From positions 310,001-374,000 of the forward strand of contig NZ_JAFEWF010000005.1 of assembly GCF_017355835.1 (NCBI RefSeq): 64,000 nt of DNA. Reading direction: 5' to 3'. This document shows, in pieces, positions 1 to 64,000 of the stretch. The notes below the pieces were generated by a model that saw only the letters and a list, made by a program, of their open reading frames with translations, searched no databases and was not told the DNA's origin. How positions within the stretch are numbered: position 1 is the first letter of the stretch; the number at the start of each line of letters is the position of its first letter. This DNA comes from Desertivirga brevis. GTDB taxonomy: Bacteria > Bacteroidota > Bacteroidia > Sphingobacteriales > Sphingobacteriaceae. The position numbers were made by a program, and so were the translations under genes.

Positions 1-906
1 GAACTTACCATCCAACTTCTGGAAAAAGCACCATGGGGAAATACTATTGAAGCAGCTTGTAACCATTATCTACAGAATAAAGCATTAAATAGTAAACAAC
101 TTTCGGAAATAACAGAACTGGTAAGTAAAGCACTTCCCGCGGATCTGCATGCAGGTATAGAGGTGGTGATGAAAAGAATGGATGAACTGGCTTCGGGCAC
201 AACTGATACCGCCATGCTCATGGACGCCTTTAATCCACTTGTACAGGTGAGCCGGTACGGTAACGTCCGCCAAACAGACCAGGAGACTGTTCAGGTAATT
301 CTAAGATCAATATTCTACCGTATGGTTGCAGGTTTACCAATAAGCTGCACTGGGATAGACGAAGAACAATCGGCGGATATGGCAGAAAAGATCAAAGCTG
401 TAAATAATGCAATCCTTTTCCTTGACGAGGAAGAACTTAAGAACACATGGCTGGAAACATTGCTGAAGATCACAACCGTAAAGCAAGTGTCGCCGCTGGT
501 ACATGGGATGAGTTCAAAGATCCTTTATGATCTTAAGTATATTGACAGTGAGCAGACAGCTGCAGAGTTTAGTAAAGCATTGTCACCAGGCCATGATCCT
601 TCTTATTCAGCTGCCTGGGCAGAGGGCTTCCTAAAAGATTCTGCCACTATTTTGATACTTGACGATGATATCTGGAATATTACCAATAATTGGCTGGCGA
701 GCCTTGATCAGGAGGTATTCCTGCAGGTTGTGCCTTTACTCCGCCGGACATTCGCGGTGTACAATTCTGTTGAAAAAAGCAGGATAGCGCAAAGGGTGAA
801 ATACAGCAAAGAGGGTGGGGAAAAGCGAGAAGCCGCAGTAACCATTAATAAAGAAAGAGCATCCAGGGTACTGCCAATACTAGGTACTATCCTGGGAATA
901 AAATAA
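1..906 (+). CDS. DUF5682 family protein, YehM-like (3' part only)
   Basis: The reading frame is open from base 1 through the stop at 904-906, so this is the C-terminal about 301 residues of a longer protein whose start lies before the window. The sequence is mostly helical and soluble, with no signal peptide or membrane segment in the visible part. The next gene, six bases downstream, encodes a 379-residue VWA protein that resembles E. coli YehP. In the yehLMPQ arrangement a large DUF5682 (YehM) gene precedes YehP and works with a MoxR-type AAA ATPase, and this partial gene fits that position. The function of the system is not established. The assignment leans on gene order and general resemblance rather than a catalytic motif. 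Confidence 0.6.
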   Translation, partial: ELTIQLLEKAPWGNTIEAACNHYLQNKALNSKQLSEITELVSKALPADLHAGIEVVMKRMDELASGTTDTAMLMDAFNPLVQVSRYGNVRQTDQETVQVILRSIFYRMVAGLPISCTGIDEEQSADMAEKIKAVNNAILFLDEEELKNTWLETLLKITTVKQVSPLVHGMSSKILYDLKYIDSEQTAAEFSKALSPGHDPSYSAAWAEGFLKDSATILILDDDIWNITNNWLASLDQEVFLQVVPLLRRTFAVYNSVEKSRIAQRVKYSKEGGEKREAAVTINKERASRVLPILGTILGIK

Positions 907-912
907 GGAACT

Positions 913-2052
913 ATGCAGGAAGAACTGGAGAAACGCTGGAGATTAGTATTAGGTTCTGAAACCAGAGACGAGCTTTCAGTAGATTTAAGTAGACAAGAAA
1001 CGGGCATTGACAACACCCTTCAGGCCTTGTATAATTCGGACCGGAAGGGAGGACTTGGTCCCTCATCCCCAAACGTTTCCCGGTGGTTGGGGGATATCCG
1101 GGAATACTTCCCTAATACCGTGGTTAAGGTGATGCAGCAGGACGCCCTTAAACGGCTTAACCTTACCTCCATGTTGACCGAACCAGAGATGCTCGAAACG
1201 GTAATTCCCGATGTACATCTCGTAGCCAACCTGCTTACCTTGGGCCGTGCTATACCGGAGAAAACCAAATCAACCGCCCGAATGGTTGTTAAGAAGGTTG
1301 TAGATGAATTATTGCAAAAACTTACAGCACCTACACAACAGGCTATTTCCGGAAGTCTAAATCGCTCAGCGAGGAACAGACGGCCCAGGCATAACGAAAT
1401 TAATTGGTCAGAAACGATCCGAAGGAACCTTAAGCATTATCAGCCAGATTATAAAACCGTAATCCCAGAAACCAGGATTGGCTTTGGCAGAAAAAGAAAG
1501 GCGCTGAAAGACGTTGTGTTATGCATTGACCAAAGTGGCTCTATGGGAACATCGGTAGTATACTCAGGAATATTTGGAGCAGTAATGGCTTCTATTCCAG
1601 CGGTAAACACAAAGATGGTAGTCTTCGATACCGAGGTAGCAGATCTCACGGAAGAATTACAGGATCCGGTAGAATTGCTTTTTGGTGTTCAACTTGGGGG
1701 TGGGACAGACATTCATAAGGCCCTGACTTATTGTTCTCAAATCATAACCCGTCCCTTAGATACAGTCCTGGTGCTGATAACAGATCTCTATGAGGGTGGA
1801 AATCAACAAGAGATGCGAAAGAAGGCAGCCCAGCTTGTTGACAATGGAGTACAGGTGATCACATTACTTGCCCTTAATGATGACGGTTCTTCCTTCCATG
1901 ATCATGGCAATGCTGATTTCCTGGCCTCTATTGGTGTGCCTGTTTTTGCTTGTACACCTGATCTTTTTCCCGACTTGATGGCTGCTGCATTAAGTAAACA
2001 AGATATAAACCAGTGGGCCGGTGCTAATGATATTAAGATGAGTGGGAGATAA
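913..2052 (+). CDS. VWA domain protein, YehP-like
   Basis: This is a 379-residue soluble protein. Its C-terminal half is a von Willebrand A domain with an intact metal-ion-dependent adhesion site: DQSGS with D206, S208 and S210, the threonine in GGGTD at T265, and the aspartate in LITD at D291. The N-terminal half is helical and shows no motif I recognise. Its length and layout match the E. coli YehP type (about 378 residues). VWA proteins of this class pair with MoxR AAA ATPases, whose gene would be expected upstream outside the window. The gene starts six bases after the preceding stop, which implies co-transcription. The role is unknown; metal insertion or complex remodelling by a MoxR-VWA pair is inference. 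Confidence 0.75.
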   Translation: MQEELEKRWRLVLGSETRDELSVDLSRQETGIDNTLQALYNSDRKGGLGPSSPNVSRWLGDIREYFPNTVVKVMQQDALKRLNLTSMLTEPEMLETVIPDVHLVANLLTLGRAIPEKTKSTARMVVKKVVDELLQKLTAPTQQAISGSLNRSARNRRPRHNEINWSETIRRNLKHYQPDYKTVIPETRIGFGRKRKALKDVVLCIDQSGSMGTSVVYSGIFGAVMASIPAVNTKMVVFDTEVADLTEELQDPVELLFGVQLGGGTDIHKALTYCSQIITRPLDTVLVLITDLYEGGNQQEMRKKAAQLVDNGVQVITLLALNDDGSSFHDHGNADFLASIGVPVFACTPDLFPDLMAAALSKQDINQWAGANDIKMSGR

Positions 2053-2101
2053 AAATAGATAAAAGCTTCAGGACCATTCTTCAGATGCTGGCAGCTTTGG
2101 T

Positions 2102-2132
2102 TGCCACAAGGTTATTACATATCGTTGTGGCA
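2102..2132. repeat. 8-bp inverted repeat between the VWA gene and GH28
   Basis: TGCCACAA (2102-2109) and TTGTGGCA (2125-2132) form a perfect 8-bp hairpin with a 15-base loop. There is no T-tract after it, so it is a weak terminator candidate at best; an operator is also possible. The remaining 2053-2221 spacer holds a TAATTTTA sequence at 2151-2158 that is only loosely like a Bacteroidota -7 element. Confidence 0.3.
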
Positions 2133-2221
2133 GGATGCTCTTTGAATTTGTAATTTTACCCACAATTAAAAGGAAGTTCAAATACTTCCAGACCAATTTA
2201 TCCTCTAGAATTAGAAATTTA

Positions 2222-3580
2222 ATGACTACAAGAAACTTCAGGCTTGCATTATTGCTCTTGGTTGGCCTAACACTGAACTTTAAAAGTTACGCGAAAGAGA
2301 TTTTTCCTGACGGAACCCCAATTCCTGAATGGTTCAGGCAAAATAAACCTACTGATATTAGCAAACTAGGAAAGCACTATCGCATTTCCGATTTCGATGT
2401 AGTGAACGACAGCTCTATCATTCAAACCAAATTAATCCAGTCTGTCATTGATAAAGCCAGTGCCGATGGTGGTGGCGTTATTGTCATTCCTAAAGGAACT
2501 TTCCTTAGCGGTTCATTATTTTTTAAAAAAGGAACTCACTTACATCTTGAGGATGGAGCGAAATTGAAAGGTAGCGACGACATTACAAATTTTCCGCTGG
2601 TTATGACACGGATGGAAGGGCAAACATTAAAATATTTTGCTGCACTTGTCAATGCCGATGGCCTAGATGGCTTTACAATATCAGGCAATGGAACTATTGA
2701 TGGAAACGGCTTACGTTATTGGAAATCCTTTTGGCTTAGACGTGAATTCAATCCCAGCTGTACTAACATGGATGAAATGAGACCGAGACTAGTTTATATT
2801 TCTAACAGTAAAAATGTTCAGCTTTCAGGAGTTAAATTAATGAACTCGCCATTCTGGACAACCCACCTTTATAAATGCGAGAATATAAAGTTGCTCGACC
2901 TCTATATCTACTCACCTAAAGAGCCCGTGAAGGCTCCAAGTACTGACGCTGTAGATATTGATGGCTGCAAAAATGTGCTTATCAAAAACTGCTACATGTC
3001 TGTTAATGACGATGCTGTAGCCTTAAAAGGAGGGAAGGGACCTACTGCCGATAAGAATCCGAACAATGGGAGTAATCAAAATATCATTATCGAAGATTGT
3101 ACCTATGGATTTTGCCATGGTGCTTTAACCTTCGGAAGTGAATCCATTCACGACAGGAACATTATATTACGCAGAATTAAAATAAGTCACGCAGAGCGCC
3201 TGCTTTGGCTGAAAATGCGTCCTGACACTCCGCAGAACTATGAATATGTATTGGTAGAGGACATCGAAGGCCATGATATTGGAAACTTTTTATTTGTGCG
3301 TCCCTGGACTCAATTCTTTGATCTGAAAGGTGAGCAGGTGGCAGGAACCTCGAACAGTCGCAATATCACAATGCGAAACATTAAGTTGGATTGTGAGAAC
3401 TTTTTTAACGTTGGTGTGCCGAAAGAAGTGGCACCGGCAAAGGGTTTTGGATACAAGCTTTCAGATTTTAAGTTTGAAAACCTGGAAGTAACAGCAAAAA
3501 AGTTCACTGAAATCGATACTTCGTTAATAGAGAACTTCAAACTCAAGAATGTAGTGGTTAATAAAAAGAAGATTTATTAA
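2222..3580 (+). CDS. GH28 family polygalacturonase, secreted
   Basis: This is a 452-residue exported glycoside hydrolase with a right-handed beta-helix fold, predicted to hydrolyse alpha-1,4 bonds of galacturonan or related pectin backbones. GH28 landmarks are visible in order: a GNGTIDGNG turn, STDAVDID (D242 and D245, the NTD-type motif), NDDAVALKGG with the D263-D264 pair, CHGALTFGSE with H299 (the GHG motif with Cys replacing the first Gly), and a WLKMR segment in the RIK position. I chose the start at 2222 because it directly precedes a typical signal peptide (TRNFRLALLLLVGL then a cleavage near YAK); an upstream ATG at 2135 would add an unlikely 29 residues. It lies at the edge of the PUL, separated from the first SusC by a terminator, and so may be its own transcription unit. 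Confidence 0.9.
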   Translation: MTTRNFRLALLLLVGLTLNFKSYAKEIFPDGTPIPEWFRQNKPTDISKLGKHYRISDFDVVNDSSIIQTKLIQSVIDKASADGGGVIVIPKGTFLSGSLFFKKGTHLHLEDGAKLKGSDDITNFPLVMTRMEGQTLKYFAALVNADGLDGFTISGNGTIDGNGLRYWKSFWLRREFNPSCTNMDEMRPRLVYISNSKNVQLSGVKLMNSPFWTTHLYKCENIKLLDLYIYSPKEPVKAPSTDAVDIDGCKNVLIKNCYMSVNDDAVALKGGKGPTADKNPNNGSNQNIIIEDCTYGFCHGALTFGSESIHDRNIILRRIKISHAERLLWLKMRPDTPQNYEYVLVEDIEGHDIGNFLFVRPWTQFFDLKGEQVAGTSNSRNITMRNIKLDCENFFNVGVPKEVAPAKGFGYKLSDFKFENLEVTAKKFTEIDTSLIENFKLKNVVVNKKKIY

Positions 3581-3598
3581 TAAAACTATTATCAACAG

Positions 3599-3646
3599 GT
3601 CCGCCACTTAAACAGTATTTCTGTTTTCTGGCGGACTTTTTATTTT
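3599..3646 (+). terminator. Intrinsic terminator after GH28
   Basis: GTCCGCCA (3599-3606) pairs perfectly with TGGCGGAC (3629-3636), and a small inner stem AACAG/CTGTT lies inside the loop. The hairpin is followed by TTTTTATTTT. It begins about 19 bases after the GH28 stop, which separates GH28 from the susC operon. Confidence 0.85.
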
Positions 3647-3720
3647 AAGCCCATCCCTTCGTTAACAAATTCCTCTATTTATTCAAATAGCTGGTACAAT
3701 CCCCTTAAAACCCCTTTTTT

Positions 3721-3759
3721 TGTAACATCTCCCGCTACTTATGCAACAGTAACATAACC
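3721..3759 (+). promoter_or_regulatory. Putative HTCS operator upstream of susC1 (site A)
   Basis: Two related half-sites lie 21 bp apart: TGTAACATCT at 3721 and TGCAACAGTAACATAAC at 3742. The same arrangement occurs upstream of 10652 and of the second susC, and a single half-site occurs upstream of 27208. Two helical turns between direct repeats suit an AraC-type DNA-binding domain such as that of the HTCS at 23021. A further inverted repeat, TTATGCA (3739-3745) and TGCATAA (3766-3772), overlaps the site. The -7 region expected about 36 bp downstream (near 3778) only matches at its TTT core. A TACTTTTG at 3846-3853 is an alternative promoter. No direct evidence of binding. Confidence 0.5.
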
Positions 3760-4040
3760 TAACGGTGCATAAATCAACGACTTTAGCATAACGAAAAGAA
3801 GGATCTTTTCTATTATAAACTAACCAAGTAAATTTATGCTAACACTACTTTTGCCGCAAACTTTATTGGCACCTCTTAATCTCGTAAAAAACACAAAATC
3901 AAGGTTAAATCAAACCTCTTTCAAGCAGAGGAAAACCTTCAATTAAATTCAATATTAAACCAGGATTCAAAAGATTGTTCCAGCTTTCAGCAGAAAGTTT
4001 ACGACAAGTAATTATAGGGCAATCTTTAAATTTTCATTGT

Positions 4041-7000
4041 ATGAAAGGACTTTTATTTAAAAACGCAATAATCCCTTTTTTGCTTTTTTTCGTTGCACAG
4101 GTAACCTTTGGTCAGAGTGCTGAAATAGTAGTTAAAGGATTGGTAAAAGATGGAAGGGGAGAAAGCCTTCCGGGTGTGAGTGTGACCGTTAAAGGAACAA
4201 CTAAAGGTGTTGTAACTAACTCTCAGGGGACCTTTACAATTAAAGCTTCCTCACCTGATAATATTCTTGTTTTCACTTTTCTGGGTTTCGATAAGGTTGA
4301 ACGAAGGATTGGCAATGACAGGAATATTAACGTCGTTATGAAAGAACATGCTAACGAATTAAACCAGGTAGTAATAATTGGATATGGAGAAGTTGCCAGG
4401 AAGGATTTAACTGGTGCGGTAGGACAAGTTAAGGTTGAGGAACTACAGAAGGCACCTGTTAGGTCATTTGAGGAAGCATTAGCTGGAAGAATTGCCGGTG
4501 TACAAGTTAGTTCACCAGAAGGACAACCGGGCATGTCTAGTGATATTGTGATCCGTGGCGCCAGTTCCATAACACAGGATAATTCTCCTTTATACGTTGT
4601 TGATGGCTTTCCGCTTGAGAGTCCCCACAACAATACATTGAACCCCTCAGAAATTGAATCTATAGAGGTATTAAAGGACGCATCAGCCTCGGCAATTTAT
4701 GGAGCGCGGGGAGCTAATGGGGTGATCATTATTACGACAAAAAAGGGCAAAGCTGGTAAACCCGTCATAAGTTACGACGGTTATTATGGCTCTCAACAAG
4801 AGATAAAGAGAGCACAATTGATGGACCCTTACGAGTTTGTGCGCTACCAATTGGAACTAGACCCGGTTGGAAAGGGAGAAGCATATACACCGCCGGGAAA
4901 AACGCTAGAATCTTATCGAGGGGTACAGGGTGTTGATTGGCAGGAGCAGGTATTCAGGGGCGCAGGTATGAACAATCACAATCTTTCTGTCAGGGGAGGA
5001 AATGAACAAACTAAATATTCCATCTCAGGCTCCGTTATGGGTCAGGACGGGATAATTATTAATTCCGGGTTCAAACGATATCAAGGGAGGATTGCATTGG
5101 ATCAGAACATTAGAAAAGACTTCAGAGTGGGGATAAATGCCAACTATGCAAATACAAGGATTAACGGAACAACACCCTCAACTTACAATGGAAACAGTAA
5201 TTCTTTAAGTCTTCTTTACAGTGTTTGGGGATATAGACCGATTAGTGCGAGTGATGTACCCCTGGAGGACCTGATTGACTCGCCAATGGATCCGGAAGTA
5301 GATGAAACTGCTGATTACCGGTACAATCCAATCCTCTCGGCCAGAAATGAGCTAAATAACAATTTCGATAACTCTCTTATTGTTAACGGATACGCGCAGT
5401 TTCCTGTTTTTAAAAACTTGACGCTAAGAGTAACAGGCGGAATTACTAGGCAAACAACACGTTTGGAAACGTTCTATAATAGTCAAACAAAGTATGGTGA
5501 TATAAATAGTGCCCAGGGAAGCAGAGGGGCAAATGGAAGGTTGACTAGTCTTGAAAAGAACGACTTCCTCAACGAGAACATCCTAACCTACAAAAGGAAA
5601 TTCAATAGGTTTCATAACCTTACTGTATTAGGAGGTTTCACCATGCAGGAACAAAAGAACCTTAGCTTTGGGTACCAGGCCTCAGGCCTGCCCAATGAAA
5701 GCCTTGGATTAAGCGGACTTGAGGAGGGAACTGCACAAACACTTAATTCGTCTCGTACAGAAAACTTCCTCATGTCGTATCTTGGAAGATTAACTTACGA
5801 TTATAAATCTAAATATTTATTTACCGCTTCTTTTCGAGCTGATGGTTCATCTAAATTTTCCCCGGCAAATAAATGGAGCTATTTTCCTTCAGGAGCTTTT
5901 GCCTGGCGTTTGAGTAATGAAAAGTTTATGAAAGGCTTCAACTTCATCAATAATGCAAAATTACGTACCAGTATAGGAGTTACAGGAAATAATCGCGTGT
6001 CAGACTTTGCTTATCTGTCGACAGTTACTTTCCCTATTTCCAGATATTATACCTTCAATAATGCTTACTTTATTGGAGCAATACCAACAACACTCGGAAA
6101 TAAAGACTTACGCTGGGAAACAACCTTACAAACGGATGCTGGTATTGATCTATCTCTTTTTAAATCAAAGTTAAACATAACCGTCGATTATTATAACAAG
6201 CGAACCTATGATCTACTACTTAATGCTCAGCTACCATCAACAACAGGTTATCAGAATGCATTTAAAAACATCGGTGAGGTTAAGAATGCCGGATGGGAAT
6301 TTGAATTGAGCACAACGAACTTTAATAAAAAGGATTTTAAGTGGAACACCTCCTTTAACATATCCTTTAACCGGAATAAAGTTGTTGAGCTTACCCAAAA
6401 TCAGGAAAGTATGCTAACCAGTATTGGTTGGGAGACTGGATATAGCAACATCCCGCCATACATTGCTAAAGTTGGTCAACCCATTGCACAGTTTTATGGC
6501 TTCAAATGGTTGGGTAACTATCAATTCAACGATTTCAATCAAAACCCCGATGGTTCATATACCTTGAAACCTTCAGTCCCAGACAATGGAACTGGAAGAG
6601 ACAAAGTTCAACCCGGAGATATTAAATACGCAGACATCAATGGTGACGGAACAGTTAACGCATCCGACAGAATGATTCTAGGAAATCCCAACCCTGACTT
6701 TATCGGCGGACTTTCAAATAACTTCAATTATAAGGGATTTGACCTCAATGTGTTCTTTCAATGGTCGTATGGAAATGAACTTTTGAATGCCAATCGTTTA
6801 GTGTTTGAAGGCAGTTCAAGACTTAGTCTTAACCAATATGCAAGCTATGCAGATCGTTGGACTCCGGAGAATCAGAACAACACCTATTTCAGAACGAAAG
6901 GATTTGGACCTACGGCTTATTCGTCCAGGATAATTGAGGACGGGTCTTACCTGCGACTAAAAACAGTGTCTCTTGGATACAGGATTCCCGCGAGGCTGTT

Positions 7001-7184
7001 AAAATCAATAAACGTCAGCTCTCTAAGAGTATATGCTTCCGCACAAAATCTGGTAACATGGACAAATTATTCAGGCCTAGACCCGGAGGTATCAACAAAA
7101 CGGGCTGCACTTACTCCAGGTTTTGACTACGCCGCCTACCCAAGAGCAAAAACTATTGTGTTTGGCCTGAATGTAGCACTTTAA
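4041..7184 (+). CDS. SusC/RagA family TonB-linked outer membrane transporter (PUL pair 1)
   Basis: This 1047-residue outer-membrane beta-barrel is predicted to import oligosaccharides with the SusD-like lipoprotein encoded 11 bases downstream. It has a signal peptide (KGLLFKNAIIPFLLFFVAQ, cleavage after FGQ), a carboxypeptidase-D-like regulatory domain (about 30-110), a TonB-box region, and a plug domain containing VIIGYGEVARKDLTGAV and YGARGANGVIIITTKKG, which are SusC hallmarks. The barrel fills the rest and ends in a short aromatic/hydrophobic strand (VFGLNVAL). The in-frame ATG at 3975 would put 22 non-signal residues in front, so 4041 is preferred. The length is typical. The substrate is inferred from the neighbouring pectin and fucose enzymes. 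Confidence 0.93.
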   Translation: MKGLLFKNAIIPFLLFFVAQVTFGQSAEIVVKGLVKDGRGESLPGVSVTVKGTTKGVVTNSQGTFTIKASSPDNILVFTFLGFDKVERRIGNDRNINVVMKEHANELNQVVIIGYGEVARKDLTGAVGQVKVEELQKAPVRSFEEALAGRIAGVQVSSPEGQPGMSSDIVIRGASSITQDNSPLYVVDGFPLESPHNNTLNPSEIESIEVLKDASASAIYGARGANGVIIITTKKGKAGKPVISYDGYYGSQQEIKRAQLMDPYEFVRYQLELDPVGKGEAYTPPGKTLESYRGVQGVDWQEQVFRGAGMNNHNLSVRGGNEQTKYSISGSVMGQDGIIINSGFKRYQGRIALDQNIRKDFRVGINANYANTRINGTTPSTYNGNSNSLSLLYSVWGYRPISASDVPLEDLIDSPMDPEVDETADYRYNPILSARNELNNNFDNSLIVNGYAQFPVFKNLTLRVTGGITRQTTRLETFYNSQTKYGDINSAQGSRGANGRLTSLEKNDFLNENILTYKRKFNRFHNLTVLGGFTMQEQKNLSFGYQASGLPNESLGLSGLEEGTAQTLNSSRTENFLMSYLGRLTYDYKSKYLFTASFRADGSSKFSPANKWSYFPSGAFAWRLSNEKFMKGFNFINNAKLRTSIGVTGNNRVSDFAYLSTVTFPISRYYTFNNAYFIGAIPTTLGNKDLRWETTLQTDAGIDLSLFKSKLNITVDYYNKRTYDLLLNAQLPSTTGYQNAFKNIGEVKNAGWEFELSTTNFNKKDFKWNTSFNISFNRNKVVELTQNQESMLTSIGWETGYSNIPPYIAKVGQPIAQFYGFKWLGNYQFNDFNQNPDGSYTLKPSVPDNGTGRDKVQPGDIKYADINGDGTVNASDRMILGNPNPDFIGGLSNNFNYKGFDLNVFFQWSYGNELLNANRLVFEGSSRLSLNQYASYADRWTPENQNNTYFRTKGFGPTAYSSRIIEDGSYLRLKTVSLGYRIPARLLKSINVSSLRVYASAQNLVTWTNYSGLDPEVSTKRAALTPGFDYAAYPRAKTIVFGLNVAL

Positions 7185-7195
7185 ATCTTTAAGAA

Positions 7196-8812
7196 ATGAA
7201 ATTGAATACAACAAATATCCTGTTTCTAACTTTGTTCGCTTTTTCATCTTGCAATGAAAAGCTAGAAACAAAACCCTCTGATTTTTTAAGCCCGGTTAAT
7301 TATTATGAAACAGAGGCTCAACTAAATGCTGCATTAAATGGTGTTTATGATCCTTTAGGGCAGGAGGCTATGTACGGCAACGGCTTATTAACTTATCTTT
7401 CTTACGGAAATGATGAGGCGATATGGAGAGCCTCGGGCCAAACCACCGGCCCTATGGTGTATAATTACGATCCTTCTGAAGCTAATATTGATAACCTGTG
7501 GACTGCCTTATATTATTGTATTAACCGGGCTAATGTACTGATCGAGAACATTGAAAAAGCTAATGCAAGCGACAGAGCAAAGGAGATCATCAGAGCCCAG
7601 GCATTGTTCCTCCGTGGATATTACTATTTCATGCTAGCTGACAACTGGGGTGCGGTTCCAATTAAACTCAGTTCTACACAGTCTGCAAACGATGTGAACA
7701 TTCCCTCGTCACCCGTAAGTGAGGTTTTCGCAAGGGCAGTTTCAGACATAGAAGCTGCGGAAGCTCTATTACCTACAGCATCGGAGTGGGGAGATAATTC
7801 GGCTGGCAGGATCTCAAAAAATACTGCAAGGGGAATTCTTGCGCGGGTTTATCTTACCATGGCAGGGGAACACCTGAAAGACACGGGTAAATATCAGGAT
7901 GCCCTTAAGTGGTCGAAGAGGGTGATTGATTCAAGGGAAAGCTCATTAAATCCAGATTATTCACAGGTGTTCATCAATCATTGCCAGGATAAATACGACA
8001 ATATCTACCGTGAATCAATGTGGGAGGTGGAGTTTTACGGAACAAAATCGGACATCTATGGTGAGGTGGGTTATAATGGCAACAGGAACGGTATTGCGTC
8101 GAACAACATAGACTTTCCGGGCTATGGATATGCCTTCTTATTTGCCACGGCAAAACTTTTCAATAAATATGAGTCAAGAGGAACCGGAGCTAATGAATCT
8201 TCACCGGACGAGAGGAGGGACTGGGCTATTGCTCCTTATACATGGAACGACAATACCAAAACGAAGGTAATGATGCCTTATAACGCTACGAGTCCCTACA
8301 ATCGTTACCCGGGAAAATGGCGCAGGGATCTTGAAACTAATTTGCCCAGGAACAAGAACTACAGTGGTGTTAATTTTCCACTGCTTAGATACGCCGACGT
8401 TCTTTTAATGTATGCAGAATCTGAGTTTAGAGTTAATGGTGCCACTGCCGATGCATATAACGCAATTAACCAGGTAAGAAGACGTGCTTACGGCAAGCTG
8501 AAACCTGGGGCATCTAATTTATCAGAAGCTGACCTATCTGGTTTAAGTGATGAGGCATTTTTTAAGGCTATTGTGGATGAACGGATGCGGGAGCTGGCAT
8601 TTGAATGTTTGCGAACTCACGATCTCAAGCGATGGGGACTGCTAGTTAGTACGCTAAAAGAATTTGCCGCAGACATAAAGCAAAATGCACCTGCAAATCG
8701 AAAATTCTCATCAATAGTTGGTGATAATGTTCAGCCAAGACATTTCTACTATCCGATTCCCAGTAGGGAAATATCGTTGAATAAGGCTATAGAACAGAAC
8801 AGCAATTGGTAA
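7196..8812 (+). CDS. SusD/RagB family outer membrane lipoprotein (PUL pair 1)
   Basis: This 538-residue surface lipoprotein caps the preceding SusC and binds glycan. The signal sequence ends in a lipobox with C19 (FAFSSC). The N-terminal SusD-like region (YYETEAQLNAALNGVYDPL) is followed by TPR-like helices (AQALFLRGYYYFMLADNWG is a family hallmark) and the C-terminal SusD domain with VNGATADAYNAINQVRRRA and DERMRELAFECLRTHDLKRW. It starts 11 bases after susC and is followed 12 bases later by the DUF5017 lipoprotein, so the three form one operon. Confidence 0.93.
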   Translation: MKLNTTNILFLTLFAFSSCNEKLETKPSDFLSPVNYYETEAQLNAALNGVYDPLGQEAMYGNGLLTYLSYGNDEAIWRASGQTTGPMVYNYDPSEANIDNLWTALYYCINRANVLIENIEKANASDRAKEIIRAQALFLRGYYYFMLADNWGAVPIKLSSTQSANDVNIPSSPVSEVFARAVSDIEAAEALLPTASEWGDNSAGRISKNTARGILARVYLTMAGEHLKDTGKYQDALKWSKRVIDSRESSLNPDYSQVFINHCQDKYDNIYRESMWEVEFYGTKSDIYGEVGYNGNRNGIASNNIDFPGYGYAFLFATAKLFNKYESRGTGANESSPDERRDWAIAPYTWNDNTKTKVMMPYNATSPYNRYPGKWRRDLETNLPRNKNYSGVNFPLLRYADVLLMYAESEFRVNGATADAYNAINQVRRRAYGKLKPGASNLSEADLSGLSDEAFFKAIVDERMRELAFECLRTHDLKRWGLLVSTLKEFAADIKQNAPANRKFSSIVGDNVQPRHFYYPIPSREISLNKAIEQNSNW

Positions 8813-8824
8813 CCCTAAATTAAA

Positions 8825-9739
8825 ATGATGCTAAAAAACATTAAAATAATACTTGTTGGCTCCATTGCCAGCTTGATACTTTCTTCTTGTGATAAAGATC
8901 TGTCTACCCCGGAGTTCGAGGTGTCAACAAGATCAACTACTTTCAAAAAAGGAGAACTGATAACGTTTAACATTTCAGGAAACCCTGACGTGATCCGCTT
9001 CTATTCAGGTGAGCAAGGTAAGAAATACGAATTCAGCCGCCGTGACAGTCTGAAGGGAAAGCTACTACTACAATTCTCCACCTTTGCTCAAAATTCAGGA
9101 TCGCAAGAGAATTCTCTTAAAATACTTTATTCCACAGATTTTAAGGGCGCCTATAACATAGCGGGGGTTCAGGCGGCAACATGGAATGATGTAACGTCAA
9201 AAGCAATACTTTCAAACGGTACCGACAATGTACCTTCCGGTCAAATTGATCTAACTAATATAGTACCTGCAACTGGTCCCGTGTATTTTGCATTCAGGAA
9301 AAGAGACGAGCAAAGTGCAACTCAAAAACCCAGAGCATGGACTATTAGGTCCTTTCAATTAAACCTCCTTAATGAACAAGATAACTTTTCTTATCCTTTA
9401 ACGGATTTGACAAATGCTGGCTGGACTGCAGTAGATGTTCTTAATTCTACATACCGATGGGCTATAAACCTAACCGCAACATCACCAGCACTAAGCATTG
9501 GAGGTGGGAATATTAATACAGCTGCTAATGAGGATTGGGTGATAACCAAAGTTCTATATCCGAATGCGATTAAACCAGATCCAGCAATACCTGTAAAAGG
9601 TGTGGATACTAAAGTAGAATCCTATTCATATTCCTTCGCAACCCCCGGGGTATATAAGCTGGCTTTTGTAGCATCAAACATGACACCTGACAAGCAAAAA
9701 GAGGTAGTAAAGGAACTTGAGCTAACGATAACAGATTAA
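8825..9739 (+). CDS. DUF5017 domain lipoprotein, probable surface glycan-binding protein
   Basis: This is a 304-residue lipoprotein with a lipobox at C22 (ILSSC). The mature protein is beta-rich: an N-terminal stretch (VSTRSTTFKKGELITFNISG) looks like an Ig/PKD-like domain that recurs near the end (YSFATPGVYKLAFVASN), around a central DUF5017-type module. Genes in this third position of susCD operons usually encode surface glycan-binding proteins; binding here is inferred from position. No catalytic motif is visible. There are two adjacent ATG codons (8825 and 8828) and the first is used. It ends the first operon, before a strong bidirectional terminator. Confidence 0.8.
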   Translation: MMLKNIKIILVGSIASLILSSCDKDLSTPEFEVSTRSTTFKKGELITFNISGNPDVIRFYSGEQGKKYEFSRRDSLKGKLLLQFSTFAQNSGSQENSLKILYSTDFKGAYNIAGVQAATWNDVTSKAILSNGTDNVPSGQIDLTNIVPATGPVYFAFRKRDEQSATQKPRAWTIRSFQLNLLNEQDNFSYPLTDLTNAGWTAVDVLNSTYRWAINLTATSPALSIGGGNINTAANEDWVITKVLYPNAIKPDPAIPVKGVDTKVESYSYSFATPGVYKLAFVASNMTPDKQKEVVKELELTITD

Positions 9740-9773
9740 AAGAGCCTTTTTTTAATTAATATATTGTTGATCC

Positions 9774-9804
9774 AAAGCCACTTTTCGAAGTGGCTTTTTT
9801 GTTT
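9774..9804. terminator. Bidirectional terminator, UUCG tetraloop
   Basis: AAAGCCACTT (9774-9783) and AAGTGGCTTT (9788-9797) form a perfect 10-bp stem closed by the very stable TTCG tetraloop, with T-rich flanks on both strands. It separates the convergent DUF5017 and BLUF genes. Confidence 0.92.
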
Positions 9805-9810
9805 TAGAAT

Positions 9811-10239
9811 TTAACGCAATAGATTAAACTCGGCCTTTTCATCTTTCTTTCCCCTTAGAAGATTAAAAAGGCTGACAAGATCAAAAGCACCGGGGCTTCC
9901 CGGTTTGTAGATATCTTTATATCCCGGTTCCTTAGCTATTTCTTCTGGGGATGGTGTTCTGAAGCTCATTGACCAGCCAGGAAACAACCGCCTTTCTATG
10001 TGTCCCTCTTTTAAAATTGACAAATTATGATGCCGTTTATCCTGCTTTATTTTTTCGAATACCGCTTTTATTAATATTTCATCTCCTTCCACCAATTGAA
10101 GGAATTTATTATCAAAATATACCAACATACCTGTAATGTTAGTTTCTTGATTGTGTCTTTGTGAACTTGTCAGAATAGATTTAAGAGAAGCATGATCCAT
10201 GTTTCCTTTTGCCTGACTCCTATAAATGAGATAGTACAT
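9811..10239 (-). CDS. BLUF domain blue-light photoreceptor
   Basis: This is a 142-residue single-domain protein that should bind FAD and sense blue light. Family landmarks are present: the N-terminal Tyr strand (MYYLIYRSQA), the Asn of HNQETNITGMLVYF, the Gln of FLQLVEG, and the Trp-Met pair in FPGWSMSF. A short alpha-helical C-terminal tail follows and there is no output domain, so it must act on a partner protein. I chose the ATG at 10239 because the BLUF first strand begins there; an in-frame ATG at 10275 would add 12 residues. It lies inside the PUL on the opposite strand, and no obvious partner is adjacent. A LOV kinase and a bacteriophytochrome are encoded about 25 kb away. Confidence 0.9.
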   Translation of the reverse strand: MYYLIYRSQAKGNMDHASLKSILTSSQRHNQETNITGMLVYFDNKFLQLVEGDEILIKAVFEKIKQDKRHHNLSILKEGHIERRLFPGWSMSFRTPSPEEIAKEPGYKDIYKPGSPGAFDLVSLFNLLRGKKDEKAEFNLLR

Positions 10240-10363
10240 GATGGTTAGTCGATTGAAAGCTATTGAATTTCCCAAGGGGAAGTTATCATGTCTAACAAGG
10301 TTCTTTTCTGCCTGTTTTAAGATACCCTTATAAAATTTGATGAAATAAATGAACTGATTTTTT

Positions 10364-10387
10364 AAAATGAGGTTATAGTCTCATTTT
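10364..10387. repeat. 8-bp hairpin in the BLUF/beta-helix divergent spacer
   Basis: AAAATGAG (10364-10371) pairs with CTCATTTT (10380-10387) around an 8-base loop. It lies between divergent genes just before operator site B. It could be an operator or RNA hairpin; it has no clean T-tract. The rest of the 10240-10651 spacer holds site B and a TACATTTTTG -7-like sequence at 10453-10462. Confidence 0.3.
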
Positions 10388-10396
10388 CAAGAAATC

Positions 10397-10435
10397 AGCA
10401 ACATCTGCTCAAGTTTCTGCAACCTTCACAATAGC
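10397..10435 (+). promoter_or_regulatory. Putative HTCS operator upstream of the beta-helix gene (site B)
   Basis: Half-sites AGCAACATCT (10397) and TGCAACCTTCACAATAG (10418) are 21 bp apart, like those upstream of both susC genes. A -7-like TACATTTTTG begins at 10453, 35 bp after the second half-site. The spacing to the -7 region agrees with the other sites (35-38 bp), which suggests an activator binding just upstream of the polymerase. Confidence 0.5.
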
Positions 10436-10651
10436 TTGCAAAGCTGCATTTATACATTTTTGTTGCGGGCTCCATAGGTCCCAAAACAATACTAACCATT
10501 TAAACAGACTGAGAATATGAAAAAGGACCTTCACTTTCCTCTAAGCGGCCCTGCCATGCTCTACTTTATAAGTTTCTGGATCCAAAAGCAGATATAAGAC
10601 ATCCTGACAATATCAATCTCTTTACTACCCAATACTCTAATAATAAATTAT

Positions 10652-13633
10652 ATGAAAAACTTACTTTTACTCATTTCACTTCTATTTGTACTCTCCTCCA
10701 AAGCCCAAACTAAGTACTATGTCTCTTTAACAGGAAATGACCAATCTAACGATGGTAAAACGCCAGATTCCCCCTGGCAAACTATTGAAAAAGTTAATGA
10801 GATGATGGGCAGTTTTAACCCGGGAGACTCGGTGCTATTTAAACGGAATGAAGAATTCAAAGGGGAACTGGTGATCACTAAGTCAGGAACTTCGGGTGCT
10901 AGAATAAATTTCGGAAGTTATGGTAATGGCAATAAGGCTATAATAAATGGTGCTATACCTCTTACTACCTGGTCGGAGATGCCTGGAAATATTTGGGCAA
11001 CTACTTACTCAGGTTCACTTACAACTTTAAATAATTTACTGGCTGCCGATGTTAGTCAGCAAATAGGACGATGGCCTAATCCGAATGCAACTAACACGGG
11101 TTATAACTCTGTAGATGCATTTGTAGGGAATACGCAGTTAACTGACGCGGCCTTAGCTGGTCAGAATTTTTCTGGCGCTACCGCGGTTGTTAGAGTGCGT
11201 CTATTCATCCTTAATAAGGCATCCATAATATCCCAATCAGGTTCTACACTTACATTTTCAGGTGTTGGTACTAACTATACCATGACAGCTGGGGATGGTT
11301 ACTTCATTCAAAACCATATCTCTACCCTGGATCAGCAGGGAGAGTGGTGCTTCGATCCTGCTACCAAAAAAATTTACATCTATTCAACCACCGATCCAAA
11401 TACTATTAAAACTGAGATACCCTTTAAAAACAATACTTTAAGTGGAAACAACATCAGCAACGTCAGTATAACCGATCTTAAGTTTATTAACGCCAACTCG
11501 TATGGAATTAAGATTGAGAACTCCAACGGGGTTAAAATTTCAAATTGCGAATTCTTCAACTCGCATAATGCAATCTATTTGAATACTATTCAAAACTCGG
11601 AGGTAGATCATAATACTATCAGGAATACCAATAATAACGCTATATGGATAGCAGGCAGCTTTTACAACTGTAACTACAATACTATTCTAAATACAGCGCT
11701 TCGTCCAGGTATGGGAGATCCAAATAATAACCAGTACAATGCTATTAATATGGTCGGAACGGATGCTTTGGTAAAAGGTAATCGCATCGATAAAGTTGGC
11801 TATTGTGGGATCAGATTTGAGGGAAGCCGATTAACTTTACAAAACAATGTTATTAATGAGTTTGCACTAACCAAAGCAGACGTGGGTGGGATATATTCGT
11901 TCAAAGGTTTTGCACCAGTAGGTTACGGATATGGCAATAATGTTATTACAGGGAACATTATAAGCAATGGCAAACCTAATCTCTATGGAACAAGGGCCAT
12001 ACCTGTAAATACAAATTATGCTGTCGGTATTTATCTGGATCAAAGCACATTGAACAATACAGTGGCAAGCAATACTGTATATAACTGTAACAGTGCCGGT
12101 TTTATGATAAACGAAGGGGCTAACAATCATGTAGTCCGCGACAATGTATTCTATAATAACATGTTTGGCTTTGCATATTTCCCTACTTCCACCAGCGCAA
12201 AGAATTTAACAGTGAAAAATAATATATGGTTCAGTAAGCACCCCTCGCAAATTCCCGGGATGTCGCAGGCTACAAACCTGGATTATATGAAAAACTTTGG
12301 CAATATAGACAGCAATTATTATGCTCAACCTTTTGAGCCAGACAGTACACTAATTCAAACTAATGAAAATTATTCGACCAGGATCAATAAGGTTTACTCG
12401 TTACAAGATTGGAGGAAGCTAGGTTATGATATAAATTCATATCTTTCGGTTTATAAGATTGCGCCTTACTCGATCACAAGCTCAGGCTCGAATACGATTA
12501 CAAATAGTGCTTTCGGAACCGGAATTACCGGTTGGACTTTAACTCCCTCAAGCGGTAACTTTACTCCCGTTTATGACAATAATAATGTTTTAGACGGCGG
12601 CAGCCTGAAACTGACAACAGTAGGAGCCACCGGCCCAAATACATCCAGAGTAGCAACGGCTATTGGGAATGTGGAATATGGCAAATTCTACCAGGTTACA
12701 TTTTCAATAAAGGGAACTACTGATACCTCGAGGTTAAAGGTTACACTTTTTGCAGGGCAACCGGTTGCAAAGTACCGTTACGTGAAAACAAGTATACAAC
12801 GGAAGGAGGTGACACTTACTTTCACTCCTGTAGCCAGTATTAATAATGTCACACTGCAATTAACCCTTAATGATCCAGGCAACCAGATATGGATTGATAA
12901 TGTCATGTTTAAACCTTTAACCACAATCAACACTGATCCTGATGATCATTTGGTATTTCATGTAAACGATGAAGCTAATTCTAAACTTATAAATCTTGGA
13001 GCTACCGCGTATCAGGATGCAAAAGGAAACGGATATACTGGAACTATTTCTCTTCCGCCATATTCATCAATAGTACTAATAAAATCAAATACTGTTCTTC
13101 CTCTCAGGATGACCAAGTTTTACGGCTCGGCCAACGGATGTGATGCGAATCTTAACTGGACTACGGAAAATGTGCAAAGAGTTGAAGGGTTTGAGGTGGA
13201 GAGCAGTAACAATGGGAAGGATTTTCGTAGATTGAGCTTTATCAATGCGAACAAGACGGGAACATATGATATACTGTTGAATCAGGTAGACAACAGATCT
13301 TACTACAGATTAAAGATAATTGATTCAGACGGAACTAGTCGCTTCAGTGAGGTTATTAACATCCAGACAGTTTGTAAAAGACAAGGACTAACAATTTATC
13401 CTAATCCCGTTAAGTCAGAAGCTGTTGCTGTGATTCCACCTCCTGTTGGTTCCAAAGTACTTTATAAGATCCTGAACTCAGCTGGCCAGGTTTTGGTAGC
13501 TAAGGAAATAAACCTGACAAAGGGCACCAATTTTTTTAATCTGGATACTTCAACATTACAAACAGGTCATTATGTATTCTTCGTTCAGCAGCCTGGGAGT
13601 TCCGGTCTCTCTACATCGTTTATAAAGCATTAA
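10652..13633 (+). CDS. Right-handed beta-helix protein with CBM-like domain and T9SS C-terminal domain
   Basis: This is a 993-residue secreted protein. After a signal peptide (LLLLISLLFVLSSKAQ) comes YYVSLTGNDQSNDGK, the usual opening of extracellular beta-helix proteins. A helix of N- and I-rich coils runs to about residue 500 (repeats such as NSNGVKISNCEFFNSHNAIYL). From about 613 to 755 there is a jelly-roll, CBM4/9-like module (GITGWTLTP ... WIDNVMFKP). The C-terminus has a fibronectin-like segment and a type IX sorting domain with YPNPV at 916-920. It is therefore probably exported to the cell surface or medium. A polysaccharide lyase or glycosidase acting on pectin is likely from context, but I see no definitive family motif. 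It starts a transcription unit with its own candidate operator. Confidence 0.8.
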   Translation: MKNLLLLISLLFVLSSKAQTKYYVSLTGNDQSNDGKTPDSPWQTIEKVNEMMGSFNPGDSVLFKRNEEFKGELVITKSGTSGARINFGSYGNGNKAIINGAIPLTTWSEMPGNIWATTYSGSLTTLNNLLAADVSQQIGRWPNPNATNTGYNSVDAFVGNTQLTDAALAGQNFSGATAVVRVRLFILNKASIISQSGSTLTFSGVGTNYTMTAGDGYFIQNHISTLDQQGEWCFDPATKKIYIYSTTDPNTIKTEIPFKNNTLSGNNISNVSITDLKFINANSYGIKIENSNGVKISNCEFFNSHNAIYLNTIQNSEVDHNTIRNTNNNAIWIAGSFYNCNYNTILNTALRPGMGDPNNNQYNAINMVGTDALVKGNRIDKVGYCGIRFEGSRLTLQNNVINEFALTKADVGGIYSFKGFAPVGYGYGNNVITGNIISNGKPNLYGTRAIPVNTNYAVGIYLDQSTLNNTVASNTVYNCNSAGFMINEGANNHVVRDNVFYNNMFGFAYFPTSTSAKNLTVKNNIWFSKHPSQIPGMSQATNLDYMKNFGNIDSNYYAQPFEPDSTLIQTNENYSTRINKVYSLQDWRKLGYDINSYLSVYKIAPYSITSSGSNTITNSAFGTGITGWTLTPSSGNFTPVYDNNNVLDGGSLKLTTVGATGPNTSRVATAIGNVEYGKFYQVTFSIKGTTDTSRLKVTLFAGQPVAKYRYVKTSIQRKEVTLTFTPVASINNVTLQLTLNDPGNQIWIDNVMFKPLTTINTDPDDHLVFHVNDEANSKLINLGATAYQDAKGNGYTGTISLPPYSSIVLIKSNTVLPLRMTKFYGSANGCDANLNWTTENVQRVEGFEVESSNNGKDFRRLSFINANKTGTYDILLNQVDNRSYYRLKIIDSDGTSRFSEVINIQTVCKRQGLTIYPNPVKSEAVAVIPPPVGSKVLYKILNSAGQVLVAKEINLTKGTNFFNLDTSTLQTGHYVFFVQQPGSSGLSTSFIKH

Positions 13634-13692
13634 GTTCAATTTTGACCTGCAAACTCAGCAAGACCCACTAGAAAGTTTTAAATATCGCTTTC

Positions 13693-13731
13693 TGCATCAA
13701 TAAGAAAGGTATTTGCAACATTCGCATAAGG
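13693..13731 (+). promoter_or_regulatory. Putative HTCS operator upstream of susC2 (site C)
   Basis: Half-sites TGCATCA (13693) and TGCAACATTCGCATAAG (13714) are 21 bp apart. A -7-like TAATTTTA lies at 13752-13759, 38 bp after the second half-site. Downstream, the leader carries TAACCAAGTAAA (13789-13800), identical to 3821-3832 in the susC1 leader. The rest of the 13634-13810 spacer contains nothing else I can support. Confidence 0.5.
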
Positions 13732-13810
13732 AAAAACACTGCAGGAGAGCTTAATTTTACACCATAGATCTCAGCTGGGTCTTTACATTAACCAAGTAAA
13801 CTAACGAATT

Positions 13811-16795
13811 ATGTCAGGTAAAATAAGTGTGATAGCGTTATCCGTCTTATGTACACTATCCGGAATAACGGCTGCAATAGCAATGCCTAACAGTGTTCCT
13901 ATTGGCTCTGTGAACACAAAACAAATTGGAATTACGGGCAAAATAACAGACAAAAAAGGTGAGCCTCTGATAGGGGTTACTATAAAAGAAAAAGGAAGCA
14001 AAACCGGTGCAAGTACAGATGTAAACGGCAACTTCAAATTGCAAGTATCTTCTGCAAGCAGTATACTGGTGATCTCTTATATAGGCTATAAAACTCTTGA
14101 ATATCCGTTAAATAGCCGCACAACGCTAAGTATTATTCTAGATGAGGATTCTAAATCCCTCGACGAGGTAGTTGTGGTAGGATACGGAACTCAGAAAAAG
14201 AGCGATTTTACGGGTGCGGTTTCATCTGTTACCTCAAAAACTATCTCAGAAACTCCTGTGGCGTCGGCGGCACAAGCTATCCAGGGAAGGGTTGCAGGGG
14301 TAGACGTAACTAATAACAGTGGACGCCCGGGAGATGCAGCCACCATTAGGATTCGTGGGAACCGGTCTATAACAGCGGGCAATAATCCTCTCTACGTGAT
14401 TGATGGTATTCCAATGTCGGGGAGTATAAATACTGTAAACCCTGCGGATATCGAATCTATGGAAATTCTTAAAGACGCATCAGCAACTGCTATCTATGGT
14501 TCAAGAGGAGCCAATGGCGTAATATTGATCACTACAAAAAGAGGTACGGGAGACCGCCCCGTTATCAGCTATGACCCATATTATGGTTTTACCGACAGGA
14601 TCGGATCGATCAATATGCTGAGCGCCAATGAATATGCCTCTTACCGTCAATCAACGGGTGCGAGCCTGGAGCCCTATCAACAAACTGCTCTTAATGAGAA
14701 CTTTTCAACCGATTGGCAAAGTCCATTATTTCAGCAGGGTTATCGACAGAACCATCCAGTTAGTGTAAGGGGTGCATCAGGAAAAACGAAATATCTTGTT
14801 TCCGGGGAGTATTTCAACGAGAAGGGTGTGGTAAAGAAATCTGATTATACAAGGTACGGGTTTCGCGCTAACCTGGATCAGGAAGTTGGGAAAAAAGTAA
14901 AACTAGGCGTATCTTCATTCCTTTCTTATGCCGTTCAAAATTACGGTATCATTCCTAATAATGTATATCTCCAAAATGTACTTATCCTAGATCCATTAAG
15001 TAACCCTTTTAATGTTGACGGTACTGTTAACGTTGCACCTGATAACCAAACAATTAAAAAGAACCCCTATACAGACCTTAACAGCGTTACGGCCGACCGG
15101 AGAAAAAGCTACCGGGTATTTGCCAGTGCTTACGGTGAGTACCAGATCGCCAAAGGGCTTAGTTATCGACTTAATGCAGGTGTGGATAATACCAACAACA
15201 AAAATGGTACATATAATAGCGTCTTAAGCAATAACAATGGGCTTGCAACGGCAGGAATCAGTAATGGATCAGCTCTGGCATACACCGTTGAAAATCTTCT
15301 GAATTTCAAAAGGGATTTAAATGGGCATTCAATAAGCGCTACAGGCCTGTTTTCTATTCAAAGCGATTTCAACGAAACATCAAGCACATCGGGCAGAGGA
15401 ATACCTTACGACAGCCAGTTGTATCATAATATAGGTACTGCAACGGAAATTTCAGCGGTAGCTAGTGACTACTCAAAAACCTCTTTGATGTCTTATATGG
15501 GCCGTCTTAATTATAGTTATAAAAGTCGCTACCTCGCAACTCTCACAATGAGGGCGGATGGCTCCTCGAGATTAGCTCCCGGAAGAAAATGGGGATATTT
15601 TCCTTCCGTAGCATTGGGTTGGAGACTTATTGAGGAACCATTTTTGAAAGATATTACATTGATATCAGAACTAAAGCTTCGTGGAAGCTATGGTGTTAGT
15701 GGGAATACAGGGATCAACCCGTATTCAACACAAGGTTCCCTGTCAAAAACAGTTTATGCCTGGGATGAGAATGCCGGCTATGGTTACTCTCCATCAGCCC
15801 TGGCTAATGGAAGTTTAAGCTGGGAAAAAACAGCAAGTTCAAATATAGGCCTTGATTTTGGCTTTCTAAAGAACCGCATTAGCGGTAGTGTAGAGGTTTA
15901 TGAGCAAAACACATCCGACCTTTTACTAAATCGTGCGATTCCGGCATGGACCGGATTCAGCAGTGTTCTAGAAAATGTTGGTAAGACCAGGAACCGGGGG
16001 ATAGAGCTAAGTGTTTCAGGAACTCCGGTGTCGGGAAAATATTTCAGATGGAGCATTGATGCAAACGCCTATGCAAACCGCGAGTCTATCATTGCCCTTA
16101 ACAGTGGTATTACAAATGACATTGGTAACGGATGGTTTACTGGTAAGCCTATTAAAGTATGGTACGACTACCAAAAGAACGGAATTTGGCAAAGTTCAGA
16201 AGTAGAAACGGCAAAAAAATATAATGCTGTTCCAGGAGATGTAAAACTTGTTGACCTCAATAATGATGAAAAGATAAATGCTGATTTTGACCGAAAAATT
16301 GTAGGAAACCCTCGGCCAAAATGGGGTGGAGGTGTAACCAACAGGTTTAGCTATCGAGGTGCAGACCTTTCCTTTTTTGTCTATATCCGTCAGGGGCAAA
16401 CCATTTACAGTCAAATTCATGAAAGGCTGAATACCGGTTTCTATATGTATAACAACTTGAATGTAAACTATTGGACTCCTCAGAACAATTCGAATGAATT
16501 TCCTAGACCAACAGTTTCTGGAACTACAGGCATAAAACCTCCACTGTATTATTTCGATGGTTCTTTTATTCGCCTTCAAAATGTTTCCTTGGGATACAGT
16601 TTACCAAAATCCATAATCGGTAAATCCTCCATTAGCAACGCGCGGATCTATGTAACCGGTAATAACCTTTGGACAATAATGAATAAGAAAATCCCTGGAT
16701 ACGATCTCGATCCAGAAACGTCCACTGGAGAAATAACACTTGACAATGTTTTATCTACACGGCTTATCATGCTTGGTTTAAACCTTACTTTTTAA
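13811..16795 (+). CDS. SusC/RagA family TonB-linked outer membrane transporter (PUL pair 2)
   Basis: This 994-residue barrel transporter has a signal peptide (KISVIALSVLCTLSGITAA), a carboxypeptidase-D-like regulatory domain (about 40-115, GEPLIGVTIKEKGSKTGAST), the SusC plug motifs VVVVGYGTQKKSDFTGAVSS and YGSRGANGVILITTKRGTG, and a C-terminal barrel ending in LGLNLTF. It pairs with the SusD homologue 19 bases downstream. It is clearly different in sequence from pair 1, so the locus probably handles two oligosaccharide types or sizes. It heads an operon running through SusD2, SGNH hydrolase, GH29, the GH67-like protein and perhaps a 33-residue membrane peptide. Confidence 0.93.
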   Translation: MSGKISVIALSVLCTLSGITAAIAMPNSVPIGSVNTKQIGITGKITDKKGEPLIGVTIKEKGSKTGASTDVNGNFKLQVSSASSILVISYIGYKTLEYPLNSRTTLSIILDEDSKSLDEVVVVGYGTQKKSDFTGAVSSVTSKTISETPVASAAQAIQGRVAGVDVTNNSGRPGDAATIRIRGNRSITAGNNPLYVIDGIPMSGSINTVNPADIESMEILKDASATAIYGSRGANGVILITTKRGTGDRPVISYDPYYGFTDRIGSINMLSANEYASYRQSTGASLEPYQQTALNENFSTDWQSPLFQQGYRQNHPVSVRGASGKTKYLVSGEYFNEKGVVKKSDYTRYGFRANLDQEVGKKVKLGVSSFLSYAVQNYGIIPNNVYLQNVLILDPLSNPFNVDGTVNVAPDNQTIKKNPYTDLNSVTADRRKSYRVFASAYGEYQIAKGLSYRLNAGVDNTNNKNGTYNSVLSNNNGLATAGISNGSALAYTVENLLNFKRDLNGHSISATGLFSIQSDFNETSSTSGRGIPYDSQLYHNIGTATEISAVASDYSKTSLMSYMGRLNYSYKSRYLATLTMRADGSSRLAPGRKWGYFPSVALGWRLIEEPFLKDITLISELKLRGSYGVSGNTGINPYSTQGSLSKTVYAWDENAGYGYSPSALANGSLSWEKTASSNIGLDFGFLKNRISGSVEVYEQNTSDLLLNRAIPAWTGFSSVLENVGKTRNRGIELSVSGTPVSGKYFRWSIDANAYANRESIIALNSGITNDIGNGWFTGKPIKVWYDYQKNGIWQSSEVETAKKYNAVPGDVKLVDLNNDEKINADFDRKIVGNPRPKWGGGVTNRFSYRGADLSFFVYIRQGQTIYSQIHERLNTGFYMYNNLNVNYWTPQNNSNEFPRPTVSGTTGIKPPLYYFDGSFIRLQNVSLGYSLPKSIIGKSSISNARIYVTGNNLWTIMNKKIPGYDLDPETSTGEITLDNVLSTRLIMLGLNLTF

Positions 16796-16814
16796 CCAGT
16801 TAAAGGAATTAATT

Positions 16815-18407
16815 ATGAAATTTTCAAAAATCATTATAGCACTGGCGATAACAGCTGTTACAGGCGTTTCCTGTAATAATTACCTGGACGAAGAAATAGT
16901 CAGCGGAGCTACCTCCGGGTCATATATCGTTGATGCCAATGGATTAACCGGAGTTGTAAACGCGGCTTATGCACCTTTGAGAACCTATTATGGACAAGAA
17001 TTAGGATTTGTTCTTACTGAATTTGGTGTTGATACTTATACTCACGGTCGTGATGGCTCGTTCATAGATGTTAATCAATATAACCCTGGTTTATCCCCAA
17101 GTTTATCAATTCTAAGTACACTCTGGACCAATTTTTACAAAGGGATAGGTACCTGTAATACAGCAATTGACCTGGCCCCAACTATTGGCAATATTTCGGA
17201 GCAAATCAGAGCTCAGAGAATAGCAGAAGCGCGCTATCTGCGAGCACTTTACTACTTTGTACTTGTTCAAACCTTTGGTGATATACCATTAACCCTCACC
17301 GAAGTGAAAGAAGTTCAGACAGAAACAACCAGGACAAGCGCGGAAAAAATATATACTGATGCAATCCTTCCAGATCTGGAATTTGCCGTAACTAATCTTC
17401 CTCGTACGCAAAGTGATTATGGACGCGCAACACAAGCAGCTGCCAAAATGCTCCTAGCACGGGTACATATGGTTAGAAAAAATTGGGCTGAAGTCGAAAA
17501 ATTATCTGATAGCGTTATCAAAGACTACAATTTCTCTTTACTTGATTCTTATGGATCGATCTTCGATATAAATAATCAGAAAAACCCTGAGGTGATCTGG
17601 GCGGTGAACTACAACTCCACTGCATTATTGAATGGAACCGGGAATCAGAGTCACCTGTATTTTATAATGGTTTACGATGGTGAAAAAGGCATGCAGAGGG
17701 ATATTCTAAACGGTCGCCCTTTTAATCGTTTTAAGCTAACTCCATACGGTAATTCCCTTTTTGATAATAAGGCTGATAAACGTTATATCGAAGGTTTCCA
17801 GCGTGTGTATTACTCCAATAACAGAACTACCGCTCCGGCAGGTATGAATCAAGGTGATACGGCAGTATTTATCACTACCGACGTGATTCCGGCCAATGTG
17901 AGAGCAGCAAAAAAATACGCGATCTACGACCTTAATGATATCAACTCACAAACCGTCAGAACAAAATTCCTAACTAATATAAAATTCCTTGATCCTAAAA
18001 GAACTAGTGTAACCGCGGTGGAAGGTTCTAAAGATTTCATTGTTTTCAGGATAGCAGAAGCTTACCTCAACTTGGCAGAGGCCCAGCTAATGCAGAACAA
18101 GCCTGGCGATGCCACCACAACGATAAATGTACTTCGTAAAAAAAGGTCTATGCCAGGTTTTGACCTTAGTATAGCGTCGTCGCAAATGAACCTGGATTTC
18201 ATACTGGATGAAAGAGGCAGAGAGCTTTACGGAGAAATGCAAAGATGGTTTGATCTGAAAAGAACAGGTACATTATTGGAAAGGGTTAAGAAATACAATC
18301 CAGATGCGGCTGCCGGCATAAAAGATTATCATTTACTACGACCGATCCCACAAAGCGAGATAGACCGGTCGAGCAATAAGGTAAACCAGAATTTAGGATA
18401 CAACTAA
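16815..18407 (+). CDS. SusD/RagB family outer membrane lipoprotein (PUL pair 2)
   Basis: This 530-residue lipoprotein has a lipobox at C20 (TGVSC). Family features include NGLTGVVNAAYAPLRTYYGQ near the N-terminus, AEARYLRALYYFVLVQTFGDIPLT in the TPR-like region, and the C-terminal AEAYLNLAEAQLMQNKPGDATTTINVLRKKR and DERGRELYGEMQRWFDLKRTG. It should form the lid of SusC2 and bind the incoming glycan at the cell surface. It is tightly linked to its neighbours (19 bases after susC2, 4 bases before the SGNH hydrolase gene). Confidence 0.92.
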   Translation: MKFSKIIIALAITAVTGVSCNNYLDEEIVSGATSGSYIVDANGLTGVVNAAYAPLRTYYGQELGFVLTEFGVDTYTHGRDGSFIDVNQYNPGLSPSLSILSTLWTNFYKGIGTCNTAIDLAPTIGNISEQIRAQRIAEARYLRALYYFVLVQTFGDIPLTLTEVKEVQTETTRTSAEKIYTDAILPDLEFAVTNLPRTQSDYGRATQAAAKMLLARVHMVRKNWAEVEKLSDSVIKDYNFSLLDSYGSIFDINNQKNPEVIWAVNYNSTALLNGTGNQSHLYFIMVYDGEKGMQRDILNGRPFNRFKLTPYGNSLFDNKADKRYIEGFQRVYYSNNRTTAPAGMNQGDTAVFITTDVIPANVRAAKKYAIYDLNDINSQTVRTKFLTNIKFLDPKRTSVTAVEGSKDFIVFRIAEAYLNLAEAQLMQNKPGDATTTINVLRKKRSMPGFDLSIASSQMNLDFILDERGRELYGEMQRWFDLKRTGTLLERVKKYNPDAAAGIKDYHLLRPIPQSEIDRSSNKVNQNLGYN

Positions 18408-18411
18408 TAAG

Positions 18412-19677
18412 ATGAGACTTAAATTTATAACGCTTCTGGTGCTCTTAGGAGCAACATGTTCGGTTGCGCAAACCTTGGGTAACAAAGCCATGCCGGATTT
18501 TACAATTAGAAAAGGTCTGCCAAATTTTTATAAAAAATTATTAGAAGGTAAACCAGTAACTGTGGCCTATTTAGGAGGAAGTATTACAGAAGCGGCCAAT
18601 GGTTGGAGGGATCAGTCTGCGCATATTCTCCAGCAAAAATTTCCGGATCCAAAGATAACTACCGTTAACGCAGGAATTGGTGGCACAGGCTCAGACCTGG
18701 GGGTTTTCCGCCTGGAAGCACAAGTGATTAAGGAAAGACCTGATTTAGTGTTTGTTGAATTTGCAGTGAACGATATTTCCAAGCCGGCTAACTTGATCCA
18801 TAAAGCGATGGAGGGCATCGTGAGACAGATATGGAAAGCCGATTCTAAAACAGATATCTGCTTTGTGTACACCATCACCGGCGATATGGCCGCGGATATT
18901 GAAAACGGGAAAATACCGCAGTCAACAGCGGCAATGGAACAAATAGCAGAGCATTATGGAATCCCTACTGTAAGCATGGGCTTAAAGGTTGTTCAGCTTG
19001 CTACAGAAGGCAAACTTGTTTACAAGGGCAGCAAAAAAGACTATCCTGACAAAATAGTCTTTTCGGCCGACAATGTTCATCCATTTCCGGAAACAGGGCA
19101 GAGGCTTTATGCAGAAGCATTAGCAACTGCCCTAGACAGTATATTTATCCATTCTGAGAAACTAACTGCAAATAGGCTTGTGAAACCTTTTATAAGGGAT
19201 AATTGGGAAGCAGCTAAAATGATCTCTGTTGCCGAGGCGAATAGGACTGGAAATTGGGTGAAGGTTATGTCAAATGATCCGGAGTTGCAAAGAGTATTTA
19301 AAAAACCCTTTACGGAATTCATTAAGTCAAATGAAGCCGGATCAACAATATCATTCAAATTTAAAGGACAAGTGGCAGGTCTTTATGATGTTGTAGGGCC
19401 GGGCTGCGGGCAATATGAAGTTAAATTAGATGACAAAGATTTGGCAGCAGTCCCCAGGTTTGATAGCTATTCAACCTATTACCGACCTCAATACTTCCTT
19501 AAACAAGATTTAGATAAACGCCTTCATACCATGACGTTCACTGTTTCAAGCAACCAACTAGACAAGAAGAGTATTCTGAAACAGAGAAACAACCAGACGA
19601 TGGATGTGGAATCGAGATATAGTGAAAATGCATGTTATGCTGGATACATTATGCTTATTGGAGAAATTAAAAAGTAA
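18412..19677 (+). CDS. SGNH/GDSL hydrolase, probable carbohydrate esterase
   Basis: This is a 421-residue exported protein (signal peptide RLKFITLLVLLGATCSVAQ). The N-terminal SGNH fold has the expected blocks: GGSIT with S57, GIGGTGSD with G90-G91, FAVND with N120, and DNVH with D220 and H223, giving a complete Ser-Asp-His set. A C-terminal beta-rich domain of about 170 residues follows. Removal of acetyl or other acyl groups from pectic oligosaccharides is likely, given the PUL context. A second, smaller SGNH enzyme is encoded at 32634, so the two may attack different ester positions. Confidence 0.82.
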   Translation: MRLKFITLLVLLGATCSVAQTLGNKAMPDFTIRKGLPNFYKKLLEGKPVTVAYLGGSITEAANGWRDQSAHILQQKFPDPKITTVNAGIGGTGSDLGVFRLEAQVIKERPDLVFVEFAVNDISKPANLIHKAMEGIVRQIWKADSKTDICFVYTITGDMAADIENGKIPQSTAAMEQIAEHYGIPTVSMGLKVVQLATEGKLVYKGSKKDYPDKIVFSADNVHPFPETGQRLYAEALATALDSIFIHSEKLTANRLVKPFIRDNWEAAKMISVAEANRTGNWVKVMSNDPELQRVFKKPFTEFIKSNEAGSTISFKFKGQVAGLYDVVGPGCGQYEVKLDDKDLAAVPRFDSYSTYYRPQYFLKQDLDKRLHTMTFTVSSNQLDKKSILKQRNNQTMDVESRYSENACYAGYIMLIGEIKK

Positions 19678-19693
19678 TGAAACAAGGCAGGAT

Positions 19694-21037
19694 ATGATGA
19701 GAAAGATTCTCCTTACATGTTTCTATCTGCTTTTTTCAATTCAGCTTTACAGCCAACAGCGGGGAAATAAGCCGGAAAGGGAAAAATGGTTTAGTAGCTT
19801 GGGCTTTGGGTTGTTCATACATTGGAGTATCGATTCACAAATTGGAGCTGTGATCAGTCACTCGCTAGCTGGGGCAAGTCCTGATTTCCGAAAACGTTTT
19901 TTCAACGAACTACCGAAGACTTTCAATCCCTTACGATTTAATCCTGATGAATGGGCCTCATTGGCTAAGTTGGCAGGAATGCGATACGTTGTATTTACGG
20001 CAAAGCATCATTCAGGTTTTTGCATGTTTAAAACTAATTCAACAACCTTTAATATCGCAAATACTCCTTATTCGCATGATATTACAAAGGAGGTTATTAC
20101 AGCCTTCAGGAAACAAGGGATAGCAATTGGATTATATTTCTCACCCGAAGACTTTTATTATCTACATCAAACAGATGTTCCGATCGGACGTCTTCAAAAC
20201 CCTTTACATTATCCAGCGCAAAATGTTGGATTAATGAAATATGACAAAATCCAACTAAAGGAGTTGTTAAGTAATTATGGGAAGATCGACATCATTTTTT
20301 TAGATGGTCCGGCAGAAGGTTTAAAAGAATATTGCTGGGAACTGCAACCGGATATTGTTGTAACGAGAGGTCATATAACAACTCCCGAGCAAAAAGTGCC
20401 TGATACTTCGATTCCATCCCCCTGGGAGAGCTGCCTGACTATGGGCACAGACTGGCAATACAAGCCCACAAACGATCTGTTTAAGTCAGGTACCGAATTA
20501 ATAAATACATTAATAGAAACACGCGCAAAAGGGGGTAACCTTTTATTGAATATAGGACCAAAACCAAATGGTACGATCAGAGAGGAGGAGGAATCTAGGT
20601 TAAGGGAGCTAGCGCTATGGAACTTTGCTAATAGCGAGGCTATTCATGGTGTAACTTCTGCTCCTACATTGAAAGATGGTAATATTTGGTATAGCTGCTC
20701 TCCAAACGGTAAAACTATTTACGCCTACATTACCAAAAATATTTGGCAATATGGGGAAAGAAAGGAAATTGTTTTCCCCTCAATTACTGGTAATGAAAAT
20801 ACCACAGTTAGTATTTTGGGATACGAAAGCAATTTTGTAGAATACCGGCAAAACTTTGATGCCTCGATCAAGATACAAACGGGCCCCCTTGGCCTTATTG
20901 TAAGCGCAGTGAATGGGCAGCGATTCTATACCAATAACAAATGGCCAAATCCGCTTGTGTTTAAAATCTCTGGCGCCCATTTCAGGAAACAGCCTTCTTC
21001 CAAAGTAAATAAATCATCGCTCGACGGAGCTCAATAA
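19694..21037 (+). CDS. GH29 alpha-L-fucosidase (first copy)
   Basis: This is a 447-residue exported retaining glycosidase predicted to release terminal L-fucose. After the signal peptide (KILLTCFYLLFSIQLYSQ) come the GH29 signatures GFGLFIHWS, YVVFTAKHHSGFCMF, IAIGLYFSPED and IIFLDGPAEG, where D204 aligns with the catalytic nucleophile. GGNLLLNIGPKPNG marks the end of the barrel, and a C-terminal beta-sandwich follows. The ATG pair at 19694/19697 follows an AAGGCAGG stretch that could serve as a ribosome binding site; a longer frame back to 19604 overlaps the SGNH gene and lacks signal character. It differs considerably from the second GH29 at 31226. Confidence 0.88.
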   Translation: MMRKILLTCFYLLFSIQLYSQQRGNKPEREKWFSSLGFGLFIHWSIDSQIGAVISHSLAGASPDFRKRFFNELPKTFNPLRFNPDEWASLAKLAGMRYVVFTAKHHSGFCMFKTNSTTFNIANTPYSHDITKEVITAFRKQGIAIGLYFSPEDFYYLHQTDVPIGRLQNPLHYPAQNVGLMKYDKIQLKELLSNYGKIDIIFLDGPAEGLKEYCWELQPDIVVTRGHITTPEQKVPDTSIPSPWESCLTMGTDWQYKPTNDLFKSGTELINTLIETRAKGGNLLLNIGPKPNGTIREEEESRLRELALWNFANSEAIHGVTSAPTLKDGNIWYSCSPNGKTIYAYITKNIWQYGERKEIVFPSITGNENTTVSILGYESNFVEYRQNFDASIKIQTGPLGLIVSAVNGQRFYTNNKWPNPLVFKISGAHFRKQPSSKVNKSSLDGAQ

Positions 21038-21047
21038 ATGATATAAA

Positions 21048-22817
21048 ATGAAAACACACTTATATAAACGCTTAGTTCTGATCTTAATTCTGTTTCTTCC
21101 CGCACTAGCAAATGGACAGAATAATAACTACTACGTCCTTGACATGGTCCACCACAATCCGGGTGAACCGTCAACAAAAAGTGCTTTCACAGATCCATCT
21201 TTCCTAAAGGAGAAGGGTTATAACGGACAAGTAGTTAACGACTTTACTTTTGCCCATGCCGCTCTTACCTTTGACAAGCTTAGTAAAGAAATATTCCCTG
21301 ACGGCTCGGAAGAAAGGAAATGGGTTGAGCAAGCTGCTAAGAAGGTAAAAGAAAATATCGCAGAGGCTCACGCAGCAGGAATAAAGATATATTACTTCAC
21401 AGACATTATAGTTCTTCCAAAAAGGCTAGTAGACATCTATAAGGATGAGATCACGGATAAGGATGGAAAAATCTCCTTTGAGCGGCCTAAGACAGTAGAA
21501 ATTCACAGAATGATGTTGAATGAGCTTTTTGATACCTTTCCTGACCTTGATGGCCTTGTAATCAGAACAGGTGAAACATACCTAAACAACGTACCCCATC
21601 ACACTGGCAACGGACCTATTACAAACGGACCTGCAAGTCATGTAAAACTAATCAATCTTCTACGTGATGAAGTTTGTGTTAAACGCAACAAAATGCTTTT
21701 TTATCGCACGTGGTCGTTTGGCGGAATGCACGAGCAGCCAGACTATTACCTTAAAGTTACAGACCAAATACAGCCTCATCCCAATCTTGTGTTTGCTATT
21801 AAACATACGAAGGGGGATTACCAGAGAACCTTCGATTTTAATCCAACTCTCACTTTAGGTAAACACCCACAAATTATTGAGGTTCAATGCCAGAGAGAAT
21901 ATGAAGGAAAGGGCGCTTATCCCGACTACGTGATGGAGGGGGTGATAAATGGATTTGAAGAATATTCTATGAACAAACCACAACCGGGATACAAGAGCCT
22001 TAAAGAAATTAAGTCCAGCCCCAATTTCCGGGGCGTTTGGTCATGGTCTCGAGGCGGAGGCTGGGTCGGACCCTACATCACCAACGAATTTTGGTGCAGG
22101 CTTAATGCTCTAGTGATTAGCAAATGGGCATTAGATCCTAAGCAGTCAGAAGAAGAAGTATTCAATAAGGTGATCACAGAAATGGGAATTCAAGGGAAGT
22201 CGCGTGAAAGGTTTCGTGAACTTGCTTTACTATCGGCAAAAGCTGTCATCAGAGGCCATTCGAGTGTAAAGTACCCTTTTCAGAACAGCTGGACGTGGTG
22301 GATGCGCGATGAATTCCTATCTGGAACGGACCCCAATTATAACCCGCGGCAATTCTCCTCGGAAGGGCTACTTTATAAGGCATTTACACAGTACTATAAA
22401 GATGGTATACTTCATGGAGCCGTCCAGGAGAAGTATGAGGCGGTAGAGCTCTGGAAAAATATAGAAAAGCTTAGTCGTGGCATCAAAATGAAGGACAAGG
22501 AAGACGAATCTTATGTAAGGGTTTCATCAACCTATGGAATGCTGTTACATCAGATCATAGCTGAAGGCTGGAAAATCATGGCTTTAGGTTTTGAAGGAGA
22601 TAAAACCGGCAAATACGACATAAAAGAAATGCACCAGGCATTATTGAATTATGATAAATACTGGAAACTTTACAAGAATTTCAAGGAGACAAACCCATCG
22701 TCTGCAACACTTTACAAACCTTACTCATTTGAGTACATAGCCCCGACCTATCATGCTGAAAAGGGAATGGGTGCTTCAGTAAATTACTACAGGAAAATTA
22801 TAGCAGATAAGCAATAA
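21048..22817 (+). CDS. Secreted GH67-like TIM-barrel protein of uncertain family
   Basis: This is a 589-residue exported protein (signal peptide LYKRLVLILILFLPALANG). It does not carry a signature I can name with certainty. Parts resemble the alpha-glucuronidase GH67 core: QCQREYEGKGAYPDYVMEG recalls the QEYxG...M..V stretch, and NEFWCRLNALVISKWALDP recalls the N..FxRLAW.P segment after the barrel. Acidic residues in LDGLVIRTGE and TFPDLDG are candidate catalytic positions. It lies in the second susCD operon, 10 bases after GH29. Removal of a uronic acid side chain is a reasonable guess. It could also be a family not yet characterised. Confidence 0.55.
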   Translation: MKTHLYKRLVLILILFLPALANGQNNNYYVLDMVHHNPGEPSTKSAFTDPSFLKEKGYNGQVVNDFTFAHAALTFDKLSKEIFPDGSEERKWVEQAAKKVKENIAEAHAAGIKIYYFTDIIVLPKRLVDIYKDEITDKDGKISFERPKTVEIHRMMLNELFDTFPDLDGLVIRTGETYLNNVPHHTGNGPITNGPASHVKLINLLRDEVCVKRNKMLFYRTWSFGGMHEQPDYYLKVTDQIQPHPNLVFAIKHTKGDYQRTFDFNPTLTLGKHPQIIEVQCQREYEGKGAYPDYVMEGVINGFEEYSMNKPQPGYKSLKEIKSSPNFRGVWSWSRGGGWVGPYITNEFWCRLNALVISKWALDPKQSEEEVFNKVITEMGIQGKSRERFRELALLSAKAVIRGHSSVKYPFQNSWTWWMRDEFLSGTDPNYNPRQFSSEGLLYKAFTQYYKDGILHGAVQEKYEAVELWKNIEKLSRGIKMKDKEDESYVRVSSTYGMLLHQIIAEGWKIMALGFEGDKTGKYDIKEMHQALLNYDKYWKLYKNFKETNPSSATLYKPYSFEYIAPTYHAEKGMGASVNYYRKIIADKQ

Positions 22818-22919
22818 ATGGAACATAGAAAACAGAAATTGAAGAACTATACAGTCCTAACAGTAACTTATCTATTCCTGACCATCCTGTTGTTATTTAT
22901 GCTGTACACATTTATCTGA
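22818..22919 (+). CDS. Possible 33-residue single-span membrane protein
   Basis: An ATG directly abuts the preceding TAA stop (TAAATG) and opens a 33-residue frame. It has a basic N-terminus (EHRKQKLKN) followed by one hydrophobic segment (VTYLFLTILLLFMLYTFI). This charge pattern predicts an inner-membrane peptide with its N-terminus inside. It lies between the GH67-like gene and the HTCS gene. There is no homology evidence, but the composition is far from random for so short a frame. Confidence 0.45.
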   Translation: MEHRKQKLKNYTVLTVTYLFLTILLLFMLYTFI

Positions 22920-23020
22920 CAAAAAAGATACTTTTAGCACAGAAACGGATAACTTGAATTAAAGAAGCCAAACCCGTTATTTAATAGGAAGAAAGTATAT
23001 TAATAACCAACCAGTTTAGG

Positions 23021-26000
23021 ATGTCAGTTAAAGGATTTTTATTTATCTTCTTGTACGTAGCCGTTCTTACCTTTAAGGAGGCTGGCGCTCAGGAAGAAAA
23101 AGCAATAATAAGTCCTGGCGTACGCTTCGATCATTATTTCAGTAACGAGGGACTGCCAGACAACCGGGTGCGCAATCTTTTCCAGGACAGCAGAGGATAT
23201 TTGTGGGTTGGAACAATGAATGGGCTTTGCCGTTTTGATGGTTATTCGTTTAGGAAATTTTACAAAAACAAGGCGCCAAAAGCTATTACCACAAGTTGGG
23301 CTTATTCTATTACTGAGGATGATAACAGTGATTTGTATATTGGTTCGAGGTACGGATTAAGCAAGTTTGTAAGGAACACAGAACAATTTTTTGAGATAAA
23401 TGTGCCGGGATCAAGCACAGACGTTGTTTCTGCTCTCCTTTTTCATGATAGAAAGCTATGGATTGGAACCTCAAAAGGCCTGTCCCTGTATGATCCTAAC
23501 ACAAGGAAAACTAAAACTTTAAGCTCTTTTCCATTCAAAAATGGAGTGAAAAAAATAATACAGTCCTGGGGCGACTGCCTATGGTTAGCGTGCGACCAGG
23601 GCGTAGTTCGTTTCAATACCAAAACGCTTGCCTTCCAACTATTTGACATAGATATCAAACCAAACCCTTATGGAGACAGGATCTGGTCTTTGTACGAGGA
23701 TCAGAGGTCGCTATATATTGGAACCGGTGGAGATGGAATTATTAAACTGGAGTTCGATGCCGAGCAAAATAAATACACCGATTTTAATCGTTTTGAGCAG
23801 CTTTTAACAAACGGTTCGGAGCTTAGGAACCTTCAGGTTTTCGATATTGTTAAATGGCGTAATGGAGAACTTTGGCTTGCTACTGAAGATGGACTGGCCA
23901 GGATAAGGAGCTTGAATAAAAAAACGAGTTTAGAATTTTTCAGAAATAACCCACTTGACAAGAATAGCATCAGCAATAATATAATTTACAGGCTGCTAAT
24001 TGACCGTACAGGTGTACTTTGGTGTGGCACAGAACTCGGGTTAAATAAATCAGATCTAAATCTCCTCGCATTTCAGTATTATGCGTTCAAGGGAATAGGC
24101 ATTGCTGATCAGGTAAGGGCTATTGCATCTGAAGATGGAATAAATATTTACCTCGGTACGGCTAGTTCAGGGCTTTATAAATACAATACAAGTTCTGGCC
24201 AAACATCGCTTCTTAAACTTGGTGATGAACACCTTTCCTATAATGCTTATCGCTCACTAAATTTTAATAACGGAAATCTTTGGGCGGGAACTCTAGGGGG
24301 AACCATGAAAATTACTGCTATTAATACAACCAGCAGTATAAAAAACCTTAATGCACAGGCGAGTTTTGCTACCCTAACGGATTCCAGAGGCAATTTATGG
24401 ATTGGAACCAATAAGGGATTACTTAAATACGACGCCCAAGGAAACAAAGTAGAATTGAAGGGAAGACACAATATTCCGACGCTTATAAAAAATGGTTTTG
24501 TGAGGCAGATCTACGAAGATAAGAAGGGGAATTTGTGGCTGGGCTTTGAGAATGGAGGTTTAATAGTACTCGACCCGCAATCTGGATCGTATTTCCATTT
24601 CAATGCCAGGACACCGGAGCATGAATTGCTTGGCTCTAATGTCTTAGCAATTGCGGAAGCCCCCGCAAATGTTTTTTGGGTTGGAACTGAATCAGGACTC
24701 AACAGAATCACTTTAAAAAGCAACAGGATTTCTGATTATACAGTTAAAAGGTATACTGATGCCGAGGGGTTACCTGATAAATCTATTATCGGCATCTTGA
24801 ATTCTGGAGATGGTCTTTTGTGGATATCAACGATCAAGGGCCTGAGCAGATTTGACATTCTTAAGGAAACGTTTCAAACCTATTTGTCAAATGTAAATTT
24901 TAGTATCGGAAGTTGTTATAAAGTTTCACCTGACAAATTGCTTTTCGGTACAAGCAATGGCTTTATTTCATTTAACCCCAGTCTGATTCCAAAGGCACAA
25001 AATCCACCGACGGTTGCACTATCTGAATTAAAACTCTTCAATCAACCTGTTGAGATTGGTCAGGAGTTCAATAAAGATATCATCCTTAAACAAAGTATCT
25101 CATCTACCCAAGAAATTAAGCTGAACTACCATAACAACGTGTTCACCATAGGCTTTACAGCATTACATTTTTCAAATCCTGATAAAAACAAATACTCTTA
25201 TAAAATGGAGGGATTTGACAAGAACTGGATCGAAGCAGATGCAGCGTCGCGCAATGCAACTTACACAAACCTCGATGCTGGAACATACTATTTTAAAGTA
25301 AGAGCCTCAAACTACATGAATAATTGGAGTAGAAGTGCGGCAGTACTGAAGGTAACTGTTCTTCCACCGCCTTGGAAAACCTGGTGGGCTATTGTGCTTT
25401 ATATTACTCTTTTTAATATACTGCTTTACATTCTGATCAAATATGTTTTGATTCAATCCCGGCAGCGTCAGGAGATCGAGTACCAAAAAATCGAAAAGGA
25501 ACAATTGAAGCGATTGAACGAAATGAAAGTTAACTTCTTCACAAACATTTCTCATGAATTCAGGACCCCGCTAACCTTGATCTCGGCACCGGTAGAGGAA
25601 CTGATGGGTAACGCGAGTCTAGGTAAGGAGGAAAAACAAAAGGTGAGCTTTATTTATAGAAACTGCAAGAAATTACTTTTGTTGCTCGATGAATTGATGA
25701 CCTTTCAGAAGGCAGAGCAAGGAATGCTTAAACTCAAGGCCGTTCCTATGGACATCACCGGATTCCTTCATGCAATCTTCGTAAATTTTCAACCTCTGGC
25801 GGAACGGAACAAGATCAATTTGAAACTGGAGAATGTTGTTGGGAAAAAAATAATGGCATTTGATCCAGGAAAGCTTGAAATGGTATTAAATAACTTGATC
25901 TCTAATGCATTTAAATTCACACCAGAAGGAGGAGAGATCTCCATAATTGTTGCTTTGGACCAGGATGAGTTGACTGAAGTTCCACAATTGTCAATAACGG

Positions 26001-27079
26001 TGGAGGACAATGGAAAAGGAATTCCTGGCAGCGACTTACCTTATATTTTCGAACGTTTTTATTCTGAGCACAATAAACAGGGAACGGGTGTGGGATTAGC
26101 ACTAACGAGAAACCTTGTAGAGTTGCATAACGGTACGATTAAAGTTGACAGTATTCCGGGAAAAGGCACAAGCTTTAAAATCGTACTTCCTTGCAAAAAC
26201 GATAACCAGCAGAGTTCTTGTCCGGGAAGTATTCTTCAGGAATTTGCGCCTATGACAATAGATAGTAAGGAGGTAATGTTTATTGCGAAGTCTGAAAATC
26301 AGAAGAAAACTAAGCTTTTGATCGTAGAGGATAATAAGGAGATTTTAGATTATCTGGAGATGCTCTTTGAATCACAATATTCCGTGGCCCGGGCAATGAA
26401 TGGATTGGAGGCTTTGGAAATAATTAAGGAGAATGAACCTGAACTGATTATTAGCGATATGATGATGCCGCTAATGGATGGAAAAGAACTTTGCAAACAA
26501 ATAAAATCAGATCTTAACACTAGTCATATTCCATTTATTCTCCTTACCGCGAAAACGACTGATGATGACAAGTTACAAGGTTTACAAACTGGTGCAGACG
26601 ACTATATCGCAAAGCCCTTCCATCCAGAAATTTTAAAGGTTAAGGCGGAAAATCTTATAGAATCTAAGCGCCGTCTGATTGAAAAATATAGGGGAGATGG
26701 AGTAATAATTCCTAAAGATATAGCAAAGAATCCCCTTGACGAACAATTCCTTCAAAAGGTTCTTGACACAATTAACGCTAACCTGGCCAATGATGAGTTT
26801 TCTGTAGAAGACCTTGGAGCTGCAGTATTTATGAGCCGCAGTCATTTGTTTAGAAAACTAAAGGCAATAACAGGTCAAACGCCCATAGAATTAATTTATC
26901 AGGTGAGGATCAAGCATTCCATGGATTTGCTATTGCAGAGAAAATTATCCATATCAGAAATAGCCTATGAAGTAGGCTTCAAAAATCCGTCTTCATTCAC
27001 CTCATCTTTTAAGAAACAATACGGGAAATCACCGAAGGAATACTTAGGTGATGTAATTAAAGAGCAACAAGCGGAATAA
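23021..27079 (+). CDS. Hybrid two-component system sensor/regulator (HTCS)
   Basis: This 1352-residue one-protein signalling chain senses a glycan product in the periplasm and activates PUL transcription. A signal sequence is followed by a periplasmic sensor of repeated propeller units (YLWVGTMNGLCRFDG, LWIGTSKGLSLYDP and many like them) up to about residue 700. A Y_Y_Y domain (YFKVRASNYMNNWS), a membrane helix at about 788-812, HisKA with H845 (SHEFRTP), HATPase (about 945-1060), a receiver domain with D1146 (ISDMMMP), and an AraC-type HTH (about 1245-1345, ISEIAYEVGFKNPSSF) follow. It is the only HTCS in the window and the likely reader of the repeated sites at 3721, 10397, 13693 and 27109. 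Confidence 0.95.
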   Translation: MSVKGFLFIFLYVAVLTFKEAGAQEEKAIISPGVRFDHYFSNEGLPDNRVRNLFQDSRGYLWVGTMNGLCRFDGYSFRKFYKNKAPKAITTSWAYSITEDDNSDLYIGSRYGLSKFVRNTEQFFEINVPGSSTDVVSALLFHDRKLWIGTSKGLSLYDPNTRKTKTLSSFPFKNGVKKIIQSWGDCLWLACDQGVVRFNTKTLAFQLFDIDIKPNPYGDRIWSLYEDQRSLYIGTGGDGIIKLEFDAEQNKYTDFNRFEQLLTNGSELRNLQVFDIVKWRNGELWLATEDGLARIRSLNKKTSLEFFRNNPLDKNSISNNIIYRLLIDRTGVLWCGTELGLNKSDLNLLAFQYYAFKGIGIADQVRAIASEDGINIYLGTASSGLYKYNTSSGQTSLLKLGDEHLSYNAYRSLNFNNGNLWAGTLGGTMKITAINTTSSIKNLNAQASFATLTDSRGNLWIGTNKGLLKYDAQGNKVELKGRHNIPTLIKNGFVRQIYEDKKGNLWLGFENGGLIVLDPQSGSYFHFNARTPEHELLGSNVLAIAEAPANVFWVGTESGLNRITLKSNRISDYTVKRYTDAEGLPDKSIIGILNSGDGLLWISTIKGLSRFDILKETFQTYLSNVNFSIGSCYKVSPDKLLFGTSNGFISFNPSLIPKAQNPPTVALSELKLFNQPVEIGQEFNKDIILKQSISSTQEIKLNYHNNVFTIGFTALHFSNPDKNKYSYKMEGFDKNWIEADAASRNATYTNLDAGTYYFKVRASNYMNNWSRSAAVLKVTVLPPPWKTWWAIVLYITLFNILLYILIKYVLIQSRQRQEIEYQKIEKEQLKRLNEMKVNFFTNISHEFRTPLTLISAPVEELMGNASLGKEEKQKVSFIYRNCKKLLLLLDELMTFQKAEQGMLKLKAVPMDITGFLHAIFVNFQPLAERNKINLKLENVVGKKIMAFDPGKLEMVLNNLISNAFKFTPEGGEISIIVALDQDELTEVPQLSITVEDNGKGIPGSDLPYIFERFYSEHNKQGTGVGLALTRNLVELHNGTIKVDSIPGKGTSFKIVLPCKNDNQQSSCPGSILQEFAPMTIDSKEVMFIAKSENQKKTKLLIVEDNKEILDYLEMLFESQYSVARAMNGLEALEIIKENEPELIISDMMMPLMDGKELCKQIKSDLNTSHIPFILLTAKTTDDDKLQGLQTGADDYIAKPFHPEILKVKAENLIESKRRLIEKYRGDGVIIPKDIAKNPLDEQFLQKVLDTINANLANDEFSVEDLGAAVFMSRSHLFRKLKAITGQTPIELIYQVRIKHSMDLLLQRKLSISEIAYEVGFKNPSSFTSSFKKQYGKSPKEYLGDVIKEQQAE

Positions 27080-27108
27080 ATGCACTTTGGTCATCTGAAA
27101 ACAGTTCC

Positions 27109-27126
27109 TGCAACATTTCCAACAGC
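27109..27126 (+). promoter_or_regulatory. Putative HTCS half-site upstream of beta-helix glycosidase (site D)
   Basis: TGCAACATTTCCAACAGC matches the second half-site of sites A-C at most conserved positions. The partner half-site 21 bp upstream is poor here. It lies 37 bp before a perfect -7 element at 27146-27153, the same spacing as at the other sites. Confidence 0.45.
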
Positions 27127-27145
27127 CAGAGAGCTCAATGAAAAA

Positions 27146-27153
27146 TACATTTG
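27146..27153 (+). promoter_or_regulatory. Promoter -7 element TACATTTG
   Basis: TACATTTG matches the Bacteroidota TAnnTTTG consensus exactly. It lies about 50 bases before the chosen start of the downstream gene and 37 bp after site D. A clear -33 element is absent, as expected for an activator-dependent promoter. Confidence 0.55.
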
Positions 27154-27207
27154 CTCCTATTGTTCTAATTCAACTAACCAATGATTCTAGTTTCAGAAAG
27201 TAGGCAC

Positions 27208-29478
27208 ATGCTAAAGTTTTTAATCAATAGTGCGATCTGCACCCTCTTTTTGGTTTTGACTTTCAATTATAGTTCATCTGCACAGCAAGGTAAACTTGTA
27301 ACCCTTTATGTTTCCTCTTCTGGCAACGACAATAACCCCGGCAGTGCAACTGCTCCTCTGAGATCTATAGAGATGGCAAGAAACCTGATAAGGAAATTGA
27401 AGCAAACAAAAAAGCTTAATTCAGCTCGATTTACAGTAATAATAAAAGCGGGAACGTACTTTTTACCCGAAGGAATTAAATTTGATGAAAGGGATTCCGG
27501 AACACCCGGCTCACCAATATCTTATAATGCAGAGGAGGGAGCCAAGGTAGAACTCATTGGGGCGAAGGTAATTCCGGATACTATGGTTAGGCCGATCAAT
27601 ACCAGCACTTATAAACGCCTCCATCCCAAGACAGATCCCTCGAAGGTATTCGAAGTTGATCTAAGGTTCTTAAAACTAAAGAATGCATCTCGTTTTGCCC
27701 CGTCGAACTGTTTCTCCGACAGTTGGCACATCATTGATCTTTTCATGAATGGTAGAAGGCAGCCACTTTCTCAATGGCCTAACCCTGCGGAGAATATTAA
27801 TAACACTAACGATCCGGGTTGGGTTACATGTAATGGATCAAAGGACAGTAGAACTTTTTTCTTTGGAAAGGGGGGGAAGCCGGAGGATAAAGAAACCTTA
27901 AATGAAGTTGATCTAGATAAATCCAGGCGGTCGACACGTTGGGCTGCAGCTATTAAAGAGGGACATGAAATTTGGCTAAAAGGTTTTTGGCGGGTACCGT
28001 GGGAACCATTTACGATTAAGGTTGAGAACATTTCGGCTGAAGAGCAAACAATAAAGCTTACAGAGGAGCCTGAAGGGGGGATGGGATCAAAGTACAGCAG
28101 TATTGCGAGTAAGGATCCCCTATGGAGAACCGGAAATGGAAAGGAGAAATGGAGAGCGGTTAATTTGCTGGAAGAAATTGACTACCCGGGTGAATGGGCA
28201 CTCGATATTAAGGATCAAAAACTTTATTTCTATGCCCCTATGCCTGTTGCAAATTTGCAATTAATGATCGCCGATTCAGACCATCCCGTTATTTCTGTGA
28301 ATACAGCATCAGATTTAAAGTTCACTGGCTTACATATCTCTGGTACACGTTCGAACGGTATTGAAATAGTCACAAGTAGTCGTACTACAATTGCGGGGTG
28401 TACTATCTATAATGTTGGAAACAATGGAATCACAATGAGGGGTGGCAATAAAAACCTTATTCGAAGCAACACAATTTATGAGACAGGAGGTGCAGGAATA
28501 GTGGCTGCTAATTCTGGCAACAGGAAATTACTGAAGTCGGGGGACGCTACTATTGAGAATAACCACATTTATCATGTTGGAAAATTATCATTCCGGGAGG
28601 CTGTTCAGCTATCAAACTGCGTAGGGCTTACTTTAAGACATAACCTGATGCATGACATGCCTAAAAGTGGCGTAAGGACAGATATGGTCAACAATTGTAT
28701 TTTCGAATATAATGAGATTCACAATATAGCTCTTGGCGAAAGTGATAACGGAGCGTTCTATAACTACGGTGGATGGAGTACCTACGGAAATATCTTCAGG
28801 TACAATCTTGTACATCACATCAATCGCTCTAATGGTTTTTATTGTGATGATGGAGATAGCGGAGATCTCTTTTATAATAATGTAGTATATGATGCAATTG
28901 ATGCAGTAAAGTTTGGAGGTGGACATAATAATATTGCCAGGAATAACCTGTTTATCCGTTGTAAAGACCAGGGGATTGATGACCGTGGTATTGCACGTAA
29001 TTACAGATTGGGAAGTCATTATGAAGAACGGTTGCTTGAGATGAAACCCTTACAGGAACCCTGGAAATCTTACGGTAAAAAACTAATGTTAGACTTTGGG
29101 CTGGGATCGAAGCTTTGGACGGATATATTAAATCCAGACTGGCACCCTGAATACCCAAATGGTTGTGCTCTATTAGACAACATTTCGGTTCAGTGCGGTC
29201 CTTACCTCAGGCCTAAGCATGGTCGTATTGAAATAAGTGGTAATCTCGAGTTACCCTCAATTAAAGATGCAGGTTTTACTAATGTTGAACAACTAGATTT
29301 CAGTACCACTAACCCAAATATCCTTGAAAAATTCCCAAATCTCAATACAATCCTTCCGATCATTGGTCTTCAAAAAGATAGCTTTCGAAAATACTTACCG
29401 ACAAAAGGTGATACGGGAGGACTAGAAAATCGCGGAAAAGCAGGCAATGAATGGGATGAGGACCAGCTGATAAAATAA
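27208..29478 (+). CDS. Right-handed beta-helix glycosidase-like protein (GH141/GH120-like)
   Basis: This is a 756-residue exported protein (signal peptide LKFLINSAICTLFLVLTFNYSSSAQ). It opens with LYVSSSGNDNNPGSATAPL and includes beta-helix coils such as GLHISGTRSNGIEIVTSSRT and NNGITMRGGNKNLI. The stretch around DNGAFYNYGG and GFYCDDGDSGDLFYNNVV carries clustered acidic residues of the sort found in GH120 and GH141 beta-helix glycosidases. GH141 includes an alpha-L-fucosidase from rhamnogalacturonan-II degradation, which would suit this locus, but the assignment is tentative. An in-frame ATG at 27181 would add nine residues. It probably heads an operon through GH105. Confidence 0.7.
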   Translation: MLKFLINSAICTLFLVLTFNYSSSAQQGKLVTLYVSSSGNDNNPGSATAPLRSIEMARNLIRKLKQTKKLNSARFTVIIKAGTYFLPEGIKFDERDSGTPGSPISYNAEEGAKVELIGAKVIPDTMVRPINTSTYKRLHPKTDPSKVFEVDLRFLKLKNASRFAPSNCFSDSWHIIDLFMNGRRQPLSQWPNPAENINNTNDPGWVTCNGSKDSRTFFFGKGGKPEDKETLNEVDLDKSRRSTRWAAAIKEGHEIWLKGFWRVPWEPFTIKVENISAEEQTIKLTEEPEGGMGSKYSSIASKDPLWRTGNGKEKWRAVNLLEEIDYPGEWALDIKDQKLYFYAPMPVANLQLMIADSDHPVISVNTASDLKFTGLHISGTRSNGIEIVTSSRTTIAGCTIYNVGNNGITMRGGNKNLIRSNTIYETGGAGIVAANSGNRKLLKSGDATIENNHIYHVGKLSFREAVQLSNCVGLTLRHNLMHDMPKSGVRTDMVNNCIFEYNEIHNIALGESDNGAFYNYGGWSTYGNIFRYNLVHHINRSNGFYCDDGDSGDLFYNNVVYDAIDAVKFGGGHNNIARNNLFIRCKDQGIDDRGIARNYRLGSHYEERLLEMKPLQEPWKSYGKKLMLDFGLGSKLWTDILNPDWHPEYPNGCALLDNISVQCGPYLRPKHGRIEISGNLELPSIKDAGFTNVEQLDFSTTNPNILEKFPNLNTILPIIGLQKDSFRKYLPTKGDTGGLENRGKAGNEWDEDQLIK

Positions 29479-29498
29479 CCTTCTAAATAATACACTAC

Positions 29499-31223
29499 AT
29501 GAGATTTAAACTTACCACATACCTTATGGTATTGGCTTGTACCTGTTTTGCCCAAAAAAAGAAGGATCTTTCAATAGACGACTGGAAGAAACTAAGCTTA
29601 CGGGAAAAAATAGGTCAGACGATGTTGATGCTGCCAGACAAAGAGTCGGAGCTACGTTTGGGGAATGGCAGGCTTCAGGATTTCTTTAAACGGTATCCTG
29701 TTACTGGCTTCTTTATGGGCTGGAAGCTTTTTGTAAATATACCTGAAGAACAAAGGGTTGAACATTTAAAAAAGTCAGTGCTCGAATACCAGGATGCTAG
29801 TAACCTTCCTTTAATATTTCAACAGGATTACGAGAATGGGATCTCTCTTCCTGGGATGACCTCCCTGCCCCGGGAAATGGCATTAGGGGCAGCCAACTCT
29901 ACCGGGCTTAGCTACAATTACGGGATGAGCTTGGCAAAAGAAGCAAAGTCGCTGGGAGTTAAATGGGTCTTGCATCCTGTAGCCGACCTAAGCATTAATC
30001 CACTTAACCCCATTGTTAATACCAGGGCTATCTCGGATGATCCAGACAAAGCAATCAGACTTTTAAGCCAACAAATAAAAGGTCTTCAGAATACTGGTGT
30101 AGCAGCTACAATAAAGCATTTTCCCGGGGATGGAATGGACAACCGCGACCAGCATCTTACAACAACAGTTAACAGTTTAGGTATGGATCAATGGAAACAA
30201 TATCACGGAAAAGTGTTCCAAGCTTTAATTGATAGCGGGGTTGCGGCGATAATGCCCGGCCATATTACTCTTCCAGCATGCCAGAAACAAAAGCTGAACG
30301 GCTTTTTCCCCCCTGCTACTTTATCAAAAGAACTGCTAACAGATCTCCTTAAGAAAGAAATGAGATTTAAGGGGGTAATTGTTTCAGATGCTATGACCAT
30401 GGGCGGCTTTCGTGGTTGGTACCCTGATCAGTTGGAAGGGGAGATCCAGAGCTTTCTGGCTGGAGTCGACGTGCTTTTGTGGCCCTCTTACCAATTTATG
30501 GATACTGTAGAAGCACGCATTAAACGAGGAGAAATACCGATAGCGAGGCTTGACGATGCTGTAAGCCGAATCTGGGCGATGAAGTTGAAGTATGGGTTGT
30601 TGAGTAAAAACAATCAACTGATAAGGCAAATGTCTCCGGAAGAACGGGAGGTATCTTTTTCTACTGCTCGTAGCATCGCTGAAAAGGCAGTTACTCTAGT
30701 GCGTGACCGGAATTCCGTAATTCCAATCAATCCTGGTACGACAAAGAAGATACTTGTAATAGCTGTTACTACAGAAAGCCGAAAAGGAGGTGACGGAGGA
30801 TTACATGTTTTGAAAAATTTTGCAGGTGCGCTGGAGAAAAAAGGATTTTCTGTAGACTTTCAGCGCAATTTACTTTACGAAACTCAGGGCTGGAACGAGG
30901 ACGTAACGAAGAAATATGATAAAATTATTGTTGCTGTAGTAAGGCAAACTCATACCCCATTCGGCCCGCTGCAGTTATATGACGATGAAGCACAGACAGC
31001 CTGGGGAGTTAATGCAATGCCTAAAGACAAAGTTATTGTAGTTTCCTTTGGTAGTCCTTATATTTTAAACGAGTATTTTGAGCGGGTGAATACTTGCATC
31101 AACGCATACTCAAATGGCCCTGAGATGCATAACGCAGTAGTTAAAGTACTAACCGGCGAACTGAAAGCCGAAGGGATATCACCTGTTAAACTTGAAAGAA
31201 AAGATACATTAGCCGAAAATTGA
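29499..31223 (+). CDS. GH3 family glycosidase, NagZ-like
   Basis: This is a 574-residue exported enzyme (signal peptide KLTTYLMVLACTCFAQ). The GH3 barrel carries KHFPGDG (206-212) followed by DQH (D217 and H219), the mobile Asp-His acid/base pair typical of the NagZ-type beta-N-acetylhexosaminidase branch. The nucleophile is in VSDAMTMGG at D297. The C-terminal domain (about 400-560) resembles the extra domain of longer GH3 proteins but is short. NagZ-like enzymes act on N-acetylglucosaminides, yet several in PULs are beta-glycosidases with other specificities. The neighbouring GH29 starts two bases after its stop. Confidence 0.85.
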   Translation: MRFKLTTYLMVLACTCFAQKKKDLSIDDWKKLSLREKIGQTMLMLPDKESELRLGNGRLQDFFKRYPVTGFFMGWKLFVNIPEEQRVEHLKKSVLEYQDASNLPLIFQQDYENGISLPGMTSLPREMALGAANSTGLSYNYGMSLAKEAKSLGVKWVLHPVADLSINPLNPIVNTRAISDDPDKAIRLLSQQIKGLQNTGVAATIKHFPGDGMDNRDQHLTTTVNSLGMDQWKQYHGKVFQALIDSGVAAIMPGHITLPACQKQKLNGFFPPATLSKELLTDLLKKEMRFKGVIVSDAMTMGGFRGWYPDQLEGEIQSFLAGVDVLLWPSYQFMDTVEARIKRGEIPIARLDDAVSRIWAMKLKYGLLSKNNQLIRQMSPEEREVSFSTARSIAEKAVTLVRDRNSVIPINPGTTKKILVIAVTTESRKGGDGGLHVLKNFAGALEKKGFSVDFQRNLLYETQGWNEDVTKKYDKIIVAVVRQTHTPFGPLQLYDDEAQTAWGVNAMPKDKVIVVSFGSPYILNEYFERVNTCINAYSNGPEMHNAVVKVLTGELKAEGISPVKLERKDTLAEN

Positions 31224-31225
31224 TT

Positions 31226-32629
31226 ATGCCAAATAAACAGATAGTAAAAAACATAATTCTCGCTATAGCTTTTGGATCCTTGTTATCAACGGCTGAAGCC
31301 CAACAAGATATAGATTTAAACAAGCCTTCCTGGGTTAAAGAAACTGTCGCTCAAAAATCGGAGCGGATGGAATGGTGGCGGCAGGCAAGATTTGGCATGT
31401 TCATTCATTGGGGACTGTATTCTGCAGCAGCTAGACACGAGTGGGTACAAAACCGCGAAAAAATGACACGAGAGGAATACCATAAATACTTTCAAACATT
31501 CAACCCCGACCTCTACAACCCGGAAGAGTGGACAAAAAAAGCAAAACAGGCAGGAATGAAATATGTGGTGATTACCACTAAACACCACGAGGGATTCTGT
31601 CTATGGGATTCGAAGTTCACCGAATATAAGGCTCCTAATACACCGGCGGGAAAAGACCTGCTAAAACCACTGGTTGCAGCATTAAGAGCTGAAGGCATAA
31701 GAGTAGGATTTTACTATTCGCTTATTGACTGGAATCATCCGCACTTTCCAATTGACAGAAATCATCCGCTTCGAGAAGCAAGCAATATTGCTTCCATAAA
31801 CCAGAATAGGGATATTAAAAAATACCAAAAGTACTTGAAAGACCAGATAACAGAACTGTTGACACAATATGGAAAGATCGACGAACTTTTCTTTGATTAT
31901 TCTTACCCAGGACCTAATGGGAAGGGGAGGGACGACTGGGACTCAGAAGGCCTTTTAAAGCTGGTGCGGAAACTTCAGCCGGATATAATTGTGAACGACC
32001 GTCTTGATCTTGGAGAAACAAGCTGGGGCTGGGATTATAAAACTCCGGAGCAATTTATGCCTTTTAAATGGCCAAGTTTAAATGGTGTGAACATTCCATG
32101 GGAGACCTGCCAGACCTTTTCCGGTTCCTGGGGATATAACCGCGATGAGTACTCCTGGAAATCAGAGCGGCAGCTTATCACCATGTTAATTGAGACTGTT
32201 AGCAAAGGGGGAAATTTACTTTTAAATGTAGGTCCGACAGCCAGAGGTGCCTTTGAAGAAAAGGCGGACGAAAGACTTAAGGCTATTGGCAATTGGATGA
32301 GATTTAACAATCGCTCAATTTATAATTGTACTCAGGCTCCTGCAGTTTTCGAAAAGCCCGACAATTGCTTACTTACTTACAATCCTGAAACAAAAAGACT
32401 ATATATTCATGTTTTATCCTGGCCCTTTAAATCGCTGCACCTAAAAAATTACAAAGGCAAATTCAGGTATGCACAGCTGTTGAATGATGGTTCAGAGATT
32501 AAGTTCAAGTCTGATATCAAGCCGGGAAGCCATACCACTGAAACTACTGGAGAAAACGATGTGATGCTAGAACTCCCGGTATACAGCCCCAATATCGAAA
32601 TTCCCGTTATCGAACTTATATTAAACTAA
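31226..32629 (+). CDS. GH29 alpha-L-fucosidase (second copy)
   Basis: This is a 467-residue exported fucosidase. The start at 31226 is two bases after the GH3 stop and begins a good signal peptide (KNIILAIAFGSLLSTAEAQ); a TTG at 31220 overlaps the GH3 stop and is less likely. GH29 features include RFGMFIHWGLYSAAARHEW, YVVITTKHHEGFCLWDSKFT, RVGFYYSLIDWNHP, LFFDYSYPG with D224 as candidate nucleophile, and GGNLLLNVGPTARG. It is shorter at the C-terminus than the first GH29 and keeps a more typical active-site neighbourhood. Two divergent fucosidases suggest two different fucosyl linkages in the substrate. Confidence 0.92.
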   Translation: MPNKQIVKNIILAIAFGSLLSTAEAQQDIDLNKPSWVKETVAQKSERMEWWRQARFGMFIHWGLYSAAARHEWVQNREKMTREEYHKYFQTFNPDLYNPEEWTKKAKQAGMKYVVITTKHHEGFCLWDSKFTEYKAPNTPAGKDLLKPLVAALRAEGIRVGFYYSLIDWNHPHFPIDRNHPLREASNIASINQNRDIKKYQKYLKDQITELLTQYGKIDELFFDYSYPGPNGKGRDDWDSEGLLKLVRKLQPDIIVNDRLDLGETSWGWDYKTPEQFMPFKWPSLNGVNIPWETCQTFSGSWGYNRDEYSWKSERQLITMLIETVSKGGNLLLNVGPTARGAFEEKADERLKAIGNWMRFNNRSIYNCTQAPAVFEKPDNCLLTYNPETKRLYIHVLSWPFKSLHLKNYKGKFRYAQLLNDGSEIKFKSDIKPGSHTTETTGENDVMLELPVYSPNIEIPVIELILN

Positions 32630-32633
32630 AGGT

Positions 32634-33284
32634 ATGAGATTAATATATGTTTTTTGCTTACTCTTAAGCTTTTTCTCTGTAGCGAGGTCTCAGTCGGTTT
32701 CACGATGGGAAAAGGAGATATCCGCATTTGAAAAGCAAGATGCTGAAAAAACTGGGCGGCAAAAGGTAATAATATTCACAGGAAGTTCAACCATCCGTCG
32801 CTGGTCTGACATCAATACTTATTTCCCAGGTAAGTTGATATTAAACAGGGGCTTTGGAGGATCGCACGCGAGTGATCTTTTATACTTCGCAGACAGGATT
32901 ACAGGGGATAACAAAATTAAACAGATCCTTATTTATGAAGGTGATAATGACCTTGCTGCAGGAAAAACGGTTGAGAGGGTAGTTGACGATCTGAAGAAAA
33001 TCGTAAAACATTACAGATACAATTATCCCAGGGCGACCATAAGCATTCTTTCTATAAAACCCAGTCCCGCCAGGCAAAAGTACCTGACACAAATTAAAGA
33101 GGTGAATAAACAGATGCAAATTTTCATGGCTTCAGGCAAAAGGTACCAATTCATTGATGTTTTTAATCCGTTATTAAAAGAGGATGGAAATCCTAAGGAA
33201 GAGATCTTTGTACCAGACGGGGTTCACATGGACATGGAGGGCTACAAATTATGGGCTGAAGCCATCAGGCCTTACTTAGAATAG
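32634..33284 (+). CDS. Small SGNH/GDSL hydrolase
   Basis: This is a 216-residue exported esterase (signal peptide RLIYVFCLLLSFFSVARSQ). Block I is TGSST with S52, block III is YEGDND with Asn, and the Asp-His pair is D195 and H198 (PDGVHM). NRGFGGSHASDL supplies the oxyanion glycine. It is compact, with no additional domain. In this operon of fucosidases and unsaturated-uronyl hydrolase it likely removes acyl groups from oligosaccharides in the periplasm; platelet-activating-factor acetylhydrolase-like proteins share this fold. Confidence 0.85.
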   Translation: MRLIYVFCLLLSFFSVARSQSVSRWEKEISAFEKQDAEKTGRQKVIIFTGSSTIRRWSDINTYFPGKLILNRGFGGSHASDLLYFADRITGDNKIKQILIYEGDNDLAAGKTVERVVDDLKKIVKHYRYNYPRATISILSIKPSPARQKYLTQIKEVNKQMQIFMASGKRYQFIDVFNPLLKEDGNPKEEIFVPDGVHMDMEGYKLWAEAIRPYLE

Positions 33285-33336
33285 ATTGTGGTCGAATCCA
33301 TACTTAAGGAAACTTAATTCACTTATACTAAGATAC

Positions 33337-33672
33337 ATGAAGAAATATTGTTTAACACTTGATCTAAAAGATGATGAAAACCTGATTAACGAATATGTCA
33401 CCTGGCATAAGAAGGTTTGGGACGAAATAAAGGAAAGTATTCGGAGCTCTGGAATAATTGACCTGGAAATTTACAGGTACAATAACCGCCTCTGCATGAT
33501 CATCATTGCTGACGATTCATTTAGTTTTGAAAAAAAAGCAGCAATGGACGCAGAAAATCTTCGCGTGCAGGAGTGGGAGGAATTGATGTGGAAGTATCAA
33601 CAAGCATTGCCAGGCTCTAAACCTGGTGAAAAATGGGTGCTAATGGAAAATATTTTCTGTTTAAACAATTAA
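33337..33672 (+). CDS. rhaM: L-rhamnose mutarotase family protein (RhaM-like)
   Basis: This 111-residue cytoplasmic enzyme interconverts sugar anomers. It aligns well with E. coli RhaM: ENLINEYVTWHKKVWDEI holds Y20 and H24 in the positions of the RhaM tyrosine and catalytic histidine, and GIIDLEIYRYNNRLCMII matches the next strand. A longer frame from 33286 would put 17 residues ahead of the domain and overlaps poorly with family length. Since two fucosidases surround it and no rhamnosidase was recognised, L-fucose is as likely a substrate as L-rhamnose. No fucose or rhamnose kinase, isomerase or aldolase is present in the window. Confidence 0.9.
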   Translation: MKKYCLTLDLKDDENLINEYVTWHKKVWDEIKESIRSSGIIDLEIYRYNNRLCMIIIADDSFSFEKKAAMDAENLRVQEWEELMWKYQQALPGSKPGEKWVLMENIFCLNN

Positions 33673-33683
33673 ATATATAATCC

Positions 33684-34811
33684 ATGCTAAGGAAAATTTT
33701 AAGTTTGGTATTACCGGTATTCCTTTCATCTGCCACTTTTGGGCAGAGAAATGCCACGATTTTTACCGATTGGAAAAAAGGCTACGATCCGGCAGAGGTA
33801 GGACAAAAACTAACTAAACGTTTTCTTGAAAGTCCCCACACAAATTATGGGCGGCCCGACCCTCCAAGATTTATTACCTATCCCGAGGTATGCACTTGGT
33901 TCGGAGCGCTTAAATTAAGTGAAACAAGCAGACGGTCGGATTTGCAGAAATTACTTGAAGAGAGATATTTAAAACTAGTTGAAGAAGAAAAATCTTTGCT
34001 TCCAATTCCGAATCACGTAGATTTCACCGTCTTTGGCACGCTTCCCCTACAGTTGTACTCGATGGGAGGCAACGAGAGTTACCTGAAACTTGGCAAGTAC
34101 TATGCAGACTCGCAATGGGAAAGGCCTGTAAACCGAGACCTTACTACAGAGGAACAAAACTATCTGGATAAAGGCTTCAGCTGGCAAACGCGCTTATGGA
34201 TAGACGACATGTATATGATTAATGCAGTACAGGTGCAGGCATATAAAGCAACCGGGGATGAGAAATATATCAATAGAGCAGCAAAAGAAATGGTGCTTTA
34301 TTTGGATTCACTACAAAAACCTAATGGCTTGTTTTTTCATGCCCCTGACGTACCGTTTTATTGGGCTAGGGGAAATGGTTGGATGGCTGCGGGAATGACT
34401 GAAATACTAAAATCAATACCTGAAAGTAACCCCCATAGACAGTATATATTAAAGGGGTATAAAAAGATGATGGCATCGCTTCTTAAGTACCAGACAGAAA
34501 GCGGTATGTGGCGACAATTAATAGATGATAAAGGTTCATGGACAGAAACCTCGGGAAGCGCGATGTTCGCCTATGCTATGGTAACTGGAATAAAAAAAGG
34601 ATGGCTGAAAAAAAGTATCTATGCGCCGGCTGCAAGAAAAGCATGGCTGGCTCTTGTGGATAGTATCAACGAAAATGGTGACGTAACAGAGGTGTGCGAA
34701 GGAACAAACAAAAAGAACGACCGGCAATTTTATTTAGACAGGAGGCGACTGATAGGTGATATGCATGGACAAGCGCCTGTATTATGGACGACGGCCGCAT
34801 TATTGGATTAA
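33684..34811 (+). CDS. GH105 unsaturated rhamnogalacturonyl hydrolase (YteR-like)
   Basis: This is a 375-residue exported (alpha/alpha)6-barrel enzyme (signal peptide LRKILSLVLPVFLSSATFG). It would hydrate and release the 4,5-unsaturated galacturonyl residue left by pectin lyases. Key features are FSWQTRLWIDDMYM with D174-D175, the catalytic region of GH88/GH105, and FYWARGNGWMAAGM and GSWTETSGSAMFAYAM, which are typical of the GH105 branch. Its presence implies a lyase acts earlier on the substrate, which would fit one of the beta-helix proteins being a lyase. It is the last gene of the PUL. Confidence 0.9.
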   Translation: MLRKILSLVLPVFLSSATFGQRNATIFTDWKKGYDPAEVGQKLTKRFLESPHTNYGRPDPPRFITYPEVCTWFGALKLSETSRRSDLQKLLEERYLKLVEEEKSLLPIPNHVDFTVFGTLPLQLYSMGGNESYLKLGKYYADSQWERPVNRDLTTEEQNYLDKGFSWQTRLWIDDMYMINAVQVQAYKATGDEKYINRAAKEMVLYLDSLQKPNGLFFHAPDVPFYWARGNGWMAAGMTEILKSIPESNPHRQYILKGYKKMMASLLKYQTESGMWRQLIDDKGSWTETSGSAMFAYAMVTGIKKGWLKKSIYAPAARKAWLALVDSINENGDVTEVCEGTNKKNDRQFYLDRRRLIGDMHGQAPVLWTTAALLD

Positions 34812-34851
34812 TTTTGTGCCCTTGAACCTCATAATAATAAATTTACTTGTC

Positions 34852-34879
34852 GTAACAACAATTCGAACTTTGTTGTTAC
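34852..34879. repeat. 10-bp inverted repeat after GH105
   Basis: GTAACAACAA (34852-34861) and TTGTTGTTAC (34870-34879) form a perfect stem with the loop TTCGAACT. The stem is followed by CTTTAG rather than a T-run, and it ends 10 bases before a small gene. It could be a weak terminator for the PUL or an operator for the small gene. Confidence 0.45.
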
Positions 34880-34889
34880 CTTTAGCCAA

Positions 34890-35123
34890 ATGGTCTACCT
34901 GGGCAAGCGAGAGTATTCTGTCGCCTATAATAATACTACCTATAAAATTGTTCAGTGGGACACACTTCACATGGTTTTTCAAATTTGGTTGAAGGGCGAA
35001 ATGCTTGTCACTATTCAAAAGGATGATATCTGGAAAGCTTCAAGTGTAAGTAAAATGAGTCTAACCGACGCTTTTTCAATCGCATTTAAGCTGGAGGCGC
35101 AATTGACGAAAGAGCAATTGTAA
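34890..35123 (+). CDS. Small hypothetical protein (77 aa)
   Basis: This is a 77-residue soluble frame with a plausible two-domain look: a beta-rich N-terminal half (YSVAYNNTTYKIVQW, VFQIWLKGEMLVTIQKD) and a helical C-terminus (LTDAFSIAFKLEAQL). I do not recognise the family. Composition and the absence of an overlapping larger gene support a real gene. It lies alone between the PUL and the convergent phytochrome gene, with an inverted repeat just upstream and a terminator downstream. Confidence 0.55.
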   Translation: MVYLGKREYSVAYNNTTYKIVQWDTLHMVFQIWLKGEMLVTIQKDDIWKASSVSKMSLTDAFSIAFKLEAQLTKEQL

Positions 35124-35251
35124 GACCTATTTAAAAAAAATTCATACTCAGCATACTATTTCTTTTAACCACCCGTTAATGTAGAAACGTCTATTGCGAG
35201 TGATGTACTTCCTCGGGAATTAGGCTAAGAAGAAATTTTAGTTGAGCGATT

Positions 35252-35286
35252 AAAACAGCGTACCATCCCACGGTACCGCTGTTTTT
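35252..35286. terminator. Bidirectional terminator before the phytochrome 3' end
   Basis: AAAACAGCG-TACC pairs with GGTACCGCTGTTTT with one bulged base. T-runs flank the stem on both strands. It serves the convergent small gene and the bacteriophytochrome gene. Confidence 0.8.
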
Positions 35287-35310
35287 ATGTTTCCAGACCG
35301 TCCTACTCAA

Positions 35311-37521
35311 TTATTGTGGCTTCCTAAATTTAATCCAGAAGATAGAACCAACTCCCGGCCTTCCATCAATCCAGATATTAGCTTTATGCTTTTCCAGGAT
35401 CCGTTTTACGATTGCCAATCCGACGCCTGTGCCTTCGTAATCAGTTTTTACATTAACCCTCTTAAACAATTCAAATACTTTATTATAATGTTTTGGATCG
35501 ATTCCTATTCCATTATCCTGCACCTTGTAAACCACTTCATATTCATTTTCCGAACCCTCGATAGTAATGATCGATGGATTAGAAAGCCTTGAATATTTTA
35601 CGGCGTTGCTTATTAAATTAAGAAATACTTGGTAGATCATGGTTTGGTCACCATAAACAACGGGAGTACCTCCAACATTAAAGACCATATTAGGATTATT
35701 GAAAGCTGTAGCCACCTCATTCTTTATTGTGTGAAGCAAACTACTCATATCTATTGGCTGAAAATTTATTTCCGATCGACCAACCTTGGAGTAGTCCAGA
35801 ACTTCGGCAATTAGTGTATTCATCCGGGTAATACCAAAACTGATCCGGGCAGCAAAGTTCTTCCCATCATCATCTAATGACTTATTTCGCTCCAGGAGTT
35901 GCGCATAACTCTTGATTACTGTTAATGGAGTTTTTAAATCATGTGATATTGTACTACTGAAAGTTTCTAACTCATCGTAAGCTTCTTTCAGCTTCTCGTT
36001 TAAAACTCTTATTTCACTTGCCTTTTTATTAATAATATATAGCAATTCTTCTTTAAAACGCTCTGCCAAATTTTGTTCGTAAACCTTCCAACGTTCCGTT
36101 GTATGTTGAACTATTGTTTTGAAGCTTTCGAAAGATTTGCGCGGTGAAATCTTTTGTTCTCCATTTTCGTCCACCTCTACTGGTTTATCCGGGTTACCTG
36201 CCCATGTAATGCTTTCGGCGTACTCAGGCCGAAACCAGATAATATATTCCTTCAGCTCCCTTGATATCGTACAGACTAGTATTCCACTCGCAATATTTGC
36301 AAATTCGCTTGCCGAGGGCATTATATCAACCAACTTATTTGTATGAAACAGCGATTCGTCCTGTTTTTCGGAGACCCACTCTATAATCTTCTCGATTTGA
36401 TCAGCAGAAGGGATAATGCCGTCTTTAATCACTTTCCCTTCATAACGCATAAACACTCCGGTTGCCTTTACAATATGCAGAAAGGAAACAGAAGGGTTTA
36501 ATACCGCGTCCTTAATATCAACTCCAAGTCGCAGCTCTGAAATTATTTTCTCAAATACTGCTTTATGCTTTTTTTGGTCAGCATTTACAATTTCTTCTTC
36601 CTTAAACTCAACGGAAGATGAGATGATCTGTCCAAGTAGTCTGGCTCCCTCGCGTACACGGTGACTTATAAATTTAGGGGTATAATTATGGCAGGCAATA
36701 AGCCCCCACAACTCACCCTTGCACATAAGGGAAATGCTGAAGCTTGAAGCAACTCCCATATTTTTAAGATACTGGATGTGTATTGGGGAAACAGCCCGAA
36801 GAACGGAATGGGTAAGGTCAACAGGGTTGTCAGTTAAAGCTAAAATAGCTGAAGTGGATGAATATACATCAGCTATCAGGCGCACTTTATTCGCTTTATA
36901 CAAAAGACGAGCTTGGGCAGGAATGTCGGATGCTGGATAATGGAGGTCCAAAAAAGGTTCCAAATCCTCATTTCTTGCTTCAGCAACCACTTTGCCATGG
37001 GCGTCCTCCATAAATTTATAGATCATCACCCGATCGTAACCGATCAATTGCTTAACAATAGAGGCTGCCCGGCTAAGTATATCAGGAAGATTACTGGTAG
37101 CAAGGATTGCAGAAACATGCCGGCCGATTTGGTTGTGAATATCAGGAACTTCACTTTCTATCCTTAATTCAAATTCCAAATAAATTTGCTGGCTATGGCA
37201 GTGAATTATTAGATCAAACCGCTGCTCCTCGAAGTAAATTTGGTACGACTCACTTTCTTGTTTCCTTTTTGCTGATTCTACAAAAGCGGCAAGGGGATTA
37301 GGATTCTCTTTACTGGAAATTTTTTGTTCAAAAGTCGCAAGACTTTGTCCTAAAATGGATCCTGCAGTTACATTGAGATGATCCAGGATATTAGAACTCA
37401 CATAATTAATAATATTACTGGTAGCATTTACAACCACTATAAACCCCCAGGACTGAACCTGACCTGGAATATGAATTGGCTCGCGGTCGCAATTACTTAG
37501 GTCGACTTTAAACTTAGGCAT
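35311..37521 (-). CDS. Bacteriophytochrome sensor histidine kinase
   Basis: This is a 736-residue red/far-red photoreceptor kinase with PAS (about 20-110), GAF (135-300), PHY (320-495), HisKA with H527 (SHDLKTP) and HATPase (625-736). The biliverdin-binding cysteine is C11 in SNCDREPIHIPG. The chromophore pocket motifs are intact: PASDIPAQARLLY, SPIHIQYLKNMGV, and IACHNYTP (first histidine kept, second replaced by Asn). The PHY tongue has SPRKSF. Instead of the common PGxIQPHG it has PGQVQSWG. The start at 37521 puts the cysteine at the usual distance from the N-terminus. It has no receiver domain of its own, and the gene 4 to 19 bases upstream encodes a stand-alone receiver. No heme oxygenase gene is nearby. 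Confidence 0.93.
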   Translation of the reverse strand: MPKFKVDLSNCDREPIHIPGQVQSWGFIVVVNATSNIINYVSSNILDHLNVTAGSILGQSLATFEQKISSKENPNPLAAFVESAKRKQESESYQIYFEEQRFDLIIHCHSQQIYLEFELRIESEVPDIHNQIGRHVSAILATSNLPDILSRAASIVKQLIGYDRVMIYKFMEDAHGKVVAEARNEDLEPFLDLHYPASDIPAQARLLYKANKVRLIADVYSSTSAILALTDNPVDLTHSVLRAVSPIHIQYLKNMGVASSFSISLMCKGELWGLIACHNYTPKFISHRVREGARLLGQIISSSVEFKEEEIVNADQKKHKAVFEKIISELRLGVDIKDAVLNPSVSFLHIVKATGVFMRYEGKVIKDGIIPSADQIEKIIEWVSEKQDESLFHTNKLVDIMPSASEFANIASGILVCTISRELKEYIIWFRPEYAESITWAGNPDKPVEVDENGEQKISPRKSFESFKTIVQHTTERWKVYEQNLAERFKEELLYIINKKASEIRVLNEKLKEAYDELETFSSTISHDLKTPLTVIKSYAQLLERNKSLDDDGKNFAARISFGITRMNTLIAEVLDYSKVGRSEINFQPIDMSSLLHTIKNEVATAFNNPNMVFNVGGTPVVYGDQTMIYQVFLNLISNAVKYSRLSNPSIITIEGSENEYEVVYKVQDNGIGIDPKHYNKVFELFKRVNVKTDYEGTGVGLAIVKRILEKHKANIWIDGRPGVGSIFWIKFRKPQ

Positions 37522-37540
37522 TATTATAAAATTCAAATAG

Positions 37541-37903
37541 CTAGCGCATGAGCGCTATTGCTTTATGTACTAATTCATCAATATCGAAGGGCTTTGCAAG
37601 AAAATCATTAGCCCCGGCCTGCTGGGCAATATATGCCCCATCCCGGCTTGCAGACATAACTATCACCGGAATTTCTGAAGACGATGCGTCTTCCCTTATT
37701 GCCTTAAGAACCTGGTCTCCTGACAGTTGAGGCATCCACAGATCGAGAAAGATCAAATCGGGATCTTTCTCAGAAATCCTTTTAAATATCTCCAGGCTAT
37801 TTTGAACACAAACCGTTTGAAAGCCGCTTTCTTCGAGAATAATAGAAACCAAATCTAAAATTCCCTCATCGTCATCGCATATTAGAATAGTCTTATTTTT
37901 CAT
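37541..37903 (-). CDS. Single-domain response regulator between LOV kinase and phytochrome
   Basis: This 120-residue protein is a bare receiver domain. The acidic pocket DDD (10-12), phospho-acceptor D54 in IFLDLWMP, the MSAS strand and KPF near the end are all present. The start overlaps the last 11 bases of the LOV kinase gene, so the two are translationally coupled, and the phytochrome gene follows closely. It is therefore the natural phosphate acceptor for either or both light-responsive kinases. It has no output domain, so it acts through another partner, as CheY- or Spo0F-like proteins do. Confidence 0.9.
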   Translation of the reverse strand: MKNKTILICDDDEGILDLVSIILEESGFQTVCVQNSLEIFKRISEKDPDLIFLDLWMPQLSGDQVLKAIREDASSSEIPVIVMSASRDGAYIAQQAGANDFLAKPFDIDELVHKAIALMR

Positions 37904-39440
37904 CGGCAGGAATAACTAAGGGGAGGGTAAAACTAAAAGTGGAACCTTTCCCGGGTTCGCTGTCGACCCATAACGTACCGCCATGATTTTTAACTATCTG
38001 CTCGCAAACATAAAGACCCATCCCCATTCCAGGAAACGCTTTCTGCGTTTCTGTAACCCGGTAAAATCTCTGAAATATTCTGCTTTGTTCTTCAGGCCGG
38101 ATCCCTACTCCAAAATCAGTTACTGATATCTTTATAAAATCGCTTACAACAAAAATAGTAACAATTACCTCTTTTCCCTCCGGAGAATATTTGATAGCAT
38201 TAGAGATAAGATTTTTAATCACCTGAACTATTTGCGACTCGTCACCGTAATATTTTTGCGGACCATTACCCTTCCGCATTATTGAATGGGTTTTAAAGCC
38301 TTCCTGGAAAGCATTTATAGCATCCGAAACGGCAGAATTAATATCGAAGTAGTCGCGGTAAATCTCAATATTTCCTGACTGGATCTTCGAAACGTTCAGC
38401 AATTCGTTAATCAAATTTCCCAGGCGTTGAATATGGGTATTTGCTTTCTCAAGGGCCGATGTAAATTGTTCCGGAAGCTGTGAGGAAGGGGTTTTTTGCA
38501 GGATTTGAATGAAGCCTCGAACAGTTGTTAGTGGAGTTTTAAGTTCGTGACTCGCTATAGACAGGAAGTCATCCTTCCGACGTTCAATTTCACGACGATC
38601 TGTTATATCTTCAATAGCCAACAAAACATGATTCTTATACTGCCCTTCCAATTCAACGCGGTGGGCATTTAAAAGCATAAGCTTCTTACCAATATGAGGG
38701 AAGTCATGCTCTACTTCGAAATCTAAAACAGGATTATTAGTGGGAAGAACATCTTCAAGCAGGTTGCGCAGCGTTTCTATAGCCCATTGTCCATTGCCAA
38801 GATTAAATAGGTTTGTACCTTCTGTTTCAGCTCTTGACACTTTAAATACCCTTATAAATTGATCATTAACAGTGAGAACATTCATTTGATCATCCAGTAC
38901 CACCAGGCATTCCCTAACAGTTTGAATTATACTAAGAAGGTATTCTTCACTCTCCCTCAATTCACGGGTGCGTTCTTGTACAAGTCTTTCAGTGTCTCTC
39001 TGAATCCGCTCCAGGTCTTCCTTAGCCCTTCTTCTAGCCGAGATATCATTTTGTATCCCCACAAAATGAGTAACTAAACCCGTAGGATCTTTAATTGGAG
39101 TAACGTATAGCTCATTCCAAAAAAAATTACCGTTCTTCTTATAATTCCTAATTTCAACCGTGCAGGGCAATCCTTTTTGAACGGCTTCCTTTATCTTCAA
39201 CCTCGCATCCTGCTGTCTGTCCTCCTTTTGTAAAAAACGGCAATTCCTTCCAATAACCTCATGTCTGACATATCCTGTCATGCGTTCAAAAGCAGCATTA
39301 CAATAGATAATAGGATTATCCTCTAGTAAATTATCGGTAATGATGACACCTGTAATGCTAGCATCAAGCGCCTTTCGCATCAAATCAAGCTCGTTGTCAT
39401 TTCCAGGAGAAGAAGGATCTGTATGTAACTCTTCTTTCAA
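37893..39440 (-). CDS. LOV-PAS sensor histidine kinase (blue light)
   Basis: This is a 515-residue soluble kinase. Residues about 22-135 form a LOV domain: GRNCRFLQ carries the flavin-adduct cysteine C67, followed by IRNYKKNGNFFWNELYVTPIKD and HFVGIQNDIS, all classic LOV signatures. A coiled linker (ARRRAKEDLERIQ) leads to a second PAS (about 165-285), HisKA with H298 (SHELKTP), and HATPase (about 398-510). It should bind FMN and form a cysteinyl adduct in blue light, switching kinase activity. It is the first kinase in an operon with a response regulator and the bacteriophytochrome. No membrane segments are visible. Confidence 0.93.
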   Translation of the reverse strand: MKEELHTDPSSPGNDNELDLMRKALDASITGVIITDNLLEDNPIIYCNAAFERMTGYVRHEVIGRNCRFLQKEDRQQDARLKIKEAVQKGLPCTVEIRNYKKNGNFFWNELYVTPIKDPTGLVTHFVGIQNDISARRRAKEDLERIQRDTERLVQERTRELRESEEYLLSIIQTVRECLVVLDDQMNVLTVNDQFIRVFKVSRAETEGTNLFNLGNGQWAIETLRNLLEDVLPTNNPVLDFEVEHDFPHIGKKLMLLNAHRVELEGQYKNHVLLAIEDITDRREIERRKDDFLSIASHELKTPLTTVRGFIQILQKTPSSQLPEQFTSALEKANTHIQRLGNLINELLNVSKIQSGNIEIYRDYFDINSAVSDAINAFQEGFKTHSIMRKGNGPQKYYGDESQIVQVIKNLISNAIKYSPEGKEVIVTIFVVSDFIKISVTDFGVGIRPEEQSRIFQRFYRVTETQKAFPGMGMGLYVCEQIVKNHGGTLWVDSEPGKGSTFSFTLPLVIPADEK

Positions 39441-39492
39441 TTTGTAGTTGTGTTTAATTTGTTAACCCTTAAATCTTCAAATTAGTTTGGTA

Positions 39493-39852
39493 TCATCTTA
39501 GCTCCAAATGCTCCCTGACCAGTTCGAGCAAATGATCAAGATCAAAAGGTTTAGACAAACATGAATCTGCTTCCAATTGTTCTGCAACCTCTTTTATTCG
39601 GTCGTCTGTGGATGATATAATAATTGGGATATTAGCCAATTGCTTTTCATTTTTAAGCTTAACTATGAGAGATGAAAGCTTAGCTATTCCCAACCAGTGG
39701 TCAAGCAATAGAAGATCGGGTTGAAACTTTTCTATTTCGAAATAAGCATTATTGATCGTATAAAGTATTTTAACAAAAAAGTGCTCGCTTAAAACCAGTG
39801 AAAAAATTTCACCGATATTTAAATCTTCTTCGATAATAAGTACTTTTTTCAT
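39493..39852 (-). CDS. Single-domain response regulator, divergent
   Basis: This 119-residue receiver domain has acidic residues EED (8-10), phospho-acceptor D51 in LLLDHWLG, an ISST strand and KPFD. The DHWLG motif replaces the usual DxxMP and is unusual. It is encoded 52 bases before the LOV kinase gene and 93 bases after the PAS-AraC gene, on the same strand, so it is likely part of the same signalling cluster. With the 37541 regulator this gives two stand-alone receivers beside two light-sensing kinases. Confidence 0.85.
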   Translation of the reverse strand: MKKVLIIEEDLNIGEIFSLVLSEHFFVKILYTINNAYFEIEKFQPDLLLLDHWLGIAKLSSLIVKLKNEKQLANIPIIISSTDDRIKEVAEQLEADSCLSKPFDLDHLLELVREHLELR

Positions 39853-39945
39853 TGAGTAAGTAGGGTGCCAAGGTAAAACAGGTAAAAAAAATTTCCTACC
39901 TGCTAAAGTTTAAATAATACCTGCTGGAGGCAGGATACTAACAGT

Positions 39946-41004
39946 TCAGGTTCTCGTATCTTCAAAATATACAATTAAACCACCTACTTCCTCTAAATGG
40001 TTATACCAGGGTTTCAGTTCCCATTTTACAAGACGAATACTGTTACTACTATTTAAGTAATTATGATTTGAAGAGAAACGCCGGCCTTTCAAAGCCTCAA
40101 TTGCTAGATATTTCCACTTTGGGTGAATGTCCGGATACAAATTAAAAACCGTCTTGCCGAATATATCTTGTCTCCTTCTGGAATCGAAGGATAGCCATCT
40201 ATCAGAAACTGCAAGAACTCTTAAATCATTATCCACCATGGCAATAGGGAAGGGGAGTTGTTCGATAAAAATCTTGTATCGATTATCAGCTAAATTTGCA
40301 TTACCCTCCTCTAAACTCCTTTCCCGAAGATAGTTATTGTAACAAGTTGAGAAGTTGGATGGATTAGCAAAATTTAATAGAGCTGACATTTGTTTCCGAC
40401 TGCATCGATTTTCTTTAAGGTAAGAATGAGCAAACTCCATTTGCAGCCGTCGATAATAGGCGAATGGATTTAATCCAGTTTTATTACGAAAGTCACGTTT
40501 TAATTTCGATTGAGAGATACCCTCATCTTTGGCCATTTGCTCAATGCCAGGAAACCTGGAAAGGACATTTAACTGAAGAGTTTTAATAATTTCAATTGCA
40601 TGATCTCTATACTTTACCCCTTGAACACCAGAATGCATTGGCGCGACGGGCGCAACGATATCGGCAGCATGCACATAAAAGCCTTCGACCTTATCTCCAA
40701 TTATGTCTGGTGTGTAACTAACAATAGCCCTGCGAATTCCGCCTCCTGGAATTACAAATTCCCGTTCGAAAGCTTGCGGCTCACCTTGGAAGACCTTCCG
40801 TATCATCGGCAGGTGTTTATCATAAATGGGACCTAGAAATTCTCTTAACGTGGATTTATTTACAATATCTTCCGGCTTTATTCCGAGCCATTCCTCATAT
40901 GCTCGATTTGCAAAGCGGCAGACCATATTCTTATCCCAATAACCTAGTAAAGCTTTTGTGTTAGCAAGTATTTTAAATCCCAGCTCCTCCGTATCCTTAC
41001 CCAT
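39946..41004 (-). CDS. PAS - AraC-type HTH - PAS transcriptional regulator
   Basis: This is a 352-residue soluble regulator with an unusual order. An N-terminal PAS domain (about 10-115; LLGYWDKNMVCRFANRAYEEWLGI) is followed by an AraC-type HTH (about 145-235; MAKDEGISQSKLKRDFRNKT and FANPSNFSTCYNNYLRER), then a second PAS domain (about 245-350; FPIAMVDNDLRVLAVSDRWL). Most AraC-type regulators have the HTH at the C-terminus. No LOV cysteine or other cofactor residue is obvious in either PAS, so the signal is unknown. A tandem 13-bp repeat lies just upstream and may be its own operator. It is encoded directly ahead of the light-signalling operon. Confidence 0.85.
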   Translation of the reverse strand: MGKDTEELGFKILANTKALLGYWDKNMVCRFANRAYEEWLGIKPEDIVNKSTLREFLGPIYDKHLPMIRKVFQGEPQAFEREFVIPGGGIRRAIVSYTPDIIGDKVEGFYVHAADIVAPVAPMHSGVQGVKYRDHAIEIIKTLQLNVLSRFPGIEQMAKDEGISQSKLKRDFRNKTGLNPFAYYRRLQMEFAHSYLKENRCSRKQMSALLNFANPSNFSTCYNNYLRERSLEEGNANLADNRYKIFIEQLPFPIAMVDNDLRVLAVSDRWLSFDSRRRQDIFGKTVFNLYPDIHPKWKYLAIEALKGRRFSSNHNYLNSSNSIRLVKWELKPWYNHLEEVGGLIVYFEDTRT

Positions 41005-41038
41005 ACTTAAACTTAGAATTAACGATTATACAATTATA

Positions 41039-41068
41039 AGTATAAATACGGTTTCAGTATAAATACGG
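41039..41068. promoter_or_regulatory. Tandem 13-bp repeat upstream of the PAS-AraC gene
   Basis: AGTATAAATACGG occurs at 41039-41051 and again at 41056-41068, 17 bp start to start. It lies 35 to 64 bases ahead of the minus-strand start of the regulator gene. Direct repeats are the usual site type for AraC proteins, so autoregulation is plausible. Confidence 0.5.
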
Positions 41069-41188
41069 ATCTTTTGACCGATTGAAAATCTTTCAAAAAA
41101 CTGATTTACAAATACTTAATTTACTACTAATTAATAATCAAATCATTTTGGGGGTAAACAAAGAGGAATGGAAACTATCTTTTAATTA

Positions 41189-43429
41189 TTAAATTAATTT
41201 ATCAGGTGTAACAGGTAACTCCCTTATCCGTTTACCTGTGGCATTGAAAATAGCATTTGTAATAGCCGGGGCAACGCCAATAATAGCAATTTCACCAAGG
41301 CCTTTAGTTCCCATAGGATCCACGATATAGTCGGGCTTGTTTACGAAATACACCTCAATAGGAGGCACGTCAGCGTGAACAGGGACGTGATAATCCCCCA
41401 GATCTTTTGTAACGTATCTACCGTAGCGGTGATCCATCACTGCGTCTTCCTGAAGAGCCATTCCAATTCCCCCGGTAACGCCCCCTATCAACTGATTGGC
41501 CGCGGTTTTCTTATTTACTATTGTTCCTGCATCCGCACAACTTACTACTTTTTTAACTCTTACTTGCCCAGTTAATGGGTGAACATGTACTTCGGCAAAG
41601 TGGACAGAAAAAGAATATCTTGAGTATTTAGAAGCTTCCTGATCAGGCTTCGAATCTTGAAGCACATCTAACTCTGAGAGATTCTGTTTCTTAAGGACCT
41701 CAGTATACGACACTTTTACTGAAGGAGATTTGGAAAGTGATATAAAGCCTTTGTCGAAAGTAATATCTTCGAGTTTCAAATTAGCAAAACGTTTATCGGA
41801 GGCGGGGGCCATTGCGAGAAGCTTTTCCTTCATTGCCTTACAGGTAGCTACTACTGCAGAGCCTACAGTGGCCACTGTAGCTGATCCACCCTGATTAGGT
41901 GCCTGAGGAAAATCAGAATTACCAAGTTGAAATGTAATTTTATCGGGGCTCAAACCCAAATGCTCTGACGCGATCTGCACCATAGCTGTTCCTGTTCCAG
42001 GACCAATATCAGTTACTGCGCTTTGAAATACCACATTTCCATTAGCTAACAGTTTAGCCCTTACAGCTGCCGCCCCCCTGTGTGCTCCAAAAGTACCTAC
42101 TCCCATGCCATAGCCAACCAGCCATTCTCCAGACTTAACACCTCCCGGCTTTAAGGAACGTTTACTCCATCCGATCTTTTCAGCTCCTGCGTGTATACAT
42201 TCCTTTAGATATTTTGTAGACCATGGTAGGTTTTTGTCAGGGTCGGTATCCGTATGATTCATTAAACGGAATTGTACAGGGTCAATATTTAGCGCGAAGG
42301 CAAGTTCATCCATTGCTGATTCTAAAGCAAAAGCTCCGGTAGCCTCTCCAGGACCCCGCATCCATATAGGTGTACTTACATCCAACGGCAGAAGCCGGTA
42401 TTTCGTACCAAGGTTTGGACTCGTATACATCATTTTCGTTTGCTGCAGGGTAGACTCCGTAAATTCCTCATAAGATGAAGTCTGGCCGATGGCTTCATGA
42501 TAAATACCGGTGATCTTACCATCCCTATCTGCACCAATCCCTATTTTTTGCCAGGTATAAGGTCTGTAACCAACCATAAAGAACATCTGTTCGCGCGTTA
42601 GCATAACTTTTACCGGCCGTTTCACCATCTTTGCAGCAATAATAGCAGCGGTTTCATGGGGCCAGTTATGTAAGCCATTTCCAAAAGCGCCACCAACAAA
42701 CTCAGAGATCACCCTTACATTTTGCACGGGGATCTTCCATTCGTTGGCAAAAGCCTGCTGAGTAGGCTTTGTCCCCTGCACTTTATCATAAACGACCAGC
42801 TTGTCATCTGCCTCCCAATATGCTGTAATTGCCTGCAATTCCATTGGATTATGTACTTCGGTAGGATGGACGTACTCTGCTTCCAGTTTAACAGCCGCAT
42901 TTTTATAACCATCAGCTTTTCCGCGTTCATAATCTGCAAGTCCCGACTTAGAATTTTTCTTTACCACAGCAGGAACTACAGCCTTTCCCTTGTTCTCTTC
43001 AAAGTTTGTCTCATGCTTGTCCGTGTCGTACTCTGCTTTAACCAGCATTGCAGCATACCTTGCTCGTTCAAAGGTATCGGCAACGACAATGGCTATTGGC
43101 TGGCCGTTGGAGTAGACACGGTTATTGTAGAAGGCCCTTAATGGCCGTCCACCAGTTGGAGGTTCTGTTGGGTGTTCATTATCTGCCCATCCCGGAACCT
43201 TTATAGCGTTTTCATGGGAAATCACCGCAATTACCCCTGGAGCTCGAAGTGCTGCCCTAGAATCAATAGAGCGAATTTTTCCCTTAGCTATAGTACTGGA
43301 TACGATAACACCGTAGCTTATATTTGGTAACTGGTACTCGGCAGAATATCTGGCTGCACCTGTTACCTTTAGTTTACCGTCTACACGGTTCAGGGGATCT
43401 CCTATAACTTTATCGAAAAACCTGCTCAT
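41189..43429 (-). CDS. paoC: Molybdopterin subunit of periplasmic aldehyde oxidoreductase (PaoC-like)
   Basis: This 746-residue large subunit of a xanthine-oxidase-family enzyme binds the molybdenum cofactor and oxidises aldehydes or N-heterocycles. Recognisable parts are the opening DPLNRVDGKLKVTGAARYSA, EFVGGAFGNGLHNWPHETAA, WMRGPGEATGAFALESAMDE, and the catalytic glutamate E713 in MGTKGLGE. It has no signal peptide, as in E. coli PaoC, where the complex is exported together with the Tat-carrying small subunit. It is transcribed last of three genes, 14 bases after the FAD subunit. The maturation chaperone (PaoD/XdhC-like) is not encoded in the window. Substrate unknown. Confidence 0.88.
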   Translation of the reverse strand: MSRFFDKVIGDPLNRVDGKLKVTGAARYSAEYQLPNISYGVIVSSTIAKGKIRSIDSRAALRAPGVIAVISHENAIKVPGWADNEHPTEPPTGGRPLRAFYNNRVYSNGQPIAIVVADTFERARYAAMLVKAEYDTDKHETNFEENKGKAVVPAVVKKNSKSGLADYERGKADGYKNAAVKLEAEYVHPTEVHNPMELQAITAYWEADDKLVVYDKVQGTKPTQQAFANEWKIPVQNVRVISEFVGGAFGNGLHNWPHETAAIIAAKMVKRPVKVMLTREQMFFMVGYRPYTWQKIGIGADRDGKITGIYHEAIGQTSSYEEFTESTLQQTKMMYTSPNLGTKYRLLPLDVSTPIWMRGPGEATGAFALESAMDELAFALNIDPVQFRLMNHTDTDPDKNLPWSTKYLKECIHAGAEKIGWSKRSLKPGGVKSGEWLVGYGMGVGTFGAHRGAAAVRAKLLANGNVVFQSAVTDIGPGTGTAMVQIASEHLGLSPDKITFQLGNSDFPQAPNQGGSATVATVGSAVVATCKAMKEKLLAMAPASDKRFANLKLEDITFDKGFISLSKSPSVKVSYTEVLKKQNLSELDVLQDSKPDQEASKYSRYSFSVHFAEVHVHPLTGQVRVKKVVSCADAGTIVNKKTAANQLIGGVTGGIGMALQEDAVMDHRYGRYVTKDLGDYHVPVHADVPPIEVYFVNKPDYIVDPMGTKGLGEIAIIGVAPAITNAIFNATGKRIRELPVTPDKLI

Positions 43430-43443
43430 GGAATGTCTGATTT

Positions 43444-44427
43444 TTAAACCAATTTTGATGCAACCTTTAATGCCTGTACAATAGAATTAGGAGCTAGCTT
43501 CAACTTAAATTCATTATATTTAAATCCTTTTGCGCCTTTCATTGCAATCTGTGCCGCTTGCTGGAAACTGAATTCAGACACAGGCTTTCCTATTAAGGAA
43601 CGCTCTGCTTCGGTTAAACGCCAGGGCTTATGAGCTACTCCGCCCAATGCAAGCCGGGCATCTTTGATCACCTTTTTTTCAATTTGTAAAGCTACGGCCA
43701 CTGAAACGAGTGCAAAAGCATAAGAAGCCCGGTCGCGAACCTTTAGGTAGTATACATTTTTTGCAAAAGTGTTCTCAGGTATTTCTACACCCAAAATCAA
43801 TTCACCCGCCATCAAATTGGTGTCTATTTCAGGTTTATCTCCCGGAAGACGGTGAAGGTCTATAAAAGGAATCCGGCGCTGGCCTCTTGGTCCGTCTACC
43901 AATACCGATGCATCCAAAGCAACTAAGGCTACGCTCATATCGCTGGGATGGACGGCTATACACTTGTCACTGAATCCAAAAATGGCATGCATCCTGTTAA
44001 ATCCTTCCAGAGCTCCGCATCCGCTTCCAGGCTCTCTTTTATTGCAGGGGAGTGAAGTGTCGTAAAAATAGTGGCAGCGAGTCCGTTGTAACATATTCCC
44101 TCCAACAGTTGCCATATTCCTTATCTGCGCAGATGCTCCTGCATTAAGAGCTTGCGCTAGTAATGGCTGTTTCTGCTGCACCAGCTTATTTTCGGCCACA
44201 GCGCTATTTAAAGCCAAAGAGCCGATTTTTAGTAATTTATCATCTGAAGAAATTTGGTTTAAAGGAAGCCGTGAGATATCAACAATTCTTTCAGGCATCA
44301 TGATACCTCGCTTCATCAAATCTACAAGGTTCGTTCCTCCTGCAATAAACATCGATGATCTATCTTTAGAAATTGCATCTATGGCCGCCTTGGTTTCAGT
44401 AGCACGGGTATATTGAAACTGGATCAT
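43444..44427 (-). CDS. paoB: FAD-binding subunit of periplasmic aldehyde oxidoreductase (PaoB-like)
   Basis: This 327-residue medium subunit belongs to the CO dehydrogenase flavoprotein family. FIAGGTNLVDLMKRG and ATVGGNMLQRTRC mark the FAD fold. The cysteines in TRCHYFYDTSLPCNK and GSGCGAL lie in the insert that carries a [4Fe-4S] cluster in the PaoB branch, which sets this protein apart from plain xanthine dehydrogenases. The start overlaps the small-subunit gene by four bases (ATGA), a sign of translational coupling. Confidence 0.88.
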   Translation of the reverse strand: MIQFQYTRATETKAAIDAISKDRSSMFIAGGTNLVDLMKRGIMMPERIVDISRLPLNQISSDDKLLKIGSLALNSAVAENKLVQQKQPLLAQALNAGASAQIRNMATVGGNMLQRTRCHYFYDTSLPCNKREPGSGCGALEGFNRMHAIFGFSDKCIAVHPSDMSVALVALDASVLVDGPRGQRRIPFIDLHRLPGDKPEIDTNLMAGELILGVEIPENTFAKNVYYLKVRDRASYAFALVSVAVALQIEKKVIKDARLALGGVAHKPWRLTEAERSLIGKPVSEFSFQQAAQIAMKGAKGFKYNEFKLKLAPNSIVQALKVASKLV

Positions 44428-45062
44428 ACCTTCCTTCCTCCGTTCTTTACTTCTACTATTGCATTAACTATATTAGGGTAGGCTCCGCATCTACAAATAT
44501 TACCACTCATAAATTCTCTTATCTCGTCTTCAGAACCGGCGTGGCCTTCCCTGATGCAAGCCACAGCAGACATGATCTGACCAGGTGTACAATATCCGCA
44601 TTGAAAGCCGTCATGTTTTAGAAAAGCTTCCTGCATTGGATGCAGTTTATCTCCTTGGGCAAGGCCTTCAATAGTTGTAACTTTCTGACCATCCTGCATT
44701 ACAGCCAGAGTAAGACAAGACAAAACGCGTTTTCCATTTACGTGTACAGTACAAGCTCCACACTGACCGTAATCGCAACCCTTTTTAGTACCTGTGAGGT
44801 TCAGCTGTTCCCTTAAAAGATCTAAAAGAGTAACTCTTGGCTCTACCATTAGACTTTTACTCTCACCATTTATATTTAATTTCAAGGGAATCTTTTCAAG
44901 TGCTTCCGCAAGTTTCTCGTCCCACTGTTTGTCTGCTGCTTTTATTGCTACTGAGGGAGTTAACGCAACTCCAGTCAATACTGCCGACTGTTTCAGAAAA
45001 TCCCGCCGGCTCTCATTCTTTAATTCACCGCCTTTCTGGTTCTTTGGATTTGATCTGTCCAT
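44424..45062 (-). CDS. paoA: [2Fe-2S] subunit with Tat signal (PaoA-like)
   Basis: This 212-residue iron-sulfur subunit starts with a twin-arginine signal (SRRDFLKQSAVLTGVALTP), so the complex should act in the periplasm. The plant-ferredoxin-type cluster motif is GCDYGQCGACTVHVNGKRVLSC, and the second cluster is in FQCGYCTPGQIM and GNICRCGAYPN. Electrons would pass from molybdenum through these clusters to FAD. It is the first gene of the three-gene operon and lies divergent to the DUF6660 gene. Confidence 0.9.
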   Translation of the reverse strand: MDRSNPKNQKGGELKNESRRDFLKQSAVLTGVALTPSVAIKAADKQWDEKLAEALEKIPLKLNINGESKSLMVEPRVTLLDLLREQLNLTGTKKGCDYGQCGACTVHVNGKRVLSCLTLAVMQDGQKVTTIEGLAQGDKLHPMQEAFLKHDGFQCGYCTPGQIMSAVACIREGHAGSEDEIREFMSGNICRCGAYPNIVNAIVEVKNGGRKV

Positions 45063-45223
45063 GCTATTAAGTTCAAATGCTGGATTAATATTGAGGGTAT
45101 TACGAATTACTAATTACAGTAGCAACCTCTTTGTTTAAACTATTTGTAATTAGGATTCGTTCCACGAATAATGGAGACCCATTAATCTCTCGTCAAATCA
45201 ATAGTTAATAAAAATTCACTTAT

Positions 45224-45231
45224 TATCTTTG
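45224..45231 (+). promoter_or_regulatory. Promoter -7 element TATCTTTG before DUF6660
   Basis: TATCTTTG fits TAnnTTTG exactly and ends five bases before the ATG of the DUF6660 gene. Transcription would then start at or within a few bases of the start codon, leaving little or no leader. The -33 element is weak (AGTTAA region). Confidence 0.5.
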
Positions 45232-45236
45232 CGCTG

Positions 45237-45545
45237 ATGAAAGTACTTGCAATTTTCATGACGATTTTAATGCTCATTACGGGAGTAGATCTTTGTAATG
45301 ATCTGGATAGTTATGAAAGAAATGTAAGAAAAGAAGTTGGACAGGCGGACAACGGTAAGCATCCTGATGAGAAACCTTGCTCTCCGTTCTGTCACTGTGC
45401 CCGCTGCCCTTTTTCCGTTATACTTCCCTCGATATTAAATGTGCTAAATATCTCATTTATCAAATCAGAGAAGTACGAGGCTTATTCAGTTACCTATAGC
45501 ATTCAATTTGCCGTTTCTATTTGGCAACCCCCAAAAGCAGCTTAA
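45237..45545 (+). CDS. DUF6660 family small exported Cys-rich protein
   Basis: This is a 102-residue protein with a hydrophobic N-terminal segment (KVLAIFMTILMLITGVD) that can be a signal peptide or anchor. Its core has a Cys/His-rich stretch (KPCSPFCHCARCPF), and its C-terminal half is moderately hydrophobic. This pattern matches small DUF6660 proteins that often precede a TonB-dependent receptor gene in Bacteroidota, as here (62 bases to the next start). The cysteines suggest metal binding, perhaps copper or iron, which is inference. Confidence 0.75.
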   Translation: MKVLAIFMTILMLITGVDLCNDLDSYERNVRKEVGQADNGKHPDEKPCSPFCHCARCPFSVILPSILNVLNISFIKSEKYEAYSVTYSIQFAVSIWQPPKAA

Positions 45546-45607
45546 ACCTTCACTAATTATTATCAATTTAATCTTACCAACTCCCAGAAGGGATTATACA
45601 ACTTTCA

Positions 45608-47785
45608 ATGAAAAGAATTATCATGCTTTTTGTTGCGATGGCATTTGTTTTATCTGCCTTTGCACAAAACACTATTAAAATATTGATAAAAGACATAGAA
45701 TCAGCTGAGCCACTTATCGGTGTAACGGTTACTATTCCAAAAATTAATAAAGTAGCAATAACTGATACCAAGGGTGAAGCGGTTTTCTTAAATATCCCTA
45801 ACGGAGTATACGAAATACGGTACAGTTATATCGGCTATAAAACAAAAGAGGATAGAGTCTCACTCTTTGAAACAAAACCTGTTGATCTATTGGTTCTATT
45901 AGAAAAAGCAGAGGGAGAGGAGCTGGAGGAAGTTGTGGTTTCTACAACGCGTAGCAGCCGGACCATTGCTAATATCCCCACAAGGATCGAGGTTATCGCC
46001 GGAGAGGAGCTGGATGAAAAGGGGAACATGAAGCCGGGGGACATTCGTATGATTTTGAATGAAAGCACGGGTATTCAAACTCAACAAACGTCTGCAACCA
46101 GTGCAAATGCTTCTATTAGAATTCAGGGTCTGGATGGGCGATATACTCAAATACTCAAAGACGGCTTTCCTTTGTTTTCAGGAGCAGCAAGTGGACTGGG
46201 TTTATTACAGACGCCTCCATTAGACCTAAAACAGGTGGAAGTGATCAAAGGATCGGCTTCTACGCTATATGGAGGAGGTGCAATAGCAGGATTGGTAAAT
46301 CTAGTCAGTAAATCACCGAGAGAAGAACGTGAATTGAATTTTCATTTAAATGGTACCACAGCAGGAGGACTGGATTTGAATGGTTTTTATGCGGAGAGTT
46401 ACGGTAAAGCTGGACTAACAATATTTGCCGCAAGAAATAGCAATCGCCCTTATGCTCCTGGTAACGTTGACCTGACAGCCATTCCCGAGTTTTCGAGGTA
46501 TACATTTAATCCAAAACTCTTTCTTTTTCTAAATGAAAAGACTTCACTAAATATCGGGCTTAATTCAACTTTCGAAAAAAGGATTGGTGGAGATCTGCAT
46601 TACATAAATGGAAGTAATGATCCGGCTCACAGTTTTTTTGAGAAAAATATTACGGAGCGGATATCCAGCCAACTTTCTCTAAATCACAAAATGAACGGTC
46701 ACACCGCATTCAATTTTCGTAATAGCGTTAGTTATTTTAACAGGAGTATAAGTGTTCCGGGCTATGCCTTTAATGGTATACAATATGGATCATTTACAGA
46801 GGCAAACATTTCACTTAGTGGCAAACGATCGGAATGGATAGCAGGTTTAAACCTTTGGACAGACCAATTTAAAGAGAAATCGCGAAATTCATTTCCTTTA
46901 CGTGATTATTCACAAACTACAGTTGGTGCATTTGTTCAAAATAATATTCATATTACGGAATGGTTAGAGTTGGAAAGCGGCATAAGAACTGACTATGTAG
47001 CTGATTACGGATTTGTGTTGTTGCCTAGAGCATCAGGTTTAATCAAAATAACTGAGCAATTTAATTCAAGAATTGGCGGCGGCTTAGGCTATAAATCTCC
47101 AACTATCTTTACCGAAGAAAGTGAGCGAATTCAGTATCAAAATGTGCTGCCTGTTTCCAGTAACACTAATAAACTTGAAAAAAGTTACGGATTTAATTGG
47201 GATGTTAATTATCGTACCACTTTATTTAACGAGAGGGTTAGCCTTGGTATCAATCAACTTTTCTTTTATACTTTCCTAAATGCCCCATTGACGCTTGAGC
47301 AGCATGGTAACCACCAGTATAAATTTAACAACCTTGTTGGTCATATGGATACCCGCGGGATGGAAACAAACTTGAAATTAACATATCAGGACCTAAAATT
47401 ATTTTTAGGGTATAGTTTTACAGATGCTCAAATACATATAGGAAACGTTTTACGCGAAAACCCTCTTACAGCGAAGCATCGCTTAAATAATGTCCTGATG
47501 TATGAAGTGGAAGATAAATGGAAATTTGGCGCAGAAGCTTATTATTATAGCAAACAGAAGTTGAATGACGGAACCAATGGAAATCCGTACTGGATTTTTG
47601 GCTTTATGGCCGAAAAATTATGGGACAAGTTCTCGCTTTATATCAACTTTGAGAACTTCACTGACACCAGACAAACACGCTTTGACAGTATTTATACAGG
47701 AAGTATTTCTAATCCCGTTTTCAAAGACATTTATGCACCTTTAGATGGCTTTGTGGTGAATGGAGGGTTGAAACTTCGCCTATAA
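45608..47785 (+). CDS. TonB-dependent receptor, metal or siderophore type
   Basis: This is a 725-residue outer-membrane receptor. After the signal peptide (KRIIMLFVAMAFVLSAFAQ) comes a carboxypeptidase-D-like regulatory domain (EPLIGVTVTIPKINKVAITD), a TonB-box-like EEVVVSTTR, a plug (STGIQTQQTSATSANASIRI, EVIKGSASTLYGGGAIAGLV), and a 22-strand barrel ending in FVVNGGLKLRL. It lacks the SusC-specific motifs and has no SusD partner. Its small size and the Cys-rich neighbour point to metal or metallophore uptake. The ligand cannot be read from the sequence. Confidence 0.88.
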   Translation: MKRIIMLFVAMAFVLSAFAQNTIKILIKDIESAEPLIGVTVTIPKINKVAITDTKGEAVFLNIPNGVYEIRYSYIGYKTKEDRVSLFETKPVDLLVLLEKAEGEELEEVVVSTTRSSRTIANIPTRIEVIAGEELDEKGNMKPGDIRMILNESTGIQTQQTSATSANASIRIQGLDGRYTQILKDGFPLFSGAASGLGLLQTPPLDLKQVEVIKGSASTLYGGGAIAGLVNLVSKSPREERELNFHLNGTTAGGLDLNGFYAESYGKAGLTIFAARNSNRPYAPGNVDLTAIPEFSRYTFNPKLFLFLNEKTSLNIGLNSTFEKRIGGDLHYINGSNDPAHSFFEKNITERISSQLSLNHKMNGHTAFNFRNSVSYFNRSISVPGYAFNGIQYGSFTEANISLSGKRSEWIAGLNLWTDQFKEKSRNSFPLRDYSQTTVGAFVQNNIHITEWLELESGIRTDYVADYGFVLLPRASGLIKITEQFNSRIGGGLGYKSPTIFTEESERIQYQNVLPVSSNTNKLEKSYGFNWDVNYRTTLFNERVSLGINQLFFYTFLNAPLTLEQHGNHQYKFNNLVGHMDTRGMETNLKLTYQDLKLFLGYSFTDAQIHIGNVLRENPLTAKHRLNNVLMYEVEDKWKFGAEAYYYSKQKLNDGTNGNPYWIFGFMAEKLWDKFSLYINFENFTDTRQTRFDSIYTGSISNPVFKDIYAPLDGFVVNGGLKLRL

Positions 47786-47887
47786 TCGAGTAATTTATAA
47801 ATACAGAAACGCATTTCAAATTAAATCGATGTTATTATTTTTTAAATAATTTTACAATATTTGAATGCTTGCTCTTGAAAGACAAGC

Positions 47888-47915
47888 ACTTCACGGGTTT
47901 TTTGTGAAGTTTTTA
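47888..47915 (+). terminator. Terminator after the TonB-dependent receptor
   Basis: ACTTCAC (47888-47894) pairs with GTGAAGT (47904-47910), followed by TTTTT. A weaker hairpin (TGCTTG...CAAGCA) lies directly before it. It lies about 100 bases after the receptor gene. Confidence 0.65.
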
Positions 47916-47956
47916 GGTTTAGGTTAGCCTGCTGTCCCATACGGTAGGCTTTTTTA
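47915..47956 (+). ncRNA. Repeated structured element, copy 1 (hairpin with TCCCATA loop)
   Basis: AGGTTTAGGTT is followed by a 9-bp hairpin: AGCCTGCTG (47926-47934), loop TCCCATA, CGGTAGGCT (47942-47950), then a T-run. A second copy at 61830-61876 has the same lead sequence and loop, while stem differences keep pairing through G-T wobbles. It could be a short RNA with its own terminator or a shared terminator module. An AATATTTG sequence lies upstream (about 47857). The remaining spacer to 48139 shows nothing else I can support. Confidence 0.45.
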
Positions 47957-48139
47957 TTTCTTAACCATTATTAATGCTAATACATCTAATCATACAACCC
48001 TGGCTATCAAGATCTCCTCATTACTATTAAACCTTTGCTTGTGATATATGAACAGAAATAGATAATTCCTGCATTACTCTAGATGAAGGTCAACCGAAAC
48101 AATAATACTAATTTTTTTAGCATTTAAAGAGATCATTTA

Positions 48140-48147
48140 TAACTTTG
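48140..48147 (+). promoter_or_regulatory. Promoter -7 element TAACTTTG before the small SH3-like gene
   Basis: TAACTTTG fits TAnnTTTG and lies 28 bases before the start codon, with a T-run near the -33 position (about 48112-48118). Confidence 0.5.
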
Positions 48148-48174
48148 TCTTATTAGTATTAGTAAGGAGTTGCT

Positions 48175-48327
48175 ATGTTTTTCAAAGTATTATCAAAAGT
48201 AAGAGTAATTGCAACTGGACAAACAGGCATTGTAGCTTTCCCCTACCAAAAAGGCGAGAAAATTGTGGTTTCCATAGATCACGGAAAGGACAGATTGTTC
48301 GATGAAATGGAGCTGGAATATATTTAA
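48175..48327 (+). CDS. Small SH3/KOW-like protein (50 aa)
   Basis: This 50-residue frame is preceded by AAGGAG six bases before the ATG, a ribosome binding site stronger than any other I noticed here, and by a consensus -7 element. The protein (VRVIATGQTGIVAFPYQKG, EKIVVSIDHGKDRLFDEMELEYI) reads like a tiny five-stranded SH3 or KOW-type barrel with the VxVxxTGxxGxV opening. I do not know its function; such barrels bind RNA, DNA or protein. A 12-bp inverted repeat overlaps its last codons. Confidence 0.7.
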   Translation: MFFKVLSKVRVIATGQTGIVAFPYQKGEKIVVSIDHGKDRLFDEMELEYI

Positions 48328-48338
48328 TTCCAGCTCCA
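48308..48338. terminator. 12-bp inverted repeat across the stop codon of the small gene
   Basis: TGGAGCTGGAAT (48308-48319) and ATTCCAGCTCCA (48327-48338) form a perfect stem with a seven-base loop. The left arm lies inside the coding sequence and the stop codon TAA begins in the loop. T-runs are weak on both sides. It lies between two convergent genes and probably ends both transcripts or protects the mRNA end. Confidence 0.55.
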
Positions 48339-48439
48339 AACCTTGATATTCAAGAGAAACCTCCATGAGCAGAAACTCACAAACGAAGGATGAAAGTTTT
48401 AGAGAGGTACTTTCTGTCCTCTTAAAAACAATTAAACTT

Positions 48440-50659
48440 TCAGAAAAAAAGGCTTTCTATTTTAGCACGGTTGCCCACCATCCAAATCATATCGCCTTCT
48501 CTAAGTATAAAAGAACTTTCTGGATTCAATATCCTTTTACCTTCCCGTTCAACTGCTACCAGCAGTCCCTGTGCTTGTTCTCGGACGGAGGAATCTCTTA
48601 TACTTTTGTTACACAGAGGAGATCGGGAGGATATTGGCACTTTATGAAGTTGAATATTATTTCGGTAATCGTATTTCGGATCTTCATCCTCCTCGGTTTC
48701 CAGGAGATGCTTTAAAGTAGCAAGTTCCTCGTCTGTTCCAATTACAGTCAATTTATCGTACGGAAATAGACGTTCGTCTTTTCCTGGCGTTGTAATTACC
48801 CTTTTACCACGCTCAATCATAGCAACATTAACGCCATATTTTTCGCGAATAGCAAGCTCAATAAGGGTGCGACCGATGAAAGAAGAGTTTGCAGAAACCT
48901 GCATTGTAGCTAAGTGCGAATCCCAGGGAATAATTTTATTCTGAGACTGTTCAACCTCCCGGGCATTAAAATTTAAAACGAACCTGTTCTCCAGCCGGTT
49001 GTAAAAGCTGTTCAACCTTGATGAGAAGATAGCTAAGACAGCAACGACCAAGCCGGTTAAAATAATTACTGCTATAGTAGTTTCAAAAATACTAGTAACT
49101 AAAAATGCAACAAAGGTGATAGCGAACACTAGTCTTAGAAGTTCTAATGCAACCAAAGGACCACGAGAATATTGAGTATTTAACCAAAGGTGCGAATAAG
49201 CACGTTTCTCAATTCTTTTCGCTGCAAGACTCCAGAGAAATGGTGCCATAAGGATCATTGACAGTGTAAAGACAATACTTTTTGCCAGCAAATCCTGTTC
49301 AATATGTCGAAGAACGAAGGGCATGGCAACCCGAGAAACAAGCACGATTATCCCAATAAGGATAACTGACTGAATAAAGAAATTCCCCACATATGCTTTA
49401 AGTAAGATCTCCCAATCACTTGTAGTAGTAATACCTTGGGTGCTTGTACTGTAATTATTAATTGCAGCAATCCAACGGTTAGGCAGGTTACGCTCCAAGG
49501 CGCCATAGAAGGAATTTGAAGCCTTGATCAGGTAAGGCGTAGTAAAAGTGGTAAGAGCAGAAACAGCCACGGCAATAGGATAAAGGAAATCGCTGGTAAC
49601 TTTAAGGGTTAGGCCAAGGGTAGCTATTATAAAGGAAAACTCTCCGATTTGAGCGAGACTCATTCCTGCTTGCACCGAGGTTTTTAAGGGCTGTCCGGAT
49701 AGTAGGGCACCCAGTGAGGAACTTAAGAACTTTCCGCCGACTGTAACAACTGTTATAACCAAAATAGGTACAGCATAATCAACCAGAACCTGAGGATTGA
49801 TAAGCATTCCAACAGAAACAAAGAAAACCGCTGCAAAAAGGTCCTTTACTGAAAGCGTAAGATGTTCAATCTTTTCAGCATACACAGTTTCTGCGAGAAT
49901 AGAACCCATAATAAATGCACCTAGAGCAGGAGAGAAGCCAGCCTTTGTTGCGAAAATAACCATGGCCAGGCAAAGGGCAAGCGAAAGGATCAACATTGTT
50001 TCATCTGTCATGAAACGACTAACCTTTTTGAGCAAACTAGGTATAAGAAATATCCCTGAGACAAACCACAGAACCAGAAAAAAGCCCAGCTTAAGGATAG
50101 ATTCTAGCATTTCCAAGCCAGCGAAGTTTTGGCTAACTGCAATAGTGGTTAACAATACGAGGAGCAAGATTGCAACCAGATCCTCTACAATAAGGATTCC
50201 AAATACCAGACGCGCAAATTGCTTATGTTTTACACCTAACTCGTCAAAAGCTCTTATTATAATTGTAGTAGATGAAACAGAAAGGATACCACCGAGGAAA
50301 ATACTATCCATAGTATTCCATCCAAGGGCCTTTCCAGATAGGAAACCAAAAAGGAGCATGAAAACAACTTCCACAATAGCGGTTATAGAAGCCGCACCAC
50401 CAACTTTCAACAATTTCTTAAAGCTGAATTCGAGCCCAAGGTTGAAGAGCAGGAAGATCACCCCAATTTCTGCCCAGATAGCTATACTTTTTTCCTCTGA
50501 AACTGTAGGAATAAAAGAAAAATGAGGACCAACTAGAAATCCGGCTAGGATATAGCCCAGTACAAGCGGTTGTTTAATCCTTTTGAATATTAGGGTAGTA
50601 ATAGCGGCAGCGCCAAGAATAAGTCCGAGGTCAGTTATTAATTGAGGTAAATGTACCAT
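48440..50659 (-). CDS. Cation:proton antiporter, CPA2 (Kef-type) with RCK_C domain
   Basis: This 739-residue membrane protein has about 12 helices of the sodium/hydrogen exchanger fold in its first 390 residues (GYILAGFLVGPHF, LLFNLGLEF, SVSSTTIIIRAFDE, GILIVEDLVAILLLV, AGFSPALGAFIMGSIL, MSLAQIGEFSFIIA). Further membrane helices follow at about 415-560. The C-terminus has a TrkA-C/RCK_C-like domain (RSPLCNKSIRDSSVREQAQG ... LREGDMIWMVGNRAKIESLF) for ligand gating. It would exchange K+ or Na+ for H+ at the inner membrane. The full TrkA-N nucleotide-binding domain of KefB/C is not evident. Confidence 0.9.
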   Translation of the reverse strand: MVHLPQLITDLGLILGAAAITTLIFKRIKQPLVLGYILAGFLVGPHFSFIPTVSEEKSIAIWAEIGVIFLLFNLGLEFSFKKLLKVGGAASITAIVEVVFMLLFGFLSGKALGWNTMDSIFLGGILSVSSTTIIIRAFDELGVKHKQFARLVFGILIVEDLVAILLLVLLTTIAVSQNFAGLEMLESILKLGFFLVLWFVSGIFLIPSLLKKVSRFMTDETMLILSLALCLAMVIFATKAGFSPALGAFIMGSILAETVYAEKIEHLTLSVKDLFAAVFFVSVGMLINPQVLVDYAVPILVITVVTVGGKFLSSSLGALLSGQPLKTSVQAGMSLAQIGEFSFIIATLGLTLKVTSDFLYPIAVAVSALTTFTTPYLIKASNSFYGALERNLPNRWIAAINNYSTSTQGITTTSDWEILLKAYVGNFFIQSVILIGIIVLVSRVAMPFVLRHIEQDLLAKSIVFTLSMILMAPFLWSLAAKRIEKRAYSHLWLNTQYSRGPLVALELLRLVFAITFVAFLVTSIFETTIAVIILTGLVVAVLAIFSSRLNSFYNRLENRFVLNFNAREVEQSQNKIIPWDSHLATMQVSANSSFIGRTLIELAIREKYGVNVAMIERGKRVITTPGKDERLFPYDKLTVIGTDEELATLKHLLETEEDEDPKYDYRNNIQLHKVPISSRSPLCNKSIRDSSVREQAQGLLVAVEREGKRILNPESSFILREGDMIWMVGNRAKIESLFF

Positions 50660-51769
50660 CAGCGAAATATTTTATGAATGCCTTTCCAGTTAAAATAAAG
50701 AAAGGCACAAAGTGTTAGTTAGTAATAAGGGTATAATCAATCAAACAGTGGCCCACAGGCAATTGCTACATTTAGTGAAACAGATTCAATGTTTTTCAGT
50801 GTGATAAAAAACTCAAGTTCCCTGGTAAGAGGGGATTAAATAACCTTTGAATTCTCCATCTACCATAAAGAATGGAAGGGGTATAGTAGGATTTGATGTT
50901 TTAAAAAAAACAGGTGAATGATCTTGAAATAGCCAGAATCGGGCGCGTAGAACGAGGCTAAGAAGGATCCCGAATTTGCATTTAAATTAAATACAGGAAT
51001 GAAGGATTTTAAGTTTTGATCCTTAAGATTGATTTGTAATCGCGGTAGATGGTTAAGTAAAAGCTTTCCATGGTGCTTCGACTGGTCCTTAAAAGAAGAA
51101 TACTCCTGTTTATAATCAAAAACCTTCCCTCTAACATCCTGTTTTAATTTGAAAACATACCCCAACGAAAGCACCCAGAACGCAAATAGCGCCAGGTACT
51201 TAAAAGCAGCAAGGATCTGTTTCAACTTCATTGTTGCAAAACTAGGGGAATTAGTTCTAATTAATGTCTTTTGAAAAGCATGAAGCAGATAAGTAGATTG
51301 ATAAAACCTACTTTTTAAGAGCATTTTTTTCAAACTGACGGGGAGAACCACCCAAGAAACACAAGTCTTTACCTATTAAATGTTAGATCTTTTGAATTAA
51401 CGATTTTATAATATAAGTAATGGGGCGTTATCCTCATTTCTTTAATCGGGGTATAAAAAAAGGAAAAGCCGCCCCTTTACAACTTCACTTTCTACCCAAA
51501 TTCTGGTCCAGGAATAATTTACCCCTTTAGTTCGAGACAATGAGAAAAAGCTATTGATCATATTCTTCATATTATTGACCGATTTTAATAACGGATAAGC
51601 AGCCCGAATGTAAAATGGGCCTTTGTTCTTGCCTACCTTGCCAGGCATTGACCTGTGGGAGTTCGAATTCAAATAAACCAGACACGCTGACCTAACCAGT
51701 TATGAGTATTTTTTGTATTTTAGGGTAGCTAGGATAACTTATGACCAGACAATAATGGTAAATATATTG
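50660..51769. other. Gene-poor spacer of about 1.1 kb
   Basis: I find no confident gene here. A 7-bp hairpin GCCTTTC/GAAAGGC lies at 50680-50706. Two minus-strand frames (50860-51231 and 51442-51672) are possible but weak; only the first is listed separately. The base composition is AT-rich and no mobile-element remnants are evident. Confidence 0.5.
50860..51231 (-). CDS. Possible small membrane-anchored hypothetical protein
   Basis: From the ATG at 51231 this frame gives 123 residues with a credible N-terminal membrane anchor (LKQILAAFKYLALFAFWVLS) and then a polar region. The last 25 residues (IIHLFFLKHQILLYPFHSLW) look unlike a folded protein, so the frame could be broken near its end or be fortuitous. 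An upstream ATG at 51351 adds residues with no clear sense. No family recognised. Confidence 0.3.
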   Translation of the reverse strand: MKLKQILAAFKYLALFAFWVLSLGYVFKLKQDVRGKVFDYKQEYSSFKDQSKHHGKLLLNHLPRLQINLKDQNLKSFIPVFNLNANSGSFLASFYAPDSGYFKIIHLFFLKHQILLYPFHSLW

Positions 51770-52251
51770 ATGAAAAAAAAGACAATGACCCTCTCTTTTG
51801 ACCTCGATGATCTCCTTATTCCGGGAGTAAAGACATTTGAAACAGAAAAGCAATCTTTATATCAAAAGGTTCTAGGAATTGAGCAAATCAGGAAGGGAAC
51901 AATTGATCTTTTCAAAAAGCTCGGACAAGACGGACACTCTATTTATATTTACACAACATCTTTCCGTTCTATAGTGAAAATCAAGCTGATGTTCTTCTCC
52001 CATGGAATTCGAATAAAAAGGGTGATAAACCAACGAGTTCATGATAAAGAAATGAGAGAACACAGAAAAAATTATTCAAAATACCGCCCGCCTTTGGAAT
52101 TGATATTCATGTTGATGACTCGAAAGGTGTAGAAAATGAAGGGTATAAATTTAACTTTGCAACTATTATAATTGCAGAAAATGATTCTAAATGGCAGGAG
52201 AGTGTGCTTAGGGGAATCACATACTATGAAAATTTAACAATACCAAGATGA
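51770..52251 (+). pseudogene. HAD-like hydrolase gene with a -1 frameshift
   Basis: The first frame begins TLSFDLDDLLIPG, a HAD-like motif I (the DLDD type), and continues with DLFKKLGQDGHSIYIYTTS. Near 52088 the sequence falls out of frame and stops at 52130. Shifting back by one base near CCGCCCGCC restores FGIDIHVDDSKGVENEGYKF and NDSKWQESVLRG, a typical end for this family, with VDDS as the motif IV acidic pair. The restored frame ends in TGA at 52249-52251, overlapping the ATG of the methyltransferase as ATGA, which supports it as the true C-terminus. Either the gene is broken by one lost base, it is read by frameshifting, or the assembly has an error. Confidence 0.7.
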
Positions 52252-52853
52252 CAGAATTTTGGGAAGAAGCATTTAAGGAGAAGCAAGAAATGTGGGGACC
52301 TGAACCTTCTAAATCTACTTTGCTGATTAAGGATCTTTTTGTTAATAACGGAGTAAAGCAAGTTTTGATTCCAGGAATCGGATATGGTCGTAATGCTAAA
52401 ATATTTCTTAACCATGGGATGTCGGTAACAGGAATTGAAATTTCAGAAACGGCAATAAATATTGCGAAAAAACATTTCGGGAATTATCTTTCTATTTACC
52501 ATGGCTCTGTAACGGAAATGCCCTTTGATGATAAAAAATATGATGGAATATATTGCTATGCCCTAATTCACTTATTGGATCAGGAAGAACGAAAAGGACT
52601 GATCCAAGCCTGCTATAATCAACTTGAGGGCGGCGGATGGATGGCTTTTACCACTATAACGAAACAGGCAACAACCTATGGGCGGGGGAGGCAAATTAGT
52701 GAAGATAGGTTTGAAATGTTTGGTGGGGTAAAAATGTTCTTCTATGACGAAGGAACCATACAAGAAGAATTTGGAGATGCAGGCCTGTTTGAAGTCAGCA
52801 AGGTAGAGGAGAACTATCCTTTTTATCTCATAAAGTGTCGTAAGAGCGTTTGA
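52248..52853 (+). CDS. Class I SAM-dependent methyltransferase
   Basis: This 201-residue soluble protein has motif I VLIPGIGYGRNA, an acidic motif II VTGIEISETAI, motif III-like GSVTEMPFDDKKYDGIYC and a post-motif region with HLLDQEERKGLI. It resembles the TehB/thiopurine methyltransferase group, including the N-terminal WGPEPSK. Its start overlaps the stop of the restored HAD-like frame by four bases. The substrate is unknown; small toxic or metabolic compounds are typical of the group. Confidence 0.82.
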   Translation: MTEFWEEAFKEKQEMWGPEPSKSTLLIKDLFVNNGVKQVLIPGIGYGRNAKIFLNHGMSVTGIEISETAINIAKKHFGNYLSIYHGSVTEMPFDDKKYDGIYCYALIHLLDQEERKGLIQACYNQLEGGGWMAFTTITKQATTYGRGRQISEDRFEMFGGVKMFFYDEGTIQEEFGDAGLFEVSKVEENYPFYLIKCRKSV

Positions 52854-52924
52854 TGATTGAATTCCCATTGTTGTACCCATAACATCTTTGATGAGATGCC
52901 GAAGGCATTTAAATGATTGAAGAA

Positions 52925-53701
52925 TTAGTATTTAAGGAAGTCGGACAACACTCTGTCGAATCTGTTATCCATACAAGCACTTATATCGGTTGTAACGAAT
53001 TTCCCTTTGTAAAATAAGCTGAAAATAGTTGCAGGGCTGGGGGCGCATTGTGCTTGTTCCATTGTTTCTAGCTTAATCACTGTTAACGGAAGATGTCGCT
53101 TCGCTGCTGTTTTAACCAATGAAGTCTTAACATGAAATTCCGCAAAGGGACAACGGTTTGAATAAATGGCAACCAAGCCGTTCGTCTGGATGCTCTGATA
53201 ATCTAGCTTGGTCTTAAATTTTGGGTTTTCTGCACAAGGATTAATTTTTTTCACTAAAAGAACGAATCCCATTTCAAGCGAATCACAAACCTCAAACCCC
53301 TGTTGGATCAGCCATTTGGTATCACTCATAAAATGAAACTTTTTTTTACCTGCAACAGTTGCCAGCCCGTTTTTTCCATTATTCCTGGCATGATCCATAG
53401 CGGATTGGAGGAGCGCCTTCCCGTAGCCTTTGCCCTTGTACTGACCGGAAACCCAAAAACAATTGATTAAAAAGTAGTTTGGTGCCTCAACGGGCACCCA
53501 AGCTAGTTCAGAAGGTCCATACTCTATGAACACTTTTGCTCTTGCGTTTAACCGGCGAAAGACGTATCCGGTTTTAAACTCTCCACGTAGCCATTCTTTC
53601 TTTGCTTCGTAGCTTTCCGTACATTTCTTGTCCGAAATGGCACAACAAATATGTTCATTCGAGATATTTTCGAGATTAAGGTCTAAAAAGCTTTCCATCA
53701 T
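52925..53701 (-). CDS. GNAT acetyltransferase with YoaP-like C-terminal domain
   Basis: This is a 258-residue soluble protein. The N-terminal GNAT domain has the acetyl-CoA loop VSGQYKGKGYGKALLQSAMDHA. The C-terminal half (about 160-258; NGLVAIYSNRCPFAEFHVKTSLV, FYKGKFVTTDISACMDNRFDRVL) resembles the YoaP-like domain that accompanies some GNAT proteins. The substrate is unknown. A minus-strand promoter candidate lies upstream. It converges with the methyltransferase gene; a small hairpin, AGATGCC/GGCATTT (52894-52910), lies between them. Confidence 0.8.
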   Translation of the reverse strand: MMESFLDLNLENISNEHICCAISDKKCTESYEAKKEWLRGEFKTGYVFRRLNARAKVFIEYGPSELAWVPVEAPNYFLINCFWVSGQYKGKGYGKALLQSAMDHARNNGKNGLATVAGKKKFHFMSDTKWLIQQGFEVCDSLEMGFVLLVKKINPCAENPKFKTKLDYQSIQTNGLVAIYSNRCPFAEFHVKTSLVKTAAKRHLPLTVIKLETMEQAQCAPSPATIFSLFYKGKFVTTDISACMDNRFDRVLSDFLKY

Positions 53702-53824
53702 TCTTAAGATTTGATTCCCGATGCCGGCGTATGCCTGGAGGTACTCCTAAATTTACGTATAAAGAGAATATTATTAAATGAGTATTGTCATTTTCCCACA
53801 GCTAATTATCCTAATGGTAAAACA

Positions 53825-53832
53825 CAAATTTA
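53825..53832 (-). promoter_or_regulatory. Minus-strand -7 element TAAATTTG before the GNAT gene
   Basis: Read on the minus strand, TAAATTTG matches TAnnTTTG. It lies about 125 bases before the GNAT start. The rest of the 53702-53995 spacer has nothing else I can support. Confidence 0.35.
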
Positions 53833-53995
53833 GTACAAGCCATAGATCCCATCTTGTTGCTAAACGCCAAATATTACCTAAATGAATAGTACGACATTAA
53901 TGGTCATTAGGCTGTTGAATTGCTAAGTCTGATAGAGGTTAACATAACAGCAAGAGATTTGCATATATCACCTAATAGAGAGAATACTAAGGGGT

Positions 53996-54026
53996 TAAAT
54001 AAAACAGGCGCCATTTATAGCGCCTG
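53996..54026 (-). terminator. Terminator after the esterase-like lipoprotein gene
   Basis: CAGGCGC (54005-54011) pairs perfectly with GCGCCTG (54020-54026). On the minus strand the stem is followed by TTTTATTT, as expected for the gene that ends at 54063. Confidence 0.85.
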
Positions 54027-54062
54027 AAGTTTCAATATTTTCTAGAAATTGCAGATGAATTA

Positions 54063-55355
54063 TTACAAATTGATCTTAACAAAGTATAATCTGTTTCCAT
54101 CTACTTTATTTGTAATAGGTAACATCTTTTGTGCAAATCCGCTGGCACCATTATCTACTACACCAAAATCGTCATCGTTGGAAATAACAAGAATATTTCC
54201 AGGAAGAAGAGCAAGTCCCTCCGCTTTATCATGCGGATAAACAGATGGCAGATCTCTAAGAAGATCAAGTACAAGCACCTTACTTACAGGAGTGATACCT
54301 GCTGCAGTCAATCCAGCAGCATTATTTAATTCTTCTACTGTTTTTCCGCCAAATAGCTTTCCATTTGCACCATTTGTAGGATCAGAAATGTCTGTGGCTG
54401 ATGATAGATCTATTTTGAACACTTTTTTGAATGCAGCAGGATTAGTTGGCGCTCCTCCAAAAAGTCCGTCCCTTTCTAAAGTTAAAAATGTGGTGCTGTT
54501 CACTGCAACAATTTCACTTACGCCTGTAAGACTAGTGCTTTCCATCAAATAGGCATACTGTTTGGTGGCACCACTGGAAATATCGTAAGTAAGGATACGG
54601 ATTACAACAGAGTTGGAAACAGCCGTTCTTGATGGATTATACATGGGTGATTGCATAATTCCAACCAAAGTTTTACCATCAGGAGTGATTGTCAAACCCT
54701 CCATCCCACGATTAGCCCTTCGAGTTGCAAAAACAGCGGGGATACGGCGACCTCCTTGTCCGTTACCGAATGGATTAATTCGCTCCAGCGCTTTACCATT
54801 CGCATCAAAATGTGCCAAGTGTGGCCCGTATTCGTCGCTAACCCAAAACGATCCATCAGCCATTCGAACAAGGCCCTCTGAATCAATTCCGTCTGGACTT
54901 GGCGTAAGTACCGTTCCACTTAAATCGTAGGCTGTTTCACCGGAGGCCCCCATACCTGCAGGGTTAGGAAGCCCATTAAGTTTAGCTCCACTTGAGTTTT
55001 TTAACTCAATAACCTGCTCGAGCATTAGCTTGCCATCCTTCAATCTAAATTTACCGATTTGAGGAGCGAAATCGGGCTTCCCGATGATAATTGAGTTAGC
55101 TGCCTGACCGGCTACATTCGATCCCCGGTCTGTTAGCATATAAAATACGTCAGGAGATGCAGGGTCTACTGCTACAGCTGAGCCATAGCCGCCATTGTAC
55201 ACTTTTACACCATTACTCGCTGTAAATAGAACTGCTGGATCCACAGCTTCGGCCATTGTAGGGTACTCGATAGCTTTAGTTTCATTATTGTCCTTTTTAC
55301 AAGAGGTTAAGGCTATAGTTAAAGCCGCAGTAAAACTTAGTACTTGTTTGTTCAT
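54063..55355 (-). CDS. Esterase-like activity of phytase family lipoprotein
   Basis: This is a 430-residue lipoprotein; the signal sequence ends in C19 (TIALTSC), which supports the start at 55355 over an ATG nine codons upstream. The body is a beta-propeller-like domain of the phytase-like esterase family (PF13449), with DSEGLVRMADGSFWVSDEYGPHLAHFD, NRGMEGLTITPDGKTLVGIMQSP and AEGLALLPGNILVISNDDD as repeated signatures. Members hydrolyse phosphoesters or carboxylic esters, or bind calcium; the actual reaction is unknown. Confidence 0.88.
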   Translation of the reverse strand: MNKQVLSFTAALTIALTSCKKDNNETKAIEYPTMAEAVDPAVLFTASNGVKVYNGGYGSAVAVDPASPDVFYMLTDRGSNVAGQAANSIIIGKPDFAPQIGKFRLKDGKLMLEQVIELKNSSGAKLNGLPNPAGMGASGETAYDLSGTVLTPSPDGIDSEGLVRMADGSFWVSDEYGPHLAHFDANGKALERINPFGNGQGGRRIPAVFATRRANRGMEGLTITPDGKTLVGIMQSPMYNPSRTAVSNSVVIRILTYDISSGATKQYAYLMESTSLTGVSEIVAVNSTTFLTLERDGLFGGAPTNPAAFKKVFKIDLSSATDISDPTNGANGKLFGGKTVEELNNAAGLTAAGITPVSKVLVLDLLRDLPSVYPHDKAEGLALLPGNILVISNDDDFGVVDNGASGFAQKMLPITNKVDGNRLYFVKINL

Positions 55356-55581
55356 TGAAAACGTTGATTGAATTTCAGACAAAGCAAGGGAGGCTGTATA
55401 AAATTATCATTAAAACTATATAAAGCAATTAATCAAAAAGATTAAAAGAGAAACAATTGATTTTACATAATATTTCAACATTATGTATTAAGTTTTTATT
55501 AAATCCGCCGAAATGATAGAAAAATAGGAATAAACTTAAGATTTTTGAAGATAGGATACTCTTAGTCCATTTATTCCAAGT

Positions 55582-58500
55582 ATGATCAGGTTCTCTTTCC
55601 ACCAAAAAATTTTAGTAGGCTTCATTTTAACAATTATTGCTGTTCTCATTGGAGTTTACATCGCTTATAGTCGTATTGGAGATTTCCAAAAGGACGGTGC
55701 TGCTGTAGATCATACCCAAGAGATATTAAAATTTACTAACCAGGCAGTATTTAATGTTGTTGAAGCAGAAAGCAATATAAGAGGCTACATTGCAACAGGT
55801 AAAAAAAGCTACCTGGATAAGTACAATAACGCACTAAGCAAGATTAATCCTTCTGTGGATCGTGTTGTATTTTTATTAAATGAAGACAGGAGGGACGAAG
55901 CTACTGCTGATTCTCTAAAAGCCAATGTAGACGAAAAGCTTTTTGCTTTAAGCAGGGTGCTGTGGGTTGCGAACCTTGATGGAACGGAAAAAGCCAAAGA
56001 ATTGTTAGCTGAAGACACTACATTAGACCGCCTCGAAAGCCTGGTTGAAAAAATTAAACTTAATCAATCCCTATTGCTTAATCAACGGAGGAATGAAAGT
56101 GACCATAATTCATCAAAAACTATCCGATTTTTCTACATAGGTAGCTTTTTCATAATTCTCCTAATATCGCTATTATTCTTATTTATCACACGAAGTTTCT
56201 CTACTCAAAAGAAAGTTGAGGAGAGCTTGATGCAATCCAACATGCAATTAGAGAAAGTTTCGAGGGAGAACACTGAACAGAACTTGCTTCTAAAGGGCAC
56301 TTCGTCGTTAGAAAGGTCTATGCGTGGAGAGTTGAGCGTTGAAGAATTATCGGACACCATTCTTTCGGGAATATGCGAATTTAGTTCAGCACGTATTGGA
56401 TCGGTTTACATTTTTGACAAAGAAACAAATCTACTTGTACTTAAAGGGAAGTACGGCTACGCCAAAGCGCTAAAGCCAGCTATAGAGGTTGGAGAAGGTC
56501 TAATAGGGCAGGCAGCAATTGATAAAAAGCGTGTATTGATTGAAGAATTGAATGAAGAACTACGCAGTGTTGAGGGAGGCTTTTCCATAATAAACTCGAA
56601 ACACGTGTTGATGCAACCAATTATTTACCACGAGAAATTGATTGCAGTAATTGAGTTGGGTTTTGTAAACAAACCGACTGCTCTTGATCTCCTTTTTATA
56701 GAAAGAGTTGGGGATGGCGTTGGTATTGCTATTCATGCAGTACAGTCAAGGCAGAAAATAGAAGAATTATATGCTGAAGCCCAAAGACAAGCAAGTGAGT
56801 TAGAAAATCAGCATGAGGAGTTACGTATGACCAACGAAGAACTTCTTGAGAAAACTGTAGCATTACAATCTTCGGAAGAAGAACTAAGGGTACAACAAGA
56901 AGAATTATCACAGGCAAATTCCGAATTGCTTGACAAAGCCCGCTTGCTGGAAGAAAAGAACAATGCTATTGAATTGGCCAGAGAAGCCATCTCCATAAAA
57001 ATGGCAGAACTAGAACAGGCTGATAAATATAAATCAGAGTTCCTTGCTAACATGAGTCACGAATTAAGGACTCCTCTTAATAGTATACTCATACTTGCTA
57101 AGATCCTTTCTGAGAATAAAAAAACCCACTTGGATGAGGAAGAAGTAAAGTATGCCAAGGTAATACACACTGCGGGTGGCGATTTGCTTGCCTTGATCAA
57201 TGACATACTCGACCTTGCGAAGGTTGAAGCAGGCCAGGTTGAGCTTGACGTTAGGGAGGTAGCTATTAAGGAGGTGAAGCAACGAATGGAAATGTTCTTT
57301 TCACAAACAGCGAAATCAAAAGGAATATCATTTAATATTTTAACAGAGCCTGCTGTACCTGCCGCAATAGTAACCGACGAACGAAGATTAGAACAGGTAT
57401 TGAAAAACCTTCTTTCTAACGCCTTTAAATTTACACCAGATCGCGGGTCTGTAACGGTGAAGATAGATACTTATAATGAGGGTGAGGATTGGAAAGTAAG
57501 ATTTGCTATTCAAGATACAGGAATCGGAATTCCTGAAGATAAGCATCAAACAATTTTTGAAGCTTTTAAACAAGCCGACGGATCAACAAGCAGGATTTAC
57601 GGGGGAACTGGTCTTGGTTTGTCTATCAGTCGCGAACTTGCACAGCTACTTGGAGGTGAAATAACACTTGAAAGCAGACCGGGAGAAGGTAGTACTTTTA
57701 GCTTGGTATTACCATCCATTATTTCCTTTACTCAAGATCTGCATCCTGTCCCAACCCAGCAGCAATTAGATATAGCTCCTGCTGAAGGAAATTCATCAGC
57801 AGATACAAGTAAAACCGTACTGATTATTGAAGACGATCGGAACTTTGCAATGATCGTTGAAAAGATCTGTATTGAAAGAGGATTAATTCCAACAATTGCA
57901 GAAAGTGGTGATGCAGGTCTAGAGATGGCCCGGCAAACGAAACCCGACGCTGTTCTGTTGGACATCATGTTACCGGTTGTTGATGGATGGTCTGTGCTTA
58001 AACAATTAAAAACAGATCCTCAAACGCATCATATCCCTGTACATTTAATGTCGGCAAAAGAAGAGAATTCATCTAAGGCAATCACTGAAGGGGCGCTTGG
58101 ATTTCTAAAAAAACCAATTGAAAAAGAACAGCTTGAAAATGCTCTCGATTCACTGTTTGGACTAAAGGTTATGCATTTGAAAAAGGTACTACTGATTGAA
58201 GATCATCAGGTTCAAAGTGACGTTCTTACTTCTCAATTATCCGGCATCGGCATTGAAGTTATTCAGGCCTTTACAGGAAAAGAGGCAATCGACCATCTCA
58301 CAAATCAAAGTGACTTCGATTGTATAATCCTTGACATCAATCTACCTGATATATCGGGTCTGGATCTTTTAGATCAAATTAAATCAAATGGTCGCAACGA
58401 AGAAATTCCTGTTGTAATAAATACTGCTATGGAGCTTGATCGTAATACTTTAGAGCGGGTAAACAGGTATACTAATTCGATGGTATTTAAAACGCAGCAC

Positions 58501-58992
58501 TCCAATACGAGACTAGTTGAAGAAGTGAACCTTTTTATCGATAAGTTGAAAACAAGCCCGGTAAAGGAAAAGAAAAAAGAAACAAGTGAATCGTTACTTG
58601 AGGCTATTACTGAAGAGAAAACTATTTTGCTAGTAGATGATGATATCCGGAACGTATTTTCATTAACCAGTGCCCTCCAGGGTGCGAATTTCAAGTTCGA
58701 GATTGCATATAATGGTAAAGAGGCATTAGAGAAGTTGGATGCAAATCCTGATGTAGATCTAGTACTGATGGATATTATGATGCCGGTAATGAACGGGTAC
58801 GAAGCTATTGAGGCAATAAGAAAGGATAGCAGATTTTTGGATCTACCTGTTATAGCGATAACAGCGAAAGCCATGAAAGACGACCGAGATAAATGTTTGG
58901 CAGTGGGTGCAGATGAGTATATTTCAAAGCCTGTAGATGTTGACGCCCTTGTCGAATTAATGACCCGTCTTCTGAGCTTAACAGCAGTTTAA
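55582..58992 (+). CDS. CHASE3-GAF hybrid histidine kinase with three receiver domains
   Basis: This is a 1136-residue inner-membrane kinase. Two membrane helices (about 11-31 and 182-205) flank a CHASE3 sensor (AESNIRGYIATGKKSYLDKY). It continues with GAF (240-400), a long coiled coil (400-485), HisKA with H493 (SHELRTP), HATPase (595-712), and three receivers with phospho-acceptors D794 (LLDIMLP), D918 (ILDINLP) and D1064 (LMDIMMP). The middle receiver keeps its Asp but lacks the usual Lys-Pro ending (FKTQ instead), so it may work differently. There is no DNA-binding output. It is monocistronic here, with no regulator next to it. The 55356-55581 spacer contains no feature I can support. Confidence 0.92.
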   Translation: MIRFSFHQKILVGFILTIIAVLIGVYIAYSRIGDFQKDGAAVDHTQEILKFTNQAVFNVVEAESNIRGYIATGKKSYLDKYNNALSKINPSVDRVVFLLNEDRRDEATADSLKANVDEKLFALSRVLWVANLDGTEKAKELLAEDTTLDRLESLVEKIKLNQSLLLNQRRNESDHNSSKTIRFFYIGSFFIILLISLLFLFITRSFSTQKKVEESLMQSNMQLEKVSRENTEQNLLLKGTSSLERSMRGELSVEELSDTILSGICEFSSARIGSVYIFDKETNLLVLKGKYGYAKALKPAIEVGEGLIGQAAIDKKRVLIEELNEELRSVEGGFSIINSKHVLMQPIIYHEKLIAVIELGFVNKPTALDLLFIERVGDGVGIAIHAVQSRQKIEELYAEAQRQASELENQHEELRMTNEELLEKTVALQSSEEELRVQQEELSQANSELLDKARLLEEKNNAIELAREAISIKMAELEQADKYKSEFLANMSHELRTPLNSILILAKILSENKKTHLDEEEVKYAKVIHTAGGDLLALINDILDLAKVEAGQVELDVREVAIKEVKQRMEMFFSQTAKSKGISFNILTEPAVPAAIVTDERRLEQVLKNLLSNAFKFTPDRGSVTVKIDTYNEGEDWKVRFAIQDTGIGIPEDKHQTIFEAFKQADGSTSRIYGGTGLGLSISRELAQLLGGEITLESRPGEGSTFSLVLPSIISFTQDLHPVPTQQQLDIAPAEGNSSADTSKTVLIIEDDRNFAMIVEKICIERGLIPTIAESGDAGLEMARQTKPDAVLLDIMLPVVDGWSVLKQLKTDPQTHHIPVHLMSAKEENSSKAITEGALGFLKKPIEKEQLENALDSLFGLKVMHLKKVLLIEDHQVQSDVLTSQLSGIGIEVIQAFTGKEAIDHLTNQSDFDCIILDINLPDISGLDLLDQIKSNGRNEEIPVVINTAMELDRNTLERVNRYTNSMVFKTQHSNTRLVEEVNLFIDKLKTSPVKEKKKETSESLLEAITEEKTILLVDDDIRNVFSLTSALQGANFKFEIAYNGKEALEKLDANPDVDLVLMDIMMPVMNGYEAIEAIRKDSRFLDLPVIAITAKAMKDDRDKCLAVGADEYISKPVDVDALVELMTRLLSLTAV

Positions 58993-59082
58993 TTTATTTT
59001 TCTATTCATAAATGAAGGGTAGATATCCAAAATAGGTGTTTTCTAATAAAACGTCACACACCCTTGTGAAATAATAAGATTA

Positions 59083-59098
59083 ATCGTAATATTGCGAT
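59083..59098 (+). promoter_or_regulatory. ArsR operator upstream of arsR
   Basis: ATCGTAATATTGCGAT is a near-perfect inverted repeat ending five bases before the arsR ATG. It matches the site at 59451-59466 in half-site sequence (ATCGTAA), which makes autoregulation by the encoded ArsR likely. Confidence 0.7.
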
Positions 59099-59102
59099 AT
59101 CA

Positions 59103-59432
59103 ATGGGAATAACTAAAACTGAAATATTTTCCGAAGAACAGAATAAGCTGGCCGTAATGCTAAAGGCTATTGCTCATCCTGCCCGGATTGCCATTCTTCA
59201 GGAGATTATTAAAGCTAATGCTTGTATTTGTGGAGACCTGGTAAATGAACTGGGACTTGCACAAGCGACTATCTCACAACATTTGAAGGAACTAAAGAAT
59301 GCCGGCCTAATTCAGGGAACCATTGAAGGTGTAAGCGTATGTTATTGCATTCATGCCGAAAATTGGAGAATCCTTGAAAGACAGATAGGTGGCTTCTTTG
59401 CCTCCTACAAAGGACCTCAAAACTGCTGTTAA
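59103..59432 (+). CDS. arsR: ArsR/SmtB family arsenic-responsive repressor
   Basis: This 109-residue winged-helix repressor has the recognition helix region LAQATISQHLKELKNAGLI. Metal-sensing cysteines are in NACICGDLV (the ArsR-type C-x-C site in the alpha-3 helix), with an additional NCC at the C-terminus. It should release DNA when arsenite binds. It starts the operon arsR-DUF6428-arsC-acr3 and sits between two matching operators, one before its own gene and one before the next. Confidence 0.93.
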   Translation: MGITKTEIFSEEQNKLAVMLKAIAHPARIAILQEIIKANACICGDLVNELGLAQATISQHLKELKNAGLIQGTIEGVSVCYCIHAENWRILERQIGGFFASYKGPQNCC

Positions 59433-59450
59433 AAATTTTTAAACCAATTT

Positions 59451-59466
59451 ATCGTAAAATTACGAT
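59451..59466 (+). promoter_or_regulatory. ArsR operator between arsR and the DUF6428 gene
   Basis: ATCGTAAAATTACGAT has perfect 7-bp arms (ATCGTAA/TTACGAT) around two bases. It lies 16 bases before the next gene and repeats the half-site found upstream of arsR, so the distal genes may have their own ArsR-controlled promoter. Confidence 0.7.
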
Positions 59467-59482
59467 AATTAAATTATAGCAT

Positions 59483-60046
59483 ATGAACAATCCAAACGCA
59501 ATGAGCTGGGAGGCTTTCAAAGCAGAGCTTACCAATTATCCCCATCTAAGTCTACAGTTTCAGTATGCGGACGGTGAATGGGTAAAACCTTCCTATCATA
59601 TTACTGAAATTAAACTGGCTCCTATAACTTCAGTTGATTGCGGAGGGAAAGTTAATACCTGGACAGAAGTGATCGTTCAGCTATGGGAACCTGAAGAAAA
59701 ACAACAGGAAAGAGCGATGACGGCAAGTAAAGCAATGTCTATTATTGATCTTGTAGAAAAAGCGATAGTGCTTGATCCTTTAGCGGAGCTGAAAGTAGAA
59801 TTTGGAAATTCAAGGTTTGATACCCGTCAAATGTTTCCTTTTAGTATTGCTGCAGAGGGAGAAAATCTAATCGTAAATCTACAAGCAGATAGCGTGCAAT
59901 GTAAAGCTTTAGGAAGAAATCAAACTTGCGGAACTCCCAATGGTGAAGAAGTATGCTGCTCGCCCCAGGTAGTTGAAAAACCTAAGATTGAACTTAAGAA
60001 CCTGGTAGCCGAAAGGTGTTGCACACCTGGAGCAGGCTGCTGCTAG
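59483..60046 (+). CDS. DUF6428 family protein in the arsenic operon
   Basis: This 187-residue soluble protein is of a type regularly found in Bacteroidota ars operons. The body is a mixed alpha/beta domain (MSWEAFKAELTNYPHLSLQF, HITEIKLAPITSVDCGG). Its tail has many cysteines: VCCSP, ERCCTPGAGCC at the very end. These pairs suggest arsenite or other metalloid binding. Its exact role is not known. Confidence 0.82.
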   Translation: MNNPNAMSWEAFKAELTNYPHLSLQFQYADGEWVKPSYHITEIKLAPITSVDCGGKVNTWTEVIVQLWEPEEKQQERAMTASKAMSIIDLVEKAIVLDPLAELKVEFGNSRFDTRQMFPFSIAAEGENLIVNLQADSVQCKALGRNQTCGTPNGEEVCCSPQVVEKPKIELKNLVAERCCTPGAGCC

Positions 60047-60070
60047 ATTATAAAAAAGACCAAATTAAAA

Positions 60071-60487
60071 ATGAAGAATATACTAGTATTATGTACGGGC
60101 AACAGTTGCCGCAGTCAAATTGCCGATGGATATCTACAACATTTTGCGGGAGAAAAGGCAAAAATATACAGTGCGGGTGTAGAAACCCACGGAGTAAATC
60201 CAAGGGCAATTAAAATTATGGCAGAGGATAATATTGACATTTCTGGTAACACCTCTAATAACGTTGACGAGTATTTTAATATTCCCTTCGATTATATAAT
60301 TACCGTTTGTGACAATGCCAAAGAACGTTGCCCTTATTTCCCAAGCAATGCGCAGAAATTCCATTATAACTTTCCTGATCCCGCGAAGGCGATTGGAACC
60401 GAAGAGGAAATTCTGGAAGAGTTTAGAAGGGTTAGAGACATGATTAAGGTTTATTCACAAGACTTTGTAAGTCAACACTTAAATTAA
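60071..60487 (+). CDS. arsC: Arsenate reductase, low-molecular-weight phosphatase type
   Basis: This 138-residue enzyme reduces arsenate to arsenite with a thiol cascade. The active-site loop is CTGNSCRS with C8 and R14 in the CX5R arrangement, and further cysteines in [12 protein letters not shown] fit the redox relay of thioredoxin-coupled ArsC. FPDPAKA carries the Asp general acid. The stop overlaps the acr3 start by one base (TAATG), so the two are translated together. Confidence 0.93.
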
Positions 60488-61560
60488 TGAGTGCAACTAA
60501 TTGTACCCCAGCGGCAGAACGGAAGCGGTTAAGTTTCCTAGACCGCTTCCTTACTTTATGGATCTTCCTGGCAATGGCAATAGGGGTTGTGGTTGGTTAC
60601 GCCTTTCCATCTTCAGCTAACTTCATCAATTCTTTTTCTTCTGGAACTACGAATATCCCCCTGGCAATTGGCCTGATCCTGATGATGTATCCGCCTCTCG
60701 CTAAAGTTAAATACGAGAATATGGGCGAAGTATTTAAGGACACTAAAGTACTGGGAGCATCCTTGTTTTTGAATTGGATAGTTGGCCCCGTTATTATGTT
60801 TTTTCTGGCTATTTTATTTCTTGCAGACTATCCGGAGTATATGGTCGGATTAATATTAATTGGCTTGGCCAGGTGTATCGCAATGGTAGTGGTCTGGAAT
60901 GAGCTGGCGGAAGGAAACCGGGAATACGGCGCTGGTTTGATTGCCCTTAACAGTATTTTTCAGGTGCTGTTATATAGTGTGTATGCCTACATTTTTATCA
61001 CTGTATTACCACCATTCTTTGGTTTAAAGTCGCTACAGATTGATATCACTATTGCTCAGATTGCTGAAAGCGTCGGGATTTATCTGGGAATACCTTTTGC
61101 ATTGGGAATTATCAGTCGTTATTCTCTGATCAGAATGAAAGGGGAAGAGTGGTTTCAGAGAAAGTACGTTCCCTTAATTTCTCCTATCACCCTTATAGCG
61201 CTCTTATTTACGATTGTTATCATGTTTAGTTTAAAAGGAGAACTGATCGTACAAATCCCTATGGACGTAATAAGGATAGCCATTCCCTTGGTGGTTTACT
61301 TTGTACTGATGTTCGTTGCCAGTTTCTTTATAGGTAAGCACTTCGGGGCAGACTATTCCAGAAGTACTTCGATTGCATTTACTGCTACGGGAAATAACTT
61401 TGAACTGGCAATTGCTGTGGCTATTGGAGTTTTTGGAATCAACTCAGGCCAGGCCTTTGCCGGAGTAATTGGACCATTAGTGGAAGTACCCGCACTGATA
61501 GCTTTGGTAAATGTTGCGTTCTATTTCAGAGAAAAATATTTTAGAGATGATAAAATGTAG
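60487..61560 (+). CDS. acr3: Arsenite efflux transporter ACR3
   Basis: This 357-residue inner-membrane protein has ten helices of the bile-acid/Acr3 superfamily. The conserved cysteine C130 in [16 protein letters not shown] and the glutamate in [15 protein letters not shown] are the arsenite-transport residues of this family. [17 protein letters not shown] is another family stretch. It exports the arsenite made by ArsC, and it is the last gene of the operon. Confidence 0.95.
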
Positions 61561-61801
61561 TAAAATAACTGCAATGAGCATACTTGTGAAACCGAATAGG
61601 AGTAGTTCGTGGGCTCGGAATTATCAGTTAGAACATCGGGTAGTGGAAAAGCCGATAGTGGTAGGACCAAGGATTGAATTGCCAGCTTGCTTAAGAAAGG
61701 CTAGGGTTGATGCAAAAAGTACTACCAGAACCTTCCACAGGTAACAAAAACTCAAAAAACATTTAAAGTAATAACAAATGATATGATTATTAAAAAAACT
61801 C
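61561..61801. other. Spacer after acr3 without a convincing gene
   Basis: A 61511-61744 frame overlaps the acr3 end and its sequence looks unnatural, so it is not called. Stretches around 61610-61690 look faintly tRNA-like but do not fold as a cloverleaf. Nothing else supported in this interval. Confidence 0.5.
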
Positions 61802-61809
61802 TATATTTG
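61802..61809 (+). promoter_or_regulatory. Promoter -7 element TATATTTG before repeated element copy 2
   Basis: TATATTTG matches TAnnTTTG. It lies 20 bases before copy 2 of the structured element, so a short transcript of roughly 60 bases ending at its T-run is possible. No strong -33 element. Confidence 0.45.
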
Positions 61810-61829
61810 CTGAACAAATAATTGTGATA

Positions 61830-61876
61830 AGGTTTAGGTTAAGTCTGCTGTCCCATACAGCAGGCTATTTTTTTTT
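61830..61876 (+). ncRNA. Repeated structured element, copy 2 (hairpin with TCCCATA loop)
   Basis: AGGTTTAGGTTA is followed by AGTCTGCTG (61842-61850), loop TCCCATA (61851-61857), CAGCAGGCT (61858-61866) and nine Ts from 61868. It has the same lead sequence and loop as 47915-47956; stem positions 3, 6 and 8 differ but still pair. A consensus -7 element lies 20 bases upstream, so it may be a small RNA with its own intrinsic terminator, or it may simply terminate the ars operon. Confidence 0.5.
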
Positions 61877-61943
61877 GAAAGTTCATTTAATTTCTGATCG
61901 CTAAAAGCTGGGCTACCTTCATTCCTTAATTTAGACGTCGTCT

Positions 61944-61977
61944 CATTAAAGTTTCTATAGCATTAAAGTTTCTATAG
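61944..61977. repeat. 17-bp perfect tandem duplication
   Basis: CATTAAAGTTTCTATAG occurs twice head to tail at 61944-61960 and 61961-61977. It lies in the spacer downstream of RNase R. Probably a recent slippage duplication. Confidence 0.8.
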
Positions 61978-61994
61978 CATCCAAGTAGGAGGAA

Positions 61995-62018
61995 AGGGCC
62001 TAAAAGGAAAAAGGCCCT
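61995..62018 (-). terminator. Hairpin after RNase R
   Basis: AGGGCC (61995-62000) pairs with GGCCCT (62013-62018). On the minus strand the stem follows the RNase R stop by about 40 bases; the T-run afterwards is short (TTTCC), so it is only a moderate terminator candidate. Confidence 0.5.
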
Positions 62019-62058
62019 GCTATCTTAGCATGACCCTCTAAATTTTAGCTTTTAAATA

Positions 62059-64000
62059 CTAGGCGTCCTCCGATTTAAAATCCCATTCGTTTTTAAGTTT
62101 GTCCTGGATTAGCGTGAAGTCAATCTGTCTTTTAGCCAGATCTACCTTTTTAACCAGGATCTTTACCTCGTCGCCTAATTGGTATTTCTTCTTTTTACGC
62201 TGGCCAATGATACAATAATTCTTCTCGTCCAGTACATAAAAGTCATCTGAAATGTCCCGGAGTCGAATCATTCCCTCGCACTTATTTTCGATGATCTCTA
62301 CATACATACCCCATTCGGTTACTCCCGAAATAATTCCATTGTACTCTCGTCCGATATTCTCTTCCAGGTATTCGGCCTGCTTGTACTTCACCGATGCCCT
62401 TTCAGCATCGGCAGCTTTCTTCTCCATTTGGGAAGCATGAAGGCAGAGCTTTTCGTAGTGCTCAGCATTCACGTTTTGTCCTCCCGCCAAATAATGTTCT
62501 AAAAGTCGATGAGACATTACATCCGGATAACGCCTTATAGGAGAAGTAAAGTGGGTATAGAAATCAAAGGCCAGACCGTAGTGACTTGACTTTTTAGTTG
62601 TATAAATGGCTTTAGCCATGGAACGGATAGCAAGCGATGTAAGAACATTCTGTTCCTTCTTTCCTTCCACATCTTCCATCAAGTGGTTCAGCGAACGTGC
62701 AATCTCTTTATCTGATTTTGTGTTGATCTTGTAGCCGAACTTAGAAGCAAAAGCTGCAAAACTAAGAAGGGTTTGTTCATTTGGAGCGTCGTGAGAACGA
62801 TAAACATAGGTTAATTTATTTTTACCTTTTCCTTTTTTCGCAATGAACTCTGCCACTTTTCTGTTGGCCAGCAGCATAAAGTCTTCGATTAGCTTATGCG
62901 CGTCTTTGCGCTCTTTAACGTAAACTCCAACAGGCTTGCCATTTTCATCAAGTTTAAACTTAACTTCAGAAGTTTCAAAACTAATGGCGCCATGTTTAAA
63001 CTTCCTGTCTCTTAGCTTATAAGCCAGGTCATTCAAGATCAGAATTTCTTCTGAATACTCCTTTGAGTTACCTTCAATCACTTCCTGCGCTTCTTCATAA
63101 CTGAAACGCCTGTCAGAATGAATAATCGTCTTTCCAAACCACTCTGAAATGATATTAGCATCTTTATCCAGCTCAAAGACAGCAGAGAAACAAAGCTTAT
63201 CTTCCTTGGGTCGTAAAGAACAAACCCCATTTGAAAGCCTTTCAGGAAGCATTGGAATCACTCTGTCCACCAGGTAAACAGATGTACCACGTTCGAATGC
63301 TTCCTTATCCAATGGAGAATCAGGTAATACATAATGCGACACATCCGCAATATGCACTCCGATCTCGTAGTTTCCGTTATCCAAATATTGGAAGGAAATA
63401 GCATCATCAAAATCCTTAGCATCAACCGGATCGATTGTAAAGGTTAATATCTCACGGAAGTCTTTCCGTTTAGCAATCTCTTCAGCCGTAATTTCATCCG
63501 GGATTTGATTTGCTTCATCTTCCACTTCATCAGGGAACTGAAGCGGGAAACCGTATTCAGCAAGAATTGCATTCATCTCGGTATTATTCTCACCTTGAAC
63601 TCCGAGAATGCGGGTAATGGTGCCAATAGGATTTTTTGCTTCTTCGGGCCAATCTGTGATTTTTGCTATAGCTTTTTCACCATGCTTTGCGCCATTAAGC
63701 TCCTCAAGAGGAATAAAGATATCCCTTAGCATTTTCTTATCGTCAGGGATAAAGAAAGCGAAGTTCTCTGATACTTTAACTATCCCTGTGAACTCCATCT
63801 TTGCCCGTTCCAGAATCTCAACAACTTCACCCTCTTTACGCTTTCCGTTGCTCTTTGCAAAAACGTAGATCTTTACACGGTCTCCATTTAATGCCGTCTT
63901 TACTTTACGAGGGGCTATGTAAATGTCGTTTTCGAATTCATCTTCAGGCACGATAAAGGCCGATCCATCGCTTGTCATGGAAACAATTCCGGTAAGGAAA
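62059..64000 (-). CDS. rnr: Ribonuclease R (5' end beyond the window)
   Basis: This is a 3'-to-5' exoribonuclease of the RNase II family. The visible 646 or so residues include part of the cold-shock/OB domains (SAFIVPEDEFENDIYIAPRK), the RNB catalytic domain with TIDPVDAKDFDDAISF (the metal-binding Asp cluster), LVDRVIPMLPERLSNGVCSL and FDFYTHFTSPIRRYPDVMSH, and a C-terminal S1 domain (YNGIISGVTEWGMYVEI). The frame stays open to the end of the window with FLTGIVS ahead of the first visible Met, so the true start is outside. It is a housekeeping gene. Confidence 0.95.
   Translation of the reverse strand, partial: FLTGIVSMTSDGSAFIVPEDEFENDIYIAPRKVKTALNGDRVKIYVFAKSNGKRKEGEVVEILERAKMEFTGIVKVSENFAFFIPDDKKMLRDIFIPLEELNGAKHGEKAIAKITDWPEEAKNPIGTITRILGVQGENNTEMNAILAEYGFPLQFPDEVEDEANQIPDEITAEEIAKRKDFREILTFTIDPVDAKDFDDAISFQYLDNGNYEIGVHIADVSHYVLPDSPLDKEAFERGTSVYLVDRVIPMLPERLSNGVCSLRPKEDKLCFSAVFELDKDANIISEWFGKTIIHSDRRFSYEEAQEVIEGNSKEYSEEILILNDLAYKLRDRKFKHGAISFETSEVKFKLDENGKPVGVYVKERKDAHKLIEDFMLLANRKVAEFIAKKGKGKNKLTYVYRSHDAPNEQTLLSFAAFASKFGYKINTKSDKEIARSLNHLMEDVEGKKEQNVLTSLAIRSMAKAIYTTKKSSHYGLAFDFYTHFTSPIRRYPDVMSHRLLEHYLAGGQNVNAEHYEKLCLHASQMEKKAADAERASVKYKQAEYLEENIGREYNGIISGVTEWGMYVEIIENKCEGMIRLRDISDDFYVLDEKNYCIIGQRKKKKYQLGDEVKILVKKVDLAKRQIDFTLIQDKLKNEWDFKSEDA

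Follow-up and report, generated by a model that had tools for sequence, protein, structure and literature searches.

Candidate tandem operators for the single HTCS of a PUL outside Bacteroides

Four sites and their proposed regulator

Four similar sites lie upstream of four transcription units of a PUL in the window, the whole 64-kb stretch of DNA that was analysed (Table 1), and the best explanation, with a probability of about 0.9, is that they are tandem operators through which the single HTCS of the locus would activate all four units. Since similar sites are kept in relatives that have the same sensor-regulator, they are very probably the predicted landing sites of the HTCS. The preliminary description of this DNA had proposed the same regulator, and its proposal gains support from the presence of one HTCS in the PUL, from a motif that follows the DNA-binding domain of this protein, and from the spacing of about 21 bp. 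In the proposed mechanism, the HTCS would sense a sugar signal in the periplasm, and phosphorylation of its receiver would follow. Two HTCS DNA-binding domains would then sit side by side on one face of the DNA, the downstream domain would contact RNA polymerase and substitute for the -33 element, and SusC1/D1, the two beta-helix units and the SusC2/D2 operon would be turned on together.

The HTCS combines a periplasmic sensor, a histidine kinase, a receiver and an AraC-type HTH in one protein, with the Pfam domains Reg_prop/Y_Y_Y (sensor), HisKA, HATPase_c, Response_reg and AraC-type HTH_18 (residues 1267-1342). In the PDB, its C-terminal part matches best with 12aw (6.4e-24), a hybrid two-component system protein. 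The gene is grouped with two SusC/D pairs, two Alpha_L_fucos proteins, GH3, GH88, and two beta-helix proteins. A second HTH_18 protein, with PAS plus HTH_18, is encoded in the window at 39946-41004, outside the PUL. The ORF list starts the SusC-like gene of unit 1 at 3975, while its likely ATG is at 4041; a hairpin after this unit (9774-9797; fold -12.6 kcal/mol, z -3.27) is followed by a T-run, and a BLUF photoreceptor gene lies between units 1 and 2. Operator 4 begins 9 bp past the HTCS stop codon. In front of the HTCS gene itself, model R1 finds no operator; its four matches in the window (E up to 10) are the four sites.

Table 1. Candidate operators, -7-like boxes and transcription units of the locus
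Feature	Coordinates	Strand	Description
Operator 1	3721..3757	+	halves TGTAACATCTCCCGCT (3721) and TGCAACAGTAACATAA (3742), 21 bp apart; upstream of susC1-susD1-DUF5017
Weak -7-like box GACTTTAG	3779..3786	+	site 1; 4/6 consensus letters; poorest of the four; at +37
Transcription unit 1	4041..9739	+	SusC-like, SusD-like 7196-8812, DUF5017 protein 8825-9739 (Pfam)
Operator 2	10397..10433	+	halves AGCAACATCTGCTCAA (10397) and TGCAACCTTCACAATA (10418)
-7-like box TACATTTTTG	10453..10462	+	site 2; 5/6 consensus letters at +37
Transcription unit 2	10652..13633	+	secreted right-handed beta-helix protein with Por_Secre_tail (Pfam)
Operator 3	13693..13729	+	halves TGCATCAATAAGAAAG (13693) and TGCAACATTCGCATAA (13714)
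-7-like box TAATTTTA	13752..13759	+	site 3; 4/6 consensus letters at +37; present in G007 too
Transcription unit 3 (start)	13811..22817	+	SusC 13811-16795, SusD 16815-18407, GDSL esterase 18412-19677 (Pfam)
Transcription unit 3 (rest)		+	Alpha_L_fucos protein 19604-21037, conserved unknown 21048-22817 (Pfam)
HTCS, proposed binder	23021..27079	+	1352 aa; Pfam
Operator 4	27088..27124	+	degenerate TGGTCATCTGAAAACA (27088), then TGCAACATTTCCAACA (27109)
-7 box TACATTTG	27146..27153	+	site 4; 6/6 letters; identical in window, G007 and G001
Transcription unit 4	27181..34811	+	beta-helix protein, GH3, Alpha_L_fucos, GDSL esterase, L-rhamnose mutarotase, GH88 (Pfam)

Half-site structure

Each of the four sites consists of two 16-bp halves in direct orientation, the second starting 21 bp, or two helical turns, after the first. 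The preliminary description had correctly placed TGCAAC at 3742, 10418, 13714 and 27109, and related half-sites (TGTAACATCT at 3721, AGCAACATCT at 10397, TGCATCA at 13693) do lie exactly 21 bp upstream at the first three sites, as it had said; it had given the fourth site no upstream half, but the degenerate TGGTCATCT at 27088, at the same distance, was missed. The downstream half reads TGCAACATTnnCATnA, while the upstream half is degenerate and approximates TGnAACATTTnC. Over 14 sites, half-to-half identity is highest at an offset of 21 (0.51); all other offsets between 10 and 30 give 0.11-0.39. The downstream half holds two conserved boxes, TGCAAC and CAnnA, about one turn apart, an arrangement that fits an AraC-type domain with its two helix-turn-helix units.

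The unequal halves raise an unlikely variant of the preferred reading, in which binding is strong at the downstream TGCAAC half only, with the upstream half adding a loose, auxiliary contact. TGCAAC, nearly invariant overall, is invariant in 14/14 sites compared, while upstream and downstream halves match at only 6-9 of 16 positions (four sites in the window, three in G007, two in G001), and the upstream half of operator 4 differs from that of G007 at half its positions (identity 0.50; downstream half 0.81). Against this variant, the G at position -20 is also invariant in 14/14 sites and position -21 is T or A, the two halves of operator 4 in G146 agree at 12/16 positions, and identity of the upstream half reaches 0.75-0.88 in four of five comparisons between a window site and its G007 or G001 counterpart. 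For example, the halves of operator 3 have identities of 0.75 and 0.88 to G007, and those of operator 4 have 0.81 and 0.94 to G001, where the upstream half reads TGGTCATTT.

Promoter geometry

The Bacteroidota primary-sigma promoter consensus quoted in PMC7366714 is TAnnTTTG at -7, and the window sites are followed by boxes with 4-6 of its 6 letters. Counted from the T of TGCAAC, +37 is the best single -7 offset for the four sites jointly; the -7 score peaks there both with the 4 window sites and with a set of 12, and 0/20000 shifted sets equal the observed sum. With the -7 box 37 bp from this T, the end of the downstream half-site falls at about the expected position of the -33 element. The boxes at 10453, 13752 and 27146 had been located correctly in the preliminary description, which saw only a TTT core near 3778 at site 1; the weakness is genuine, but a weak box is present at 3779. 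The stretch containing it has 0.22 identity to G007 in an ungapped comparison.

Statistics within the window

When two TGCAACAT halves 20-22 bp apart are allowed at most three mismatches in total, four pairs are found in the 64 kb on both strands, and the three pairs with two mismatches are exactly sites 1-3; this count is partly circular because the consensus was derived from these same sites. Given its frequency on the + strand of the window, TGCAAC would be present in all four upstream regions with a P of about 7e-5. Simulated sets of four such regions shared a 6-mer containing three or more G/C in 47 of 2000 cases, so that the shared hexamer by itself is only moderately surprising. A matrix built from 10 sites of other genomes and run on the 64 kb, both strands, puts the four window sites on top (31.4, 24.4, 23.0 and 21.2 bits), and the next matches have 13.6 bits (overlapping site 4) and 11.7 bits.

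These simulations give some room to a highly improbable explanation, that the similarity reflects chance or shared promoter ancestry and the sites have no operator function; operators 1, 3 and 4 are also inherited along with their promoters. The exact 21-bp periodicity speaks against it, as does operator 2, which lacks an orthologue among the training sites and still fits the other-genome matrix at 23.0 bits. The cross-species comparison is the decisive evidence for more than chance.

Conservation in relatives

Gene order in G007 is the same as in the window, while fourfold sites in 16 genes are 0.55-0.75 divergent, which is near saturation. Between the same two genomes the downstream half-sites are 81-88% identical, compared to 29-42% for the upstream flanks. 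Half-sites kept while silent sites are near saturation point to selection, which again argues against chance or ancestry. With a matrix trained on the four window sites, the best matches in the PUL regions have 31.7, 25.3 and 13.5 bits in G007 and 26.7 and 21.5 bits in G001; its maximum in 12 simulated 38-kb sequences was 13.5 bits, so this matrix does not separate the third G007 match from chance. Operator 1 is conserved in G007 and also in G001, there above a different SusC. Among the top matches of G007 or G001 there is no counterpart of operator 2.

Sites upstream of orthologous operons are conserved in G007, G001, G146 and G318, and weak in G084. The presence of the motif tracks the HTCS DNA-binding domain across genomes. 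In the five genomes with sites the HTCS HTH is 72-95% identical to that of the window and is the best conserved of the four HTCS parts compared, while no credible site was found in G368 and G372, where the HTH is 40-42% identical. The HTCS sensors of the latter two are nearly as similar to that of the window as those of G146, G318 and G084 (42% versus 44-45%). None of the 12 examined SusC homologues in other loci (56-57%) has a model match within 1.5 kb; the three that occur with the HTCS do have one, and their sites trained the model.

Specificity of the motif

Genome-wide specificity was examined only in relatives, and the searches with R1 scored 150 of 1365-4801 first-look candidates per genome. 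All 11 R1 matches above 20 bits in G007, G001, G146 and G318 are in the PUL, these being sites that trained R1, and the best match elsewhere in those genomes has 15.3 bits among the candidates scored. Also among the candidates scored, a match of 21.0 bits in G084 falls inside a coding frame, and one of 19.0 bits in G012, a genome without a listed orthologue, is outside any such PUL. The PUL sites of G084 are weak under R1 (11.7-16.2 bits). Away from promoters of the HTCS's PUL, the window-trained matrix reaches up to 15.9 bits in G084, 15.7 in G368 and 15.3 in G372.

Two other search models were set aside. R2, made from the four window sites, was too weak genome-wide: PUL sites account for 6 of its 19 matches in four genomes, and 5 of the 11 sites found by R1 were missed. 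An IUPAC pattern run on 10 genomes was too strict and missed the sites of G007 and G001; in G146 and G318 it matches exactly twice per genome, each time at the PUL, and of its two matches in G084 one is at the PUL and the other falls within a coding frame, while its backward control gave one match in the 10 genomes (in G146).

Direct repeats of AraC type are not unique to HTCSs, and the window also encodes the PAS plus HTH_18 protein, so the sites could belong to another regulator that co-regulates the PUL, such as a stand-alone AraC, another factor or a global sugar regulator. This is improbable, since matches above 20 bits occur only in this PUL in four relatives (among the candidates scored), where a global factor would be expected to have many sites, and since site presence tracks the HTCS DNA-binding domain.

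Relation to known systems

Direct repeats with a mean of 21 bp were predicted for 16 Bacteroides HTCSs by Ravcheev et al. 2013 (BMC Genomics 14:873, PMC3878776), where phylogenetic footprinting gave motifs of two conserved sites upstream of PUL operons; for example, HTCS_Man has 16-bp sites with a 5-bp spacer and HTCS_Rgu-1 has 12-bp sites with a 9-bp spacer. The window shares with these an AraC-like HTCS and a direct repeat of about 21 bp upstream of PUL operons, the comparison being one of repeat layout and spacing. It belongs to another lineage, with Desertivirga xinjiangensis as the nearest named relative, and its sites are very probably a clear new example of the control layout already described in gut Bacteroides. 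Motifs of SusR-like regulons in the same source are likewise direct repeats upstream of PUL operons; unlike those of the window, they have centre-to-centre distances of 67 or 77 bp and serve a regulator other than an HTCS.

Receiver-HTH fragments of the HTCSs BT4124 and BT4663 were studied by EMSA on susCD promoters from their respective PULs (mBio 2024, PMC11253607), and interface substitutions relieved this binding; the main text of that report contains neither the word "repeat" nor the word "spacing". The receiver of the window HTCS carries the conserved SHIP motif, and its DNA binding is predicted. PMC12125979 was rejected as a parallel, as it concerns XylRA of Vibrio, which is not an HTCS. 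A literature search found no paper on a Pedobacter HTCS binding motif. The present sites provide a concrete candidate operator for an HTCS outside Bacteroides, with half-site, spacing and promoter geometry defined, along with a few relatives whose DNA-binding domain and motif vary together. Both aid the assignment of PUL regulons purely from sequence and the deciphering of the recognition code of HTCS domains.

Possible stable and exchanged parts of the locus

Recent transfer of the SusC/D pairs, which are 88-90% identical between the window and G007, was rejected, since silent-site divergence is as high in these pairs as in the neighbouring genes. A tentative suggestion is that the operators and the HTCS, rather than the transporter genes, may form the stable unit of the PUL, with SusC/SusD cassettes being exchanged and insertions that split units giving rise to new operators. 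Operator 2 lies where the BLUF gene separates units 1 and 2, and is found there and not in G007 or G001. G001 retains operator 1, including the 5-bp spacer, above a SusC that is only about 30% identical.

Operators and layout of the locus

The four TGCAAC sites and three upstream half-sites of the preliminary description lie exactly where it placed them, with the halves 21 bp apart, and the carbohydrate utilisation locus (PUL) has the single hybrid two-component regulator (HTCS) that it reported. Upstream halves had been claimed for sites 1-3; these stand, and site 4 also has a degenerate one. The halves match at 7, 8, 9, and 7 positions in operators 1-4 and at 12 of 16 in operator 4 of the relative G146, and half-to-half similarity across 14 sites is highest at an offset of 21 bp (0.51 vs 0.11-0.39 at other offsets from 10 to 30). 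The gene set of the PUL suggests a glycan containing fucose and uronic acid as its substrate.

Coordinates of the operators and neighbouring features in the window
Feature	Position	Strand	Remarks
Operator 1, TGCAAC	3742		unit 1 behind it: SusC1-SusD1-DUF5017
Operator 2, TGCAAC	10418		unit 2 behind it: beta-helix protein
Operator 3, TGCAAC	13714		unit 3 behind it: SusC2-SusD2-GDSL-fucosidase-unknown
Operator 4, TGCAAC	27109		unit 4 behind it: beta-helix-GH3-fucosidase-GDSL-rhamnose mutarotase-GH88
Upstream half of site 4, TGGTCATCT	27088		degenerate; 21 bp before TGCAAC
HTCS	23021-27079		
589-aa protein	21048-22817		
BLUF blue-light sensor (photoreceptor)	9811-10275	-	within PUL, between DUF5017 gene (unit 1) and beta-helix gene (unit 2)
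Phytochrome-type histidine kinase	35311-37536	-	
PAS protein	39946-41004	-	outside PUL; HTH_18 match mid-protein (157-226), an odd arrangement
Strong hairpin, then T-run	9774-9797		z -3.27; probable terminator
Strong hairpin, then T-run	3597-3638		z -7.44; probable terminator

For 16 Bacteroides HTCSs, Ravcheev et al. 2013 (PMC3878776) predicted direct repeats spaced 21 bp apart on average, to which the regulator would bind as a dimer from a single DNA face. In mBio 2024 (PMC11253607), EMSA shows HTCS fragments with interface substitutions binding susCD promoters. The window operators fit the former type as described there, and binding by the window HTCS is predicted. A literature search found no report of HTCS motifs from this lineage.

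Promoter geometry

The preliminary description had placed a -7-like element 35-38 bp after three of the sites, with just a TTT core at the first, and the spacing is borne out. When every offset between -20 and +70 is scored for TAnnTTTG, the maximum falls at +37 in the four window sites (4, 5, 4, and 6 of 6 letters), which is also the peak offset for 12 sites; the observed sum is 56 against a null mean of 34.8, and 0 of 20000 shifted sets reach 56. The promoter consensus TAnnTTTG is reported with TTTG near -33 (PMC7366714), so the downstream half-site would end at about the -33 position. This layout suggests that an HTCS at the downstream half may be an activator substituting for the upstream promoter element.

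Conservation in relatives

In a sample of 399 genomes from the family to which G001 (Desertivirga xinjiangensis) belongs, seven have an orthologue of the HTCS (E up to 1e-250), with whole-protein identities of 70% in G007, 66% in G001, 50% in G146, G318, and G084, and 41% in G368 and G372. The genera of G007 (2 of 3 genomes) and G146 (2 of 149) added none beyond these seven. G007 retains the entire PUL in the same gene order. Fourfold-degenerate sites between it and the window are near saturation (0.55-0.75 in all 16 genes compared). Half-site identities at sites 1, 3, and 4 are 0.81, 0.88, and 0.81 for the downstream half and 0.88, 0.75, and 0.50 for the upstream half, against just 0.29-0.42 for the 59 bp preceding the sites. 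Site 4 has a -7 box, TACATTTG, that is the same in the window, G007, and G001; the -7 box region of site 1 has 0.22 identity to G007.

A matrix from the four window sites, which scored no higher than 13.5 in a set of 12 simulated 38-kb sequences, has its best matches at three PUL promoters in the G007 PUL region (31.7, 25.3, 13.5) and at two in that of G001 (26.7, 21.5). The top match is also a PUL promoter in G146 (promoters 20.6, 15.2, 13.3) and G318 (15.0, 13.3), with lower ranks mixed with chance matches; the third G318 site is not among the seven matches listed. The top matches in G084 (15.9), G368 (15.7), and G372 (15.3) are not at HTCS-PUL promoters, and a PUL promoter ranks third in G084 (14.5). 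The reverse matrix, from 10 sites of G007, G001, G146, and G318 that include orthologues of sites 1, 3, and 4 and none of site 2, puts exactly the four window sites at the top (31.4, 24.4, 23.0, 21.2), well clear of the next matches at 13.6, overlapping site 4, and 11.7.

Genome-wide specificity

Fifteen whole genomes were searched with R1, a sequence-only model from 15 sites, with 150 first-look candidates scored per genome. All 11 matches above 20 bits in G007, G001, G146, and G318 are in the PUL, a partly circular result since these sites trained R1; the best non-PUL matches there are 15.3, 13.5, 13.9, and 14.4 bits. The best match is 19.0 bits (G012) among the eight searched genomes without a listed orthologue, 15.3 in G368, and 17.9 in G372. 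The strongest G084 match (21.0 bits) is within a large coding frame, and its own PUL sites score 11.7-16.2. R2, the window-only model, is weak: of its 19 matches across four genomes, six fall at PUL sites, and it misses five of the 11. The probable assignment of the window operators to the HTCS draws mainly on the reverse-matrix ranking, the half-site conservation, and the comparison of HTCS domains.

A non-training R1 match in G084 (17.2 bits; L134, 1502-1532) is a 21-bp repeat with TGCAACTT followed by TGCAACAT. Some 55 bp beyond it, and about 27 kb downstream of the HTCS, lies the gene for a large protein that has a weak secretion-tail match. This protein is likely an extra regulon member.

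Identity to the window HTH is 95% in G007, 92% in G001, 72-75% in G146, G318, and G084, and 40-42% in G368 and G372. No convincing site was found in the last two, although their sensors, at 42%, come close to the 44-45% of G146, G318, and G084; by sequence comparison, motif presence thus tracks the HTCS DNA-binding domain in these two diverged cases. Homologues of SusC1 are frequent, occurring in 129 of 399 genomes (E up to 1e-250). Among the best 15 loci, the three accompanied by the HTCS have an R1 match, and those three trained R1; no match lies within 1.5 kb of the 12 homologues (56-57% identity) in other settings. Operator 1 of G001 precedes a SusC just ~30% identical to that of the window, so the operator does not merely accompany a conserved SusC. 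Both SusC/SusD pairs of the G001 PUL (L090, L001) are at this ~30% level, while its enzymes (65-83%) persist together with the HTCS and with operators 1 and 4.

Neighbouring genes

The 589-aa protein has no match in Pfam, NCBIfam, or PDB. Its gene directly precedes the HTCS in the window, G007, G001, G146, G318, and G084 (identity 77-80% in G007 and G001, 64-66% in the other three), and has its own operator copy in G146 and G318. At the junction of units 1 and 2, G007 is without the BLUF gene and has a 110-bp gap with a hairpin similar by eye. Operator 2 lies just beyond the BLUF insertion, on the beta-helix side, and no counterpart was found in G007; it was therefore probably gained, or lost in G007. 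With the BLUF gene and the phytochrome-type histidine kinase, the window has two light sensors.
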